DNA of 64,000 nucleotides, from NCBI RefSeq assembly GCF_029689945.1, contig NZ_CP121451.1, positions 2,356,001 to 2,420,000 on the forward strand, in the 5' to 3' direction. This DNA is from Paenibacillus amylolyticus (lineage in GTDB: Bacteria; Bacillota; Bacilli; Paenibacillales; Paenibacillaceae). Of this stretch, positions 1-64,000 are shown in pieces. The translations under genes were made by a program, and so were the position numbers. How positions within the stretch are numbered: position 1 is the stretch's first letter; the number at the start of each line of letters is the position of its first letter. The notes under the pieces were generated by a model, which made no database searches, had not been told where the DNA came from, and saw only the letters and a program-made list of their open reading frames with translations.

Positions 1-56
1 TGTAGGAGAACGATAAATCTTTTATACTGAATAGTGACTGCTCTTTGAAGAGGGGG

Positions 57-842
57 ATGGACGTGAAGGGAAAGATTGCCCTCATAACGGGAAGTGCCAA
101 AGGTCTTGGTAAAATGACGGCCCTCAGTCTGGCAGATCAGGGGTGTCATATTGCCCTCAACTATGTACACAGCAGAACAGAAGCTGAGGCTTTACAGGCT
201 CAGATTATAGCCAAGGGTGTGCGGTGCATCGCCATCCAGGCGGATATATCCAAGGTCGAAGATATCTCTTCATTGGTTGAACAAGTGGAAGACAAGCTGG
301 GCAGCATTGATATTTTGGTGAATAACGCGGGTCCATTTGTCCGTGAACGGCGACTATTTGCGGATTATACTGAAGCTGAGGTCCAGATGCTTGTGCAGGG
401 AAATCTGCTGGGACCCATGCTGCTGGATCAGCGTGTATTGCCAGAGATGAGACGCAAGCAATGGGGGCGAATTATCCATTTTGGCTTCAGTCACGCCGGA
501 GAAGCGAGGTCTTGGCCTCATCGTGCCGTGTATGCGGCTGCCAAGGTAGGTCTGGTCTCTTTTACAAAGACACTCGCCGTTGAGGAAGCTCCTTATGGAA
601 TTACGGTCAACATGGTATGTCCGGGAGATATTCGTGGTGCCAATAAAGAGAAAACGATTGATGAAATGGCGGGCATCACCGACGAGGAAACGCCAAGAGG
701 ACGTCCTGGCAGTGGTGAAGATATCGCGCGAGTAATTACGTATCTATGCCTTGATCATTCCGATTTTATAACAGGCAACATTATGGATGTATCTGGAGGA
801 CTTGATCCAATTCGTCCAACCATACAGCGCGAGGATGCTTAA
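57..842 (+). CDS. SDR family NAD(P)-dependent oxidoreductase
   Basis: A classical short-chain dehydrogenase/reductase of about 261 residues, cytoplasmic, FabG-like in overall pattern; the substrate cannot be told from sequence. Seen: the cofactor motif TGSAKGLG at residues 11-18, NNAG at 89-92, and the catalytic triad Ser145, Tyr159 and Lys163 (YAAAK). The frame is open from a TTG at 45, but the AGGGGG at 51-56 fits ATG57 poorly (no spacing) and GTG63 well (6 nt), so GTG63 is a real alternative start. It stands alone on this strand, facing the converging NFU gene. The family assignment is secure; the specific reaction is unknown. Confidence 0.85.
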   Translation: MDVKGKIALITGSAKGLGKMTALSLADQGCHIALNYVHSRTEAEALQAQIIAKGVRCIAIQADISKVEDISSLVEQVEDKLGSIDILVNNAGPFVRERRLFADYTEAEVQMLVQGNLLGPMLLDQRVLPEMRRKQWGRIIHFGFSHAGEARSWPHRAVYAAAKVGLVSFTKTLAVEEAPYGITVNMVCPGDIRGANKEKTIDEMAGITDEETPRGRPGSGEDIARVITYLCLDHSDFITGNIMDVSGGLDPIRPTIQREDA

Positions 843-931
843 GTCGAGACGGAGGAATGTACGTCGAAACTGGTCGGGGTAAGGTCATAGTGATTAGTGA
901 CAGTTGAAATGCACACTCTGCATATGCGCAC

Positions 932-972
932 AAAAAAGAGCCCTCCGCTTCAGGCGAAGCGAAAGGCTCTTG
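932..972 (-). terminator. Rho-independent terminator of the NFU gene
   Basis: Long hairpin with AAGAGCC and GGCTCTT arms and an inner CCGCTTC/GAAGCG pairing. On the minus strand it is followed by a run of T, so it should end the NFU transcript; it may also stop the converging SDR transcript. Confidence 0.75.
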
Positions 973-995
973 AGGTTTATTTCGTGAAGGATTGA

Positions 996-1241
996 TTAGA
1001 ATACTTGTACGACTTCTTGTACACCCTCAACTTCTTCAAGAAGGGCGCGTTCAATCCCGGCTTTTAAGGTAATAGTGGAGCTTGGGCAACTGCCGCAGGC
1101 ACCGACCAGTTTCAGCTTAATGATGCCGTCTTCCACGTCAACCAGTTCCACGTCACCGCCATCGCGTTGCAGGAACGGACGAAGTTTGTCAAGAACATCA
1201 GATACCTCATCATACATGGTGTCTTGTGCGTTTTCGCTCAT
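996..1241 (-). CDS. NifU-like (NFU) iron-sulfur scaffold protein, YutI type
   Basis: An 81-residue stand-alone NFU domain. These proteins hold and transfer a labile Fe-S cluster at a CxxC pair, seen here as Cys49-Gly-Ser-Cys52 ([10 protein letters not shown]). ATG1241 is chosen because GGAAAGGAG lies 9 nt upstream; the frame opens at a TTG at 1250 that overlaps that ribosome site. Neighbours YuzB, YutJ and the HesB-type YutM form the same group in Bacillus subtilis, consistent with a shared role in Fe-S or redox metabolism. A strong terminator follows at 932-972. Confidence 0.9.
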
Positions 1242-1321
1242 ATTTTTCAACTCCTTTCCTTCTTATATTATATTACAAATGGCCATAAATTAAAATGGTC
1301 AAACAAAGCAGGTGAACCTAC

Positions 1322-1576
1322 ATGAGACCGATTATTGAATTTTGTGCCAACAATATGCATTTTGGCACAGATGAAGTCATGGATCAACTGGAAGAAAATC
1401 CAGACTATGATGTGATTGAATACGGCTGCCTCACCAACTGCGGCCAATGTTCTATGACTCCATTTGCACTGGTGAACGGTGAAGTTGTCATCACAGACAA
1501 AGTGGAAGATCTATATAACGCCATTCTGGCCAAAATTGCCGAAGCCGATGTCTGGGATGAGCTCGATCTCGACTAA
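1322..1576 (+). CDS. YuzB family small cysteine-rich protein (DUF1450)
   Basis: An 84-residue protein of the YuzB family, function unproven. Cysteines at 8, 36, 40 and 43 (C-L-T-N-C-G-Q-C) suggest a metal or Fe-S site, but no direct evidence is visible. The C-terminus is acidic. It is divergent from the NFU gene, with 80 bp between the starts, and its stop overlaps the converging yutJ stop by 4 bp. That tight packing matches the Bacillus arrangement. Start ATG1322 has AGGTGA 6 nt upstream. Confidence 0.88.
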   Translation: MRPIIEFCANNMHFGTDEVMDQLEENPDYDVIEYGCLTNCGQCSMTPFALVNGEVVITDKVEDLYNAILAKIAEADVWDELDLD

Positions 1577-2634
1577 CCGAGATGGCGCTTGGACATCCAG
1601 AGCACACCACTTTTCAAAATACGAGGTACACGTCCCATCATGGACGTTTTGCCCATCAGCCCAAACCCAGACTTCTTGCCGAGTGCACCGAGTGTGCCAC
1701 GAAGCTTGAGTGGATGTGGATTGGGCTTTTCGCCTTTCCAGAGGGCATGCTGAATATGAGCGATCTGCTCACCCTGTACTTCCGCAGCTTGACCGCTTGG
1801 TGCGTAAGGCACACTGGCACAGTCGCCTACGACATAAACATCGGTATATTCGGGGATTTGGTAGTATTCATTCAGGACGACACGACCTTGCGGGTCTTTG
1901 GTTACGTCCAGATCCTGTACGACTTTGACTGGCTGAATACCTGCAGTCCATACGACAGCATCCGTTAGTATCTGTTCATCCCGGTTGTAGATGGCATTAG
2001 GTTCCACGCGTGAAATGGCAATATGCCCACGTGTCTCAACCTGATGCTCGTTGAACCATTCATGCACATATACGGACAGGCGCTGTGGGAAAGCAGATAA
2101 TACACGTTCACCACGATCCAGAATACTGATGTTCAGATCCGGTCTGCTCTCACGAAGTTCGGCTGCCATCTCGACACCACTTAATCCGCCGCCGACGATA
2201 TGCACATTACCATAAGCTTTCACTTCATTAAGGCGCAGGTAGGTCTCGCGTGTTTTGCTAAAGCTCTGAATGGTGCAGCTATAGTCTTCTGCGCCTGGCG
2301 TATTGTGGAAACGGTCTGTACAACCAAGTCCAATGACAAGTTTATCGTAAACGAGCGGGTCTTGACCTTCAAATTCAATCTGACGCTGTTCCAGGTCAAT
2401 CGAAGTAACTTCTCCATACCGGTAAGTGACTTTATCGTTCACTGGAAATTGGATACGCAGGTCATAATCCGATACAGTTCCTGCTGCGAGTGCGTAATAT
2501 TCTGTCTTTAAACCCTGAAAGGGGCTGCGGTCCACCAAAATAATTTGTGTATCGGATGGAATTTTGCCTTCCAGAAGTTCCTTGATGATGGTGAGGCCGC
2601 CATAGCCGCCCCCGAGAATGACGAAATTTTTCAT
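1573..2634 (-). CDS. YutJ-like NADH dehydrogenase / FAD-dependent oxidoreductase
   Basis: A 353-residue pyridine nucleotide-disulfide type flavoprotein, related to type II NADH dehydrogenases. Seen: an N-terminal FAD motif GGGYGG (residues 8-13), a second dinucleotide motif (IVGGGLSGVEMAAEL, about residue 145) for NAD(P)H, and VYVVGDCA near residue 270 for FAD. No transmembrane helix is obvious, so it is probably cytosolic or peripheral. Start ATG2634 has GAAAGG upstream; the frame is open to 2700, but those 22 codons look non-coding. The electron acceptor is not known. Its 3' end overlaps yuzB by 4 bp. Confidence 0.85.
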   Translation of the reverse strand: MKNFVILGGGYGGLTIIKELLEGKIPSDTQIILVDRSPFQGLKTEYYALAAGTVSDYDLRIQFPVNDKVTYRYGEVTSIDLEQRQIEFEGQDPLVYDKLVIGLGCTDRFHNTPGAEDYSCTIQSFSKTRETYLRLNEVKAYGNVHIVGGGLSGVEMAAELRESRPDLNISILDRGERVLSAFPQRLSVYVHEWFNEHQVETRGHIAISRVEPNAIYNRDEQILTDAVVWTAGIQPVKVVQDLDVTKDPQGRVVLNEYYQIPEYTDVYVVGDCASVPYAPSGQAAEVQGEQIAHIQHALWKGEKPNPHPLKLRGTLGALGKKSGFGLMGKTSMMGRVPRILKSGVLWMSKRHLG

Positions 2635-2685
2635 GACTCGGCTTCCTTTCTGCATCAGTCCCACTGAAATGGGGCTGTAAACTGT

Positions 2686-2720
2686 GGAGCAGCTATGCAA
2701 TTACATAGCTGCTCCTTTTG
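2686..2720 (+). terminator. Perfect 12-bp hairpin followed by T-rich tract
   Basis: GGAGCAGCTATG at 2686-2697 pairs perfectly with 2704-2715 around a 6-nt loop, followed on the plus strand by TTTTGTTT. It lies between mqnE (ending at 2875) and yutJ, both on the minus strand. Its T tract is on the other strand, so its role for these genes is uncertain; it could block antisense transcription. Confidence 0.5.
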
Positions 2721-2874
2721 TTTGGATTTGAATAATTGAAAAGTAGACATTGAAAATTAGAGATATCACTCAGCAGTTTGCACCACTCGAATTCAAACGT
2801 CTGCCTGTTGTGAAAGCTGCGTCCTGGAGTGGTGCTGGTGCAATCTTGATTGCAGATGATGTGTTATTGATATC

Positions 2875-3981
2875 CTATTCGTACACTTGAATTTCATTGT
2901 AGAAGGTATCACGTTCTACCGGAATACGTCCTGCACCTTTAATAAGCCATATGAGCTCTTTACGTGTAAGGCCTTCAGGTGTGAGAGCACCTGCAGCATG
3001 ACTAATCCGTTCGCGAACGATCGTGCCGTGTGCATCCGAAGCACCGAATCCAAGGGCAACTTGAGCCAACTGAGGACCGATGTTAATGAAGTATGCTTTG
3101 ATATGATCGATGTTATCCAGCATCAGACGGCTGATCGCAATTGTTTTGAGATCTTCATAAGCCGAGTTACGACGCATAATGCTCGCGGTTTTACTTTTTG
3201 GCTGCATGGAAAGCGGGATAAAGACCATGAATCCGTTGGTCTCGTCCTGCAGTTCACGAATCTGCACCATATGGTTGACACGATCCTCATAGGATTCGAT
3301 CGATCCATACAGCATCGTCGTATGTGTACGCATGCCGAGCTCATGAGCTGTGCGGTGCACCTCAAGATAACGGTCCACGTTGGCTTTGTCTACACGCATT
3401 TTTTTGCGATATTCATCCGAAAGAATCTCAGCGCCGCCGCCAGTCAATGTTTTCAGACCTGCTTTTTGCAGCTCTTGCAGAACTTCTCTGATACTGAGTC
3501 CGCTAATGCGGGTGAAGAAATCGATCTCGGCTGCCGTGTAAGCTTTCAGTGTTACATCCGGATATTTCTCGTTTAAAGCACGCAGGGAATCGACATAATA
3601 TTGAAAAGGAACATGATTGTTATGTCCGCCTACGATATGGAACTCACGTACGCCCGGATGAATATGCTGTTCCACATAATCGATCATTTCCTGACCGGAT
3701 AATGTGTAAGAGCCTTCTTCACCCTGGTCTTTGCGGAAATTACAAAAAGCGCAGCGGGCTTCGCATACGTTTGTAAAATACAGACTCATGTTCTCGATGA
3801 AATACACTTTCTTACCATTCTTCCGCAGGTTGGCCTCATTGGCCAGCTGGCCCAAAGTCAGCAGATCATCTGTTTCATACAGATATACGCCGTCTTCTAC
3901 GTTCAGCCTTACGCCGTTCTGTACTTTCTCAACGATTTCAGCCATTCTTTTGTCTGTGAACGGTGTTACCAATGTAGACAT
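2875..3981 (-). CDS. mqnE: Aminofutalosine synthase MqnE (radical SAM)
   Basis: A 368-residue radical SAM enzyme of the futalosine route to menaquinone, joining SAM chemistry to the chorismate-derived enol ether to give aminofutalosine. Seen: the CX3CX2C cluster motif Cys73-Cys77-Cys80 (CEARCAFC), the following GGG-type SAM motif region (HIVGGHNN), and full family length. It implies the organism makes menaquinone by the futalosine pathway, not the MenF-MenD route. The other mqn genes are not in the window. Start ATG3981 has AGGAGG about 8 nt upstream. Confidence 0.93.
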   Translation of the reverse strand: MSTLVTPFTDKRMAEIVEKVQNGVRLNVEDGVYLYETDDLLTLGQLANEANLRKNGKKVYFIENMSLYFTNVCEARCAFCNFRKDQGEEGSYTLSGQEMIDYVEQHIHPGVREFHIVGGHNNHVPFQYYVDSLRALNEKYPDVTLKAYTAAEIDFFTRISGLSIREVLQELQKAGLKTLTGGGAEILSDEYRKKMRVDKANVDRYLEVHRTAHELGMRTHTTMLYGSIESYEDRVNHMVQIRELQDETNGFMVFIPLSMQPKSKTASIMRRNSAYEDLKTIAISRLMLDNIDHIKAYFINIGPQLAQVALGFGASDAHGTIVRERISHAAGALTPEGLTRKELIWLIKGAGRIPVERDTFYNEIQVYE

Positions 3982-4429
3982 GCTGTTTCCTCCTGTTCTT
4001 TACCGGAATGAGTTGTGTGTAGGACTGAATTACAGAACTACATAGCAAAGATGCGGTCAACTGCCGCCTTCTTAGTTGGACTAACTCTTATTTACCCGGT
4101 GCAGCGTGTGCTGCTAATGAAAGCTAATTTTTTTTTTTCAGAAAATGGAGTCTGTTGACTCATATATGCATTGGGGACTGAATTGCAGTCTCGAAATGTG
4201 AAAAAAATTACAACTCCAGTTATGACCATCGTCTGAATAAGTCATGACAAAATATCGACATTTCAGTGTGACCACCTATTCATTATAAACCTCGTGTCCC
4301 GGGGGTTCAATACACTGGGAAGAAAAAGGAGTACAGGGTGAACGCGGAAAGAGGCAAACATGACTTGAGACCCTTGACGGGGTGGAGTATAATTTAAAGA
4401 AGAGTTAATGAAAAGGAGAGTGACCTGGC
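3982..4429. other. Intergenic region between mqnE and the HesB-type gene
   Basis: About 450 bp with no convincing gene. It holds the mqnE leader on one side and the promoter described at 4365-4393 on the other. A T-rich tract lies near 4127-4140. I see no riboswitch or named operator. Confidence 0.5.
4365..4393 (+). promoter_or_regulatory. SigA-type promoter of the HesB-type gene
   Basis: TTGAGA (4365-4370), 17-nt spacer, TATAAT (4388-4393), about 36 nt upstream of the start codon. The nearby TTGACG at 4374 is only 8 nt from the -10 box and is not usable as a -35. Confidence 0.6.
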
Positions 4430-4786
4430 ATGATTAACATCAGCGAAACGGCTGCTGACAGATTGAAAGAGATGCTTGCACAGCAAGAGACACCTGGTAT
4501 GTTCCTGCGTCTTGGCGTAGCACCGGGCGGTTGCACCGGATTTTCGTACGCCATGGGCTTTGACGATAAAGAGTCCGATGAGGACCTGTATATGGATATT
4601 CAGAACATGAAGGTTGTAGTCGAGAAGGAAAACCTGAAATATCTGAATGGACTTGAAATTGATTTTGAAGAGTCCGGTATGTCGGGTGGGTTCACCATCC
4701 ATAATCCGAACGCAGTAGCCACTTGTGGCTGTGGATCTTCTTTCCGTACGAAGGAAGATGCAGGTGTGCCGGATAAGGATTGTTAA
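4430..4786 (+). CDS. HesB/IscA-family Fe-S assembly protein, YutM/ErpA type
   Basis: A 118-residue A-type carrier that accepts and delivers Fe-S clusters to apoproteins. The three conserved cysteines are present: Cys35 (GGCTG) and the C-terminal Cys99 and Cys101 (CGCG). It has a tail (to Cys118) slightly longer than the core family. It lies two genes away from the NFU and YuzB genes, as in the Bacillus yut region, and is transcribed from its own promoter. AAAGGAG gives a good ribosome site. Whether it is functionally ErpA or IscA cannot be told. Confidence 0.9.
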   Translation: MINISETAADRLKEMLAQQETPGMFLRLGVAPGGCTGFSYAMGFDDKESDEDLYMDIQNMKVVVEKENLKYLNGLEIDFEESGMSGGFTIHNPNAVATCGCGSSFRTKEDAGVPDKDC

Positions 4787-4810
4787 GAAACGCAATCCCC
4801 TTAATAGATA

Positions 4811-4860
4811 GCCTCTGAATTGTATCCGTTTGGCACGGGTATGATATCAGGGGCTTTTTT
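4811..4860 (+). terminator. Rho-independent terminator after the HesB-type gene
   Basis: Imperfect stem with GCCTCTGA and TCAGGGGC arms, ending in TTTTTT. Confidence 0.75.
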
Positions 4861-4881
4861 GCGTGTACTGAAAGTTGCATG

Positions 4882-4915
4882 TTGACAAGTTTAGTTGTAA
4901 CAATTATAGTTACAA
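4882..4915 (+). promoter_or_regulatory. Promoter with overlapping inverted-repeat operator
   Basis: TTGACA at 4882-4887, 17-nt spacer, TATAGT at 4905-4910. An inverted repeat TTGTAAC (4895-4901) and GTTACAA (4909-4915) with a 7-nt spacer covers the -10 region. The layout is that of a repressor site, of the kind bound by MarR/HxlR/TetR-type dimers. The regulator gene is not adjacent. Confidence 0.6.
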
Positions 4916-4964
4916 TATAAAGTTCAAACATAAACCATATCGATAATTTAAAGGAGAGATTACG

Positions 4965-5606
4965 ATGAACATTGCAATCATTGGTGCAACAGGCAAAGCA
5001 GGAAGTGTGATTTTGAAAGAAGCAGCAGACAGAGGGCATAACGTGACGGCGATCGTTCGTAATGCATCCAAATTGGAAGATAAAAGTGTGAATACGCTGG
5101 AGAAAGATGCATTCGATCTTACAGCTGATGATCTTAAAACGTTCGACGTGGTTGTAAATGCATTTGGTGCTCCAGCGGGGAAAGAGAACCTGCATGTGGA
5201 AGTAGGACAAGCATTGATCAACATCCTGAAAGATGCGCCAAACACTCGTCTGATCGTTGTGGGTGGAGCAGGAAGCCTGTTCACGGACGAGTCCAAAACA
5301 TTGCGTGTCTTTGAATCCCCGGGATTCCCTGATGCTTACAAAGCAACTGCAACGAACCAAGGCCAGAACTTGCTGGATCTGCAAGCATCCTCTGGTATTC
5401 AATGGACATTCCTGAGCCCGGCTGGATTCTTCAATCCAGAAGGTGTACGCACTGGTAAATATCAAGCTGGTAACGATGTAATTCTGGTCAACAGCGAAGG
5501 CAACAGTTACATCAGCTATGCAGACTATGCAATTGCTTTGGTGGATGAGATCGAGAATCCACAACACCAAAACGAGCGCTTTACCGTTGTTGGCGAAGCG
5601 AAGTAA
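4965..5606 (+). CDS. NAD(P)H-binding oxidoreductase, YwnB/NmrA-like
   Basis: A 213-residue atypical SDR with the N-terminal Rossmann motif GATGKAG (residues 7-13) and a VVGGAGSL segment in the middle. Family members bind NAD(P)H and act as reductases or redox-sensing regulators; substrate unknown. In Bacillus ywnB lies beside a redox-responsive Rrf2-like gene, which suggests a stress role here, supported by the operator-like palindrome over its promoter. Monocistronic: its own promoter and a strong terminator. AAAGGAG lies upstream of ATG4965. Confidence 0.82.
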   Translation: MNIAIIGATGKAGSVILKEAADRGHNVTAIVRNASKLEDKSVNTLEKDAFDLTADDLKTFDVVVNAFGAPAGKENLHVEVGQALINILKDAPNTRLIVVGGAGSLFTDESKTLRVFESPGFPDAYKATATNQGQNLLDLQASSGIQWTFLSPAGFFNPEGVRTGKYQAGNDVILVNSEGNSYISYADYAIALVDEIENPQHQNERFTVVGEAK

Positions 5607-5635
5607 CATTTTTAAATTATTATATTGAACATACA

Positions 5636-5673
5636 AACGGACGCTGATCTTCACAGATCGGTGTCTGTTTTTT
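5636..5673 (+). terminator. Rho-independent terminator
   Basis: Stem ACGGACGCTGATCT pairing with AGATCGGTGTCTGT around TCAC, followed by TTTTTT. Confidence 0.85.
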
Positions 5674-5868
5674 ACGTTATGAAAGAGGGATGTTCTGCAA
5701 TAAAGTTAGACAGGTTAGATGATTATCGTTCAACATCCGACTACTCCTTTGAATATATGTTATATTATTCTAAAGTTGGAATTTATCCAAGGCTAGTATG
5801 AAAGTCTCTTTCTATTTAATTAGAATTTCAGCGAGTCCACAAGTATAAAGGAGTGAACAGTTCTGAAG

Positions 5869-6264
5869 ATGTATTCTAAAGGAATTATACTATTGATCAT
5901 TGCGGTTTTTATGGTGAGTGTATCGAGTGGTTCAGGGTTAGGGTTACCCCAATATGAAAACGTTAAAAATACGTTGAATCAAATGCACATCACTTCTTTC
6001 TATCCGAAAAATAAGAACGGACAGACATATGGTTCTGCCGCATATGCGACTTCTCCTGAAACGGAACCTGATTTGATTTTGGCTACTGGTGTGGATGGTA
6101 CAGAAGGATATCTGCTGAAAAAAGACATGGAAGGCGAGCTACCTAATACACCTGAAGAAGCTATTGAAATACAGAACAACAGATCACCAGATGGTTACGA
6201 TATTCCACTGTATGACAAGGATGGTGAGACCGTCATTGGTGTGTTTCATGTTGGAGGAGAGTGA
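5869..6264 (+). CDS. Small exported or membrane-anchored protein, unknown function
   Basis: A 131-residue protein with a hydrophobic N-terminus (about residues 5-22) that reads as a signal peptide or anchor. The remainder is acidic and carries a segment (GVDGTEGYLLKKDM and PLYDKDGETVIGVF) of a type that recurs in small Bacillota exported proteins, including tails of M56/BlaR1-like proteins; I recognise the pattern but cannot name a function. Start ATG5869 follows a weak AAAGGAG about 18 nt upstream. The next gene is also exported, so the two may work together. Confidence 0.65.
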   Translation: MYSKGIILLIIAVFMVSVSSGSGLGLPQYENVKNTLNQMHITSFYPKNKNGQTYGSAAYATSPETEPDLILATGVDGTEGYLLKKDMEGELPNTPEEAIEIQNNRSPDGYDIPLYDKDGETVIGVFHVGGE

Positions 6265-6377
6265 ACGTAAAGTAGATGGACTGAATTTTGTTGATCCACC
6301 TAAGGTCAGAGGGAAATGCAACATTTTTCCTGTTAAACAGGTCAATAACGATGTACAGCTAACGTCATGAAAAGAAG

Positions 6378-6955
6378 GTGGAAAAACTGAAGCTACGTAT
6401 ATTCACGTTAATATTTTTTATATCCACCGTGTTCTTTATCTCAAATGTACAAGATGCTAACGCTTTATCATGTGCCGAATCGGGAAGTCCCAAGAAGAGT
6501 TAGAAAGAAATACAGGAGCTGTTTATGGAGAAGTAAAGCAAATCAAGGTGGACTTAAAGCAAGAGGGGTTTACGGGCACAAAAGAGAAATTCAGATATAT
6601 TTTAGTGGAAGCTGAGAGGAGTTGGAATACTGAGGTTGACTCCCAACTAATTATCGCAACGAACTACACTTGGGGGTTTGATTTCAAGGAAGGCAACAAA
6701 TACTTAATCTACTTTAGTGAAGCGAATGGCGAGTTAAGCAGTAGTCCATGCAGTTCGACCATCGAAATGAACAATGTTGATCAAGCAACTGAACTATTCG
6801 GGGAAGGATATGCACCCAAACAACAAGTAAATTTAGAACACAAAATGTGGTTTATGTTTGAGCAAGATATTGATATGTATATCGTAGGGATAGTTGTATT
6901 AGCAGCGATTTTTATCCTCTTTATGATTGTAAGAAAGAAAAAGGGCAAAGTATAA
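6378..6955 (+). CDS. Exported NTR/TIMP-like domain protein with C-terminal anchor (frameshifted)
   Basis: Two reading frames join into one 192-residue protein if one base (probably C) is restored in the CCC at 6489-6491. The first frame gives a signal peptide ending ...NALSCAES; the second gives KEEL/EELERNTGAVYGEV and continues to a transmembrane helix and KKKGK tail. The pattern, a cysteine right after the signal cleavage, an E-x-x-x-R-x-x-AV-x-G-x-V segment and a second cysteine (SSPCSS), resembles bacterial netrin-like/TIMP-like proteins. Start GTG6378 is uncertain. Function unknown; probably faces outside the membrane. Confidence 0.6.
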
Positions 6956-7037
6956 TGTCGCTGCGCTAAAGTAAAAATTTTGCTCAAAGAAAAGTCAGTG
7001 GAACAAGAGCGTGGCATCCAGCAGGACCTATTACCCC

Positions 7038-7067
7038 TTTACTAAAACGAGGATTGAGGCGTATAAT
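7038..7067 (+). promoter_or_regulatory. Possible promoter of rarD
   Basis: TTTACT at 7038-7043, 18-nt spacer and TATAAT at 7062-7067, 37 nt before the rarD start. Confidence 0.4.
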
Positions 7068-7104
7068 CCGTTGAGACATCAGAGCGTTAAGAGGGGAAAA
7101 AGTT

Positions 7105-7982
7105 ATGAATAGTGGATTAATCAACGCAATCATTGCGTATATCATGTGGGGGTTCTCCCGCTGTATTGGAAGTTGTTTGAGAATGTACCGGCAGGCGAGA
7201 TTTTATCGCACCGGGTCGTCTGGTCATTTGTCTTTATGGGAATTTTCGTTGCTGTCCAACGCCGTTGGGGTGATATGAAGCGCATCCTGACCAGTCGTTC
7301 GACCCTGCTGTCCCTTACTGCAAGTGGGCTATTAATTGCTATCAATTGGCTTATCTTCATCTGGGCAGTTAACAATGGTCATGTCGTTGAGACAAGTCTG
7401 GGGTATTATTTGAACCCGTTACTGAATGTGCTGCTGGCGGTTGTCTTCCTTCATGAAAAGCCAAACCGTGGACAATGGCTGGCCATTGCCATCGCTGGTG
7501 TCGCGGTGCTTATCATTGCCATCGACTACGGACGTTTCCCATGGGTCGCGATCTCGCTGGCCGTGTCATTTGGCTTGTACGGTCTGGCGAAGAAGAAGAT
7601 CAAACAAGATGCTTCTGTGGGTTTATTTTCAGAGACAGCTGTAGTTCTGCCCGTCGCACTTGGCTACTGGATCTACTTGGCTATTGTAGGAAAAGCAACG
7701 GCATGGACGTTGCCTGCGCCGATGTTCTTCGAGTTGATTCTTTCCGGCGTGGTGACGGCGCTGCCGCTGTTGTTCTTTGCCCGCGCGGCGGCTAGAATGT
7801 CGTTGTCCACACTAGGCTTTGTACAGTATATTGGGCCGACCATCATGCTGATCCTGAGCGTATTCGTGTTCAAGGAAACGGTCTCGCCAGTTCTGCTCGT
7901 CGGTTTTGCGCTCATCTGGACAGCGCTCGTTGTTTACGCTGTTGCATCGATGCGCGCTACGAGACTTGCCAAGGTCAGCTGA
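7105..7982 (+). CDS. rarD: EamA-family transporter RarD (frameshifted near the 5' end)
   Basis: A 292-residue inner-membrane permease with about ten helices, of the RarD subgroup of the drug/metabolite transporter superfamily. ATG7105 has GAGGGG 8 nt upstream and gives MNSGLINAIIAYIMWG, then the frame breaks at the G run 7148-7152; one more G restores VLPLYWKLFENVPAGEILSHR, the family's conserved first loop. The rest is intact. Substrate is unproven. RarD members are named for chloramphenicol sensitivity in Pseudomonas, but that is not evidence of the function here. Confidence 0.85.
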
Positions 7983-8168
7983 ACGTAGAAGTGATCTGAT
8001 ATATTCATAGATTGCCCTGTCTGCCAATCCAGGTGGACAGGGCCATTTTTTTGTTTGAGGGGAAATGATAGCTGGACAAAAACTAAGAAGTAGCTGGATC
8101 GAATTTATGGTAAAATGCAGGGGTGTTTACTAAAAAGAGTAATCGAAAAAGAGGGAGGCAACAGATAT

Positions 8169-8510
8169 ATGTTGGTCAATGAGCTATACCGTAAACATGG
8201 TCTGTTCTTTACAAAGAATGATGTAGTTCGGACATTATTTAAGTTTTCTATTTCAGTGATTATTGGTGTTATATATGGAGCTATGCTCGTCAACGAGACG
8301 ATAGGTGGACTTATTAATAAATTGCTCCCAAGTGTAGATGGTCCGGATCTTCACTTATATTTGCCCGTTGTGTTGACAGTAGCTGTCTACTCGTGTCTTA
8401 TTCAGAAGAAACAACGGATTGTTCTTGAAAAAATCTCATTTAGTTGTCTCCATATTTTTGTTGCCCTGCTTAGCTGTGTTTCTTCAGTTGTCGTGTTATT
8501 GGTAATGTAA
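8169..8510 (+). CDS. Small membrane protein, unknown function
   Basis: A 113-residue protein with three predicted hydrophobic segments (roughly residues 25-45, 57-75 and 88-112) separated by short basic loops. ATG8169 is chosen because GAGGGAGG lies 11 nt upstream; the frame stays open to 8115 without a ribosome site. I do not recognise the family. It converges on the next gene, the two stops being 10 bp apart. Confidence 0.6.
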   Translation: MLVNELYRKHGLFFTKNDVVRTLFKFSISVIIGVIYGAMLVNETIGGLINKLLPSVDGPDLHLYLPVVLTVAVYSCLIQKKQRIVLEKISFSCLHIFVALLSCVSSVVVLLVM

Positions 8511-8519
8511 TCCGGATTC

Positions 8520-8975
8520 CTACGTATCCATACCTTCAGGCCCATCAACTGCATCAATGACACCTACAGCCAGCGTTGTCACCGCAGCGGCAGTGATAAG
8601 ATTCTTGGCACCAAGCTTGACTCTGTCTTGATCTTCCTCTTTCAAGCCCACAACAACATCTTTACCGCTGTTATATACATATTTGGCTGATATCGCCACA
8701 CCTTTTGCAGTAGAGGTTACGGCACCTCCAATATCGGCAAGCCCTGCGTCGATGGCAGTATCGTCTTTTCGAATGGCACCACTGGCAAGATCATATGTCC
8801 CGCTAGCCAGTTGTCCAACGGTTTTGCCTGTATTAATCGTAGCTTTCTCTACACCGTTCCCGATTTCTTTGATATAGGTGCTTCCCGCAAGTTCACCGAC
8901 CACCCGCACACTGCCGCCTAATACTTTCCCGGTAACTTCCCCAGCCAACTGCCCCATCCCTTTTAAAAAACTCAT
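8520..8975 (-). CDS. Glycine/alanine-rich protein, unknown function
   Basis: A 151-residue protein rich in Gly, Ala, Val and Thr with heptad-like hydrophobic spacing (MGQLAGEVTGKVLGGSVRVV) and a C-terminal hydrophobic stretch (NLITAAAVTTLAVGVI). It may be amphipathic or membrane-associated; no family recognised. Start ATG8975 has GGAGAGGAG 7 nt upstream. The frame remains open for 57 further codons to 9146, a region that includes a fragment of the dispersed repeat, so the longer reading is less likely. Confidence 0.6.
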   Translation of the reverse strand: MSFLKGMGQLAGEVTGKVLGGSVRVVGELAGSTYIKEIGNGVEKATINTGKTVGQLASGTYDLASGAIRKDDTAIDAGLADIGGAVTSTAKGVAISAKYVYNSGKDVVVGLKEEDQDRVKLGAKNLITAAAVTTLAVGVIDAVDGPEGMDT

Positions 8976-9109
8976 CCTTATGCTCCTCTCCGGTAAGAAG
9001 TTATTTCTACGTGTTATCTCAATAAACTTATTATATTCATATGTGAGCCAAAGAACATCAGTCTCCAGCCCGAGTAGTGCCTCTCCTCCTTGATTAATCG
9101 CAACACGCT

Positions 9110-9153
9110 TTAGAAGTGCCTGATCCGCCACCAGAACGTCCACCATGCTGCAC
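9110..9153 (+). repeat. Deletion remnant of the dispersed structured repeat
   Basis: This 44-bp stretch matches the two outer edges of copy R1 joined together: TTAGAAGTG-CCT resembles 9253-9264, and the following GATCCGCCACC-GAACG segment resembles 9393-9427. It reads as a copy whose centre has been lost. Confidence 0.5.
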
Positions 9154-9173
9154 CCTTAACGCACCTCATCGCC

Positions 9174-9203
9174 AAAAGGCGCTATTCCCACCGGAACAGC
9201 GCC
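9174..9203 (-). terminator. Hairpin downstream of the GH53 gene
   Basis: GGCGCT/AGCGCC stem with inner GG/CC pairing, followed on the minus strand by only TTTT; a weak terminator candidate. Confidence 0.45.
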
Positions 9204-9289
9204 TCAAGCCCTTGTTTTACCGTACTCTTAGTCCACTTGACTACACACGGTTTTAGAAGTGTCTCAGGGAACAGCGACGTAGTGGAGGG

Positions 9290-9400
9290 GGCGGAATCGA
9301 TTCTGAAGAAGCGGAGCGTTCGCCTTTATCCCCGGATTTTCCCCTTAGGAGGGGAATTCATAAAATCTGGGGATAACAGCGATCATAAGAACGATCCGCC
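9290..9400 (+). repeat. Dispersed structured repeat, copy R1
   Basis: Core GAAGCGGAGCGTTCGCC-TTTATCCCCGG and TCTGGGGATAACAGCGAT are conserved with the other copies. Outer stem here: GGCGGAATCG (9290-9299) pairs with CGATCCGCC (9392-9400), a different sequence from the common GACAGAATAACC stem. The apical loop stem is CCCCTTAGGAGGGG. It lies between the start of the 8975 gene and the end of the GH53 gene. The rest of this intergenic stretch (8976-9449) holds the remnant and hairpin listed separately. Confidence 0.85.
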
Positions 9401-9449
9401 ACCGGAACGCCTACCACGCTGCGCACCATAACATTTCTACCCACCGTAC

Positions 9450-10499
9450 CTAGTCAATAAATCCTTCCATGACAGCCGTTGGCATCATATTGGACTGCCA
9501 AGCGCCTTTGCCGTAACCACCGTTATATCCTGGTGTAGCCTGAGGCTCCCAGTAGAATACACCTTTACCTTTGCCATTCGGCAGATTGCGGATTTGGTTT
9601 TTCATCGCCTGAACAAAACTTTTACCCGCTGCCGCCTGATTATTGTCCATGCCAATTTCGGAGATCATAATCTCTTTACCATAACGGTTGATCATATCCT
9701 TGGCGTTGTTAACCGTATTCGTCACAGCGGTGTTCCAGCCAGAAGCGGATGGATAGAGGGACATGGCGATCATGTCAAAGTTAGCTCCGTTATTGATCAG
9801 ACCACCAATATTCCATACATAGAGGGCGTTATCATCTCCACCGGCCAGATGCACAATGGTTTTGGTACCGCTGCTTAAGGATTTCACTGCGTTATGGCCT
9901 GTGTTCACCAGCCACGCATAGTTTTTCATGTTGGTGGATGCTTTGCCATCTTCCCATAACATGCCGTTGCTTGTTTCATTACCGATCTGCACCCAGTCAG
10001 GGGTAACACCTTTGCTTTGCATCGCCGTCATCACATCACGAGTGTGGTTCCATACCGCATCCATGAGCTGTTGGAACGTGTAATTTTTCCAGGCAGCCGG
10101 TTTGGTTTGTTGACCCGGGTCTGCCCAGGAATCGCTGTAGTGCAGGGTAAGCATTACACTCATGCCAGCATTTTTGGCACGTTGGGCGAGTGTAGCCGCA
10201 CGATCCTTATTCATGTAACCGTTCCCATAATCATTCGAAGGATTAACAAAGACCCGAATGCGAACGGAGTTGATTTGATAGTCATTTTTCAAAATATCAA
10301 TGATGTCGCGCTGAACCCCGTTTTTATCTTTCCATTTGTAGCCTTGGGCTTCCATGCCGGGAACCCAACTGATGTCGGCTCCTTTCGCGAAACTCGGTGC
10401 TGCGCTGGCTTGCTGACCTGCGGGCAACAGGATGGAGGTGAATAACAAAACAAAAGCCAACATGATGGATGTCTTGAAACCCCTTACATTTTTGAACAT
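9450..10499 (-). CDS. Secreted arabinogalactan endo-beta-1,4-galactanase (GH53)
   Basis: A 349-residue extracellular enzyme that cuts beta-1,4-galactan side chains of pectin. Seen: a Sec signal peptide ending around ASAA (residue 33), then a single GH53 (clan GH-A) barrel with GADISWVPGME near the start, the acid/base Glu in QIGNETSNGMLW and the nucleophile Glu in ISEIGMD. No binding module or anchor is present. Start ATG10499 has AGGAGG about 6 nt upstream. It is a stand-alone gene, flanked by terminator-like hairpins; no pectin transporter genes are nearby. Confidence 0.9.
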   Translation of the reverse strand: MFKNVRGFKTSIMLAFVLLFTSILLPAGQQASAAPSFAKGADISWVPGMEAQGYKWKDKNGVQRDIIDILKNDYQINSVRIRVFVNPSNDYGNGYMNKDRAATLAQRAKNAGMSVMLTLHYSDSWADPGQQTKPAAWKNYTFQQLMDAVWNHTRDVMTAMQSKGVTPDWVQIGNETSNGMLWEDGKASTNMKNYAWLVNTGHNAVKSLSSGTKTIVHLAGGDDNALYVWNIGGLINNGANFDMIAMSLYPSASGWNTAVTNTVNNAKDMINRYGKEIMISEIGMDNNQAAAGKSFVQAMKNQIRNLPNGKGKGVFYWEPQATPGYNGGYGKGAWQSNMMPTAVMEGFID

Positions 10500-10625
10500 T
10501 ACAAGATGCCTCCTCGTATTTTTGGTTGAGTTGCATCTTCATTATAGCCATCCTGGTTTACACTGCTAAAGGGTCTATTTCCAATATTTTGGGTGTTTTC
10601 TCAACCTCTCTACAGAAAAAGACAA

Positions 10626-10654
10626 AACAAAAAGCCGTCCGAAGACGGCTTTTC
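10626..10654 (-). terminator. Strong Rho-independent terminator
   Basis: AAAAGCCGTC-TTCG-GACGGCTTTTTG on the minus strand. It closes the short transcript read from the 10.8 kb region and lies about 130 nt upstream of the GH53 start. Confidence 0.85.
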
Positions 10655-10655
10655 T

Positions 10656-10790
10656 ACCCGTGGCGCTTTTTGAAACATTGATCCGTATCCCGCGCCTCCA
10701 CCAGACTCATTTAATTTGAGCTAGTGGATCGGGTAAGGGACACGTTCAACATGACATTAGAAATGTTGACGCACCTCCTTTCCTTGTGGC
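10656..10790 (-). other. Candidate short transcript with one or two mini-ORFs
   Basis: On the minus strand AAAGGAGGTG is followed 7 nt later by an ATT-initiated frame (or ATG at codon 5) of 13-17 codons ending ...STSSN, whose stop overlaps an ATG (TAAATG) opening an 18-codon frame MSLVEARDTDQCFKKRHG. That second stop lies directly before the terminator at 10626-10654. Inverted pairings (CAACAT/ATGTTG; CCACTAG/CTGGTGG) could fold it. It could be a leader peptide, a small protein pair or a regulatory RNA; neither start is certain. The remaining bases between 10500 and 10847 show nothing else. Confidence 0.35.
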
Positions 10791-10847
10791 AAGAGTATAC
10801 AACACCTTGTTTCGGAAAGCTAGTCTTTTTTACGTATTTATGCAAAA

Positions 10848-11075
10848 TTATTTTTCAGTCTGGAACATCGTAATATCTCGTGCATAATGGCTCTTTGTTC
10901 CGTCATTATTTCGGATGCGCACACTGTCTTCACTGATCCGTTCCACAATGCCACAACCGACCTCGCAATAGACACCAGCCGGGTCTTCCTGCCATGCGCT
11001 CACCATACATTGCGATAGTGCAGCCGTGAAAAATTCTATATTTTTCTGTAACGTTCTAGGTTTGTTGGATTTCAT
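10848..11075 (-). CDS. Small conserved-looking protein, unknown function
   Basis: A 75-residue cytosolic protein with three cysteines (one near residue 23 and a YCEVGCG pair in the middle) and basic termini. AAAGGAG sits 6 nt before ATG11075, so it is likely translated. I do not recognise the family; the two close cysteines might bind metal. It is divergent from ppk. Confidence 0.6.
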   Translation of the reverse strand: MKSNKPRTLQKNIEFFTAALSQCMVSAWQEDPAGVYCEVGCGIVERISEDSVRIRNNDGTKSHYARDITMFQTEK

Positions 11076-11323
11076 TATATACTCCTTTAATTCAATATAT
11101 TTGGATGGAGAACAAGCAACCGGACCAAATCACACTGTACTTCACTTTACTCTGTCTATTGACCTTTGTAAAGGGATGGAAAAAGTTGCGGCCATGAGGT
11201 ATCATTTACATAAATTTTACGTAGCGTTTACACTGCGCTGACGCTTGATGTTGATTACGAATAGTACAATTATAGGAGAACTTCTAACGAAGAATAGAAA
11301 TGCAACACATTCGGAGGCCATAC

Positions 11324-13404
11324 ATGCATAGAGACGTCAAAACAGGCAACTACGTTAATCGTGATTTGAGTTGGGTTGAATTTAATCGGCGCGTACTTCA
11401 GGAGGCCCAGGATCCAACAACGCCTCTGCTGGAACGCATGAGATTTCTCGGCATTGTCGCCAGTAATCTGGACGAGTTCGTCAGTGTCAGGGTGGCGGAG
11501 ACCAAAGAGAAGATCAAGGCCGGATTCACGCAAAAAGATTTTACAGGATACACGCCTTCGGGATTGTACCGCAGACTGATCAAACGAACCGGGACCATGG
11601 TCGCCGAACAGTATAAAACATATCGTGAACTCATTCGTTTACTCGCCAAAAAAGGCGTGAACATTCAGGAGTATATTGATCTCAATGTGACACAGCAGCG
11701 TGCAATGGACCAATACTTTCATGAGATTATTTTTCCGGTACTCACACCGATGGCGATTGACCAGAGTCGTCCGTTCCCACTGGTACACAACAAGTCTGTC
11801 TATCTGTCCGTAATGCTTCAGAAGGAAGGGGAGCAGGAGGGTGAGCCGTTTATGGCTATTGTTCAGGTGCCTTCCAATCTGCCGCGAGTCGTGCAGGCTC
11901 CCATTCGGGCGAATAGCAAAAAGAAAACATTCATCCTGATTGAAGACCTCATCAAACATCATATTCATACGCTTTTCAGTGGATACATCTCACTTGCTGC
12001 GCAGGAATTCCGTGTGACCCGCAATGCGGATTTGTTCATTAATGAGGAAGAAGCGGAAGACCTGCTGGAGGCCATTGAAAAAGAATTGCGACGCAGACGC
12101 CGGGGGCTCCTGTACGACTGGAAGTCTGCAAGGATTTTCGTCCGGATGCCTTATTGGAATTGCAGGAAGAATTCGATATCCAGGACCCGGTGTACGAAAT
12201 TGATGGACCACTCGATCTGAGTTTTCTGGCTGGATTCGTGGACAGTCTGGAAGGTTTCTCGAATCTGAAATACAGTCCGGTGAAGCCGGTATATCCACTT
12301 GAATTTTTGCCAAGAGAAAGTCATTTCGAATTACTGCGCAAACGAGATGTACTGGTGCACCACCCCTATGAATCATTTGAACCGGTCACCGATTTTATAT
12401 TGGAGGCTTCGGAAGATCCGAGAGTCCTGGCCATCAAGATGACATTATATCGGGTGAATGGCGACTCACGCCTGATCCCGGCACTTGCACATGCGGCTGA
12501 GAGCGGTAAGCAGGTTACGGTGGTGGTGGAACTGAAAGCCCGGTTTGATGAAGAGCGTAACATTGCCTGGGCCCGGAAGCTGGAGAAGGCGGGCTGCCAC
12601 GTGGTTTATGGTTTGGTTGGACTCAAGACCCACGCCAAGATCATTCTTGTTGTTCGCAGGGAACAGCAGGGGTTGAGACGTTATGTTCATGTAGGAACAG
12701 GCAACTATAATGAGAGTACAGCCAAAGTGTATACGGACGTGGGACTGTTCACCTCCAATCCGATTATTGGGGAAGATGCATCCGAGTTGTTCAATGAGAT
12801 TACCGGATATTCCGGTCCGAAGGCATTGCAGGCGTTCCGCGTAGCCCCAGATGGTATGAAGGATGAACTGTTCGCACTGATTCGTCGAGAAACGGAGCAT
12901 GCGCTGAAAGGCAAACCTTCCCGAATCATTGCCAAGATTAACTCCTTATCCCATCAGGATATGATTGATGAGTTGTATGAGGCTTCTCAAGCGGGCGTGC
13001 AGATCGATCTGATTGTGCGCGGCGTATGCTGTCTGCGTCCGGGGGTAGAGGGGCTCAGTGAGAATATTCGGGTCATTAGCATTGTGGACCGTTTTCTGGA
13101 ACATTCCCGGTTGTTTTATTTTGAAAATAGCGGCAACCCGGATGTATTCATCTCCAGTGCAGACTGGATGACACGTAACTTGAATCGAAGAATTGAACTG
13201 ATGTGTCCCGTGTTCGATCCGGAGCTGAAGAAAATGCTGGTCGATATTCTTAATCTGTCCCTTAATGATAATGTCAAAGCAAGAGAGCTTATGCCTGGTG
13301 GCAATTATGTATTTGTAAAAAATGAAAAGCCCCCGCTGAGAAGTCAGACGGAGGCCATGGGGATTATCCCTTGGAAGCCTGCTGAATGGAGTACGTTAAC
13401 GTAA
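11324..13404 (+). CDS. ppk: Polyphosphate kinase Ppk1 (frameshifted)
   Basis: Reversibly builds polyphosphate from ATP. The repaired protein is 693 residues, normal for Ppk1. One G missing from the run 12102-12106 splits the gene; restoring it turns RRRRRG-LLYDW into RRRRRGSPVRLEVCKDFRPDA. Seen: N-terminal NRDLSWVEFNRRVLQEA, the phosphorylated His region RRYVHVGTGNYNEST and the second catalytic His segment FLEHSRLFYFEN. ATG11324 is chosen because GGAGG lies 6 nt upstream; an ATG at 11300 has no such site. The 3' end overlaps the converging ppx gene by 41 bp. Confidence 0.92.
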
Positions 13405-14892
13405 CTCCCCAGGCTTCCTGCAGATCCTTGACGGCCTCTTCCAGGCCAGCAAGTTCCAGTAACGGCTCGGCTGTACAGGTAAAATGCACCTGCAGCGAGT
13501 CGTTTTCTTTGGTCGCTTCGATCGCAGCGATGCTCTCGGATCGATTCATGGCTTCGGCTACGCGCAGCAGAGAGCCTATACGATGAGCATGTCGCTCATC
13601 CGAGTTTTTTAGAATGTCCCGATGCTTATGCAGCAGTTGGGGCGTTCTTTTTTCGGATGATAATCGGCCGCACTGGCACTAAGGATGGTCTCCCGATGGG
13701 AAAGACCATATATGCTTGCATTCATAATCCAATAGGCCGAGTGCTGCGTATAACGGAAATAGTTAATCTGCTTGCCTGCCATATGCAGCATGGAGGACGC
13801 ATACAGGATGCGGGCATCGGATTGATCAGGAGCAGTACCTTGTAGTGCCGTGTACAGGGTAACCGCATCCTGATGAATCCGTTGCAGACGTTTCTCTGGA
13901 ATAGGCGGACCAAAATGAATAAAGTTGCGGATACTATCCTTCAGCGCGTCCGGAACGACCGGCTGGCCTCCGGCCAAGTAATCACGCAACAACCCGTCTC
14001 GCAGACCCGCACCACTAACCACATAACGATCGCCCTGTATTAAACGGAAGACGGTTCGCAGGATCAGTACGCCGGGCACAATGATGTCTGCACGATCTTT
14101 GGCGAGCCCAGGAACCTTTTTCCGCTGTGCGGAGGTAAGGTGTGGCAAGGAACGAGCGATATTCTCCATCGCTTCCTTGCTGATCTCATAATGATGAGTG
14201 ACCGGCAGCGAGTACTGGGTACGTTTCTGTTCCACTTTGGCGAGTGTACGCATCGTGCCGCCAAGTCCGATGAGTGGCAGGTCAGGGTGCTCACGAATCC
14301 AATCCTGTCCACGGAGAGCTTCGACGACCTCATTACACAGCGCATTAGCATTCGCCTCGGTCCACTGATCTTCACCCCCATAACGGGCATGTGAATTCAC
14401 TGCACCAATGGGAAGGGAAATGCTATGTAACCTTTTCCGATCCCGAAAGACTGTGATTTCCGTACTGCCGCCTCCGATATCTACGACGTAACCGTCTGCC
14501 AGATCAATGGATTGAGTAACACCAAGGAAACCATAATAGGCCTCCCGATCACCGGATACACATTCAATGGTAAGCCCCGTCTCTGTCTCCAGCCATTCCA
14601 TAATTTGCGAGACATTGCTTGCATTACGAATGGCGGCCGTAGCTGCTGCGCGGATCAGTTTGGTCTGATACGCTTCACAGGTTGCCTTGAATTGACGCAA
14701 GATGGTGATGGCTTTATCCAGAGAATGGCGATGGATGGTTCCATCCGCTTCAACAACGCTGCTCAGACGAGCGGCGTATTTGTCTTCATGAATGATGCGA
14801 TAGGCTGCGTCCTGATCCAGTTCATAGATAACCAGACGAATGGAGTTCGAGCCGATATCAATAATTCCTATGGTTTCATTAGTACGTGTCAT
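13364..14892 (-). CDS. ppx: Exopolyphosphatase Ppx/GppA family (frameshifted near the 3' end)
   Basis: Hydrolyses terminal phosphate of polyphosphate (or pppGpp in GppA members). The repaired protein is 509 residues: an ASKHA phosphatase domain with IGIIDIGSNSIRLVIYE at the N-terminus, DIGGGSTEIT and GLGGTMRTLA, then an HD-like C-terminal domain. One base is missing in the GGGG at 13639-13642; repair turns ERPNCC into ERPQLLHKHRDIL and joins the final 60-residue segment. ATG14892 has AAGGAG 6 nt upstream. It converges on and overlaps ppk, so the two are read against each other at their ends. Confidence 0.9.
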
Positions 14893-14918
14893 AAGCATCT
14901 CCTTCTACAGAGGTTCAA

Positions 14919-15173
14919 CTACCCGAATTGAAGAAGGGCAGCCATGGCTTCAGGTGAACCCGGCGGTGTGGCAGAGAAGGGCGTAGTTAACATAACAACA
15001 ATGATAAACACAATGAAACAGGCAAATATAAGACAACTCACGGCAAAGCCGCGATTGCGCTTTTGAATAAACAGTCGAATACCTGTGACAAAGAGAAGTA
15101 CCGTAACGGCTACCAGAACGATCGACATTGCAAAATAGGCTACGCCATAAAGTGATTTGAAAAATGCTTCCAT
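14919..15173 (-). CDS. Two-helix small membrane protein, unknown function
   Basis: An 84-residue protein with two hydrophobic helices (about residues 11-34 and 44-64) joined by a basic loop (QKRNRG), and a Pro/Gly/Ala tail. AAGGAG lies 12 nt before ATG15173. It is immediately upstream of ppx on the same strand (26 bp between stop and the ppx start), so it may be cotranscribed with it. Family not recognised. Confidence 0.65.
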   Translation of the reverse strand: MEAFFKSLYGVAYFAMSIVLVAVTVLLFVTGIRLFIQKRNRGFAVSCLIFACFIVFIIVVMLTTPFSATPPGSPEAMAALLQFG

Positions 15174-15410
15174 TGGTTCTGAACGCTCCTTAGATCCTCA
15201 TATTTAAGCCCTTCCAAGCCATTCCTTAGTAGCATACGACAGATTGACTTGTTTGAAAAGCAAACCGGGCGCTTGTTCCCGTTTCCGCCATCCCCCTTGG
15301 GACAGGTCTCATGGAAAAGGGGCCCTGCCGCGGACAAACATCCAAGAAAGCAAGGTTTCTGTTGAGTATGTATAAGGAAGGACTATTGTTTCAAGGAAGG
15401 AGATCAACCC

Positions 15411-16070
15411 ATGTCGAGACAACTTGCAAGCAAATGGCGGAAGACAGCGGCACTGATGAAATATCCGGTCGCGGCTGTCCATATACCACAGACCAAAGCA
15501 TTCAACTCGGGTAATCTGCTGCAGATGCTCAGTCGTTATGGAATGGTGTATGTCAAACCGATTGTAGGAGGCGGAGGTTACGGTGTTATCCGGGTATCGG
15601 CGAGCGGTGGAGCTTATCGATACACCCATATGAAAACGACACGTTCTTTCGCCAGTTTCAGCCAAATGTATCGTTCCCTGGTGCGTGTGAAGGCTAGACG
15701 CAAGTATTTGATCCAGCAAGGCATTCATTTGGCAACGATTCAAGGGAGACCTGTGGATTACAGAGTCAAAGTCGTCAAAACCGAACGAGGCTGGGTATTC
15801 CGTTCCCTGGTTGGTCGACTCGCTCGTCCAGGATTATGTGTGACGAACCTGAGCAAGGGCGGCACCATGTTATCAGGAAGGCGAGCCCTTGGTTTATCCT
15901 TGCCTCATATATCCGGCCGGCACAAACGCAGGGAGATGCGTTCACTTACACTGACATGCACGCACATTATGGAACGTCAGTTCCCTGGTGTGGGCCAGCT
16001 TGGGTTTGATTATGGACTGGATTATTCAGGAAAGATCTGGATTTTGGAAGTGAATACCAGACCACAATAG
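15411..16070 (+). CDS. YheC/YheD-like ATP-grasp protein (spore coat associated family)
   Basis: A 219-residue protein matching the ATP-grasp part of the YheC/YheD endospore coat-associated family. Seen: a basic start, YVKPIVGGGGYGVIRV (ATP-binding loop), VDYRVKVVKTERGW, and the metal-binding end GQLGFDYGLDYSGKIWILEVNTRPQ. Most relatives continue past the NTRP motif; this one stops there, possibly natural or another base loss. GGAAGGAGA precedes ATG15411. A role in spore coat or wall ligation is by family association only. Confidence 0.7.
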   Translation: MSRQLASKWRKTAALMKYPVAAVHIPQTKAFNSGNLLQMLSRYGMVYVKPIVGGGGYGVIRVSASGGAYRYTHMKTTRSFASFSQMYRSLVRVKARRKYLIQQGIHLATIQGRPVDYRVKVVKTERGWVFRSLVGRLARPGLCVTNLSKGGTMLSGRRALGLSLPHISGRHKRREMRSLTLTCTHIMERQFPGVGQLGFDYGLDYSGKIWILEVNTRPQ

Positions 16071-16250
16071 AAAATGAGTGGGAAAGCTCAAGAAAATCCA
16101 AGAAAAACCGATAATATATAGAAGAAAACGGTATGAAAAACGTTTGAAATTTTACATTACCGGGTAATTTACTCGCAACAAGTCTTGAAACTATGAATTT
16201 ATTCCAAAAAAAATATGCTGATAAACGTTCTGACCGAAGTACAACATTCC

Positions 16251-16350
16251 TGTGCATAAATATTGTCCACACTATACACGTTGATTACTCCACATTTTTT
16301 CCATTTATCAACAAACTATGCACAGGATTTCCACATATGATTGTGGATAA
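16251..16350. promoter_or_regulatory. Cluster of DnaA boxes upstream of sda
   Basis: TGTGGATAA at 16342-16350 is a perfect DnaA box on the minus strand. Close variants lie at 16251-16259 (TGTGCATAA), 16263-16271 (TTGTCCACA), 16305-16313 (TTATCAACA) and 16316-16324 (CTATGCACA). Five sites in 100 bp lead straight into the sda promoter. The rest of the gap from 16071 is AT-rich without other recognisable signals. Confidence 0.75.
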
Positions 16351-16359
16351 CAAGAACGC

Positions 16360-16388
16360 TTGTTCTCTATATGAATCTCTGATATGAT
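16360..16388 (+). promoter_or_regulatory. Probable sda promoter
   Basis: TTGTTC at 16360-16365, 17-nt spacer, TATGAT at 16383-16388, placed just downstream of the DnaA box cluster and 38 nt before the start codon. Confidence 0.55.
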
Positions 16389-16425
16389 AGTTTTGAGGAA
16401 AAAAAAGGAAAGGTTGTGGCGGGAA

Positions 16426-16569
16426 ATGGCTATGTTATCCGATGAGATGTTGTTGGATTCCTACCATAAAGCGATTGAGTTGAATCTCGAACGAGATTTC
16501 ATCGCACTGCTGTTGGCAGAAATCCATAAGCGCAAACTGGGTACCGACGTATCTGCCATTCTTCACTAG
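16426..16569 (+). CDS. sda: Sporulation checkpoint inhibitor Sda
   Basis: A 47-residue helical hairpin that inhibits the sporulation kinase KinA when replication is disturbed. The pattern LSDEMLLDSYHKAIELNLERDFIALL matches Sda closely (LSDELLIESY-KA-ELNL-RDFI). ATG16426 or ATG16432 are both possible; the frame opens earlier at 16384 but those codons are not part of the family. In Bacillus subtilis sda is activated by DnaA, and the DnaA boxes directly upstream indicate the same control here. Confidence 0.9.
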   Translation: MAMLSDEMLLDSYHKAIELNLERDFIALLLAEIHKRKLGTDVSAILH

Positions 16570-16590
16570 AGATCCTCATTGCAGGCAATG

Positions 16591-16842
16591 TTACAGGTTT
16601 CCGGACATGTCCCACAGTGAGACAGGCCATGGCGTGCTCGTCTGACATTGGGAACAATACATCACATGATTGCAAACGTTTTCGACTTCGTCTGCCGTGT
16701 CAGAGGAAGATTGGAATACGTAGGGGCTGTATGGTCCGGTGTAGTCGTCCAATTTGCCGCATTCTAACAGTCCCTGAAGGCAGTGGGGGCAAGCCTGCTC
16801 CGGTACAACCAGACCGTTACACAGCGGGCATATATAAGACAA
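16591..16842 (-). CDS. Small zinc-ribbon-like protein, unknown function
   Basis: An 83-residue protein with CPLCNG and CPHC knuckles near the N-terminus, a third Cys in LECGKLDDYTGPYSPY and CSQC near the C-terminus, so probably a Zn-binding protein. TTG16842 is chosen because AGGAGGG lies 6 nt upstream; an earlier GTG at 16869 overlaps no ribosome site. It ends 22 bp from the converging sda gene. Function unknown. Confidence 0.65.
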   Translation of the reverse strand: MSYICPLCNGLVVPEQACPHCLQGLLECGKLDDYTGPYSPYVFQSSSDTADEVENVCNHVMYCSQCQTSTPWPVSLWDMSGNL

Positions 16843-16919
16843 GGGTATCCCTCCTGATAATGGATTCACTCAGGAGTAAGATACCCTTTTTTGTATCAAT
16901 ATATGTTCTTTCAGCGAAA

Positions 16920-17919
16920 CTAGCGTTTCATGTTACTGCTGTGTCCTGGGGACAACTTGGCGTCTGGATCGAAGTATACCTTCGCATTGTTGACGGCTGT
17001 TGGAGCTTCGCCGAATCCGACAGCGATCAGCTTCAATTTACCCGGGTATGTTGTGATATCCCCGCAGCGAAGATTCCGGGAATGGATGTTTCCATGCGGG
17101 AATCCACAACGATGGAGTTGCTGTCAATTTCGATGCCCCACTCGGCAATGGGTCCGAGAGAGAGACAAATCCGAAGTTAACGATTACGTCATCCACTTCG
17201 ATTTCCTGAGTTTCTTTGGTTTTCACATGGGAAAGAGTTACCTTGGTAATGGAATCATCCCCATGAAGCTCCGTGATTTCGGTCGGTGTAACGACATTCA
17301 CCTTGGAATTCATCAGGTTTTCGACACTGTGCTCATGCGCACGGAACTTGTCCCGGCGATGGATCAGCGTCACTTGCTCAGCAATGGGCTCCAGCATGAG
17401 TGCCCAGTCTACCGCGGAGTCTCCGCCGCCACTGATCAATACTTTTTTGCCTGCAAAGGCATTCAGATCACTGATGAAGTAATGCAGGTTGCTCTTCTCG
17501 AACTTGGCAGCACCTTCAAGCTCCAGGCGACGTGGCTCGAATGCACCTACACCAGCTGTAATAATGACAGCTTTGGCATGATATTCATTCTCATCCGTCT
17601 TTACGATGAAATGTTGTTCTTCCTTTTTCTCAACCGATACAACCTTTTCTTCAAGGCGAATGTTCGGGTTAAAATGACTCATTTGCTCAACCAGGTTATT
17701 CACCAGTTCCTGAGCAGTTACTTTCGGGAATCCGGCTACATCATAGATGTATTTCTCCGGGTAAAGAGCGGCAAGCTGTCCGCCAAGCTGTGGCATACTT
17801 TCAACCAGGGTAACGGATGCCTGACGCATCCCACCGTAAAACGCGGCGAACAGACCCGCAGGGCCTCCACCGATAATAAGTAAATCAGTCATATCATGAC
17901 TGGAATTCTGTGCAGTCAA
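16920..17919 (-). CDS. yumC: Ferredoxin/flavodoxin-NADP reductase, YumC type (two frameshifts)
   Basis: A thioredoxin-reductase-like flavoenzyme that passes electrons between NADPH and ferredoxin or flavodoxin. The repaired protein is 333 residues. Seen: [20 protein letters not shown] (FAD), [14 protein letters not shown] (NADPH) and, after repair, [13 protein letters not shown]. There is no CxxC, as expected for this subfamily. Base losses lie at 17156-17166 (a TC dinucleotide repeat) and in the CCCC at 17060-17063. Unrepaired, the last 80 residues are lost. Start TTG17919 follows AAAGGTG. It is divergent from the ndh gene. Confidence 0.88.
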
Positions 17920-18242
17920 GAATCAACAACACCTTTCATATTTTAATAGGTAGTTAACAGGAAAAATCTGCAGGCTACGGACTATAACCGGCATCGGTGC
18001 TGAACTGTCTTTCCTATTATAAACGGTGTATTCAGGGTTGCAAAGTTTGCTGTATCACGAATCTGAGAATAATTGATGAAGATCAGATGAGAATAGGATG
18101 AAATTGGAAATGAAAGGTTATGAAAAATAACAAAAAAAACCTTGATCTTTGCTAGAAATACAGATATCCTTGACCTGTACTATGTGTTTTTTTTGTCTAA
18201 ATTAGAGTCAATATGTAATATGAAGACAGATCCCGTATGTTG

Positions 18243-18267
18243 TATAATCTTGTGGTTAATTTCACAA
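18243..18267 (+). promoter_or_regulatory. Rex-like operator next to a -10 box upstream of ndh
   Basis: TATAAT at 18243-18248 is followed at 18250-18267 by TTGTGGTTAATTTCACAA, which fits the Rex consensus TTGTGAA-N4-TTCACAA with a perfect right arm and 5 of 7 in the left. No good -35 was found, and the -10 is 210 nt upstream of the start. The rest of 17920-18460 shows only AT-rich DNA and the two gene leaders. Confidence 0.6.
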
Positions 18268-18460
18268 CTTGAAACGATAACTTGCGTAGCAAACGAATCA
18301 ATGGAATGAGCTATGAAATTGATGCAAACGTTTAAATAAATTCGCGAAGTTAACATTTGTCGTCATAATGGGCAAGACCTCATCAATATTTGTAAGTATG
18401 TGCATTTTGCATCTCACCCAGGATCGGACGGATGCAAGTGAAACCGGAAGGGGTATAGAC

Positions 18461-19654
18461 ATGAGCAGTATTCCCAAAATCGTCATCCTCGGCGCGGGCT
18501 ATGGCGGGATTCTGACAGCCCAGCGGCTGCAGAAGGAATTGAACTATAACGAGGCCGACGTCACATTGGTGAATCGGCATGATTATCATTATATTACGAC
18601 ACATCTACATATGCCGGCAGCCGGCACGGATACCATTGAGCATGCAAGAGTTCCTATATCGAAGCTGATTGATGAATTCAAGATTGATCTGGTCAAGTCT
18701 TCCGTGAAGGAGATTCGTCTGCAGGATCGGAAGATTATTCTGGAGGACGGCACTTTATCCTATGATTACCTGATTATTGGACTGGGCGGTGAGCCTGAGA
18801 CCTTCGGTATTCCGGGGATGCTGGATCACGCCATGACGATTCGCAGTATTAACTCGGTCAGACTGATTCGAGAGCACATCGAATATCAATTTGCGATGTA
18901 CAAGAACGATAACAAACGAAATCGTATTCGCTTTGTCGTAGGTGGAGCGGGTTTCAGCGGTGTTGAATTCGTAGCTGAACTTGCAGATCGCATTCCCCAA
19001 CTGTGCAAGGAATTCGACGTGAATCCAAAACATGTGCATATCTACAATGTAGAAGCAGCGCCTTCGGCCTTGCCTGGATTTGACCCGGAACTGGTGGAAC
19101 ATGCGATGAACGTGCTGAAGAAGAAGGGCGTTACCTTCAAAATTGGTGTTCCGATCAAACAATGTCTCCCGGATGGGGTTATTGTGGGTGAGGGTGAAAA
19201 GCTCGATGCTGCCACAGTGGTGTGGACCGGCGGTATTCGTGGTAACTCCCTGCTGGAACAGGCAGGTCTTGAAGTGATGCGTGGACGTGTGAAGGTAGAT
19301 GACTATCTGCGTGCCCCTGGACATGAGCATGTTTATGTCATTGGTGATAATTCACTTGTCTTTAACGCGGAAGGACGGCCTTATCCGCCAACAGCCCAGA
19401 TTGCGATGCAGCAGGGTGTAAACTGCGCCAAGAACGTCGTCGCATCCATTCGCAAAAAACAGCCACAGCCTTTTGTATTTACGAGCAAAGGCACCGTTGC
19501 CTCTTTGGGTAAAGGTGAAGCGATTGCCGTGGTAGGCGGCAAGAAATACAAGGGCTGGAAGGCGGCTCAATTGAAGAAGCTGGTTGATCTGCGTTACCTG
19601 TTCATCATTGGTGGGATTCCGCTAGTCCTGAAGAAAGGGCGGTTTTTCGGATGA
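18461..19654 (+). CDS. ndh: Type II NADH dehydrogenase, Ndh/YumB type
   Basis: A 397-residue single-chain flavoprotein that oxidises NADH and reduces menaquinone at the membrane without pumping protons. Seen: IVILGAGYGGILTAQRL (FAD), FVVGGAGFSGVEFVAELADR (NADH), VYVIGDNSLV and PPTAQIAMQQG near the C-terminus, and an amphipathic C-terminal end (LRYLFIIGGIPLVLKKGRFFG) fit for membrane attachment. ATG18461 is chosen for GGAAGGGG upstream. It overlaps the next gene by 4 bp. A Rex-like site upstream suggests control by NADH/NAD ratio. Confidence 0.9.
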   Translation: MSSIPKIVILGAGYGGILTAQRLQKELNYNEADVTLVNRHDYHYITTHLHMPAAGTDTIEHARVPISKLIDEFKIDLVKSSVKEIRLQDRKIILEDGTLSYDYLIIGLGGEPETFGIPGMLDHAMTIRSINSVRLIREHIEYQFAMYKNDNKRNRIRFVVGGAGFSGVEFVAELADRIPQLCKEFDVNPKHVHIYNVEAAPSALPGFDPELVEHAMNVLKKKGVTFKIGVPIKQCLPDGVIVGEGEKLDAATVVWTGGIRGNSLLEQAGLEVMRGRVKVDDYLRAPGHEHVYVIGDNSLVFNAEGRPYPPTAQIAMQQGVNCAKNVVASIRKKQPQPFVFTSKGTVASLGKGEAIAVVGGKKYKGWKAAQLKKLVDLRYLFIIGGIPLVLKKGRFFG

Positions 19655-19902
19655 GACATTGCAGTGTGCAGGTTCGGGGATTATTAACACGTGACGAACT
19701 GGATCGATATAACGCCCTGATGCAGGTCGGTGGATATCTGGAGGAACAGGATCAATATGATCTGGCCTACATCGTGCAGAAAGAAGTGGATATTCTCATT
19801 TTGCCCGCGATTGAGCGGCTTAAGGAGAAAGGTCGTGACCGTGACCGGGCCACAGCCGAATTCCTGGAATCACTGAAAGCGGTTGATGAAGAGCAAGATT
19901 AG
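19651..19902 (+). CDS. Small acidic protein coupled to ndh, unknown function
   Basis: An 83-residue, mostly helical, charged protein (LTRDELDRYNALMQVGGYLEEQ). Its ATG overlaps the ndh stop (ATGA), which implies translational coupling and a linked role or shared dosage. I do not recognise a functional family. Confidence 0.7.
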   Translation: MRHCSVQVRGLLTRDELDRYNALMQVGGYLEEQDQYDLAYIVQKEVDILILPAIERLKEKGRDRDRATAEFLESLKAVDEEQD

Positions 19903-19928
19903 AGACGTTACAAGTTGAACTAAAGATG

Positions 19929-20078
19929 TTTACACATACACTTCAATGACAGAATAACCTTCCAATCGCTGTTATCCCCAGATTTTTTTGATTCCCTTTT
20001 GTTAAAGGGAAAATCCGGTGATAAAGGCGAGCGCTTCGCTTTTTCAGGTTTTTTCTGTCCTTTCCGTTTTTGTGTAAA
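19929..20078 (-). repeat. Dispersed structured repeat, copy R2 (inverted orientation)
   Basis: The complete 150-bp unit bounded by TTTACAC (19929-19935) and GTGTAAA (20072-20078). Outer stem GACAGAATAACC (19948-19959) pairs with GGTTTTTTCTGTC (20047-20059). Core and apical stem (TTCCCTTT/AAAGGGAA) are as in the other copies. It fills the gap between the ndh operon and hemQ, which converge. Confidence 0.88.
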
Positions 20079-20142
20079 TAAATAGTTCAAACTATATAGA
20101 TCTAAATCAAGCTTGAGGTAGTAGAATATTGATAAATAATAA

Positions 20143-20189
20143 AGCACCGCTGACAATATCCTTTACAGGAGATGTCGCGGTGCTTTTTT
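20143..20189. terminator. Bidirectional terminator after hemQ
   Basis: AAAGCACCGC and GCGGTGCTTTTTT arms around about 26 nt. T-rich on the plus strand (TTTTTT) and weaker on the minus strand (TTTATTATTT), so it can serve hemQ and the ndh side. Confidence 0.7.
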
Positions 20190-20204
20190 GTGCGGTGTAC
20201 TATT

Positions 20205-20951
20205 TTACAGCTTAAGCATCTCTTCGAGTGTGCTTTCGTTCAGCAAGCTTCCCACGTAGAAGGAGCCAAATTCACCGTAACGTGCACTTACTTCATCAAA
20301 ACGCATCTCATAAACGAGTTTCTTGAACTGAAGTGCATCATCTGCAAACAGCGTAACGCCCCATTCCCAATCATCGAAACCGACAGAGCCGGTAATAATT
20401 TGTTTTACTTTACCCGCATAGCTGCGACCAATCATGCCGTGACTGCGCATCATGGTACGACGCTCGTCCATGGACAGCATGTACCAGTTGTCATTCAGCT
20501 CACGCTTTTTGTTCATTGGATAGAAGCAGATGTATTGCCGTTGTGGCAGAACAGGTTTCAGACGGGCGATAATCTCCGGATTTTGCATCGGGTCTTCGCC
20601 TTCTTTGCCAAGGTAGTTGCTCAGTTCCACTACACTGACGTAGGAATAGGACTTCGTTGTGTATTGGGCAAACATCGTTTTGTTAAACGCGTTCTCAACA
20701 GCCTTCAGATCTTCCAGCGTTTCACGCAGGTGCATCATGACGAGGTCTGCTTTTTGACCGACAACCGTATACACGACTGTACTTCCTTTGGATGTATCCT
20801 CGACTTCTTTCCATTCTTTCCAGAATTCCTGGAGTTCGTCCAGTGCTACAGCACGTTCTTCATCATCTGCTGCTTTCCAGGCGGCCCAGTTAATCGAGCG
20901 AAAATCATGCAGGGCATACCAGCCCTCCAGTGTTGATGCTGCTTCGTTCAT
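20205..20951 (-). CDS. hemQ: HemQ, coproheme decarboxylase
   Basis: A 248-residue member of the chlorite-dismutase-like family that performs the last step of the coproporphyrin-dependent haem route of Gram-positive bacteria, oxidative decarboxylation of coproheme. Seen: [14 protein letters not shown] at the N-terminus, the tyrosine-containing [15 protein letters not shown] segment, and [37 protein letters not shown]20951 has AGGAGG about 9 nt upstream; an earlier in-frame start at 20984 covers that site and is rejected. Implies haem synthesis by the coproporphyrin branch. Confidence 0.92.
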
Positions 20952-21219
20952 TGGTTGTGTTCCTCCTGCAAGGTATATTTCCAAATCCCTATAAAAGGTT
21001 GTTCAAAAGTTTACTTTTCAAACACGCATTATAAGGGACGGGTGAGTGCGTTATCGTTTACATTGTATCCCAACATGAAGCAGAAGGGCAAATGAACAGA
21101 GCGTGAATATAGGGAAATTTGTCCAGAAAGTTCGTTGCTTCGCCACATTTTTTGCGGTACACTAACTACTATCCAGAAGTGAAACCCGAAAGTGTGAAAG
21201 AAGAGGTGAATGTTGCCGG

Positions 21220-21513
21220 ATGCAATTTATACCTGTGTTGGTATTGATGGTATTATTTTTTGTTATGATGTTTGGTATCGGTTTCATTCTGAACATGCTG
21301 ATGAAGACGACCTGGTTTCCTTCCTATCTGTTCATCATTGTAATCCTGCCTGTTGTTGTATACTCTCTATGGGATCATTCGTCGTCTCTGATGTCACATC
21401 TGGGTTCTTTCCAGCTTGTGGACTATATGACGGGCGTAGCGGGACTGGCTGGTGCGGTAATCAGTGGGTGGACGATCCAGAAGTTACGTTTGGGTGGGTA
21501 CAGAATGTTTTAG
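21220..21513 (+). CDS. YuiB family membrane protein
   Basis: A 97-residue protein with three hydrophobic segments (about residues 5-25, 34-50 and 68-85), matching YuiB of Bacillus (MQFIPVLVLMVLFFVMMFGIGFILNMLMKTTWFPSY). Function unknown. In Bacillus yuiB lies in the same yum/yui neighbourhood as the ndh homologue yumB, so the local order is partly preserved here. Confidence 0.75.
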   Translation: MQFIPVLVLMVLFFVMMFGIGFILNMLMKTTWFPSYLFIIVILPVVVYSLWDHSSSLMSHLGSFQLVDYMTGVAGLAGAVISGWTIQKLRLGGYRMF

Positions 21514-21899
21514 ATTGTTGGAACGAGGAAACACATGCTACTGTGGTCGCGTGAAAGTCTTGTCTTTGTCGTAAACGCTTACGAGTACAAAGGGAAGGCT
21601 TTTTTTGCCATTCCTTTATATCAGTAGGATTATTGTACACTTGGACTTCATATATATCTGGAGAACATTCTCTTTAGATAATTCCTTGTATTCTGCGGCT
21701 GCAGCTTTTATAGTATTCTAGTTGCTCTCGACATTTTTATTTTGGAAATTTGCTGAATTCGGCGAAAACGTGAATGATGTCGACCTAGGACGAAACGGAG
21801 CGAGAACGGGCCATCTTTTTGCCTGTTTTTGAGCATTTGAGGATCAGACATTTATGATAGAATAGATAAACATACTTTTGGGGAGAAGGAGATCAGGCT
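21514..21899. other. Intergenic region between yuiB and dnaB
   Basis: 386 bp. Contains an imperfect palindrome TCGTAAACGCTTACGA at 21569-21584, which resembles a LacI/CcpA-type operator with symmetric mismatches, and a hairpin AAAGGGAAGGC-T7-GCCATTCCTTT just after it. The remainder is AT-rich with a likely -10 (TATGATAGAAT) near 21855 serving dnaB. Confidence 0.4.
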
Positions 21900-23435
21900 A
21901 TGCGCATGAAGAATCTGCACCATTATACTGAACATCATCGCTACTGCGTATACAGGGAGTTTGGACTTAGCGCCCTGGATGACCGCATGCTTACAGGAGC
22001 ATATCAGCCCATGGTAGGTGCATTTGCGGTTGGCTTGTATCGGCTGTTGTTTCAGCATCTTCCCGGTGAACAGGTCGGTTATTCGCCGCTTGAACAGCAA
22101 CGGAGGCTGTTCATGACGCTTGGCTTGGAGCCAAGTGAAAAAGGGCGTAAATATCTGGTAGAGCAGGCATCCAAGCTTGAGGCAGTGGGACTTCTTCAGA
22201 CTTCACGGCTATATATACCGGAAAATGATGATTACATCTACGAATATGAGCTGCAACCGCCGCTCTCTCCGGCAGAATTTTTCCGGACACAGCATTTGAC
22301 ACTGCTGCTTCGTGATAAGATTGGCAAATTCGCCGTCCTTTCCCTGCGTTCCGGTTTCTCGGCAGTGGAGAATGGGGACGCGCCTTATCCGGCAGCCAAT
22401 AAAGAGAATATTTCCGTTCCCTTTTACGATATATTTGAATTGAATACCCATGTCATTGATTACGAGTTGGAGCAAGCTTTGTCGGAAGTATCAACGACGG
22501 CCCAGCGGACAGGCACAAATGATACAGCGGAAGAAAACAGTTTGAACTATGCGGACATTATTTTGCGTTTCCCGCGGGAGTCGGTTAATCGCCGTTATGT
22601 AGAGCAGCTGCGGTTCGATCATGAACAACTGGGCATTGTGAATTATGTCGTGAACAAGTTTAACCTCAGTGTGCAGGATGTGTGCCGCCTTCTGGATGAA
22701 GATGATATCTTCAGTCCACAGGGACAGCTGATTCTGGATGATCTCCAGCATAAAGCGAGCATGCAGTTCAGACAGACGAAGAAGCGTCATGAGCAACAGA
22801 CTGTACAGGCGGCGAAGGTCGTGGCACTGAGACAGCATATGGAGGAGCCCGAGCGAAAAGAAGACTCCGGTGAGCCACCTGTTGAGCATGGGGTACAGAT
22901 GGAATATTATGTCGAAGTGCCTCCACAATTTATGACCAAGTGTGATATTCATCAGTACAATATGATGTTGCGTAATGAGCCTTATACCCGCTTGTTGCAG
23001 ACGTTCTTCCCTGGAGCAGTGCCGGACAATCTAATCGATATATTTGAGAAAATTGATCTGAGCTACAAGTTGCCTGGTGAAGTCATCAATGTTTTGATTC
23101 ATTATTTGATGGCACTGCTTGTATCCGGCGGAGAGCAGCGGATTAATCGTAATTTCGTTGAGGCTATTGCCTCCAACATGTTGCTTAAACAGGTTAACTC
23201 CTATGAGAAAGCCGTGCAATATATTCGCGATCAGGCCAAGGTCAAAGGCAAACAGGCTGCTGGTGCAGCTGGAACCCGTACCCGTACATACGGCAAAGGA
23301 ACCAAAGCTAAACCCGAAATTCCGATTGTACAAGACATAAGCAACGATGGGGATGCCGTATCTGAGGAAGAGTTCGAAGAGATGATGCGATTTGCCCAGC
23401 AGATGCAGGCAAGTAAACAAAAAGGAACTTCATAA
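21900..23435 (+). CDS. dnaB: DnaB, replication initiation and membrane attachment protein
   Basis: A 511-residue helicase-loading protein of the Gram-positive DnaB/DnaD family (not the helicase), which helps put the replicative helicase on oriC and restart sites together with DnaI. Seen: N-terminal winged-helix region (YRLLFQHLPGEQVGYSPLEQ), low-complexity linker, and the DnaD/DnaB C-terminal domain (YIRDQAKVKGKQ region). Start ATG21900 has AAGGAGA upstream. In Bacillus subtilis dnaI follows dnaB directly; here dnaI is 25.7 kb downstream. Confidence 0.88.
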   Translation: MRMKNLHHYTEHHRYCVYREFGLSALDDRMLTGAYQPMVGAFAVGLYRLLFQHLPGEQVGYSPLEQQRRLFMTLGLEPSEKGRKYLVEQASKLEAVGLLQTSRLYIPENDDYIYEYELQPPLSPAEFFRTQHLTLLLRDKIGKFAVLSLRSGFSAVENGDAPYPAANKENISVPFYDIFELNTHVIDYELEQALSEVSTTAQRTGTNDTAEENSLNYADIILRFPRESVNRRYVEQLRFDHEQLGIVNYVVNKFNLSVQDVCRLLDEDDIFSPQGQLILDDLQHKASMQFRQTKKRHEQQTVQAAKVVALRQHMEEPERKEDSGEPPVEHGVQMEYYVEVPPQFMTKCDIHQYNMMLRNEPYTRLLQTFFPGAVPDNLIDIFEKIDLSYKLPGEVINVLIHYLMALLVSGGEQRINRNFVEAIASNMLLKQVNSYEKAVQYIRDQAKVKGKQAAGAAGTRTRTYGKGTKAKPEIPIVQDISNDGDAVSEEEFEEMMRFAQQMQASKQKGTS

Positions 23436-23477
23436 CTCCCTGACCAAGAAGGAGGGAAAGTCCACCTTTTACTGAAA

Positions 23478-23523
23478 AATAAGATCCTTTCGCTTAATAC
23501 TTTGCGAATGGATCTTATTTTTT
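23478..23523 (+). terminator. Rho-independent terminator of dnaB
   Basis: AATAAGATCC-TTTCGC pairing with GCGAATGGATCTTATT, followed by TTTTTT. It ends the dnaB transcript, so the original partner dnaI cannot be read from the dnaB promoter. The gap to 23778 shows nothing else. Confidence 0.88.
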
Positions 23524-23778
23524 AAATCATGCATTTTATATTGTGGCATTTCTACACTCAAACAGAAAATGTTTTTTTCTATGGATCTATTCACGGGTTA
23601 GTGGATGTTCTAATTCTACATGACCCATTAAACTATCGGTTGCATCTCCATAGGTACCGTCTTCGACGTTGTAACGCTATGGGCGGTTTAACATGTAAAG
23701 AAAGGACAGGGGTCACATTGGACCGACCTGTCCCTTTTTAATAGATTAGGATAAACAAGTGATGAGTACAATTATGGT

Positions 23779-24708
<930 letters not shown>

Positions 24709-24741
24709 TTATGGTGGAGTTGCATTACAATAAACCTATCA

Positions 24742-24760
24742 CCTTCGTGTTACACGAAGG
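24742..24760 (-). promoter_or_regulatory. MerR-family operator in a 19-nt spacer promoter
   Basis: CCTTCGTG (24742-24749) and CACGAAGG (24753-24760) form a perfect palindrome with a 3-nt centre. Read on the minus strand, TTGCCT and TAGGTT flank a 19-nt spacer, the overlong spacing typical of promoters turned on by MerR proteins. It would drive the aldo/keto reductase (start 24630). Confidence 0.65.
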
Positions 24761-24800
24761 CAAGCTGATTTCAAAAAATATTTTTCGAGGAGGATATCAC

Positions 24801-25277
24801 ATGCATACGGTCAAAGAAGCCGCTATGATAACGGGACTCACTGAGCACGCTGTGCGCTTTTATACGGATAAAGGCCTGGTGCCAAGCGTGCAGCGCAATC
24901 AAAACAATATTCGGATGTTTGACGAAGAATCGATTAACTGGCTGCATGGCATCAAATGCCTGAAGCAATCCGGGATGTCTATTGAAGTCATTAAAATGTA
25001 CGTTGATTTCTGTCTCGAAGGAGATTCGACCATACAGCAACGATACAAACTTATGATGGAGCATAAAGAAGCTGCACTCATTAAGCTCGAAGAAGCCAAA
25101 CAGCACATTGCTCATTTGGAACAAAAGACGGCTCTATATCAGGCTATACTGGAGCACCGCTCTCCAGATACAACCAATCCCGGTAACTGGGACAAAATTC
25201 AGCATATGCATGCTGACGTATTTTACTCGCCCTCAGTTCGAAATGCTGAAGTTCTACGTGAGACACAACAACTATGA
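24801..25277 (+). CDS. MerR family transcriptional regulator, AdhR-like
   Basis: A 158-residue regulator: N-terminal winged helix (VKEAAMITGLTEHAVRFYTDKGLVPSV), then a dimerising coiled coil (EHKEAALIKLEEAKQHIAHLEQK). No cysteine-rich effector site was seen, so metal sensing is unlikely. ATG24801 has GAGGAGG upstream; an ORF opens earlier at 24675 but spans the operator. Divergent from the aldo/keto reductase, with the palindrome between them, so it probably controls that gene and itself. Confidence 0.82.
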   Translation: MHTVKEAAMITGLTEHAVRFYTDKGLVPSVQRNQNNIRMFDEESINWLHGIKCLKQSGMSIEVIKMYVDFCLEGDSTIQQRYKLMMEHKEAALIKLEEAKQHIAHLEQKTALYQAILEHRSPDTTNPGNWDKIQHMHADVFYSPSVRNAEVLRETQQL

Positions 25278-25397
25278 GCATACTCCTTGTTCAAATAACA
25301 ATGACATCTTTCAATGTTATCCAACGGGGGGTAATCAAAGAAATACGTTAGTTCCAAAAGCAATGAATGTTCAGCAGGTTTGGACGTTAATATAGGA

Positions 25398-25439
25398 ACA
25401 AAACAGCCCTTCAACTTCCTTTGGGAAGTGAAGGGCTGT
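25398..25439 (-). terminator. Rho-independent terminator of the GH85 gene
   Basis: Long hairpin ACAGCCCTTCA-ACTTCC with GGAAG-TGAAGGGCTGT. On the minus strand it is followed by TTTTGTT, so it ends the GH85 transcript. Confidence 0.82.
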
Positions 25440-25480
25440 ACGTCTCTCAACTAGCATACAGGCGTGCACGAAAATTATAA

Positions 25481-28296
25481 TTACCTCAAAATCGTAGTGG
25501 CTTGATTGCCTGCATAATCCTCAATGACCAGCTTCAAAGAGCTGTTGCTGAACGCTGGTGTGAAGGTCAGTTCACTCAGCTTTGTTCTTCCCCGAATGAT
25601 ATACGGGAATTTCTGCGAAACGTAAGTGACGCCGAACTCGCGTGCTACCCCATTTTCATATACATAGAGCTTGTACCAGTCCTCCAGATCAGGCAGGGCA
25701 AGGGTGTATTTTCCATCTTTTACCGTGACCTTTTCATTGGCGTATGGTGTAATCTGAAGATCTGCCAGCTGTCCGGTATGGGTTACTGGACTCTTCTCGC
25801 CAATGGCGATGTTCAGTACGTAATGTTCGCCATTGGTTGGAAGTCCCGTCAGAACGGCAGATTGTTTTCCTTTTTTGACCTGAAGCGACTTGGTGAAGGG
25901 TTCTTTTGTATATTCGGTTTCTAGTATGAGCTGAATAGACTCGTTAACTTTACCTTTGTCTTTTTTCGTATTTTTGTCCTTATCCGTATTTTTGTCTTTG
26001 CCCGTATCTTTCGCTTTCTTCGGGTTGTTCCAGCTTACGATGGCATCGCCATTCTTCTTGAATTTCACATCAATATCCTGAACGGCCGTATTCAGATCAT
26101 AAGGCAGGACGGCTGCTTCACTCTCGGAACCATCTGCACCAACAGCACGGATAGACAATTCACCAGACGGCTGCTTCAGCGATTTGATATAAAAAGTGGA
26201 ATCATACACGCCGCCAACATAGGCACCATTTTCATATAAATTGTATTGCTTGACCTCTGAATAGTCCTTCATGTCCCATGTGACAACCAGTTCATTGGTG
26301 TTGGTCAGTGCTTTGGCAATATGGAATCCGGTCGGTGCATCCGGTACAGCCGCTGAACCGTCAAACATACGGATCTCACCAATATTCATCTGATAGTCCT
26401 CAATTGCTGCATCATTCGGGTCAAAGGACAATCCCATAGCAGCAATGGTCTTGCCTTGATAGGCACTCAAATCCAGTGTAGCTGTCTTCCAGCCTTCCGT
26501 ATGCTGACCTGACTGAGGTACTTCTACGTTGACCACGTTAGATGGATCATCTTCAAAGATTAACCCAACATGCAGGGAGGAAGTATCGCTGATGGACGGT
26601 TTGTTATACGTCAGTTCCAATTTGGATTGTCCGTTGACAGACAGGTCGGTCTTGTACAGGCGCAGGAAGTTGTCCGCGTTCAATGTACCGTTGACCACGA
26701 GAGAGCTGCCGCCATTGAACGCGCCAATGGAGTTATAGGTGTATCTTGCGCCTTTCTCGTAAGATGGACCATAGTCAAAATCAACACTTAACTTGTCGCC
26801 TTCGCTATCCATCCACCATTGCCAGGTGACAGGGATATCCTGAATATTGATATTGGACCATTCCTTGTCGTTTGAGATGGTACCGTCTTCATAATATTTC
26901 AGACCGTGGCCGGTATTGAAACTTGTCGCAAAATTGGAGCCGTTAATGACGGATCGCTCCGTAAGATATGCGGCAATCCCGTCCCAGTTTGCACCGGAAG
27001 CATACACATCCGACAGATCGGCAGAAGCATTACGACGCGCATCTGTCGGGTCTTGATTTGGCCCAGACCACCAGGCACGATCGCGCACAAAGGTCATCCA
27101 TTGGTACTTATCCTCGGCTCGGTGATTGGTGCTGCCATCGCCAATCTCTTCATCCAGGGCGTTATGGGTGAAATCAGCACCCAATGTCGCAATACTGTTC
27201 ATGGGCTGACCGTTCTCATCCAGATTATGGCGCAGGTCGTAGGATTGCTTCCAGCGGCCGAATTGGTCATGCCCCCCTTCAACACCAGCAAATACGGTTT
27301 CCAGTGGGTCAAGTCCCAAGCTAAGGGCATGATCACGGGAATCGCGGAGCATCTTGTGGTTCCATACATAGTTCAGGAAGATGGAATCCGAGACTCTGCC
27401 TAGAACGGAATCCTGTACAAAAGGGCTATTAAGGCCGTTAAACTGGTTCTGGTACTGAATCTTGCCTGTTGTATTGATGGTGGAATCATACCACTGAACG
27501 TACAGGCCTTGATCTCTTAGAACTTTCATGAATTTTTTGTAGGAAGCGATATCCTCAGGGGCTACACCCGGGCAACCTCTTCCTGATTGAAGAAGTATCC
27601 ATCGTAGTTGTAGTATTCTGCCATCTCGGCAAGTTTCTCGGCTACAGGGAAATTGCCGTTTTCATCCTGAATCAGCATTTGTTTATAGGTTTGAGGCCCA
27701 CGGTCATTGTCCGAGAAAAAGATGTTGGCAATGGACTTTACGCCATTTTTGTGGGCTGCATTGGTGTAGGCCGGATTCGGAATGTTGAGAATGCCGAACT
27801 CGAAGTATTTCTCCGTCCATTCCTTACTCGGGTCATACAGCTTCTCGGGTACTCCGGCAGAAGCCATGCCATGCCAATAGCTGTAGTAGTCCGTATATTG
27901 CCAATAATTGAACAGATACTGACTGAATTCATTCGTATATGGTGTGCTATCAAAAAATGCATTGCCGTAATCGCCACTCATCGTGAACAGTTGCGTGTCT
28001 GGGCTAAGCTCAGGATAAGCCTGTGTTGCAGCGAACGCTTCATTACGGGGCTGCAAGGGAACATGGGCACGAAGCAGATCGCCATGGATATCACTTTCGG
28101 GTGTCCAGTTCAGAATCTGCGCAGAGGTGTATCCGTGCTGATAGGGCTGATTCACCCCTTTGGCACTTTCACCAGTGTATGGGAGCGTGTCTCCGGCATA
28201 AACGGATGATGCAACAACTTGTCCAAGCAGTGCCGTAGTCAGGACCATGGAAGTGACCTTGGGAATGATGCCTTTCGGTTTGAGTTTGCGTGTCAT
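25481..28296 (-). CDS. Secreted endo-beta-N-acetylglucosaminidase (GH85), frameshifted
   Basis: Cleaves the chitobiose core of N-glycans, leaving one GlcNAc on the protein. The repaired protein is 938 residues. Seen: a signal peptide (cut near VYAGD), the GH85 barrel with the catalytic pair in DGYFFNQEE (Asn and Glu), a beta-rich region with fibronectin III-like modules, and a Lys/Asp repeat (KDKNTDKDKNTKKDKGK). One C is missing in the CCC at 27567-27569, which stops the frame right after NQEEVARV; repair gives NQEEVARGVAPEDIASYKKFM. The C-terminal LPxTG motif was not seen, so it is probably released. It is divergent from the kinase gene. Confidence 0.9.
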
Positions 28297-28373
28297 GCTG
28301 TTCCTCCTTCAAGTGGAATCAATGGTTGGTATTCTTTTACACAAAGATAAAACTTATGGTTAACGATAGTGGA

Positions 28374-28387
28374 TGAAAGCGTTTTTA
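28374..28387. promoter_or_regulatory. cre-like site upstream of the GH85 gene
   Basis: TGAAAGCGTTTTTA matches the CcpA consensus TGWNANCGNTNWCA except at the next-to-last base. It lies 78 bp upstream of the GH85 start. Candidate for carbon catabolite repression. Confidence 0.45.
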
Positions 28388-28513
28388 AATAGGGTGAAAT
28401 TAAAGAATCACGAGTACAAACTAAAGAAAAGTTGCAGGTGACAAGTTAATGTCAGAAGCCTGATGATATAATTCTATATAAGTTAAACTAATTTTTTACA
28501 CGATAACGGAGAG

Positions 28514-28662
28514 GACAGAAGAAACCTGAAAAAGCGAAGCTAAAAGCTTTCTGCAAGAAAGCTACTTCGGAAGCATAAGCTTCGCCTTTATCACCGGATT
28601 TTCCCTTGGGAAAAGGGAATCAAAAAATCTGGGGATAACAGCGATTGGAAGGTTATTCTGTC
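28514..28662 (+). repeat. Dispersed structured repeat, copy R3 (extended form)
   Basis: Outer stem GACAGAAGAAACC pairs with GGTTATTCTGTC (28651-28662). The inner GCGAAGC hairpin carries an added 35-nt arm (AGCTTTCT/AGAAAGCT and TTCGGAAGCATAAG). A left boundary TTTACAC lies at 28495-28501; no right boundary was found. It ends 28 bp before the kinase start codon and so lies in the kinase leader, between it and the divergent GH85 gene. Confidence 0.85.
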
Positions 28663-28689
28663 ATCACAGCATCGGAGGGAACATACGAA

Positions 28690-30519
28690 TTGAAAATTGT
28701 TAGCGTTTACAATAATTTCTTCAAAAATAATATGTTTATGAAAATGCTCCTGATCTTCTCGATGATATCGATTGTCACGATCATTACATTGTCATATATC
28801 ATCTTCCTAACGGTGTCCGACTCCACGATTCGCCGGGAATTGGCAATCCAGAAAGCGGCGATGGAACATGTGGACCGATATATGCATCAGCAATATGAAT
28901 CGGTGCAAAACATGGTGAGGGACATGCATCAGAATGAGGCACTTTCTGCCAACATTACGTATCTGATGAACCATTCGTACGCTGAATATGTACAGCACAT
29001 GACGAATGGATATTACGCCAATCAGGACGATTATTCGGCCGATGTGTTGAAACATTTTCAGAATATTATGGATCGTAATTCGCAGATTAACCAACTCATG
29101 TTATATAGCGCTGAGCAGCAGGATCTGTCTACCTTTAATCAACACAAGCAGTTCCGCAAGCTGGACACCAATGTCGCTCATTCCTATATACCGGATGTGA
29201 TGGCGATGGAAACGCCCAATATCAGTGCACCCAACTATTGGATTCGCAAAGAGATCAATCAATGGGACCCTGCGCTCTATTCCATCCGCGTACCGATTAA
29301 CAATACACAGACCCTTCGTAATCTGGGGCAGTTTCTGGTGTTTTTCGACTCGCAGGGCATTGGGAATGCGCTGAATAACTACGATAGTAACCTGAAGGGA
29401 GAAATCGTGGTGTTATCGGCCAAAGGCACAGTCTTGTTCGACTCCAACAATCAATATTATGGCAAGCAGTACCCGTATGTGAATGTGGCCGACTCCCTGT
29501 TTGATCAGACGGATATGGATGCGATGAAAAAGGAGCAGAACATGTATGTGAACAAGTTTGTCTCCGCGGATCAGGGTTATGTGGTTATCGGCACCGTTCC
29601 GGTGGAAGAGATGGCTGAAACCTATGCGGGTATTCGCAATACCATCATCTCGATCAGTATCGTATGTATTTTGTTTGCTGTGCTGGTCCCGGCGTTTTTC
29701 ATTATTAACTTTGCGAAACGAACCCGTCGAATTATTCGCTTCACCCAGAAAGTGAAATACGGCAACCTGACGGCTCGCATCGACGATGCGCGCGATGATG
29801 AACTGGGGCAGATCTCACACAGCTTCAACGATATGCTGGACGAGCTGAATCTGTATATTGAACGCGTCTACAAAGCCGAGATCAAACAGAAGGAGACCGA
29901 ACTGGTCGCGTTACAGGCGCGGATCAACCCTCACTTTCTCTACAATACGCTTGAAGTGATTCGGATGAGGGCCATATCCCAGGGGGCGAGAGATGTCGGT
30001 GAGATGATCTATAGCCTATCCGTATTGTTCAAGAGCCTGGTGCAACAGAAGAAAAACTATACGTTGAAGGATGAGATGGAAGCTTGCCGGTTATATCTGG
30101 AGTTATTCCGAATCCGCTACAAGGATATTTTCATATATACGATCCAGATCGATGCTGCCTATTATCAACACCCTGTCGTGAAACTTTCGTTGCAACCCAT
30201 CATTGAGAACTATGTGGTGCATGGCATTCAGACGGAACGTTCGGATAACCGCTTATCCATCATTGTAGAAGAGACCGATGATGTAGTGCAGGTGGAGGTC
30301 AGAGATAATGGCAAAGGCATTGATCCTGCCCGTCTGACGGAAATTCTTGAAGAACTGGAACGTCCTGAGGAGTCTGGTCAGATGTTCGGGCTGCGCAGTG
30401 TTCATAGTCGATTGCGCTTCCTGTATGGGCCAGAGTTCGGTATCACCATAGAGAGTACCCTCGGAGAAGGAACACGGATCAGGGTGCGTTATCCACATAC
30501 AGAAGGGGCAGGTGTTTAA
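28690..30519 (+). CDS. YesM-type sensor histidine kinase
   Basis: A 609-residue inner-membrane sensor. Seen: TM1 near residues 17-36, an extracytoplasmic region of about 280 residues, TM2 near 318-340, a HAMP linker (ARIDDARDDELGQISHSFNDML), the His-kinase box INPHFLYNTLEVIRMRA with the phosphorylated His, and an ATPase domain (QPIIENYVVHG, DNGKG). TTG28690 is chosen because GGAGGG lies about 10 nt upstream; earlier codons belong to repeat R3. The kinase/regulator pair precedes the ABC sugar system and should sense the glycan product, as the YesM/YesN-type pair TCS07 does for the pneumococcal N-glycan locus. Confidence 0.9.
   Translation: MKIVSVYNNFFKNNMFMKMLLIFSMISIVTIITLSYIIFLTVSDSTIRRELAIQKAAMEHVDRYMHQQYESVQNMVRDMHQNEALSANITYLMNHSYAEYVQHMTNGYYANQDDYSADVLKHFQNIMDRNSQINQLMLYSAEQQDLSTFNQHKQFRKLDTNVAHSYIPDVMAMETPNISAPNYWIRKEINQWDPALYSIRVPINNTQTLRNLGQFLVFFDSQGIGNALNNYDSNLKGEIVVLSAKGTVLFDSNNQYYGKQYPYVNVADSLFDQTDMDAMKKEQNMYVNKFVSADQGYVVIGTVPVEEMAETYAGIRNTIISISIVCILFAVLVPAFFIINFAKRTRRIIRFTQKVKYGNLTARIDDARDDELGQISHSFNDMLDELNLYIERVYKAEIKQKETELVALQARINPHFLYNTLEVIRMRAISQGARDVGEMIYSLSVLFKSLVQQKKNYTLKDEMEACRLYLELFRIRYKDIFIYTIQIDAAYYQHPVVKLSLQPIIENYVVHGIQTERSDNRLSIIVEETDDVVQVEVRDNGKGIDPARLTEILEELERPEESGQMFGLRSVHSRLRFLYGPEFGITIESTLGEGTRIRVRYPHTEGAGV
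28698..28711. promoter_or_regulatory. cre site overlapping the kinase start region
   Basis: TGTTAGCGTTTACA is a full match to TGWNANCGNTNWCA. It lies 6 nt into the predicted kinase reading frame, a position where CcpA could act as a roadblock. If the true kinase start is further in, it is simply upstream. Confidence 0.6.
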
Positions 30520-30520
30520 T

Positions 30521-32041
30521 ATGTACAAGGTGTTTATTGTGGACGATGAGCCGTTCATTATAGAAGGCTTATACGATATTGTGGATTGGTCTTCATTTGG
30601 TATGGAAATTGTGAGCCATGCTGGTAATGGACAGGCCGCGTTACAAGCGCTCTCCTCCCAGCCTGTGGACATCCTGATTACGGATATATCCATGCCACTC
30701 ATGAATGGTCTTGATCTGATTCGGGAAGCAAGGCGAGTGCAACCTGAGATTAAGGTCATTATCCTGAGTGGTTTCAATGAGTTCGAATATTTGAAGGAAG
30801 GCATGCAGCTGGGGATCGAAAACTATCTGCTCAAACCCATTAATGTGGAGGAACTGGAATCCACGCTGAGCAATACAGCTTCCAAGCTGGATCATACAGT
30901 GGCACCTCTAGCCAATGATGCTTATGGCATTCAGATTCTGAAAGATAACATTCTTCATCGCTGGCTTACCGGACAGATTGCAGCTACCGAATTCGAAGAA
31001 CGCGCCCGGTTTATGAACCTTTCTCTGGAAGCCTCGGATGTAGCTGTCGCTATATTGCGTGACAAAGACAAAGGGCAAACAATCAGCATGTTTGAACGTG
31101 TGGAGGAGATGCTGAAGGACAAGTCTCATCTGAATGTCTTTCATGACATCGATGGTGATCTCGTCATTGTTGCCAATGTCGACGGTAACGAGGATGAGGA
31201 ACAGAAGTTAATGGAGGGTCTTCAGGCGTTATCCGATGCGATAACAGTAACTCATCCGACGGCACGCATTGGAGCAGGCAGGTTGATGAAAGGGCTGTAC
31301 CAGGCACCGACCAGTTATGCTGAGGCCAAAAAAGCACTTCAGTATGTGATGATTTATCCTGATCTTAAAGTCATCGACCATGCCATATTGGAAAGGTGCG
31401 GAAGTTCAACGGCGACCTTTTTCATTGATTGGAGGGAATACGCCAAACTCATTCTGTCACGCAATACAGAACAACTTGCCGAACGGATTCGCATGGATTT
31501 TGAGCAGCATCGGGATGGACTTACGCCTGCAGAGCTGCAGAATACCGCATTGGAGGTTGTGATTCGCTTCAAGATGGAACTGGAGAGCATCAAACATTCG
31601 GATGAGTCTGCCATATACCAACAAGGGCTTCAACTTGTCCTGAATAGTGGCACTTTTGATGAACTCGTGCAGGCGCTTCAGCAAGTCGGGTCGCAGACGA
31701 TCCAATCCCTATTGCAGGATCTGAAGAATCCGATTGTGAACCAGGTGCTGCAACATATCGACAAACACTACGCAGAAGAGCTCTCCCTGAAGCTGCTGGG
31801 TGCCCACTATCATCTGCATCCGGTGTATTTGGGACAATTGTTCCACAAGGAGACAGGGGAGACATTTGCCGAATACATCAACAAATACCGGATTGAACGT
31901 GCAAAGGAACAACTGCGCAATACCAATCTGAAGGTACATGAGATCGCCCGAAATGTGGGGTATTGGGAGACAGGGTATTTCTATAAGCAATTCCGCAAAT
32001 ATGTGGGGATTTCACCGACCGATTTCAAGGTGTTTGGTTAA
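30521..32041 (+). CDS. YesN-type response regulator with AraC DNA-binding domain
   Basis: A 506-residue regulator: a receiver domain at residues 1-120 (VDDEPFIIEGL, phosphorylated Asp in ITDISMPLMNG, LKPIN), a long middle region with EGLQALSDAIT, and two AraC-type helix-turn-helix repeats at the C-terminus (SLKLLGAHYHLHPVYLGQLF and YWETGYFYKQFRKYVGISP). ATG30521 follows directly after the kinase stop with GGGGCAGG as the ribosome site. Likely activator of the solute-binding-protein operon that starts 280 bp downstream. Confidence 0.9.
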   Translation: MYKVFIVDDEPFIIEGLYDIVDWSSFGMEIVSHAGNGQAALQALSSQPVDILITDISMPLMNGLDLIREARRVQPEIKVIILSGFNEFEYLKEGMQLGIENYLLKPINVEELESTLSNTASKLDHTVAPLANDAYGIQILKDNILHRWLTGQIAATEFEERARFMNLSLEASDVAVAILRDKDKGQTISMFERVEEMLKDKSHLNVFHDIDGDLVIVANVDGNEDEEQKLMEGLQALSDAITVTHPTARIGAGRLMKGLYQAPTSYAEAKKALQYVMIYPDLKVIDHAILERCGSSTATFFIDWREYAKLILSRNTEQLAERIRMDFEQHRDGLTPAELQNTALEVVIRFKMELESIKHSDESAIYQQGLQLVLNSGTFDELVQALQQVGSQTIQSLLQDLKNPIVNQVLQHIDKHYAEELSLKLLGAHYHLHPVYLGQLFHKETGETFAEYINKYRIERAKEQLRNTNLKVHEIARNVGYWETGYFYKQFRKYVGISPTDFKVFG

Positions 32042-32080
32042 TTCGGTGACGGGGAGATCCTAATGTGCGGACGGAGATTC

Positions 32081-32149
32081 AAGAGACATATCGGGAACAG
32101 GAAGGCATGGATGAAGATCATGCCATACGTTACCCGGCATGTCTCTTTC
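32081..32149 (+). terminator. Hairpin after the response regulator
   Basis: AAGAGACAT pairs with ATGTCTCTT across about 49 nt, with an inner GGCATG/CATGCC. The T tract is short, so this may be a partial terminator or processing site between regulator and transport genes. Confidence 0.4.
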
Positions 32150-32242
32150 ATGTAAGCGATTTATTTAAACAGGTACAAAATAGATGCTCCAGGATGATTT
32201 CTCTTTAATTTGTACCTCGAAAACTTAAGTTTATCTTCTTTT

Positions 32243-32256
32243 TGTAAATGCTTTCA
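32243..32256. promoter_or_regulatory. cre-like site upstream of the solute-binding-protein gene
   Basis: TGTAAATGCTTTCA fits TGWNANCGNTNWCA apart from one base in the central CG (TG here). It lies 66 bp upstream of the start. The surrounding 32042-32321 has no other clear signal besides the hairpin listed. Confidence 0.4.
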
Positions 32257-32321
32257 TTCGATAAGGTTAAAGCAGTTAGTAAGTAGAGCCTAAGGGAACA
32301 CGAAAAGGGAGGATCAAAGAA

Positions 32322-33795
32322 ATGAGTAAACAAAGAAAACGCTTCTCACTCGTTCTTGCATTGTTAATGGCCGTTACACTTGTACTTAGTGCCTGTGGAG
32401 GAAGCAAAGATGCTTCAGAATCCGGGGGAGCAGGAGATGATACAGTCGAGTTGATCTGGTATACCATCGGTACCCCTCAGAAAGACGTCAATAAAGTAAT
32501 GGAAGAAGTCAGCAAGTATACGAAAGAGAAAATTAATGCCACGGTGACGATGAAGATGGTTGACTGGGGTGACTACCCGCAAAAGATGCAGGTTAACGTA
32601 GCCTCCGGTGAGCCGATGGACATTCTGTTCACTTCTTCTGGTGGATTCGATTATGTACAAAATGCGAGAAAAGGCGCATTCCTTGAACTGGATGATCTGC
32701 TTGCTGAATACGGTCAGGATCTCACCAAGACCATTGATCCTGCATTCCTCAGCGGTTCGAAGGTAGACGGACACAATTACGGAATTCCAGCCAACAAAGA
32801 GCTGCCTCAACAAGAGGTATGGCGCTTTAACCAAATGCTGGTTGATAAATACAAGCTGGACACCTCTGGTGTCCGTACGTTAGACAGTCTGGAGCCTTTA
32901 CTGAAAACGATCAAGGAAAACGAGGCAAGTGTAACACCTTTTGCCATGGATAAGAACTATGTTCCTTACGTGCCGTATGACTATGTCATTCAGAACCTGC
33001 CAATGGCAATCAAGCTGGATACGACAGACTATAAGCTTGTGAACATCCTGGAAACACCTGAAATGAAAGAAGCACTTACGACGATGCACAAATACTACAA
33101 AGCCGGTTATGTATCGGCAGAAGGCAGCTACAACTGGTTCCACGAACGACCTGACAACATCGGGCAACTGGTTCCTGGATCGTGCACAGACACAGCCGCT
33201 CGCGGACAACCAATGGTCTGCAAGTTACGGTTATCAAGTTGTTTCAACACCTGCAAGTGAAGCGATTATAACGAATACATCTGTACAAGGTTCCATTATG
33301 GCCATCTCGGCCAACTCGGAATATCCGGAGAAAGCGATGGAGTTCCTGAATCTGCTGAATACAGATCCGGTGCTGCGCAATATGGTGGATTCCGGTATCG
33401 AGGGCACACACTACAAAAAAGTGGATGACACGCATATGGAAAATCTGCCTGAATCGAAAAACTACGATATGCCTTCATACTCCCTTGGGAACAACATGCT
33501 GCTCTATCTGAACAGCAATGACCCGGATAACAAATGGGATGAGTTCAAGAAGTTTAACGCTGAAGGTATCAATTCCCCGATCCTCAGCTTCAACTTTGAT
33601 GCAAGCAATGTATCTGCCGAGCTGACGGCGGTACAGAACGTGAAAGAGCAGTATTGGGCAGCACTGATGACAGGTACACTGGACCCGGCAGCCAATCTGG
33701 ATCAAGTGATTGAGAAGTTCAATCAAGCCGGACTGGAGAAAGTAATGGCTGAAGCCCAAAGCCAGCTGGATGCCTGGAGAGCGGAAAACAAGTAA
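32322..33795 (+). CDS. Extracellular sugar-binding lipoprotein of an ABC importer (frameshifted)
   Basis: A binding protein of about 491 residues with a lipoprotein signal (LVLSACGG, acylated Cys25). The first frame runs to residue 280 and the second from about 33150 to the end; the net shift is +1, so either two bases are lost or one gained near the GGG at 33162-33164, the one site that does not follow the single-loss rule. The C-terminal part matches the DUF3502-type tail (YPEKAMEFLNLLNTDPVLRN and GIEGTHYKKV). Size and context resemble NgtS of the pneumococcal N-glycan importer. Two permeases follow. Confidence 0.85.
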
Positions 33796-33872
33796 CAGTA
33801 CATCGTAAGGATCGGGCAGCTGCTTATCGCGTCCGGTCCTTTTTCATTCAAGCCTGAAGGAGGAACTCCACA

Positions 33873-34798
33873 ATGACTACATTTTTGAAAAACCTGCTTA
33901 GAAACCGGGTCATGCTGCTCATGGTGCTGCCAGGCGCCATCTGGTTCTTCTTCTTCTCCTACTTGCCTCTTGTGGGTACAGTGGCTGCCTTAAGGAATAT
34001 CGCTTCAGCCGTGAAGGGTTCTGGGCAAGTCTGATGAAGAGCGAATGGGTGGGCTGGGACAATTTCAAATTCCTGTTCAGCACAAGTGATGCATGGCTCA
34101 TAACACGCAACACCCTCTTTATAACATCGCGATTATCTTCCTGGGACTGGTATTCTCTGTGGCATTGGCAATCCTGCTCTCGGAACTGGTTAACAAACGA
34201 CTCGCCAAACTGTATCAAACCGGTATGTTTCTGCCGTATTTTCTATCCTGGGTTATCGTTGGTTACTTCGCTTTCAGCTTCCTGAGCATGGACCGCGGGA
34301 TGTTGAATCAGATTATTGGCTGGTTCGGGTGGAACCGATTCAGTGGTACTCCGAGGCGAAATATTGGCCGTATATTCTGGTGTTCGTTGCGTTATGGAAA
34401 ACGATTGGTTATCGCAGCGTTGTCTATCTGGCTTCCATTCTGGGGATTGATAAATCGCTGTATGAAGCAGCCATGATCGATGGGGCAAGCAAATGGCAGC
34501 AGATTCGCAATATTACGATTCCGTTGCTGTCTCCAATCATTACAATCATGACCTTGCTGGCTGTGGGCCGCATTTTCTATGCCGACTTCGGACTGTTCTA
34601 TCAGGTACCAAGGGATTCGGGTACGCTCTATTCAGTCACCAATGTTATTGATACGTACGTCTATCGTGGTTTGAAAACAAGTGGTGAGATTGGCATGAGT
34701 ACAGCTGCGGATTGTATCAATCCGTCGTAGGTTTTGTACTCGTTATCATCTCCAACTATGTTGTGCGCAAAGTAGATAAAGACAGCAGCCTATTCTAG
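33873..34798 (+). CDS. ABC sugar permease, LplB/NgtP1 type (four frameshifts)
   Basis: Inner-membrane permease with six helices, 309 residues after repair. Single base losses lie at 33990-33991 (TT), 34118-34120 (TTT), 34327-34329 (GGG) and 34709-34710 (GG). Repaired, the frame reads TLFYNIAIIFLGLVFSVALAILLSEL, then LYEAAMIDGASKWQQIRNITIPLL, the EAA loop that contacts the ATPase. The end is ISNYVVRKVDKDSSLF. It forms a heterodimer with the next gene product. Confidence 0.85.
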
Positions 34799-34821
34799 GA
34801 CAGGGAAAGGAGTGAACCACC

Positions 34822-35741
34822 ATGGCTCAAGCAGGGCTTGTTAAAAAACGCGACTTCCACCACGTATCCAGCGGTTGGAACGTAATCATGAACATCATCG
34901 CAGGTCTATTCGCTCTGATCTGTGTATTTCCTTTTATATTTGTAGTCATCATCTCATTTACGGACGAGAAAGCACTGGCCCGTGATGGATATCGTCTGAT
35001 TCCGGCAGAATGGAGTCTGGCGGCTTATCAGTTTGTCTGGCAGAGTGGGGACGCACTGCTGCGTGCTTACGGAGTTACCATCCTGGTAACGGTACTCGGT
35101 ACCATCATCAGTCTGATTCTCATGTCGCTGTACGCGTATGCGATTTCCCGGAAGAGCTTCAGATATCGGAGATTTTTCTCCATCTTTGCCATTCTGACCA
35201 TGTTGTTCAACGGCGGCATGATTCCAACCTATATGGTTGTTTCCCAGCTGCTTGGACTGAAAGATACGTTATGGGCACTGATTCTGCCGCTGGCGATGAA
35301 TGCCTTCTATATTATGATTCTGCGTACATTCTACTCCACCAGTGTGCCGGATGCAGTCATTGAATCGGCGAAGATTGATGGCGCCGGGGAGTTCTATACC
35401 TTATGAAAATCGTGATTCCACTCTCCTTGCCGGGACTGGCAACCATCGGGTTGTTCAGTACACTCGGTTACTGGAATGATTGGTTCAATGCGCTGTTATA
35501 CATCGATAATCCCAATCTGGTGCCCCTGCAATCCATGCTGATGCGGATTGAGTCGAGCATCCAGTTTATCCAGCAGAACTCTGCTAACAGTTCAATGAGT
35601 CTGGCAGCCATGCAGTCCATTCCGCAGGATACATCCCGAATGGCGATGGTTGTGCTTGCCACGTTGCCGATTATATTCGCTTATCCGTTCTTCCAACGTT
35701 ACTTCGTACAAGGTCTGACGGTGGGCGCGGTCAAAGAATAA
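34822..35741 (+). CDS. ABC sugar permease, LplC/NgtP2 type (frameshifted)
   Basis: Second permease, 306 residues after repair, six helices, GHVSSGWN-like N-terminus and the EAA loop SVPDAVIESAKIDGAGEFYTF-MKIVIPLSLPGL. One base is missing at 35401-35402, exactly between TYTL and MK. AAAGGAG 10 nt before ATG34822. No ATP-binding subunit is encoded in this operon; in Gram-positive bacteria such importers often share one MsmX-type ATPase, expected elsewhere in the genome. Confidence 0.87.
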
Positions 35742-35777
35742 CCGGATCTTGCTATAGGATTGGAGAGATGCAGATTG

Positions 35778-38093
35778 ATGACTTACAAGGACCAGAGCAA
35801 ATCCGTAGAGGAGCGGGTGCAACACCTGCTGAGCCTGATGACTACGGAAGAAAAAGTAGGCCAACTCACTCAGCCATTTGGCTGGCAGACCTATACGAAT
35901 GATCAAGGGAACATCACGTTAAATGAATCCTTTAAGCAGCAAGTGGAAAAGGGGGCATTGGCTCCCTCTACGGGGCGCTTCGTGCAGATCCCTGGACTGG
36001 CGTTACGCTGGAAAATGGACTATCCGCCAGAGAAGGCGCGGAGGCGGTCAATCTCATTCAACGTTATGCGGTAGAGCATTCCAGACTGGGCATTCCCATC
36101 CTGATTGGGGAAGAGTGCTCGCATGGACACATGGCGATTGACGGAACGGTCTATCCTGTCCCCCTTTTACTGGGGAGTACATGGAATGTGGATCTATATC
36201 GGGAGATGTGTCAGGCGGTAGCGCGGGAGACACGTGCCCAAGGCGGTGCAGTCACCTATTCGCCGGTACTGGATGTTGTGCGTGATCCGCGCTGGGGACG
36301 TACCGAGGAATGTTTCGGTGAAGATCCGTTTCTCATTGGAGAACTGGCAGTTGCTTCTGTGGAAGGACTTCAGGGTGAAAGTCTTGAACATGGGGATACG
36401 GTAGCGGCAACGCTGAAGCATTTTGTCGGTTACGGCAGCTCGGAAGGTGGACGCAATGCAGGGCCTGTACATATGGGCTGGCGTGAACTACTGGAAGTGG
36501 ATCTGTATCCATTCCGTAAAGCTGTAGAAGCAGGTGCGCAGTCCATCATGCCGGCGTATAACGAAATTGATGGTACACCTTGTACGGTAAATACGGAATT
36601 GCTGGAAGATGTTTTGCGTAAGGATTGGGGCTTTGACGGTCTGGTCATTACGGATTGCGGTGCGATCAATATGCTGGCAAGTGGGCACGATATCGCGACA
36701 GATGGACTGGATGCATCGGTGAAGGCGATTGAGGCAGGCATCGATATGGAAATGTCCGGTGAGATGTTCGGGCAATATCTGGTGCAGGCGGTGGCAGAAG
36801 GCAAGCTTGATGTGCAGGTCTTGGATCAGGCTGTCTCTCGCGTGCTGACATTGAAATTCAGACTGGGATTATTCGAACAGCCTTATGTGGATGCTGATCG
36901 GGCAGCGGAGGTGATTGGCAGTGAGCAGCATGTTCAGCTGGCACGCCAGTTGGCGGCAGAAGGCGTTGTACTTCTCAAAAATGAGGCTGACACGTTACCT
37001 CTATCGATAGCACATGTGGGCCGGATTGCCGTCATTGGGCCAAATGCGGATCAGGCCTACAATCAACTGGGTGATTACACGTCTCCACAACCGAAGTCGA
37101 AAGTGGCGACGGTACTGGACGGGATTCGCTGTAAGCTGGCTAGTCATATGGATGGGCGTGCGGAGAAAGTTCAGTTGGTCCTTTGACTGGTGACAGCAGT
37201 ACAGATCAGGTACTCTACGTACCAGCTGCCGAATCAAAGGTGATTCGAAGGAAGGATTCGAACGTGCAATCGAAGTTGCCAGTCAGGCAGATACCGTCGT
37301 TATGGTCGTGGGCGGCTCCAGTGCGCGTGACTTTGGAGAAGGAACGATCGATCTGAAGACGGGTGCTTCCAATGTATCGGATAACACATGGAACGATATG
37401 GAGTGCGGCGAAGGCATCGACCGGATGACATTGGGCCTTGCAGGAGTACAGTTGGAACTCATTCAGGAGATTCACAAGCTCGGCAAGAAGCTTGTCGTTG
37501 TCTACATCAATGGTCGTCCAATCACGGAACCTTGGGTGGATGAACATGCCGATGCGATTCTGGAGGCGTGGTATCCGGGTCAAGAGGGCGGGCATGCCAT
37601 TGCAGACATTCTGTTCGGTGATGTGAATCCGTCGGGCAAATTGACGATCTCCATTCCGAAGCATGTCGGACAATTACCGATCTACTACAACGGCAAACGT
37701 TCTCGCGGCAAGCGTTACCTCGAAGAAGATCTGGAGCCACGTTATGCATTCGGATACGGACTGAGTTATACCACATTTGAGTACAGTGAACCGCAGCTGA
37801 GTGATGCGTCCATGCCAGCCGGTGATTCAGTTACGGTATCGGTGAATGTGACCAATACCGGCCCTTATGCAGGTGCAGAAGTTGTACAGATGTACATCTC
37901 TGACGTGGTCAGCTCACTGACTCGTCCTGCCAAGGAACTGAAAGGATTTGCGAAAGTGCACCTGGAGCCTGGAGAGACGCAGACCGTGGAATTCCGAATT
38001 GGAGCGGAGCAGTTGCAGTATATTGGTCGTGATTTGAAGCCTGTCGTTGAACCAGGACAATTCCATATTCATATCGGCAGGCAGCGTAAATGA
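35778..38093 (+). CDS. GH3 beta-glycosidase, BglX-like (three frameshifts)
   Basis: A cytoplasmic (no signal peptide) GH3 enzyme of 772 residues after repair. Seen: the N-terminal barrel with LKHFVGYGSSEGGRN and the nucleophile Asp in LVITDCGAINML, the alpha/beta sandwich (VVVYINGRPI), and a fibronectin III-like C-terminal domain (NTGPYAGAEVVQMYISD). Base losses at 35994-35995, 37180-37181 and 37225; repair gives GTGVTLENGLSAREGAEAV and VPGCRI. The KHFPGHG motif of GlcNAc-specific NagZ is absent, so it is a glucosidase/xylosidase-type GH3; its substrate in an N-glycan locus is open. Confidence 0.85.
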
Positions 38094-38134
38094 TACGCAA
38101 ATGGCCGAACTGACTGTAAGGGAGGCGTAAGACT

Positions 38135-41100
38135 TTGGAACGTATCAGACGATTCATTCGCGAGTTGTCCGAACATCAGTGGCTGGAGCGATTGCAGCTT
38201 CGCAGTTGGGACATTACCCGTGCTTATTATAACGTACCAGGACAGTATGAGGATCAGGGTGAATATGCGGAAGGACAAGATTTTGAGCGTTTTCCGAGCA
38301 AACAGGGAACGACTTATTTCTTCAGAACACGTCTGGAGATCCCTGCTACGTGGCAGCAAGCACCATATGGGCTTGTATTTGAAACCGGCGGAGAAGGCTT
38401 GCTGCGGGTGAACGGGCACTCTTATCAGGGTCTGGACCGCAATCACACCTACGTCACGCTTGATCCGTCCAAAGTCGGGACTAATCCGGAACTGGAGATT
38501 GAGATGTTTGATCCGATCCCTGAACCCGTAGACCCCTTGAATCAACAGGCGGTTATTCAGCCGCCGATCACATCGATTACCAGCTTGCTGGTAAGACCAA
38601 ATGAAGCCGTTCGCAGTCTCATGTACACGGTTATCATTGTGCGTGATTCGACTGTATTGTTGCCAGAAAGTGATTTCAGACGAGTGCGCCTGTTAGAACT
38701 GGTGTATCGTGCAATGGATCAATTTGTAGGCATGTCAGCAGAAGAGATTGAGCAGGGAGAAGGTATTCGACAGATTGAGCATAATCTGAAGCATCATGTG
38801 CGTGAGATTGGCGGTAACGCAGAGGGTCTGGAGCATATGGTGGGACAGTCCCACATTGATATTGCATGGCTGTGGCCTGTGCGCGAGACGGTACGCAAAA
38901 CGAGTCGTACGTTCTCCACTGTGGATGCACTCATGAATGAATATCCGGACTATGTGTATTCCCAGAGCCAACCCTTGTTATATGCATTCCTGAAGGAACA
39001 TGATCCCGAATTGTACGCACGCGTGAAGCAGCGGATTGCAGAAGGACGTTGGGAACTCGTTGGCGGTATGTGGGTTGAGCCGGATCTGAACATCCCAAGC
39101 GGTGAGTCCCTGATTCGCCAGATGTTATATGGTCAGCGTTTCTATATGGAGGAGTTCGGCAAGACATCACAGATTGAATGGCTGCGGATACATTCGGGTA
39201 TTGTGCCTCCTTGCCGCAGATTTTGAAGCATGGCAACGTAGAATATTTCATGACGACGAAGCTCGGCTGGAATGATACGAATGTGTTTCCATATGATCTG
39301 TTTCACTGGGTGGGCATTGACGGTACGCCAATTCTGTCTTACCTCAATCATGGTGTTAACGGGCACACGCTGCCGAAGGACATCCATGATCACTGGCAAT
39401 CCTACCGTGAGAAAGCAGCGCATCCGGAGCACATGCTTCTATATGGACACGGAGATGGCGGCGGCGGGGTAACCCGCGAAATGCTGGAGTATGTGGATCG
39501 CGCTGACCTGATGGTGGGCAGCCTGCCAGTCGATATAGCACAGCGGGAGGTTTCTTTGCCGGAGTTGAAAAGGAGCAACCTGTACTTCCAAAGTGGCATG
39601 GTGATCTGTATCTGGAGTTACACCGGGGAACCTACACGACACATGCGCGCAATAAACGCAACAATCGGAAGGCGGAGGTTCTGTATCGAGAAGCTGAGCT
39701 ATGGAACACACTTGCTCTGCCAGATATGGAGGCGAATACCGAGGCTGAAGTGCGTTTAGCACTGCATGAGGGCTGGAAATTGATTTTGCTGAATCAATTC
39801 CACGATATTATACCGGGATCGGCGATTACGGAGTCCTATGTGACTTCGAATGAGGAATATGTACAGGTATTTGAAAAAGGTAAGAACGGATTGAACCAGG
39901 GTGTTGCAGCATTGACAACCGGTATCAACACAGAAGGACCAGAAGGTTCAGTTGCTTATGTTGTATTCAACAGCCTAGGCTGGAAACGGAGTGCAGTTGT
40001 TCAGTTGTCTGTGGAGGATGGTTTAGATTGCTACGCCATTGATGAAGAAGGACAACGCCTGCGGATGGATCGGGAAGATGGCAGCATGTCTGTTCTCGTG
40101 ACGGACATTCCGGCGTTTGGATATAAGACGATATGGCTGGTTCCGGAAAATACAAGGGAAACGAATGTACGGGAAATGACGAACCTTGCCTTACAAACAA
40201 CCTTTAATGATACATGGGATACCGCCTTTTATCAGGTGCAATTCAACGAACGTGGGGAAATTACCCGTCTGTGGGATAAGACCGCGGAGCGTGAGATGCT
40301 GAAGCCGGGTGAACGTGGCAATCAACTTCACTTCTTCCACGATCGTCCAACGCTCTGGGATGCATGGGATATCGACAGTCGTTATGAGGAACAGGTTGCT
40401 GGCGAAGCAGAACTGGTGGAGAAAAAGCTGGTGCTGGCGGGTACAACGAAGGATGTCCTGCGCTTCCACTGGAAGATTCATCAATCGGTGATTACACAAG
40501 ATATCGTTTTCTATCATGACTCACGGCGAATCGACTTCCAGACACAGGTGAACTGGAATGAAGATCACAAACTTCTGAAAGTTGGCTTCCCTATTGATGT
40601 GGTGACCTCCAAGGCCACATTCGAGATTCCATTTGGCGCACTGGAACGTCCGACGCATCGCAACACAAGCTGGGAACAAGCCCAGTATGAGGTCTGCGGA
40701 CATCGCTTCGCAGATGTATCCGAATATGGATACGGCGTGAGTCTGCTCAATGATTGCAAATACGGTTATGACGTGCAGGGAAGTACCATCCGTTTATCCT
40801 TACTTCGTGCACCGAAGTGGCCGGATCGCACTGCCGATCTGGGAGAGCATGAATTCACGTATTCGCTGTACCCGCACGACGGGGACTGGAGAGCAGCACA
40901 CACCGTACGTCAGGCAGCTGAATTGAACACGGAAGTGGTCGTGCAACAAGTAGAGTACACACAACAGCCACAACAAGCACAACCGATGGAACAGATGCAA
41001 CAGAGGGATCAATCACAACAAAGCGCAGGGTCAGGAATATATCCAATTGCAGATGCAACGGCAACTGCCGCACAATCCCGTTCAGCAACAGGCTCCTGGA

Positions 41101-41348
41101 TTAACTTGAACAGCAATCACGTCATTCTGGATACCGTCAAACTGGCAGAGGATGGACACGGTACCGTACTGCGTTTCTATGAATCTTCTGGCAAACGCGA
41201 AGACATCACATTGGAATGGCCACATGCGTTCGAGCAAGCATATCACTCCAATGCACTGGAAGAACCAATCAAACCACTGGCCCACATCAACGGCCAGATT
41301 ACACTATCTTTTAAACCCTACCAAATACAAACCGTGCTACTGCGGTAA
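38135..41348 (+). CDS. GH38 alpha-mannosidase, MAN2C1-like (two frameshifts)
   Basis: A large cytoplasmic alpha-mannosidase, 1071 residues after repair, with the layout of the cytosolic MAN2C1 type. Seen: HIDIAWLWPV (metal ligands), WLPDTFGYCASLPQI (nucleophile Asp, recovered by restoring one C at 39185) and HDIIPGSAI. The second loss is at 39531. A Gln-rich insert (residues coded by 40940-41040, many QQ pairs) lies between the beta domains and the C-terminus. Start TTG38135 has AGGGAGG upstream. Expected to trim alpha-1,2/1,3-mannose from imported oligomannose. Confidence 0.88.
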
Positions 41349-41410
41349 ACCTTTTTGAAATATTTTTGAGCTATATAAGATGAACTTAAACATGTACACA
41401 GAACGGAGAG

Positions 41411-41521
41411 TGCAGAACCAGATGGAGAAGCGAAGCGTTCGCCTTTATCCCCGGATTTTCACCTTTGGAAAAGGGAATCAAAAAAAACTGGGGATAACGG
41501 CGATCGGAAAATGGTACTGCA
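41411..41521 (+). repeat. Dispersed structured repeat, copy R4
   Basis: Outer stem TGCAGAACCA (41411-41420) pairs with TGGTACTGCA (41512-41521), again a different sequence with pairing kept. Core CGAAGCGTTCGCC-TTTATCCCCGG and CTGGGGATAACGGCGAT. It lies between the GH38 and GH125 genes inside the glycosidase operon, leaving a 255-bp gap filled by the repeat. Confidence 0.88.
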
Positions 41522-41603
41522 ATCGTAGTGTCCCAGTGTACAGTCAATGGGTTTATCTTCTATAGCTACACCATTCAATTTGTTTAAGGAGTTGCACTCA
41601 TCC

Positions 41604-42923
41604 ATGGAACAGTTCAGATTACCCAAAATACCCATGCCACCGGTTGCGTTGCCGCAATCCATTCAGGCCGTGCTTGAAGAAGCGGAACAAAAGCTGGCTC
41701 ACCGTCCGAAACTGCTTCAATTATTCAAAAACTGCTTCCCCAATACCATCGAAACAACAACCAAGCTGATGGAGGATGGTACCGCTTTTGTCATCACAGG
41801 AGATATTCCGGCCTCCTGGCTGCGTGATTCCGTGGAGCAGGTGGTCCATTACATTCCGTTTGCGAAGGAAGACGAGGATCTGCAACGAATCATCGGCGGG
41901 CTGATCAAACGTCACATCCAGTACGTTCACATCGATCCGTATGCCAATGCCTTTAATGAGACGGCCAACGACTGGCACTGGAACACCACCGACGAGACCG
42001 ACATGTTACCTTGGGTGTGGGAACGCAAATTCGAGATCGATTCCTTATGTTTTGTTGTGCGGTTGGCCTACTTATATTGGAAAGAAACCGAGCTAACCGA
42101 TATTTTTGATTCAAGCTTCAAGGCAGCGATGCGTAAAATCGTGGACCTGTTCAAAGTCGAACAGCATCACATGGAACAATCTCCGTATCGCTTCACTCGC
42201 AATAACGGGATCCCAACAGATTCCCTGCGCAATCACGGGAAAGGCATGCCAGTGAATTACACAGGAATGATCTGGTCCGGCTTCCGTTCCAGTGATGATG
42301 CGTGTGATTTCCACTACAACATTCCAGGCAACATGTTCGCGGTGGTCGCTTTGCGCCAAATGCAGGAGTTTGCCGAGTGGGTGTTCCGGGATATGGAACT
42401 TTTGCAGGAATTGAAGGATCTGGAGCAGGACGTGGATCACGGCATTCAGTTGTATGGTATTTATCGTCATCCGGAATTTGGACCGATCTATGCGTATGAG
42501 ACGGACGGTTATGGCAACCACTGTCTCATGGACGATGCTGGTACACCGGGACTCATGTCCATTCCATATCTGGGCTACGTCACAGCGGATGATCCGGTCT
42601 ATCAGAATACGCGCCGATTCGCGCTGAGCAAAGAGAATCCATTCTACTATGAGGGCAAGGTTGCCAAAGGAATCGGTAGCCCACACACACCACCAGATTA
42701 TATCTGGCATATGGGCTTGTCCATGCAGGGACTGACTGCGCAATCTGCAGAGGAGAAACTGGAGATTATTCGCATGCTTGAAGCGACAGATGCAGATACA
42801 GGTTATATGCATGAAGGCTTCCACGCCGATGATCCGACGATTTTTACACGAAAATGGTTTGCATGGTCCAACAGCCTGTTCTCCCAGTTGGTCTACAAAT
42901 CCATGAAGGATGGCCTGTTATGA
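41604..42923 (+). CDS. GH125 exo-alpha-1,6-mannosidase
   Basis: A 439-residue cytoplasmic enzyme of GH125, which removes non-reducing alpha-1,6-linked mannose. Seen: GDIPASWLRDSVEQVVHY, NETANDWHWNTTDETDMLPWVWERKFEIDSLCF and GMIWSGFRSSDDACDFHYNIPGNMF, all typical of the (alpha/alpha)6 barrel. ATG41604 is preferred (AAGGAG 12 nt upstream), with a TTG at 41592 possible. Its stop overlaps the next start (ATGA at 42920). The only intact gene between two frameshifted ones. Confidence 0.92.
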   Translation: MEQFRLPKIPMPPVALPQSIQAVLEEAEQKLAHRPKLLQLFKNCFPNTIETTTKLMEDGTAFVITGDIPASWLRDSVEQVVHYIPFAKEDEDLQRIIGGLIKRHIQYVHIDPYANAFNETANDWHWNTTDETDMLPWVWERKFEIDSLCFVVRLAYLYWKETELTDIFDSSFKAAMRKIVDLFKVEQHHMEQSPYRFTRNNGIPTDSLRNHGKGMPVNYTGMIWSGFRSSDDACDFHYNIPGNMFAVVALRQMQEFAEWVFRDMELLQELKDLEQDVDHGIQLYGIYRHPEFGPIYAYETDGYGNHCLMDDAGTPGLMSIPYLGYVTADDPVYQNTRRFALSKENPFYYEGKVAKGIGSPHTPPDYIWHMGLSMQGLTAQSAEEKLEIIRMLEATDADTGYMHEGFHADDPTIFTRKWFAWSNSLFSQLVYKSMKDGLL

Positions 42924-45900
42924 GCAGCACACATGTGAATGACAAAAAGAAGTGGATTATCTTCGCTGATCCTGTCTTTCCAATGGAAGGCACTTTTCCA
43001 ACTCATGAGGCTCTAAGTGCATGGAAAGCAGTCGAAGAGATCACCGTTGTAAACGCGGATGAACTTGTAGAGGCGTTGAAAGCGACGACTGGTAAGGGAT
43101 GTTTCATCAATCTGCATGCCCCTATTTCCCAAATCGGCTTGGACGGAGATTGCAGCTTATCTGCATCAGGGAGGGAATCTGATCAGTATTGGTGGTGCGC
43201 CTTTCAAACGTCCGGTTCGATATGAGAATGGGGCATGGGTTGTAGAGTCGGAGCAGACCGCCTATCATCAGGAACTCTACATTCATGAGGCGTTGAACGT
43301 ATCTGCTGCTGGTGTGCAATCGTTCACTTCATCTGGACAGATCCCGCTTCTTGCCGGCAAAGAAGGACTTTTCGAGATTTCAGATACATGGAATCTGGTT
43401 CCGCATACGACCAAAAACAGTGATTTGCCGCACCAGATGGGTTCAGCAGGCACGATGAGTACACAGATTCATCCTTTGCTTCGCGGGATCAACAAAGATG
43501 ATCGAAGCATTGCTGCTCCCATCGTCCTATGGGAAAACTCCCGCGGGACTTTCGTTGGTTCGCGCTGGATGTTCGTGCATCTGCCGTTGACCCCTTCATT
43601 CTGGGAACAGGATGGCGCAGACGAGATGGTGAAGTGGGCACAGTTCTGTGCGCAAGGTGTAACCGAGTTATCCCTGAAAACGAATTATGCTTCGTATGAG
43701 CCGGATGAGCGGGCGGTACTCACACTTCAAGGGCAGATTTTACAGCGAGCAGGCAACAGGCGTACAGCCTCTGAGCTATGGACATTCGACATAACAGTGG
43801 AACATAAGGATCGCACAAGTGGCACGACGGAAAAGGTCTGGAACCATCGACTGGAGATGGAACTTTCCGGGGAGCAACGTTTCGAACGAATCCTTCTTCC
43901 GGTTTCCATTGAAAGCGGACTGTATCGGATTGTATGCCGCGCGCAGGCACCTGACGGGGAAATTCGGACCTTGCGTCAAGGCTTCTGGGGACAGGATGCC
44001 GCATTGCTGGCTGAAGGGGGAGTAATCACCCGCAGCAGAGATTATTTTGTTAAAGATGGACGACCTCTCCCTGTTGTAGGCATGACCTACATGACCTCGG
44101 ATGTGGCACGGAAATTTCTCTTTCTGCCGAATGCGGATGTCTGGGATCGAGATATGGCACAGATGGCGAAAGCAGGAATCAACTGGATTCGGACGGGAAT
44201 CTGGACAGCCTATCGCAACATGATGCAGGTGGACGGTCATATGGCAGAGGATGTACTCCGTGCCATTGATGCATTTATTTTGACGGCGAAGCGTCATGGG
44301 TTGCAGGTCACGTTCACCTTCTTCTCCTTTACACCGGAGACATGGGAAGGAGTGAACCCGTATCTGGACCCGCAGAGTGTGGAAGCACAGAAACGTTTCA
44401 TCCGCAGCATTGTCAGTCGTCACACGCGTACAACACATGTGGATTGGGATCTGATTAATGAGCCATCGATGTTTGATCCAGTGCAGATTTTCTCGGCTGG
44501 CCCACGCTCCGCGAGGATTCGTATGAACAGCAGGCATTTGTTGAGTGGCTTCAGCAGCGTCATGAGACGATTGAAGCATTGCAGGAGGCATGGAACATGT
44601 CACCGAAGCAGCTTCCCGACTTTGCAGCCGCGGTCATTCCGGAGGCGGAAGAGATTAATTTTGATGTACAGGACATGCACAAGGCCAAAAAAGGAACACG
44701 CTGGCTCGATTACTGTCTCTTCTCTATGGAGATGCACAATGTTTGGGCAAGAGAGCTTGTAGGTACGATCAAGGATCTGGTTCCCGATCATCTGGTCACT
44801 GTGGGGCAGGATGAAGCCCTTGGTGCACAGCGCCCTTCGCCGTTCTTCTATGAATGTGAAGTGGATTATACAACGGTGCATTCCTGGTGGTTAAACGATG
44901 ATCTGATCTGGGATGGTATTTTCGCCAAAACGCCACATAAACCCAATCTCATTCAGGAGACGGGTATCATGTATGTGGAAACCCCGGATGGACGAGCCAA
45001 ACGAACGGAAGAGAGCTGCGCGGCATTCTCGAACGCAAGTACGCCTATGCTTTCTCGACAGGCGGTGCAGGTGCAGTGCAATGGATCTGGAACACCAACT
45101 TCTATATGGATAATGCCAATGAGTCTCATATCGGAGCGCTACGTGCAGATGGGACGGAGAAGCCAGAGGCGGAGGTGTCTTATGATTTTGGCCGATTCAT
45201 GCACGGCATTCGTGATCTCTTTGAAGACCGCGAGCTGGAGGATATTGCAGTGGTATTCCCGTATTCCAACGACTTCTCCAACCGTGCACTGGCCTATGAT
45301 GCCACAACGAAGCTGACTCGTGTGTTGTCCTATGATCTAAAACTGCCATTCCGTGCGTTATCCGAATATCATCTGGAAGCGCTGGAGCAGCAACCCCCAA
45401 GCTGATTATCGTGCCGAGTCCGCATAATATGGACAGCAATGCACTGCAACAATTATTCGCGTTCGCGGAAGAGGAAGGCACAACACTGCTGATCACTGGA
45501 CCACTGGGGCTGGACGCATATTGGAAGGCAACTGACCGGGCCGATCATATCGTAGGCCAACGCAGTCTGGGTAACGTGCAGCGGGAAGAACTGCTGAATA
45601 TTAACGGCGTGAATCACCGGGTGACGTATGGACGGCGTCGGATCGCCGAGGTGGCGAAGGAAACGTTGCTTCACAAGGATAAAGATACACCAGATGAAGT
45701 AACCGTTTTGCCTTTGGGTAAAGGGAAATTGATCTGGACCCCACTGCCGCTGGAGTTAAACGGACGGGATGAACCACTTGCTGCGTTGTATCGTTATGCC
45801 ACTGAGATTGCTGGCGTCGAACAGGAGCTGGAATGGATATCTGGCGGGGATATCGCAGGGGTATATGGCCGGAAGTTGAGTTTTCCAAAAGGCCATCTGT

Positions 45901-46076
45901 ATGTATTTGTATCGGAGTTTGCCTTGAACCATGAGGTTCATGTCAGAGATCAACGTACAGGTGTAACGTATGCGTTCCAGTTGGAGAAAAATCGTTCCGT
46001 GTTATTTACCACAGATGCTTCCGGAAAGCTGAATGGCGTGTATCGCCCGGATGAGGTTGAGATTGTACAACAATAG
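42920..46076 (+). CDS. Clan GH-A glycoside hydrolase of unassigned family (five frameshifts)
   Basis: A cytoplasmic protein of 1053 residues after repair. An N-terminal region resembling a glutamine-amidotransferase-like fold (INLHAPYFPKSAW, LHQGGNLISIGG), then beta domains, then a (beta/alpha)8 barrel with VDWDLINEPSMFDP (acid/base Glu) and KPNLIQETGIMYVE (nucleophile Glu). Base losses at 43119-43122, 43128-43130, 44501-44503, about 45013 and 45394-45400. The exact family (GH2/5/42-like) cannot be fixed. In this operon a beta-mannosidase acting on Man-beta-1,4-GlcNAc is the natural missing step, but that is inference. Confidence 0.75.
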
Positions 46077-46096
46077 GAAAGAGGTGGCATAACCCA

Positions 46097-48892
46097 ATGA
46101 CCAAACGGACAAATAAGTCGAAGAGAGCCCATATTATTTCGCATACCCACTGGGATCGGGAATGGTACTTGCCGTATGAGAAGCATCATATGCGGCTCAT
46201 TCAGCTCGTCGATTCATTGTTGGATCAGCTGGATGAAGGAGCTGACTATAAGAGCTTTTACTTGGATGGACAAACGATTATCATCGATGACTATCTTCAG
46301 GTTCGCCCCGAACAGAAGGAGCGACTGGAGAAGCATATCCGCAATGGCCGGATTGTAATTGGACCCTGGTACATTTTGCAGGATGCGTTTCTGACGAGTG
46401 GGGAAGCCAATGTGCGCAATATGCAGGTTGGACATAAGGATGCCAAGCGTTATGGCACCCCTTCGAAAATCGGTTATTTTCCCGATACATTCGGATTGGT
46501 CGGACAGACTCCGCAGCTGATGCAGCAATCCGGCATTGATAATGTGTTCTTTGGACGCGGTGTGAAGCCCACGGGCTTCAACAATACGGTATCGGATGCC
46601 GGATATGAATCGAGCTTCTCGGAGTTGATGTGGGAAGGGCCAGACGGATCGAAAGTGCTCGGCGTATTGTTCGCCAACTGGTACTCCAACGGGAATGAAG
46701 TTCCGGTAGACGAGGCTTCGGCGCGAAAGTTCTGGGAAACCAAGCTTGCCGATGCGGAGAAATATGCATCCACGAATGAGCTGCTGTATATGAACGGATG
46801 TGATCACCAGCCGATTCAGCGGGATCTGCCGGAAGCGATTCGGATGGCTGAGCAATTATATCCTGATGTGGAGTTCATTCACTCGAATTTTCCGGATTAT
46901 CTGACCGCCCTGAGAGCATCGGCTGAACATGAGCTGTCCACGGTCAAAGGCGAACTGCGCAGCCAGCGTACCGATGGCTGGGGAACTTTGGTGAACACGG
47001 CCTCGGCTCGTGTGTATCTGAAACAGATGAACCAGTTGGGCCAGACCCTACTGGAAAAAGTGGCTGAACCCCTGGCATCCTGCGCCTATCTGCTTGGACA
47101 TGCCTATCCACATGATCAACTGACATATGCCTGGAAAACACTAATGCAGAATCATCCGCATGACAGCATCTGTGGATGCAGTGTGGATGAGGTGCATCGC
47201 GAGATGGTAACACGGTTTGATAAGAGCCGTCATGTGGCAGAGGCCCTGATTGAAGAGAGCACAAGTCAGATTGCGGCTGCCGTCGATACCTCCATATTCG
47301 AGCGTTACGGCGAAAAAGCCCGACCTGTTGTGGTGTTTAATACAACGGGCTGGGAACGTAGTGGTGTGGTTCAGATGGAACTGGATGCGGCTCGATTGTA
47401 TTTCCGGGAAGGATATACGCTGGAAGAGATGGCGGCGCAGATGAACGCTGTTGACCTGTCAGATCGCATATTGGTTGATGAAGAAGGTAAGCAGATTCCA
47501 TGTACGGTGGAGGATCTGGGTCTGCAATTCGGTTATGATCTGCCAGATGATCGTTTCCGTCAGCCGTATAGCTGTCGGCGAGTGCGTATTCGATTTGAAA
47601 CGGAGCATGTGGCTGCATTCGGCCTGAAAACTTATGCCTGGGTCAAGATTACGGATGCGGTTACGAGCAGTAATGCATCCAAAACGACTACGCTGTTGCG
47701 CGGTGAACGTGGCATGGAAAATCAACATATGATCGTTACCATTGCAGACAATGGTTCATTCACCCTTACAGACAAACGGACAGGTCGAACTTACAAGAAT
47801 CTTGGCGTGTACGAGAATGTGGGCGATATCGGCAATGAATACATGTTCAAGCAGCCAGAGAACGAAGTGGCGCGGACAACTGAAGCGCTTCAGGCTGAGA
47901 TTCGCATCCTAGAGGATACATCATACTTGGCTTCGTTCGAAGTGATTCACCATTGGGAGATACCGGAGTCAGCGGATGAGATGCTGGATCAGGAACAACG
48001 GGAGCTGATATATTATCCACACCGTAAAGCCCAGCGTTCAGCGAAAATGATCCCACTACAGATCCGTACCGTGATAACACTCAGTCGTAGTGGAAAAGGC
48101 GTCCAGTTGAAAACAACTTTCAACAATCAGGCAAAGGATCATCGGGTGCGTGCACTCTTCCCAACGGATCTGGTATCTGCTGTTCATCATGTGGATTCCA
48201 TGTTCGAAATAGCAACGCGTGATAACACGCCTGCACCAGAGTGGCAGAATCCAAGCAATACACAGCATCAACAGAGTTTTGTGGATGTGAGTGAACAGGA
48301 TGCGGGACTGGTCGTAGCCAATCTGGGTCTGAATGAATATGAAGTTCTTCAGGATGGACGCAACACCATCGCCGTTACGTTGCTTCGTGCTGTGGGTGAA
48401 CTCGGAGACTGGGGATTGTTCCCGACACCGGAAGCACAATGCCTAGGTGAGCATACATTTCAGATTGAGATTATCCCGCACGATGGAAATGGTGCAGCGT
48501 CAGGTGCATATATTGAAGCCTATCAGTTCCAGGTTCCTTGGACGTTGGCACAGACCGAAGTACACCCGGGTTATCTGACACCTAGCAACACACCGTTTGC
48601 ATGGCAAGGGGACGGCTTGGCCTTTTCTTCACTCAAGGTGAATGAAGATTCTGGTGATGTGATGCTTCGCTGGTACAATATGACTACCGACGCTGTGACG
48701 TTGATGCTTGCAACATCGCAAGTGAATCCACAGCCATTCGAAACGGCATACAAGAGCAACATCCTGGAGGAAGAAGGCGAGCTGCTTCATGCCCACAGCA
48801 TAGAAGAGGCACCGACATTATCATTTGCCAGCAAGGAATGGAACATACAGACAGGTTCATGTGAGATTATTACGGTCGGCTTGCGGCGCTAA
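46097..48892 (+). CDS. GH38 alpha-mannosidase, MngB-like
   Basis: A 931-residue intact cytoplasmic alpha-mannosidase. Seen: HIISHTHWDREWYLPYEKHH (metal ligands), GYFPDTFGLVGQTPQL (nucleophile Asp) and QNHPHDSICGCSVDEVH. It is of the bacterial MngB branch, unlike the MAN2C1-like enzyme upstream, so the pair probably cover different linkages. AAGAGGTGG lies before ATG46097, 21 bp after the previous stop; last gene of the operon. No terminator is clear in the 250 bp before dnaI, which contain only the dnaI leader. Confidence 0.92.
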   Translation: MTKRTNKSKRAHIISHTHWDREWYLPYEKHHMRLIQLVDSLLDQLDEGADYKSFYLDGQTIIIDDYLQVRPEQKERLEKHIRNGRIVIGPWYILQDAFLTSGEANVRNMQVGHKDAKRYGTPSKIGYFPDTFGLVGQTPQLMQQSGIDNVFFGRGVKPTGFNNTVSDAGYESSFSELMWEGPDGSKVLGVLFANWYSNGNEVPVDEASARKFWETKLADAEKYASTNELLYMNGCDHQPIQRDLPEAIRMAEQLYPDVEFIHSNFPDYLTALRASAEHELSTVKGELRSQRTDGWGTLVNTASARVYLKQMNQLGQTLLEKVAEPLASCAYLLGHAYPHDQLTYAWKTLMQNHPHDSICGCSVDEVHREMVTRFDKSRHVAEALIEESTSQIAAAVDTSIFERYGEKARPVVVFNTTGWERSGVVQMELDAARLYFREGYTLEEMAAQMNAVDLSDRILVDEEGKQIPCTVEDLGLQFGYDLPDDRFRQPYSCRRVRIRFETEHVAAFGLKTYAWVKITDAVTSSNASKTTTLLRGERGMENQHMIVTIADNGSFTLTDKRTGRTYKNLGVYENVGDIGNEYMFKQPENEVARTTEALQAEIRILEDTSYLASFEVIHHWEIPESADEMLDQEQRELIYYPHRKAQRSAKMIPLQIRTVITLSRSGKGVQLKTTFNNQAKDHRVRALFPTDLVSAVHHVDSMFEIATRDNTPAPEWQNPSNTQHQQSFVDVSEQDAGLVVANLGLNEYEVLQDGRNTIAVTLLRAVGELGDWGLFPTPEAQCLGEHTFQIEIIPHDGNGAASGAYIEAYQFQVPWTLAQTEVHPGYLTPSNTPFAWQGDGLAFSSLKVNEDSGDVMLRWYNMTTDAVTLMLATSQVNPQPFETAYKSNILEEEGELLHAHSIEEAPTLSFASKEWNIQTGSCEIITVGLRR

Positions 48893-49142
48893 TAGAGGTT
48901 GAGAACAGACTTTTGAACCCGCACTACAAGGTACAGGACTGTAAGTGTACTATGCACGAGGCATGATGCACCGTGGTGGAAAGGTTACGCTATTTACCAG
49001 ATGTATCTGTTGAGTTATTGATTGTTTTTCTATAGAATGGACAGTAGAATTGCTAATGATCGAAAGTTCCTATGCCATCAAGATGGCCATGGGCACACTT
49101 CAATTGTTCATTCTATATTGAAACATAAGGGGGCTTGAAGCC

Positions 49143-50092
49143 ATGGAATCCTTGGGAGGACTGCTTCAGCAGCTGAACCCTGCCTTTCGTGAGCAATCGC
49201 GGCGGATTGCGGCGGAATTGATGGAAAATCCGTACGTACGCGAATTCCGTGCAGGTCATCCTGAACTGCAAGATGCACAGCTCATGACCGATCTGAGCAA
49301 GCTGTTTCAGTATGCCAAAGACTCTAAGAACTGTGCGAATTGTCCGGGACTCGACAACTGTCCTAACGATTTTCAGGGCCACTTTTGCAAACTGGAAGTA
49401 GAACATTTTAACGGTAAACCCGAAATTATAGATAAAAAAGCACCTTGTTCCAAACATGTCGCCCGGCAAAATGAACATATTATTAAGCAACGCATTCGCA
49501 GTTTCTATGTGGATGAGCGTGCGCTCAGTGCCGGATACAACGATGTGGAGATCATGGGCAAGGATCGTATGCGTGCCCCGGCAGTGAATCAGGTGCTTCG
49601 TTATATTAGGGAGACCAAGGAGAACGGTTTATCTCCGCAAGGACTGTTTCTGGAAGGGTCATTTGGGACAGGCAAGACGTTTCTGATGTGTTATCTGCTG
49701 CATGAACTGGCGGTTGCAGGCCACACGGGTGTCATTATTTATATGCCTGACTTTGTGGAGGATCTGAAGTCCATGATCAGTGAAGGGCAGAAGCTGAAAG
49801 AAATGACAGATGTTTTGAAAAGTTGTGATCTGCTCATCTTTGATGATATCGGGGCTGAGAATCTGAACCCTTGGGTTCGGATCATGTGATGGGGTCCATT
49901 CTGAACTATCGAATGAATCGCAAACCCACGTTCTATACGTCGAATTACAATCTGGATGGGCTTGAAAAACATCTTAGCTTCACCAATCGGGACGGCGAGG
50001 AAATGAATAAAGGCCAGCGTCTCATGGACCGTATTCGTCCATTCGTGGATGTCATCTCCGTTCGGGGTGAGAATCAGCGCGGCAAACGTTAA
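49143..50092 (+). CDS. dnaI: DnaI primosomal helicase loader (frameshifted)
   Basis: An AAA+ ATPase that loads the replicative helicase. 316 residues after repair, the usual length. Seen: N-terminal region with a Cys motif (CANCPGLDNC...C), Walker A LEGSFGTGKT, Walker B LLIFDDIGAE, and, after restoring one G at 49879-49880, NPWVRDHVMGSILNYRMN. Truncation at NPWVRIM would remove the arginine-finger region and be lethal, which favours a sequence error. AAGGGGGC precedes ATG49143. Separated from its partner dnaB by the glycan island. Confidence 0.9.
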
Positions 50093-50154
50093 TCGTTATC
50101 GTCTATGATCTGATCGTCAACATGTACTTTTTTTCAATCATTTAAGTAGTCCCA

Positions 50155-50197
50155 AAAAAAGCCTGGCTTTCGCATTATCGCGAAAACCGGGCTTTTC
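50155..50197 (+). terminator. Rho-independent terminator after dnaI
   Basis: AAAAAGCCTGGCTTTCGC pairs with GCGAAAACCGGGCTTTT; bidirectional form between dnaI and the small minus-strand gene. Confidence 0.78.
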
Positions 50198-50221
50198 TGG
50201 TCCTGCGTGAGCCTGAGTAAC

Positions 50222-50377
50222 CTATTCGGTGAGGAATTTGAAGATGACCATACCGAAAAAGATCACTGTCATCAGGCCGCCCATGCCGGCAACACCCGCG
50301 ATCAGATCAAACAGATCGTTGCGGGGCTCCTCGTTCACATGTTCACGCGGGTCGCTGATCCGCACATTTGCATCCAT
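50222..50377 (-). CDS. Small single-helix membrane protein, unknown function
   Basis: A 51-residue protein: a charged N-terminus (MDANVRISDPREH), a Gly-rich turn (GVAGMGGLM) and one hydrophobic helix (TVIFFGMVIFKFL) near the C-terminus. TAAGGAGG lies 7 nt before ATG50377, a strong ribosome site. It lies opposite to dnaI and trxA, between two terminators. I do not recognise the family. Confidence 0.72.
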   Translation of the reverse strand: MDANVRISDPREHVNEEPRNDLFDLIAGVAGMGGLMTVIFFGMVIFKFLTE

Positions 50378-50641
50378 GTTAATGCCTCCTTATGGGGAAT
50401 GACAGCTTGGCCTGAAGCGGCTGCAAACCCGGAGTAATTTTAGTATACTTGGAAAAGAAAGCGTTTGTAAAGATTTTGAAGTTGGCATGCTACATTCTGT
50501 AATTGTGAAGATTTGATGTTGGGAAGATGAACATTACAGCGTTCAATTCACAAGTTTGACGTACCTGTGTTATACTGGAAGTGTCGTTCACGACGTTACA
50601 GGTTAAAATAAACCGTAAGTATATATAAGGAGGACAATTTC

Positions 50642-50959
50642 ATGGCTATTGTTAACGTATCCGATCAATCCTTCAACGCTGAAGTAGAAAGCGAAGGAAC
50701 GGTTCTTGTTGATTTCTGGGCGCCTTGGTGTGGTCCTTGTAAAATGCTCGCTCCAATCCTGGAAGAGCTGTCCACAGAAGTTGGCGATGCAGTGAAAATT
50801 GCTAAAGTTAACGTGGATGAAAATCCGGAATCTGCTTCCCGCTTCGGCGTAATGAGCATTCCAACTTTGATCTTCTTCAAAGACGGTCAACCGGTAGATA
50901 AAGTGGTTGGTTTGAACTCGAAAGATGCTCTCAAAGGAATTATCGCAAAACACCAATAA
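50642..50959 (+). CDS. trxA: Thioredoxin TrxA
   Basis: A 105-residue cytosolic thiol-disulfide carrier, reduced by thioredoxin reductase. The WCGPCK active site has Cys30 and Cys33, and the cis-Pro is in IPTLIFF. Full family length. AAGGAGG precedes ATG50642. An extended -10 (TGTTATACT, near 50571) is a possible promoter. Followed by terminator and repeat R5 before uvrC, an order known from Bacillus (trxA-uvrC). Confidence 0.96.
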   Translation: MAIVNVSDQSFNAEVESEGTVLVDFWAPWCGPCKMLAPILEELSTEVGDAVKIAKVNVDENPESASRFGVMSIPTLIFFKDGQPVDKVVGLNSKDALKGIIAKHQ

Positions 50960-50976
50960 TTCACAGGCTTACACAT

Positions 50977-51007
50977 ACGCCTCCGGTTTACATGCCGGGG
51001 GCGTTTT
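50977..51007 (+). terminator. Rho-independent terminator of trxA
   Basis: ACGCCTCCGG pairs with CCGGGGGCGT, followed by TTTT. Confidence 0.75.
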
Positions 51008-51089
51008 GCGTCGAATCCATTTATATAGGACAATATAAAGTATACTATTTATATAAAATGAAACTGGAAATTTACATGTTAACGGAGAG

Positions 51090-51201
51090 AACAGAAATAA
51101 CCTGAAAAAGCGAAGCGTTTCCCTTTATCACCGGATTTTCCCCATTGTAAAAGGGAATTAAAAAAATCTGGGGATAACAGCGATTGGAAGGTTGTTCTGT
51201 T
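51090..51201 (+). repeat. Dispersed structured repeat, copy R5
   Basis: Outer stem AACAGAAATAACC (51090-51102) pairs with GGTTGTTCTGTT (51190-51201), where the end pair A-U replaces the G-C of R2/R7. Inner core as in other copies; terminal boundaries are degenerate (TTTACAT ahead, GTGTGAA after). It lies in the 314-bp gap between trxA and uvrC and ends 72 bp before the uvrC start. Confidence 0.87.
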
Positions 51202-51273
51202 ATCGTAGCGTTTGTGTGAATTATTTGTAGGGTGAGGATTTCAGCTTTTTCGGGAAGGAGGATTCACTGCATT

Positions 51274-53361
51274 ATGGATCAATTCATGAATGAACTGCAG
51301 GATCAGGAGAAGGCACTGGAGCAGATTCGCCACAAGCTCGCTCTGTTGCCAGATATGTCTGGTTGTTACCTGATGAAGAACAGTGAAGGCACGATTATCT
51401 ATGTAGGTAAGGCCAAAGTGCTGAAGAACCGCGTACGCTCTTATTTTATCGGCAGTCATAACGGAAAGACCCAGCGTCTGGTGTCCGAAATTCGTGATTT
51501 CGAATATATCGTGACAGGCAGTAACATGGAAGCACTCATTCTGGAATGTAACCTGATCAAGAAACATATGCCACGTTACAACGTGTTGCTCAAGGATGAC
51601 AAGACATTTCCGTATCTTAAAATTACAAATGAAAAGCATCCCCGGTTGGAAGTAACCCGGCGTGTGCTGAAAGATAAAGCCAAATACTTCGGACCTTATC
51701 CGAACTCGTATGCGGCACACCAAACGAAAAAGCTGCTCGACCGGATGTATCCCCTGCGCAAATGCGGTGTGATGCCCAAAGAAGTGTGCCTCTATTACCA
51801 CATGGGACAGTGTCTTGCCCCTTGTGTGAAGGAAGTGGAGAAGGAGCAGTACGACCAGATTTCACAAGAGATTGGTTCATTTCTGAGTGGTGGTCACGAA
51901 GAGATCAAGAAGGATTTGCAGCGTAAGATGCAAGAGGCTGCGGAGGATCTTTATTTTGAACGAGCCAAGGAACTGCGTGACCAGGTCATCGCCATCGATG
52001 CGATGATGGAAAAACAGAAAATTACGATGGCTGATGCCAGAGACCGTGATGTATTTGGTTTTGCGATTGATAAAGGCTGGATGTGTGTCCAGATTCTATA
52101 TATGCGTCAGGGTAAAATGATTGAACGTCACGTATCCACCTTCCCGTTTTACGGAGAGGCGTATAGTGATTTCATGTCCTACGTCACACAGTATTACAGT
52201 GATAATCCGGCATTGCCACAAGAGATTTTGTTGCCGGAAATGCCCAAGGAACTTGCAACGAATGACGACAGTTTGGTTACCGGTTCTGATGCTGATGGAA
52301 CAGTACCTGCCGCGGTTACGGTGGAGTTCGAACAGACGGGACAGGCGGAGCAAAGCACCGCTACCCAGCCACTGGTTGCGGAGACCCGTGCAGCATATGG
52401 AAGTTCCCCTGAGGCAGAAGGCGAACAACCTGATACTATGCAAGAGGATGTTTCAGTAACGGATGCAACGGCATCTGCTGAGAAGCTCCCTGCAGGTCTG
52501 GAAGACCCAACGCAGGTTGCGGCTGCTTTACAGGAGTGGCTGGAGGTCAAAGTGCTCATCCCGCAACGTGGATTGAAACGCCAGATGATTACAATGGCCG
52601 TGGATAATGCACGTGTGGCATTGGAAGAGAAGTTCCGTTTGATTGAGCGAAATGAAGAACGGACATCGAAAGCTGCGGAAGGACTAGGACGTTTTATTGG
52701 ATTGGATCAGCTTCATCGTATTGAAGCTTTTGATAACTCGAACATTCAGGGGACGAACCCGGTATCTGCCATGATCGTATTTACGGATGGTAAGCCGGAT
52801 AAGAAGGAATATCGGAAATACAAGGTCCGTTCGGTTGAAGGACCGGATGATTATGAAACCATGCGAGAAGTCATCCGTCGCCGTTATGAGCGGGTACTGA
52901 AAGAAAACCTGACCCAGCCTGACCTGATTGTGGTCGATGGTGGTAAAGGACAGATCTCGGCTGCAGTCGATATTTTGGAAAATGAGCTGGGGCTGTTTAT
53001 CCCGGTATGTGGTCTCGTAAAGGATGCGAAGCATAAGACTTCACAGTTGATGATCGGTAATCCACCGGAAGTCATCTCCCTGCCTCGGGATAGTCAGGAA
53101 TTCTACCTCTTGCAGCGGATACAGGAAGAGGTCCACCGTTTTGCCATCTCGTTCCACCGTGAACAGCGCGGCAAATCGATGGTGACGTCACGTTTGGATG
53201 CCATTCCAGGGATCGGTGAGAAGCGGCGTAAGCTGCTGTTGAAGCATTTTGGCTCTTTGCGCAAAATAAAAGAGGCCAGCGTCGAAGACTTCCGGCCTCT
53301 ATCTATTGGTGACAAGTTGGCAAATCAGATTATTGCAGCACTTCGTGATGAGGAGTCGTAA
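51274..53361 (+). CDS. uvrC: UvrC excinuclease subunit with a central acidic insert
   Basis: Makes both incisions in UvrABC nucleotide excision repair. Seen: N-terminal GIY-YIG nuclease ([21 protein letters not shown]), the Cys-rich PLRKCG segment, UVR motif region, C-terminal RNase-H-like nuclease ([20 protein letters not shown]) and helix-hairpin-helix ([18 protein letters not shown]). At 695 residues it is about 90 longer than usual; the extra part is an acidic Thr/Ala/Glu/Gln-rich stretch at roughly residues 320-410. The upstream GAAGGAGG favours ATG51274. Its last 63 bp overlap the end of the next, minus-strand gene. Confidence 0.93.
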
Positions 53362-55026
53362 CATACGGCTTCTCTTTTGTTTTGGATTGAATCTGTAGAC
53401 CAGATATCCAACAATAGCCGGAAGTACAATCCAGAATATTCCGGCAGCCATATTCAGGGCATCGCCCATAAAGACCAGACTGAGTCCCATCAGCAAGCTG
53501 TCGAAGATCACATGCGCGAATACAACGGCAATGAAGCCGTGACGCAGCATGATCAGACTGAACAGCAATCCAATCACCATCAGCTCGATGGGACGGGTGA
53601 TAACGGGATAGATCGGATACAATGTGTGTCCAAGTGCCCAAATGATGGTTGGGATCAGACAGGCAATAAACGTGTTTCGTACAATCTTCTGCATCATGCG
53701 AATGCCGAACAGTCGATAGACCGTTTCTTCACCAATACCGGCCATCCAGGCCATGATCGGGAAGAGCCAGGCATAAGTCATATTGAATGTAGATTGATCT
53801 GCTGACGTCGTTGACCACGTGCCGATGCTTCGCTCCAGAATGAAGAACAGGATGGATTGCACACCCAGTAGAATGAATGCCCACAGGTAACCAGCAACCA
53901 TGCTGTGAAGTACATATTTTCCGTATCCCGGTTCTTTGGCACGAGGCCAAGGGTTAAGCCCTATTTTACGCCACATGCCGTCACCAGCAACGAGGGACAG
54001 ATAGATGGTTGCACTCATAACCAGTGTAATGCCCGCCTGCATTAACATCAGAAATGCCAACATGAAGCTGGAGAGCCCTTGTGCCTGGAAGAGTGGAATC
54101 ATGTTCAGTGTACCAATGACCGAAGCAACGAAATATACCACGGAGAGAATGATTCCTCGTTTGAAAGACGTATGTGCTCGGGTCAGGATGCTATAGATGA
54201 TAGCCAGCACGCCCAGAACAAAGGTTAGGAAAGCATAGCCGCCATATGTCATCCAGTTGGCTTGGCGCGTTTGAGCTTTCACGTAGTCGGTATGGGATTC
54301 AGGGACCGAGAAGCCAGGATCGAACGATCGTACTGCCCCCTCTTCAAACGTAAAATTCAGTTCAAGCTTGGAGTTTCCGATAGCTTTTGCAGGATCTGTA
54401 TACTTCAGTCCCGCTTCACCATCGCGAGTATCCAGTTGAAGTGTTGGCACGTCATAACCGAATTCGGCCAGAACGCCAGCTGCCAGCCGTTCTTTCTCAT
54501 CCAGCGACATATTGCCTTCGGCAAGCACTTGCGATGTGGTCGCTTTCCCGGTGCTTTGTTCCGCCTCAATGGCGGTATAGAGGGAAGAGGGCAGTTCCCG
54601 TTTGAAGCCAACCACTTTTCCTGTTTTCATATGTACGTCAACATTAAGATAACCGCCCCTGTCCTGATCAGGTAAACGAACGCGGAATACATCGTAAGGA
54701 TAGCTTGTTTCCCATTTCTGATTGTAGGTATCAAGTTGTTTGGTTTTGGCCATATATCCGTAGATATCGGAATGTGTCTGGTAGGTTACCAGCGGTTTTA
54801 CGCCATCATTTGGCAGTGTATAGTCATCCACAGAAGCTGCGAATGATCGTGCGGATTGCGTCGCATCCTCCTTGCTTATGAAGGACGTGGACGAAATTTC
54901 GGTCGTTTGCGATGAGGTAGCAGGAAAGATCTGAAATACAAAAAATAGAATCAGGCCAATCGCCGCAAGCAACCCCAGCCGCTTGAAGTTAGCCTTGAGT
55001 TGCAAAGGCTGCCCTAAGGGATTCAT
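53299..55026 (-). CDS. CPBP intramembrane protease with PepSY-like extracellular region
   Basis: A 575-residue membrane protein. An N-terminal helix (residues 16-37), about 210 extracytoplasmic residues resembling PepSY-type segments ([33 protein letters not shown]), then some eight helices with the CPBP motifs [14 protein letters not shown] (EExxxR), HTLYPIYP and HVIFDSLL (His). CPBP proteins are putative metal-dependent intramembrane proteases (Abi/CAAX-type); target unknown. AGGAGG precedes ATG55026. Antisense 63-bp overlap with uvrC at the 3' end. Confidence 0.82.
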
Positions 55027-55450
55027 GTAATGTTGTTCCTCCTTAATCTAATACAGATATTAAAGTTAACATAGCACAGGCCAAGCATCGAATGCCAATG
55101 ATGCAACGAAAACGGGTGTAAATCCTTGAAAATGAATGAAAAGGAACGAAAGAATCTGATCCATCCATCGCCATATCTGAGTTTTTCCCTATTTGGCTGA
55201 ATTCGATGCTTTTTACACAAAAAACGTTTTGTCTGTAAACGCCGCAGCGCTTATAATTTTGAAGCAAATGTGCAATGATTCGCATGTCTTTCGCCCAACA
55301 AGGGAACGAATAGAATATATTCCAACTTCATTATATATGTCGTTTTGATCTGGATCATACCTGTTTAACGTTTGGTAACAGCATTTCATATGAAGAAGGC
55401 TCCACGGGTGTGGAGTTATTTTCATTTTAGAAGAGGTGGAAGATACTCAA
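55027..55450. other. Intergenic region upstream of the potassium transporter
   Basis: 424 bp between divergent genes. A hairpin CTCCAC-GGGT-GTGGAG lies at 55400-55415 and is followed by TTATTTTCATTTT, possibly an attenuator 35 nt before the start codon. I looked for a c-di-AMP (ydaO-type) riboswitch, common on ktr genes, and do not see its conserved core. Confidence 0.4.
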
Positions 55451-56791
55451 GTGAAACTGAATGTTCAATGGATGCGATTATCGCCACCCCGTATTCTTGT
55501 CTTAGGGTTTGCTGGCATCATATTGGTAGGCACACTGCTGTTAATGCTTCCGGCATCCAGCCGTAATGGTCACAGTCTTGCATTTATTGATGCGCTCTTT
55601 ACAGCAACTTCCGCTGTTTGTGTCACCGGTTTGGTTGTGGTCGATACAGGGACTCATTTCTCGGTGCTGGGTCAGGTTGTGATTGCGATTCTGATTCAGA
55701 TTGGCGGACTGGGCTTCATGACGATGTCCACATTGGTCGCCATTGCGTTCAAACGGCGGATTTCCCTCAGAGAACGCTTGATTCTACAGGAGGCGATGAA
55801 CCAGAGCACGATGGAGGGCATCGTCCGACTGATTCGTAAAGTGGTGATCTACTCACTCATTATCGAAGGCATATGCGGCACCTTGTTTGCCATTCGCTGG
55901 TCATTTGATATGCCGGTCGGGCAGGCAATTTATTATGGGTATTGGCACGCGATCTCCATGTTCAACAACGCGGGCTTTGATATGTTTGGGGACTTCCGCA
56001 GTCTGACCGGTTATGTGTATGACCCGTTGGTTAATTTTACAGCGATGTTCCTGATTGTGTCTGGCGGTATCGGTTTTGTGGTGTTGTCAGACCTGGTGGA
56101 TTACCGCAAAACGCGGAAGCTGTCCCTGCACTCCAAAGTGGTATTGCTGATGACCGGATTGTTGATTGTGTTCGGTGCACTCGTTATTTTCGTATTTGAA
56201 TTCAGCAATCCCCGGACATTGGGTGGTCTGAACTGGGGTGGCAAGATTCTCGGATCATTCTTCCAGTCCGTTACGCCGAGAACAGCAGGAGCGAATACGG
56301 TAGATATTGCCGGGCTCAGACAGGCAACACAATTCTTTATGATCATCCTGATGTTCATTGGTGCATCACCAGGCTCTACTGGAGGCGGGATCAAAACAAC
56401 GACGTTTATGATTATGGCAGGCGCAGTCATCGCCATGATGCGTGGACGGGAAGATATCGTATTTTTCCGCTATCGGCTTGTACAGGAACGGATTTTTAAG
56501 GCACTTACCATTACATTGTTGGCCCTCTTGTTCATCATAGCCGTAACAATGGCGCTGAGTACCACCGAAGAAGCCAGCTTTATGATGATTTTATTTGAGA
56601 CGACATCGGCCTTTGGCACCGTGGGATTATCGCTGGGACTTACGCTGAAGCTGACCACCATCGGGAAGCTCCTGATCTGTTTTACCATGTTTGCAGGAAG
56701 GCTTGGACCCATCACGTTAGCGTATGCACTTGGGCAGAAAAAGGGTAAAGAGTTATACCGGTATCCGGAAGGCAAAATGATTATTGGATAA
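55451..56791 (+). CDS. Ktr/Trk-type potassium channel subunit, KtrB/KtrD-like
   Basis: A 446-residue inner-membrane protein with the four-fold pore architecture of Ktr/Trk K+ transporters. Seen: ALFTATSAVCVTGLVVVDTG (filter 1), AISMFNNAGFDMFG (filter 2), FFQSVTPRTAGANTVD (filter 3) and FETTSAFGTVGLSLGLT (filter 4), plus GGIGFVVLSDL. GTG55451 is chosen with GAGGTGG about 11 nt upstream; the frame opens at a GTG at 55436. The cytosolic regulatory subunit is the next gene, so together they form a complete uptake system. Confidence 0.9.
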   Translation: MKLNVQWMRLSPPRILVLGFAGIILVGTLLLMLPASSRNGHSLAFIDALFTATSAVCVTGLVVVDTGTHFSVLGQVVIAILIQIGGLGFMTMSTLVAIAFKRRISLRERLILQEAMNQSTMEGIVRLIRKVVIYSLIIEGICGTLFAIRWSFDMPVGQAIYYGYWHAISMFNNAGFDMFGDFRSLTGYVYDPLVNFTAMFLIVSGGIGFVVLSDLVDYRKTRKLSLHSKVVLLMTGLLIVFGALVIFVFEFSNPRTLGGLNWGGKILGSFFQSVTPRTAGANTVDIAGLRQATQFFMIILMFIGASPGSTGGGIKTTTFMIMAGAVIAMMRGREDIVFFRYRLVQERIFKALTITLLALLFIIAVTMALSTTEEASFMMILFETTSAFGTVGLSLGLTLKLTTIGKLLICFTMFAGRLGPITLAYALGQKKGKELYRYPEGKMIIG

Positions 56792-56839
56792 AATGTAGTG
56801 AGTTATGAATTTGATTGGATAAGGGGTTCGTGAAGAACA

Positions 56840-57511
56840 ATGAAAACACAGCAGTTTGCGGTGATTGGACTTGGGCGGTTTGGCTCCAGTCTGGCACAGG
56901 AATTAATGGAACTCGGCTACGAGGTGCTCGGGATCGATAAAAATGAAGAAGTCGTCGAAGACATGAGTGAATTGGTCACCCATGCGGTTGTAGCCGATGC
57001 CACAGATGAGGAAGTGTTGCGCTCTCTGGGGATTCGCAATTTCGATTGTGGGATTGTAGCCATCGGGGATGATATTCAGACGAGCATTCTCACCGCGATT
57101 CTGTTAAAAGAGTTGGGCGTCAAGACGGTCGTGGCCAAGGCCATATCCGTTCTTCACGGACGAGCGCTGGATAAACTGGGGATTGATCGTGTCGTTTATC
57201 CTGAGCGGGATATGGGCATCCGGGTTGCCCACCAATTGGTCACCCCGAACTTGCTGGATTACATTGAACTATCCAACGATTACAGTATTGTCGAGATGAA
57301 GGTTCCCGCCTGTCTGCATAACAAAACCCTTTCAACCCTGAATGCACGTGTACGCTTTGGGTGCAGCATTGTGGCGTTACAGAAGGAAGCTGGGGTTATT
57401 ATTGCTCCGACAGCACTGGACTCGCTTCAGATGGGGGATATCATGGTCATTATTGGTAATAATGCAGATATCGACCGATTTGAAGAAGAGGTTATCAGCC
57501 AGGAGAGCTAA
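56840..57511 (+). CDS. Ktr regulatory RCK subunit, KtrA/KtrC-like
   Basis: A 223-residue cytoplasmic ring-forming protein that gates the potassium channel. Seen: Rossmann motif AVIGLGRFGSSLAQEL (residues 8-23) of the RCK_N domain, binding ATP/ADP or NAD, and a C-terminal RCK_C domain (ALDSLQMGDIMVIIGNNADI) that in relatives binds c-di-AMP. Starts 48 bp after the channel gene, so probably cotranscribed. Confidence 0.9.
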   Translation: MKTQQFAVIGLGRFGSSLAQELMELGYEVLGIDKNEEVVEDMSELVTHAVVADATDEEVLRSLGIRNFDCGIVAIGDDIQTSILTAILLKELGVKTVVAKAISVLHGRALDKLGIDRVVYPERDMGIRVAHQLVTPNLLDYIELSNDYSIVEMKVPACLHNKTLSTLNARVRFGCSIVALQKEAGVIIAPTALDSLQMGDIMVIIGNNADIDRFEEEVISQES

Positions 57512-57571
57512 TCATTATCATGTGGTACAAGAGGAAGCCAGGCGCTGGAGCCCGGCTGATTCAGATCCATG

Positions 57572-58495
57572 CTAAGGCGTCGTAGTCCTCCTTGAGGGCA
57601 ATGGCGCCTTTGCTGTAAAGAGCGCAGCCGTCTCCTTGACCCATTGTCTGGAGGTCTCGCTGAGGTCTTCCTTTTCCCCATAGATCATGCAGGTTGTTCT
57701 TCGGGTCTGCTGTAGTTGTGGCAAATGGACAGCAACCAGATCATTGTCTGCAAGCAATTGTGGACGAAGATATGACTTGGGCAATAGGGCCGCAGCTTTG
57801 GCGGAAGGCAGAAGACGGATGATCGCTTCGAAGGAATCAATCTCCATGCGAATATCCGGCATCACAGCACAGCGCTGGAAGAGGTCATCCGTTAATTTGC
57901 GGTACCAGGTGCCTTTGGAGAATGTGATCATCGGCAGATCCTGCAAATGCTCCATTCCGGCTTCCTTGTCAGACAAAGGGTGTGTAAGCGGCACAACCAG
58001 TTCCAGGTGATCGTCAAAGAGTGGCACACAGTTGAGCCCCACTTCGCTGATGGAGGAGGCGACAATGCCCACATCGGCTTTTTTATCACGCACAAAAGAG
58101 ACAATCTCGTGTGTTTTTCCCGTCAACAGTTTCAGTTCGGCATTTGGATGTTTCTCCATAAAGGCATTGACGAGTGGGGGTAACGTGGTTTGAAGTGTCG
58201 TCAGACTGGCTCCGAGTGTAATGGTGCTCTGTTCTTCATCTTTATACTGGGCGAGCATGGTGAGGAATTTCTGTTGCTGCTGCTTCTGTTCTACTGCGAA
58301 GGTATAGGCGAACTGGCCCACGCTGGTTAACTCCAGCCGTTTGCCACGACGGTGGAACAGGGCAACCCCAAGTTCATCCTCCAATTTGGCAATTTTGCGT
58401 GAGAGTGCGGGTTGGGACAAGTTCAGTAACTTGGATGCACGGTTCAGGCTGGACTGCTCCACAATCGCTGCAAATGCATTTAACTCCTCAAACAT
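57572..58495 (-). CDS. LysR family transcriptional regulator
   Basis: A 307-residue regulator: N-terminal winged helix (FAAIVEQSSLNRASKLLNLSQPALSRKIAKLEDELG) and a two-lobed effector domain (TLGASLTTLQTTLPPLV, FSKGTWYRKL). Its ligand is unknown. ATG58495 has AGAGGT upstream; the frame extends to 58516. It is divergent from sdhCAB, and the CcpC-like box between them suggests it controls sdh, as CcpC controls TCA genes in Bacillus, an inference. It ends 60 bp from the Ktr operon, on the opposite strand. Confidence 0.85.
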   Translation of the reverse strand: MFEELNAFAAIVEQSSLNRASKLLNLSQPALSRKIAKLEDELGVALFHRRGKRLELTSVGQFAYTFAVEQKQQQQKFLTMLAQYKDEEQSTITLGASLTTLQTTLPPLVNAFMEKHPNAELKLLTGKTHEIVSFVRDKKADVGIVASSISEVGLNCVPLFDDHLELVVPLTHPLSDKEAGMEHLQDLPMITFSKGTWYRKLTDDLFQRCAVMPDIRMEIDSFEAIIRLLPSAKAAALLPKSYLRPQLLADNDLVAVHLPQLQQTRRTTCMIYGEKEDLSETSRQWVKETAALFTAKAPLPSRRTTTP

Positions 58496-58597
58496 GAACG
58501 ATGACCTCTTTTCCATGAATGTGATTCTTACCCTTGCTTAATCGTTTTCCATGTTGTATAGCCGGTAATAGCCGATAAACCCAATGTTTCACTGCTT

Positions 58598-58612
58598 ATA
58601 CCTATAGGTTAT
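58598..58612. promoter_or_regulatory. CcpC-like ATAC-N7-TTAT dyad upstream of sdhC
   Basis: ATAC (58598-58601), CTATAGG and TTAT (58609-58612). It differs by one base from the ATAA-N7-TTAT box of CcpC-type LysR regulators, lies between the LysR gene and sdhC, and further ATAA/TTAT half sites follow. The whole 58496-58800 gap otherwise reads as AT-rich promoter DNA. Confidence 0.4.
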
Positions 58613-58800
58613 AACATTTAATAATTATATTGCAATTCCCTTATAAGAAAAAAAGGAGTAACATGAATCGTGACACAAGTTGTTCACACCTGGGGAAAAC
58701 GGAACAATTTGTCGAACCTTTTCATGGAAAAGGATTCGTGTCATGATAAGTAAAATTATTTATGAAAACGTTATATTTAGCGAAAGGGGATCGACATTTT

Positions 58801-59469
58801 ATGAAAGGGTTTTACTCCAGAAAGCTGCACTCCTTGCTTGGCGTCATTCCGCTCAGTTTGTTTTTTGTTGAGCATTTGGTGACGAACTTCTCGGCAGTTG
58901 AAGGCGGCAAAGAGGCTTTTGACGGTGCTGTTGCGTTCTTGAACAGTCTGCCACTGGTTATTGTTTTGGAAACGCTCCTCATCTGGTTACCGTTGTTCTA
59001 TCACGGTGTCTATGGTCTGTATATTGCTTATCAGGCCAAGCCTAACGTGGGCCGTTATGGCAATGAGCGCAACTGGCGTTACACGCTGCAGCGGGTCAGT
59101 GGTGTCATTACGTTTGTATTCGTAATCTGGCATGTATGGGAGACTCGGGTGCAAGTTGCGTTGGGTACAGTCACCCACGAGGAACTTGGCGGTGTCATTC
59201 ATGAGATCGTGATGAACCCGGTAACATTTATTCTATATCTGATCAGTGTAGTTGCGGCATCCTATCACTTTGCCAACGGTCTGTGGTCGTTCCTTGTTAG
59301 CTGGGGGATTACTGTGGGTCCGCGTGCGCAGCGTGTGTCCTCTTATGTATGCATGAGTTTGTTTGGTATTATCTCCATCATGTTTATTGCTTCCTTGTTC
59401 GCTTTCCGGAGCATCGATTTCCAAGCAGTAACTTCGATGGTTGATGTAGTAAAAACAGTTCTAATCTAA
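58801..59469 (+). CDS. sdhC: Succinate dehydrogenase cytochrome b558 subunit SdhC
   Basis: A 222-residue, five-helix membrane anchor of the Gram-positive succinate:menaquinone reductase, carrying two haem b groups. Seen: haem-ligand His in FYSRKLHSLLGVIPLSLFFVEHLVTNF, YHGVYGLYIAYQ, FVIWHVWETR and SYHFANGLWSFLVSWGIT. ATG58801 is chosen over 58762 because GAAAGGGG lies upstream. First gene of sdhCAB, 43 bp before sdhA. Confidence 0.92.
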   Translation: MKGFYSRKLHSLLGVIPLSLFFVEHLVTNFSAVEGGKEAFDGAVAFLNSLPLVIVLETLLIWLPLFYHGVYGLYIAYQAKPNVGRYGNERNWRYTLQRVSGVITFVFVIWHVWETRVQVALGTVTHEELGGVIHEIVMNPVTFILYLISVVAASYHFANGLWSFLVSWGITVGPRAQRVSSYVCMSLFGIISIMFIASLFAFRSIDFQAVTSMVDVVKTVLI

Positions 59470-59512
59470 GCATTTACTGATTAAATGCTGACTTATAAGG
59501 GAGTGAACAGCA

Positions 59513-61252
59513 ATGGCATCAACGAATGTAATTATTGTGGGCGGCGGTCTCGCAGGCTTGATGGCGGCGATCAAATCGGCTGAAGCCGGAGTCCATGTTC
59601 ATTTATTTTCACTGGTTCCTGTTAAACGATCCCACTCTGTATGCGCACAAGGCGGCATTAACGGAGCGGTAAATACCAAGGGTGAGGGCGACTCCCCATG
59701 GGTACACTTTGACGATACGGTATACGGCGGTGACTTCCTTGCGAACCAACCTCCGGTTAAAGCGATGTGTGAAGCCGCACCTGGCATCATTCACCTGATG
59801 GACCGTATGGGCGTCATGTTCAACCGGACACCGGAAGGTTTGCTTGATTTCCGTCGTTTCGGGGAACGAAGCATCACCGTACGGCGTTTGCCGGAGCAAC
59901 AACAGGACAACAACTGCTCTATGCATTAGACGAGCAGGTACGTCGCTGGGAAGCAGCGGGTCTGGTTACGAAATATGAGAACTGGGAGTTCCTGCAGGCC
60001 GTTTTGGATGATGAAGGCGTGTGCCGCGGGATCGTAGCTCAGGATCTGAAAACAATGAAAGTACAGACCTTCCCGGCAGAAGCGGTTATTCTGGCGAGCG
60101 GTGGTCCGGGATCATCTTCGGTAAAACGACCAACTCGGTCATTAACACAGGTACAGCGGCAAGTGCGGTGTATCAGCAAGGTGTAAATTACGCGAACGGC
60201 GAGTTCATTCAGATTCACCCGACAGCCATTCCGGGGATGACAAGCTGCGTCTGATGTCCGAATCTGCACGTGGTGAAGGTGGACGGATCTGGACGTACAA
60301 GGACGGCAAGCCTTGGTACTTCCTCGAAGAAAAATATCCTTCCTACGGAAACCTGGTTCCACGTGATATTGCAACACGTGAGATCTTCAGTGTCTGCGTG
60401 GATATGGGTCTTGGCGTGAACGGCGAGAACATGGTTTATCTCGACTTGTCTCACAAGGATCCGAAGGAACTGGATGTTAAACTGGGCGGTATCATTGAGA
60501 TCTATGAGAAATTCATGGGCGATGATCCGCGTAAAATCCCAATGAAAATCTTCCCGGCAGTCCATTATTCCATGGGCGGCATGTGGGTAGATTACAACCA
60601 AATGACCAACATCCCGGGGCTGTTTGCTGCTGGTGAATGTGAATATCAATACCATGGTGCGAACCGTCTGGGTGCCAACTCCTTGGTATCCGCGATCTAT
60701 GGTGGTATGGTGGCTGGACCAAAAGCGGCTGAATATATCAAAGGACTCAAAAAGTCGTCCGCAGATATCCCTTCTTCCGTATTTGAGAAACACACCAAAC
60801 AACAAAGCGACAAATACGAAAGCATCATGAAAATGCAGGGTACAGAAAATGCCTATGTTATTCATAAAGAGCTTGGAGAGTGGATGACAGCCAACATGAC
60901 GGTTGTACGTTACAACGACAAGCTTGAAGCCACGATTGGCAAGATTAAGGAATTGAAAGAGCGTTATGGCAAAATCAACATGTACGACAGCTCTGGCTGG
61001 AACAATCCGGGTGCAGCGTTCACTCGCCAACTCTGGAACATGATTGAACTGGCAGAAGCGATGACTCTTGGTGCTCTGCTCCGTAACGAAAGCCGAGGCG
61101 CGCATTACAAACCGGAATTCACGGAACGTAATGACGAAGAGTTCCTGAAAACGACCATCGCAACCTGGTCGAAGGAAGGCCCAAAAATCTCGTACGAGCC
61201 AGTAGACGTATCCTTGATCCCACCACGTATCCGGGATTACTCCAAGGATTAA
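59513..61252 (+). CDS. sdhA: Succinate dehydrogenase flavoprotein SdhA (three frameshifts)
   Basis: Covalently flavinylated catalytic subunit, succinate to fumarate, 580 residues after repair. Seen: IIVGGGLAGLMAAIKSAE, the flavinylated His region RSHSVCAQGGINGA, and the catalytic HRGANRLGANSLV-type motif YHGANRLGANSLVSAIYGG. One G is missing in each of 59871-59874, 60108-60110 and 60233-60236; repair gives FGGTKHHRTAFAGATTG, GGPGIIFGKTTNS and PGDDKLRLMSESARGEGGR. Three independent lesions in an essential TCA gene beside intact sdhC and sdhB point to base-call errors. Confidence 0.92.
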
Positions 61253-61313
61253 GGAGTATCACAGGATTCATGCAATGAATAGTTAAACATCTAAACGAGA
61301 GCAGGAGAACTTT

Positions 61314-61550
61314 GGAGAAGCAAAGCTTTTTCAAAGTTACTGCCATCAAAGTGATGGAGTGAAGGTTCTCAGCAAAGGTACTCTGTGTGCACAAAGCAGC
61401 AGAGGAAGCCAAAATACCTGTTCATAAGCAAGCAACTCATTATTGGCAAAGCTTGCATATCTAAAATTACCGCAATCCAGCATGAATGGAGTGCAGTTTC
61501 CAGCAAAGTTACCTTGTGTACACGACGTAGCGGAGGAAGCGGAAATGCCC
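61314..61550 (+). repeat. Imperfect direct repeat between sdhA and sdhB
   Basis: Segment 61314-61418 recurs at 61443-61550 with many substitutions; shared words include CAAAG-TTAC, ATGGAGTG, CAGCAAAG-TAC and GAGGAAGC. The second half runs into the start of repeat R6. It looks like decayed copies of the flank of the structured repeat. Confidence 0.5.
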
Positions 61551-61648
61551 AGAAGAAGCGAAGCGCTCGCCTTTATCACCGGATTTTAACCCTGGAAAGG
61601 GTTGATCAAAAAATCCGGGGATAACAGCGATCAGAGGGGCATTCCGCT
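61538..61648 (+). repeat. Dispersed structured repeat, copy R6
   Basis: Outer stem AGCGGAAATGCCC (61538-61550) pairs with GGGCATTCCGCT (61637-61648), an entirely different sequence from the other copies, pairing kept. Apical stem AACCCT/AGGGTT. Core GAAGCGAAGCGCTCGCC-TTTATCACCGG and TCCGGGGATAACAGCGAT. It occupies the 479-bp gap between sdhA and sdhB. Confidence 0.88.
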
Positions 61649-61731
61649 GACGAAGCGTCTCCCGTGCACCAAACCAAAAACTTTGCGCATCAGCAACACC
61701 AATCATCGTCACCAGAGGAGGGGACAACGAT

Positions 61732-62496
61732 ATGGCGGAACAAGCTACAGCCAACAAAACCGTCAAGTTTATCATCACCCGTCAGGATAGCCCGGAGTCA
61801 TCTTCGTACAACGAAGAATTTGAGCTTCCGTACCGTCCCAACATGAATGTGATCAGCGCCCTGATGGAGATTCAGCGGAACCCGGTTAATACAGATGGCA
61901 AAGCCATTGCTCCTGTGTGCTGGGATTCCAACTGTCTCGAAGAAGTCTGCGGTGCCTGCTCTATGGTCATCAACGGCAAGCCACGTCAAGCATGTGCAGC
62001 CCTGATCGACAAGCTCGAACAGCCTGTTCGTATTGAACCGATGAAGACCTTCCCGGTGGTTCGTGACCTGGTCATCGACCGTAGCCGGATGTTTAGCGCT
62101 CTGAAACGCGTAAAAGCATGGATTCCGATCGATGGTACCTACGACCTCGGTCCAGGTCCACGGATGCCTGAGAAGAAGCGTCAGTGGGCATATGAGCTGT
62201 CCAAATGCATGACTTGTGGTGTATGTCTGGAAGCATGCCCGAACGTCAATGAGAAAACAGACTTTATCGGTCCAGCAGCACTCTCCCAAGTGCGACTGTT
62301 CAATGCTCATCCAACAGGAGAGATGAATGCCGAAGATCGTCTGGAAGCGTTAATGGAAGACGGAGGCATTGAGGGCTGCGGTAACTCACAGAACTGCGTG
62401 CAATCCTGTCCAAAAGGTATTCCACTGACAACCTCCATTGCCGAAATGAACAAACAAACGACCAAGCATATGTTCAAACGCTGGTTGGGTGTATAA
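61732..62496 (+). CDS. sdhB: Succinate dehydrogenase iron-sulfur subunit SdhB
   Basis: A 254-residue electron-transfer subunit with three Fe-S clusters. Seen: 2Fe-2S ligands in CWDSNCLEEVCGACSMVING, and the 4Fe-4S/3Fe-4S ligands in CMTCGVCLEACPN and NCVQSCPKG. GAGGAGGGG lies before ATG61732. It normally follows sdhA closely; here 479 bp separate them. Terminator at 62563 closes the operon. Confidence 0.94.
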   Translation: MAEQATANKTVKFIITRQDSPESSSYNEEFELPYRPNMNVISALMEIQRNPVNTDGKAIAPVCWDSNCLEEVCGACSMVINGKPRQACAALIDKLEQPVRIEPMKTFPVVRDLVIDRSRMFSALKRVKAWIPIDGTYDLGPGPRMPEKKRQWAYELSKCMTCGVCLEACPNVNEKTDFIGPAALSQVRLFNAHPTGEMNAEDRLEALMEDGGIEGCGNSQNCVQSCPKGIPLTTSIAEMNKQTTKHMFKRWLGV

Positions 62497-62562
62497 TCTC
62501 GTCATAGTATGTGCAGAAGTGTAATCTGCAACTTAGAAGAAGTCGTGATCCCGTGCAGCAAC

Positions 62563-62587
62563 AAGCCGGAGATCCCGGCTTTTTTTA
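62563..62587 (+). terminator. Rho-independent terminator of sdhCAB
   Basis: AGCCGG-AGATC-CCGGCT followed by TTTTTTT. Confidence 0.82.
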
Positions 62588-62670
62588 ATGAAGAAGCAGA
62601 GGAACCGGGCTACCCATGCAGAATATGGTATACTAAGGGGATGGATTAAGAGCGTAGAAGGAGGGGAGAT

Positions 62671-63645
62671 ATGGCAGAGACACCGCGTCAGGGCAGCAAT
62701 AACTCGCCGTCCGAGCGCACGCACAAAACACCAGGTGCAGCAGAGTCTGTGTTTCCTGGGGAAGAAAAGGATCATGATCCCTCTCGCCGAAGTTTCTTAT
62801 TGCGCATGATTTTGATGACGGCGGGTGCCAGTTTGCTCACAGGAGGTTATGCCTGGCTGTGGGAACCGCGTCGTTTGGAGATCAAGCAAGTGGAGCTTAA
62901 CCTTCCGAAGTTCCCAACGGCATTCGACGGTTTGCGTGTAGTTCAGTTCAGCGATGCCCACCTTGGTTTCCATACCGGGGTAAAAGAGATGAAGAAGCTG
63001 GCAGCAACGATTGAGGAGCAGCAACCGGACTTGATCTGTTTTACCGGAGATATCGTCGAGAGGCAGGCAGAGCCGATGCGCGAATGTATTCCGGCACTAT
63101 CCTCCATGCAAGCCAGGTTTGGCAAATTTGCTGTTTTGGGGAATCATGATTATCGGGGCGGACAGCAGAATGAAGTAGCAACGATGTTCCGAGAAGCCGG
63201 ATTCACTTTGTTGCGTAATGAACATGTCGTCATTGAATATGGGGGCGAACGCCTGGCCATCGCTGGTCTGGATGATGCACTTACAGGCAGGCCTGATCCT
63301 GCCCAAGCCATCAAGGGACTGGATCAGGATGTGTGGAAATTACTGCTCATGCATGAACCGGATTATGCGGACATTGCGACTCCTTATGGTTTTGGATTGC
63401 AACTTTCTGGTCATAGCCATGGGGGACAGGTACGGTTTCCCTGGATCGGGGCACTGACAACTCCGCGAGGCTCACACAAGTATGTACAGGGATTGTATTA
63501 CACGGATGTCCAGGGGGTATATTACACCACCCAGACACAGATGCCCGTGTATGTGAATCGTGGTTTTGGCATGACCCAACTGCCCATTCGTTTTCTGTGC
63601 AGACCAGAACTCACAGTTTTTGAGCTTAAAGGAACAACCACATAA
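62671..63645 (+). CDS. Membrane-anchored metallophosphoesterase, YkuE-like
   Basis: A 324-residue protein: a charged N-terminus, a possible twin-arginine signal (RRSFLLRM, residues 43-50) with a hydrophobic helix (MTAGASLLTGGYAWL), then a calcineurin-like phosphoesterase domain. Metal ligands are seen in FSDAHLG, GDIVERQ, GNHDY and LSGHSHGGQ, all complete. It likely acts outside the membrane, on phosphoesters of unknown identity. GGAGGGGAG precedes ATG62671. Related proteins in Bacillus (YkuE) bind the cell wall. Confidence 0.85.
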   Translation: MAETPRQGSNNSPSERTHKTPGAAESVFPGEEKDHDPSRRSFLLRMILMTAGASLLTGGYAWLWEPRRLEIKQVELNLPKFPTAFDGLRVVQFSDAHLGFHTGVKEMKKLAATIEEQQPDLICFTGDIVERQAEPMRECIPALSSMQARFGKFAVLGNHDYRGGQQNEVATMFREAGFTLLRNEHVVIEYGGERLAIAGLDDALTGRPDPAQAIKGLDQDVWKLLLMHEPDYADIATPYGFGLQLSGHSHGGQVRFPWIGALTTPRGSHKYVQGLYYTDVQGVYYTTQTQMPVYVNRGFGMTQLPIRFLCRPELTVFELKGTTT

Positions 63646-63680
63646 AAGGAATATGAGATCATATCAGTTCAACTAAACTT

Positions 63681-63868
63681 TTTACACGAGAACGAAGAGG
63701 ACAGAAATAACGTGAAGAAGCGAAGCGTTCGCCTAAAAAGCTTTCTGAAAGAAAGCTACATCGGAAGCATACACTATCTCCGGCTTTTCCCTTTGAAGAA
63801 GGGAATCAAAAAATCTGGGGATAACAGCGATCGGAAGGTTATTCTGTCATCGGAGTGGCAAGTGTAAA
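63681..63868 (+). repeat. Dispersed structured repeat, copy R7 (extended form)
   Basis: Full unit bounded by TTTACAC (63681-63687) and GTGTAAA (63862-63868). Outer stem GACAGAAATAAC (63700-63711) pairs with GTTATTCTGTC (63838-63848). Like R3 it carries the extra 35-nt arm (AGCTTTCT/AGAAAGCT), here placed after the GCGAAGCGTTCGC hairpin. It ends 42 bp before the next gene start. Confidence 0.88.
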
Positions 63869-63910
63869 CGTACAACAGTGAACGATTCAACATGAATGGA
63901 GGTTGTCCAG

Positions 63911-64000
63911 ATGGAACGAATTGCGATTGTATCCGACATTCATGGCAACATGACTGCCTGGGAAGCAGTGCTGGAAGATATCCGAAGTCGTGGCGTGGAG
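63911..64000 (+). CDS. Metallophosphoesterase family protein (5' part only)
   Basis: Cut by the window end; only 30 residues are visible, starting MERIAIVSDIHGNMTAWEAV. The SDIHGN motif is the first metal-binding block of the calcineurin-like family (YfcE/serine-threonine phosphatase type). GGAGG lies about 10 nt before ATG63911. The specific substrate cannot be read from this fragment. Confidence 0.75.
   Translation, partial: MERIAIVSDIHGNMTAWEAVLEDIRSRGVE

Follow-up and report, generated by a model that had tools for sequence, protein, structure and literature searches.

The element in the window

The window (the whole 64-kb stretch of the Paenibacillus amylolyticus genome analysed here) contains several copies of a short intergenic sequence whose stems differ while their pairing is kept, which raises the question of what this element is, whether its fold serves movement or a role in the cell, and whether it folds as RNA or as hairpin DNA. 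The seven copies claimed by an earlier note on this DNA are present at the places it gave; they span 9280–9407 (copy a), 19941–20069 on the minus strand (b), 28504–28669 (c), 41401–41528 (d), 51080–51208 (e), 61528–61655 (f) and 63690–63855 (g), all but b on the plus strand. They are not due to chance, since the host genome has 52 occurrences of the P3-core pattern and none of its reversed version. It had also been claimed that no copy lies inside a gene, and this holds for the 149 host copies analysed, including those of the window, with genes called by simple scripts of our own rather than taken from an annotation.

The core of copy a (9280–9407) comprises P1, the three-way junction and P3; its P1 is formed by GGCGGAATCG/CGATCCGCC and no type-1 terminal repeat was seen. 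A 30-nt stretch at 9122–9151 on the plus strand, 87% alike copy a, is probably a remnant of the right end of a second copy. It lies 271 bp ahead of the matching stretch in copy a, a spacing which resembles that of the tandem copies present at this site in relative G011 (three copies; two each in G022 and G023). Copy b belongs to type 1, the main subfamily, and reaches from 19909 to 20098 (minus strand) with both of its terminal inverted repeats. Copy c runs from its left terminal repeat to the end of the model match (28475–28669), the right end being truncated in the host genome. With their terminal repeats, copy d (41372–41564) lies between the glycosidase genes GH38 and GH125, copy e (51050–51230) between a thioredoxin gene and uvrC, and copy g spans 63667–63883, while copy f (61515–61670 with its own outer stem) is found between sdhA and sdhB. 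The two longer copies, c and g, carry an extra hairpin module of ~40 nt in P2 (28541–28580 and 63735–63774, both on the plus strand), and G023, G016 and G008 lack the module of copy c at the corresponding site.

A three-way junction with covarying stems

A covariance model of 74 sequences and 42 pairs (R2) describes a core of ~130 nt in which the stem P1, on the outside, leads into a three-way junction; this carries a C(GNA)G mini-hairpin and opens into the long P3 arm. The junction is closed by a G-C or A-T pair at positions 31–109, a short TCGC/GCGA stem lies under P3, and the apical stem of P3 is loose. The junction sequence is nearly fixed (CTGAAGAAGCGNAGCG..TCGCCTTT and AACAGCGATCGGAAG), while the stems vary with their pairing kept: the sequence of P1 differs among subfamilies, and in distant copies that of P3 differs as well. 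In the R2 alignment 36 of the 42 pairs show changes on both sides, compared with 22 at best in slid controls, and the covariation score amounts to 0.368, whereas shuffled alignments score 0.154 and none of 500 shuffles reaches the real value. In a mutual information scan of 116 sequences (119 rows less three), eight of the ten top column pairs are pairs of the model and the other two are shifted pairings within P1; further down the ranking the signal of subfamilies mixes in, and many column pairs lie outside the stems.

The covariation of P1 reported in the earlier note is real, pairing being kept as its sequence changes. Of the two results that it had named as speaking against it, neither was obtained: covarying pairs are not absent, covariation being strong over the 42 pairs, and no match to an Rfam family or named repeat came up that would explain the element. 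Its proposal of selection on the folded structure agrees with both the covariation and the mobility described below and, as judged from these sequence comparisons, the fold is under selection. One part of the description did not hold. The sequence GCGAAGCGTTCGC had been read as a single P2 hairpin, the five pairs of which are 68–94% paired in the 74 sequences, and the pair types listed show no more than one compensated cell. The alternative, a GCGNAGC triloop hairpin together with TCGC/GCGA beyond P3, is 90–100% paired, and changes on both sides occur at least once in each of its six pairs (for one of them, in one sequence only). The five-pair hairpin was dropped in favour of the three-way junction because of its poorer pairing and few compensations. 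A kink-turn, as the loop between P1 and the junction may be read by eye, was dropped because position 31 pairs with position 109 (G-C in 90 and A-T in 24 of 119 sequences).

Which strand folds was approached through the types of mismatch. Over the 42 pairs in 119 sequences there are 204 G.T and 152 A.C mismatches, and 100 and 36, respectively, when six badly aligned or G.T-rich pairs are left out. These types moderately favour the sense strand as the probable folding strand, and part of the excess of G.T may come from mutational bias on the leading strand. Five of the seven window copies, folded singly, gave z values of −2.0 to −5.5, and values of −5.4 and −2.7 were obtained for two antisense strands, so that folding energy does not choose between the strands. 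Between RNA and hairpin DNA as the folded form, RNA is favoured.

Copy number, ends and distribution

A covariance model built from 19 copies (R1) finds at least 150 copies in the host genome (6.8 Mb). The true number is higher, since a search of 100 sequences, mostly surroundings of listed copies, gave six further copies that were off the list. Copy 6044385 failed the core regular expression and was left out of the placement and subfamily counts, which refer to 149 of the 150 listed copies. These consist of 113 copies of type 1, 16 of type 2, 14 of type 3 and 6 unclassed ones; 90 have no P2 module, 56 have one and 3 have two. The ends of type 1 are TATATAAGTTGAACTAA..TTTACAC and GTGTAAA..TTCAATTTATATA, where conservation fades (91 copies), and they form terminal inverted repeats of ~27–30 nt with a final TATA. 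The TTTACAC/GTGTAAA ends had been noticed earlier in two copies; they do exist, but as the inner part of this longer repeat and in far more copies. As in a miniature inverted-repeat transposable element (MITE), the sequence is short, non-coding and flanked by terminal inverted repeats, the ends being conserved in 91 of the 113 type-1 copies, those with both inner motifs.

R1 matches were obtained in 23 of 23 relatives of the same genus and in 3 of 15 genomes from elsewhere in the order. With R2 and a wider draw from the order, 148 of 198 genomes and 26 of 43 genera had matches. A class-wide draw, made with stricter filters than that from the order, gave R2 matches in 27 of 299 genomes, all of them Paenibacillaceae, and none in the other 272. 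Of 120 stretches of named genomes with an exact pattern, the 80 that were listed come from Paenibacillus (78) and Saccharibacillus (2). A search against Rfam 15 gave no match at the gathering cut-off in the 64-kb window. For copy a nothing reached the cut-off and one match lay below it (E 2.2), and for eight distant loci nothing reached it either, two matches below it (E 0.019 and 0.76) both lying off the element. Among the titles listed for open-licence PMC articles on Paenibacillus or Paenibacillaceae, none reports this repeat family. The earlier view of a dispersed element of the ERIC/BOX/REP kind belonging to no named family is in line with the absence of Rfam matches, and what we describe is apparently a large, so far undescribed repeat family of Paenibacillus and its relatives. 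As Rfam has no match to it, the family may go unnoticed when Paenibacillus genomes are annotated.

Mobility and apparent exchange between copies

Ten relatives served for comparison with the window, six with ~90–92% and four with ~80–83% DNA identity. Site f is occupied in all ten, sites d and e in nine each, site a in seven (in tandem in three of these), site b in five, site c in three with a half copy in G002, and site g in one (G016). The earlier note had proposed empty sites in relatives as a check on mobility, and such sites were found at c and g. Site g is empty in five close genomes, with an unclear right boundary; site c, empty in G011 and G022, is the cleaner case. Its filled form reads ATTC/TATATA...TATATA/GTCAGG and its empty form ATTCAAGTCAGG, from which a TA-type target is likely. 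At site b the number of modules varies from none (window, G002) to one (G016, G008) and two (G023, G022). At site f, G022 has a differing P3 arm within an otherwise matching P1 and flanks, and G001, G012 and G003 have a similar arm; this looks like a local exchange between copies, for which gene conversion may be the mechanism. The element is mobile, as the comparison shows: sites can be empty, the ends carry inverted repeats, copies occur in tandem, the 40-nt modules vary in number, and one arm appears swapped.

A search for Y1_Tnp, the domain expected of a Y1/RAYT transposase, was positive in 5 of 14 control genomes and gave no match in the host genome. Nor did the 88 end-like matches of the host genome reveal a parent transposase with the same ends. 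Facing pairs of ends lie 112–248 bp apart, with one pair at 4,685 bp and none at the usual length of an insertion sequence, and 18 of the 19 stray ends (away from the listed copies) look like derivatives or chance when read 150 nt inward. What the host genome contains instead of an autonomous parent recognisable by its ends are deletion derivatives, some with ends only and some without P3. Collections of plasmids and phages gave no match to the element. The short core pattern is contained in 19 stretches of viral contigs.

Placement and orientation

Relative to the element, the neighbouring genes are both in its own direction for 97 of the 149 host copies and both against it for 23, while 20 copies lie between divergent (−,+) and 9 between convergent (+,−) genes. 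Gaps between co-directional genes thus hold 120 of 149 copies, compared with 155 of 324 background gaps (element-free, at least 80 nt, from the window region of 11 related genomes and not independent of each other). In such gaps the sense orientation dominates (97 of 120; binomial p 5e-12). The downstream start codon is commonly ~50–85 nt past P1, just beyond the terminal repeat. The dnaA gene is at 1.06 Mb in the host genome and, assuming the origin there and the terminus opposite, 113 of the 149 copies read along the leading strand. For gene pairs on the leading strand there are 88 sense and 16 antisense copies, and for those on the lagging strand 9 and 7 (Fisher p 0.014). The sense bias depends on the replication strand, which indicates that genes and replication both bear on orientation.

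Decay of antisense copies was looked for and none was found. The paired fraction in copies antisense to both neighbours (17) is as high as that in sense copies (72), with 0.944 and 0.924 for P1 and 0.965 and 0.962 for P3, respectively (10 of 119 rows were left out, 8 unmatched and 2 short). The intact pairing of antisense copies argues against a function of the element at each and every site. It would also be unexpected if a role in the mRNA of neighbouring genes maintains the fold, and could be explained by recent insertion or by selection on mobility.

Old operon sites

Apart from site f, two further sites in operons proved to be old. They occur in a genus of another family of the order (g33), in which each genome has only 1–6 model matches. 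In 13 searched genomes of this genus, the element precedes leuA in at least nine (with ilvC recognised upstream in eight) and lies between the genes for citrate synthase and isocitrate dehydrogenase (citZ-icd) in at least eight. These are lower bounds, as 30 loci were compared over 24 genomes, with genes named by Pfam on one locus per set and the others joined by blastp. A further operon site, flanked by a thiolase and an acyl-CoA dehydrogenase gene, is occupied in three genomes. The ilvC-leuA and citZ-icd sets, folded separately, show the same overall design with six compensated pairs in each, and compensated pairs are found in place at sdhA-sdhB, ilvC-leuA and citZ-icd.

Sequence identity at each of these sites is higher in the element than in the spacer to its left (0.808 and 0.653 at site f, and 0.881 and 0.783, and 0.871 and 0.779, at the other two) and lower than in the coding ends. 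The spacer to the right of the element at site f is more conserved than the element itself (0.864 against 0.808). The element was absent upstream of leuA-like genes in 30 loci of 29 genomes outside g33, and upstream of icd in 30 loci outside it; it stands downstream of icd in three of these 30 (G004, G006 and G059). Some of the leuA-like loci compared are paralogues with 45–48% identity. A shared ancestral ilvC-leuA or citZ-icd site was absent in the 30 other genomes looked up, and both sites look lineage-specific.

What the fold may be for

In some operons, copies of the element are retained as folded spacers. The reading that we prefer, and to which we give an even chance, is that of a dispersed repeat resembling a MITE, the transcript of which would form a structured RNA and act as a folded element of the mRNA. 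The RNA would be transcribed within an operon or leader, and its folded core bound or cut by a protein acting on RNA; this may alter how stable the flanking parts of the mRNA are, or how they are processed, and thereby set the ratio of the upstream to the downstream cistron. Judging from BOX, bcr and Correia elements, to which it can be likened, the element is most likely used for such an action on mRNA. In favour of this reading are the covariation, the mismatch types, the position of most copies in sense between co-directional genes, the old operon sites with their compensation in place, and the mobility. Against it stand the intact pairing of antisense copies, the link of orientation to the replication strand, the better conserved right spacer at site f, and the finding of the ilvC-leuA and citZ-icd sites in one genus only among the loci compared. 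Movement would depend on a transposase supplied in trans, probably with a TA-type target, and arms may be exchanged among copies by gene conversion. A wider form of this idea can be put forward tentatively, namely a class of structured RNA that travels as a MITE and has repeatedly been fixed as an intercistronic control device, with one cellular factor or its own catalysis acting on the core, in sdh, ilv-leu, citZ-icd and many other operons over much of the order.

A serious rival, possible though the less probable account, is a purely selfish repeat in which the fold, formed by hairpin or single-stranded DNA, serves movement only, the sense bias being due to replication-linked insertion and the loss of harmful antisense insertions. 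The undecayed antisense copies fit this well, as do the alignment of 113 of 149 copies with the leading strand, the terminal inverted repeats, the empty sites, the tandem copies and the deletion derivatives, including those with ends only. It is harder to reconcile with the g33 genomes, which have 1–6 matches and yet show compensation in place at the same operon sites in 8–9 genomes, with the better conservation of the element than of the left spacer at the old sites, and with the absence of a Y1 transposase from the host genome.

It is rather unlikely that the element is a small cis-acting RNA with an activity of its own, such as a self-cleaving ribozyme or the site of a global regulator, spread as a plug-in operon controller. 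A nearly fixed junction between freely varying stems and fixed places in metabolic operons are what such an RNA would show, but neither the window, nor copy a, nor the eight distant loci match an Rfam ribozyme or riboswitch. A family of transcription terminators or attenuators, very doubtful to us, would explain the strong P3 hairpin and the position ahead of start codons, but among the sense strands listed no U-run follows P3 or P1 by eye, and the element is kept in sdhA-sdhB, ilvC-leuA and citZ-icd, where a complete stop of transcription would do harm. An origin as REP-type palindromes mobilised by a RAYT/Y1 transposase is hardly credible. Such palindromes are likewise short, intergenic, folded and strand-biased, but they are not known to have terminal inverted repeats of ~27–30 bp with TA-rich ends, and Y1_Tnp was found in 5 of 14 control genomes but not in the host genome.

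If the reading as a folded mRNA element is true, the order harbours a widespread, high-copy folded repeat with compensatory evolution in place in core metabolic operons. The element allows a direct test of whether dispersed bacterial repeats are tolerated or recruited as mRNA elements, for which the orthologous filled, empty, arm-swapped and module-variable sites are ready natural experiments.

Comparison with known repeats

Correia elements are short, have terminal inverted repeats and use a TA target. The present element is similarly short and has terminal inverted repeats, but it differs by its internal three-way junction and its unrelated host. Transcripts of Correia elements (CE, or NEMIS) of Neisseria are described as cut by RNase III (PMC3049150), and the same source presents ERIC and REP/BIME of enterobacteria as intergenic folded repeats able to alter mRNA stability or downstream expression. 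Unlike these, the present element is larger and branched, and its host has no Y1 transposase.

The bcr1–3 repeats of the Bacillus cereus group are described as MITE-like and often placed in UTRs and operon spacers, and bcr10 and bcr18 as having conserved RNA structure (PMC3446304). According to that account, bcr3 is the only one of bcr1–3 correlated with the rate of mRNA decay in B. cereus (PMC3446304), which counts against reading our element as one of mRNA stability. Compared by description, bcr1–bcr18 belong to another host group, whereas here one family is both mobile at high copy number and structurally covarying. The closest layout is that of BOX in Streptococcus pneumoniae, described as modular, with a middle module absent or repeated, many copies, a fold predicted for the transcript, co-transcription in operons and ends like those of insertion sequences (PMC3049150). 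Our element is likewise modular, dispersed and folded. The analogy is one of layout, with BOX known here by description and no Rfam match linking the two, and what sets the present element apart from it is a three-way junction, covariation in every helix and old sites held in place across a genus.

The element also occurs in tandem, in two or three copies, on stretches L083 (genome G009) and L266/L283 (G083) and at site a of G011, the place of the host's copy a, with periods of about 303, 155 and 270 bp, flank counted in. Reduced forms are found as well: L468 carries, at about 640-775, an element without the P3 arm between short AGC(G) repeats, L481 and L482 hold palindromes of about 41-46 bp built solely from the element's terminal repeats, and all three are derivatives of the element. 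Its short core pattern was also found in 19 stretches from viral contigs (L486-L504), which are perhaps prophage or host sequence.

In the host assembly, sdhA, left of copy f, is spread over different reading frames (window 59513-61252), and dnaA gives two partial matches overlapping each other (C1:1060586-1061070); both look like the result of assembly indel errors.

The core of the element copies contains a GCGNAGC mini-hairpin, identical in sequence to a DNA triloop hairpin of unusual stability, and this identity is a possible hint of a single-stranded DNA role.
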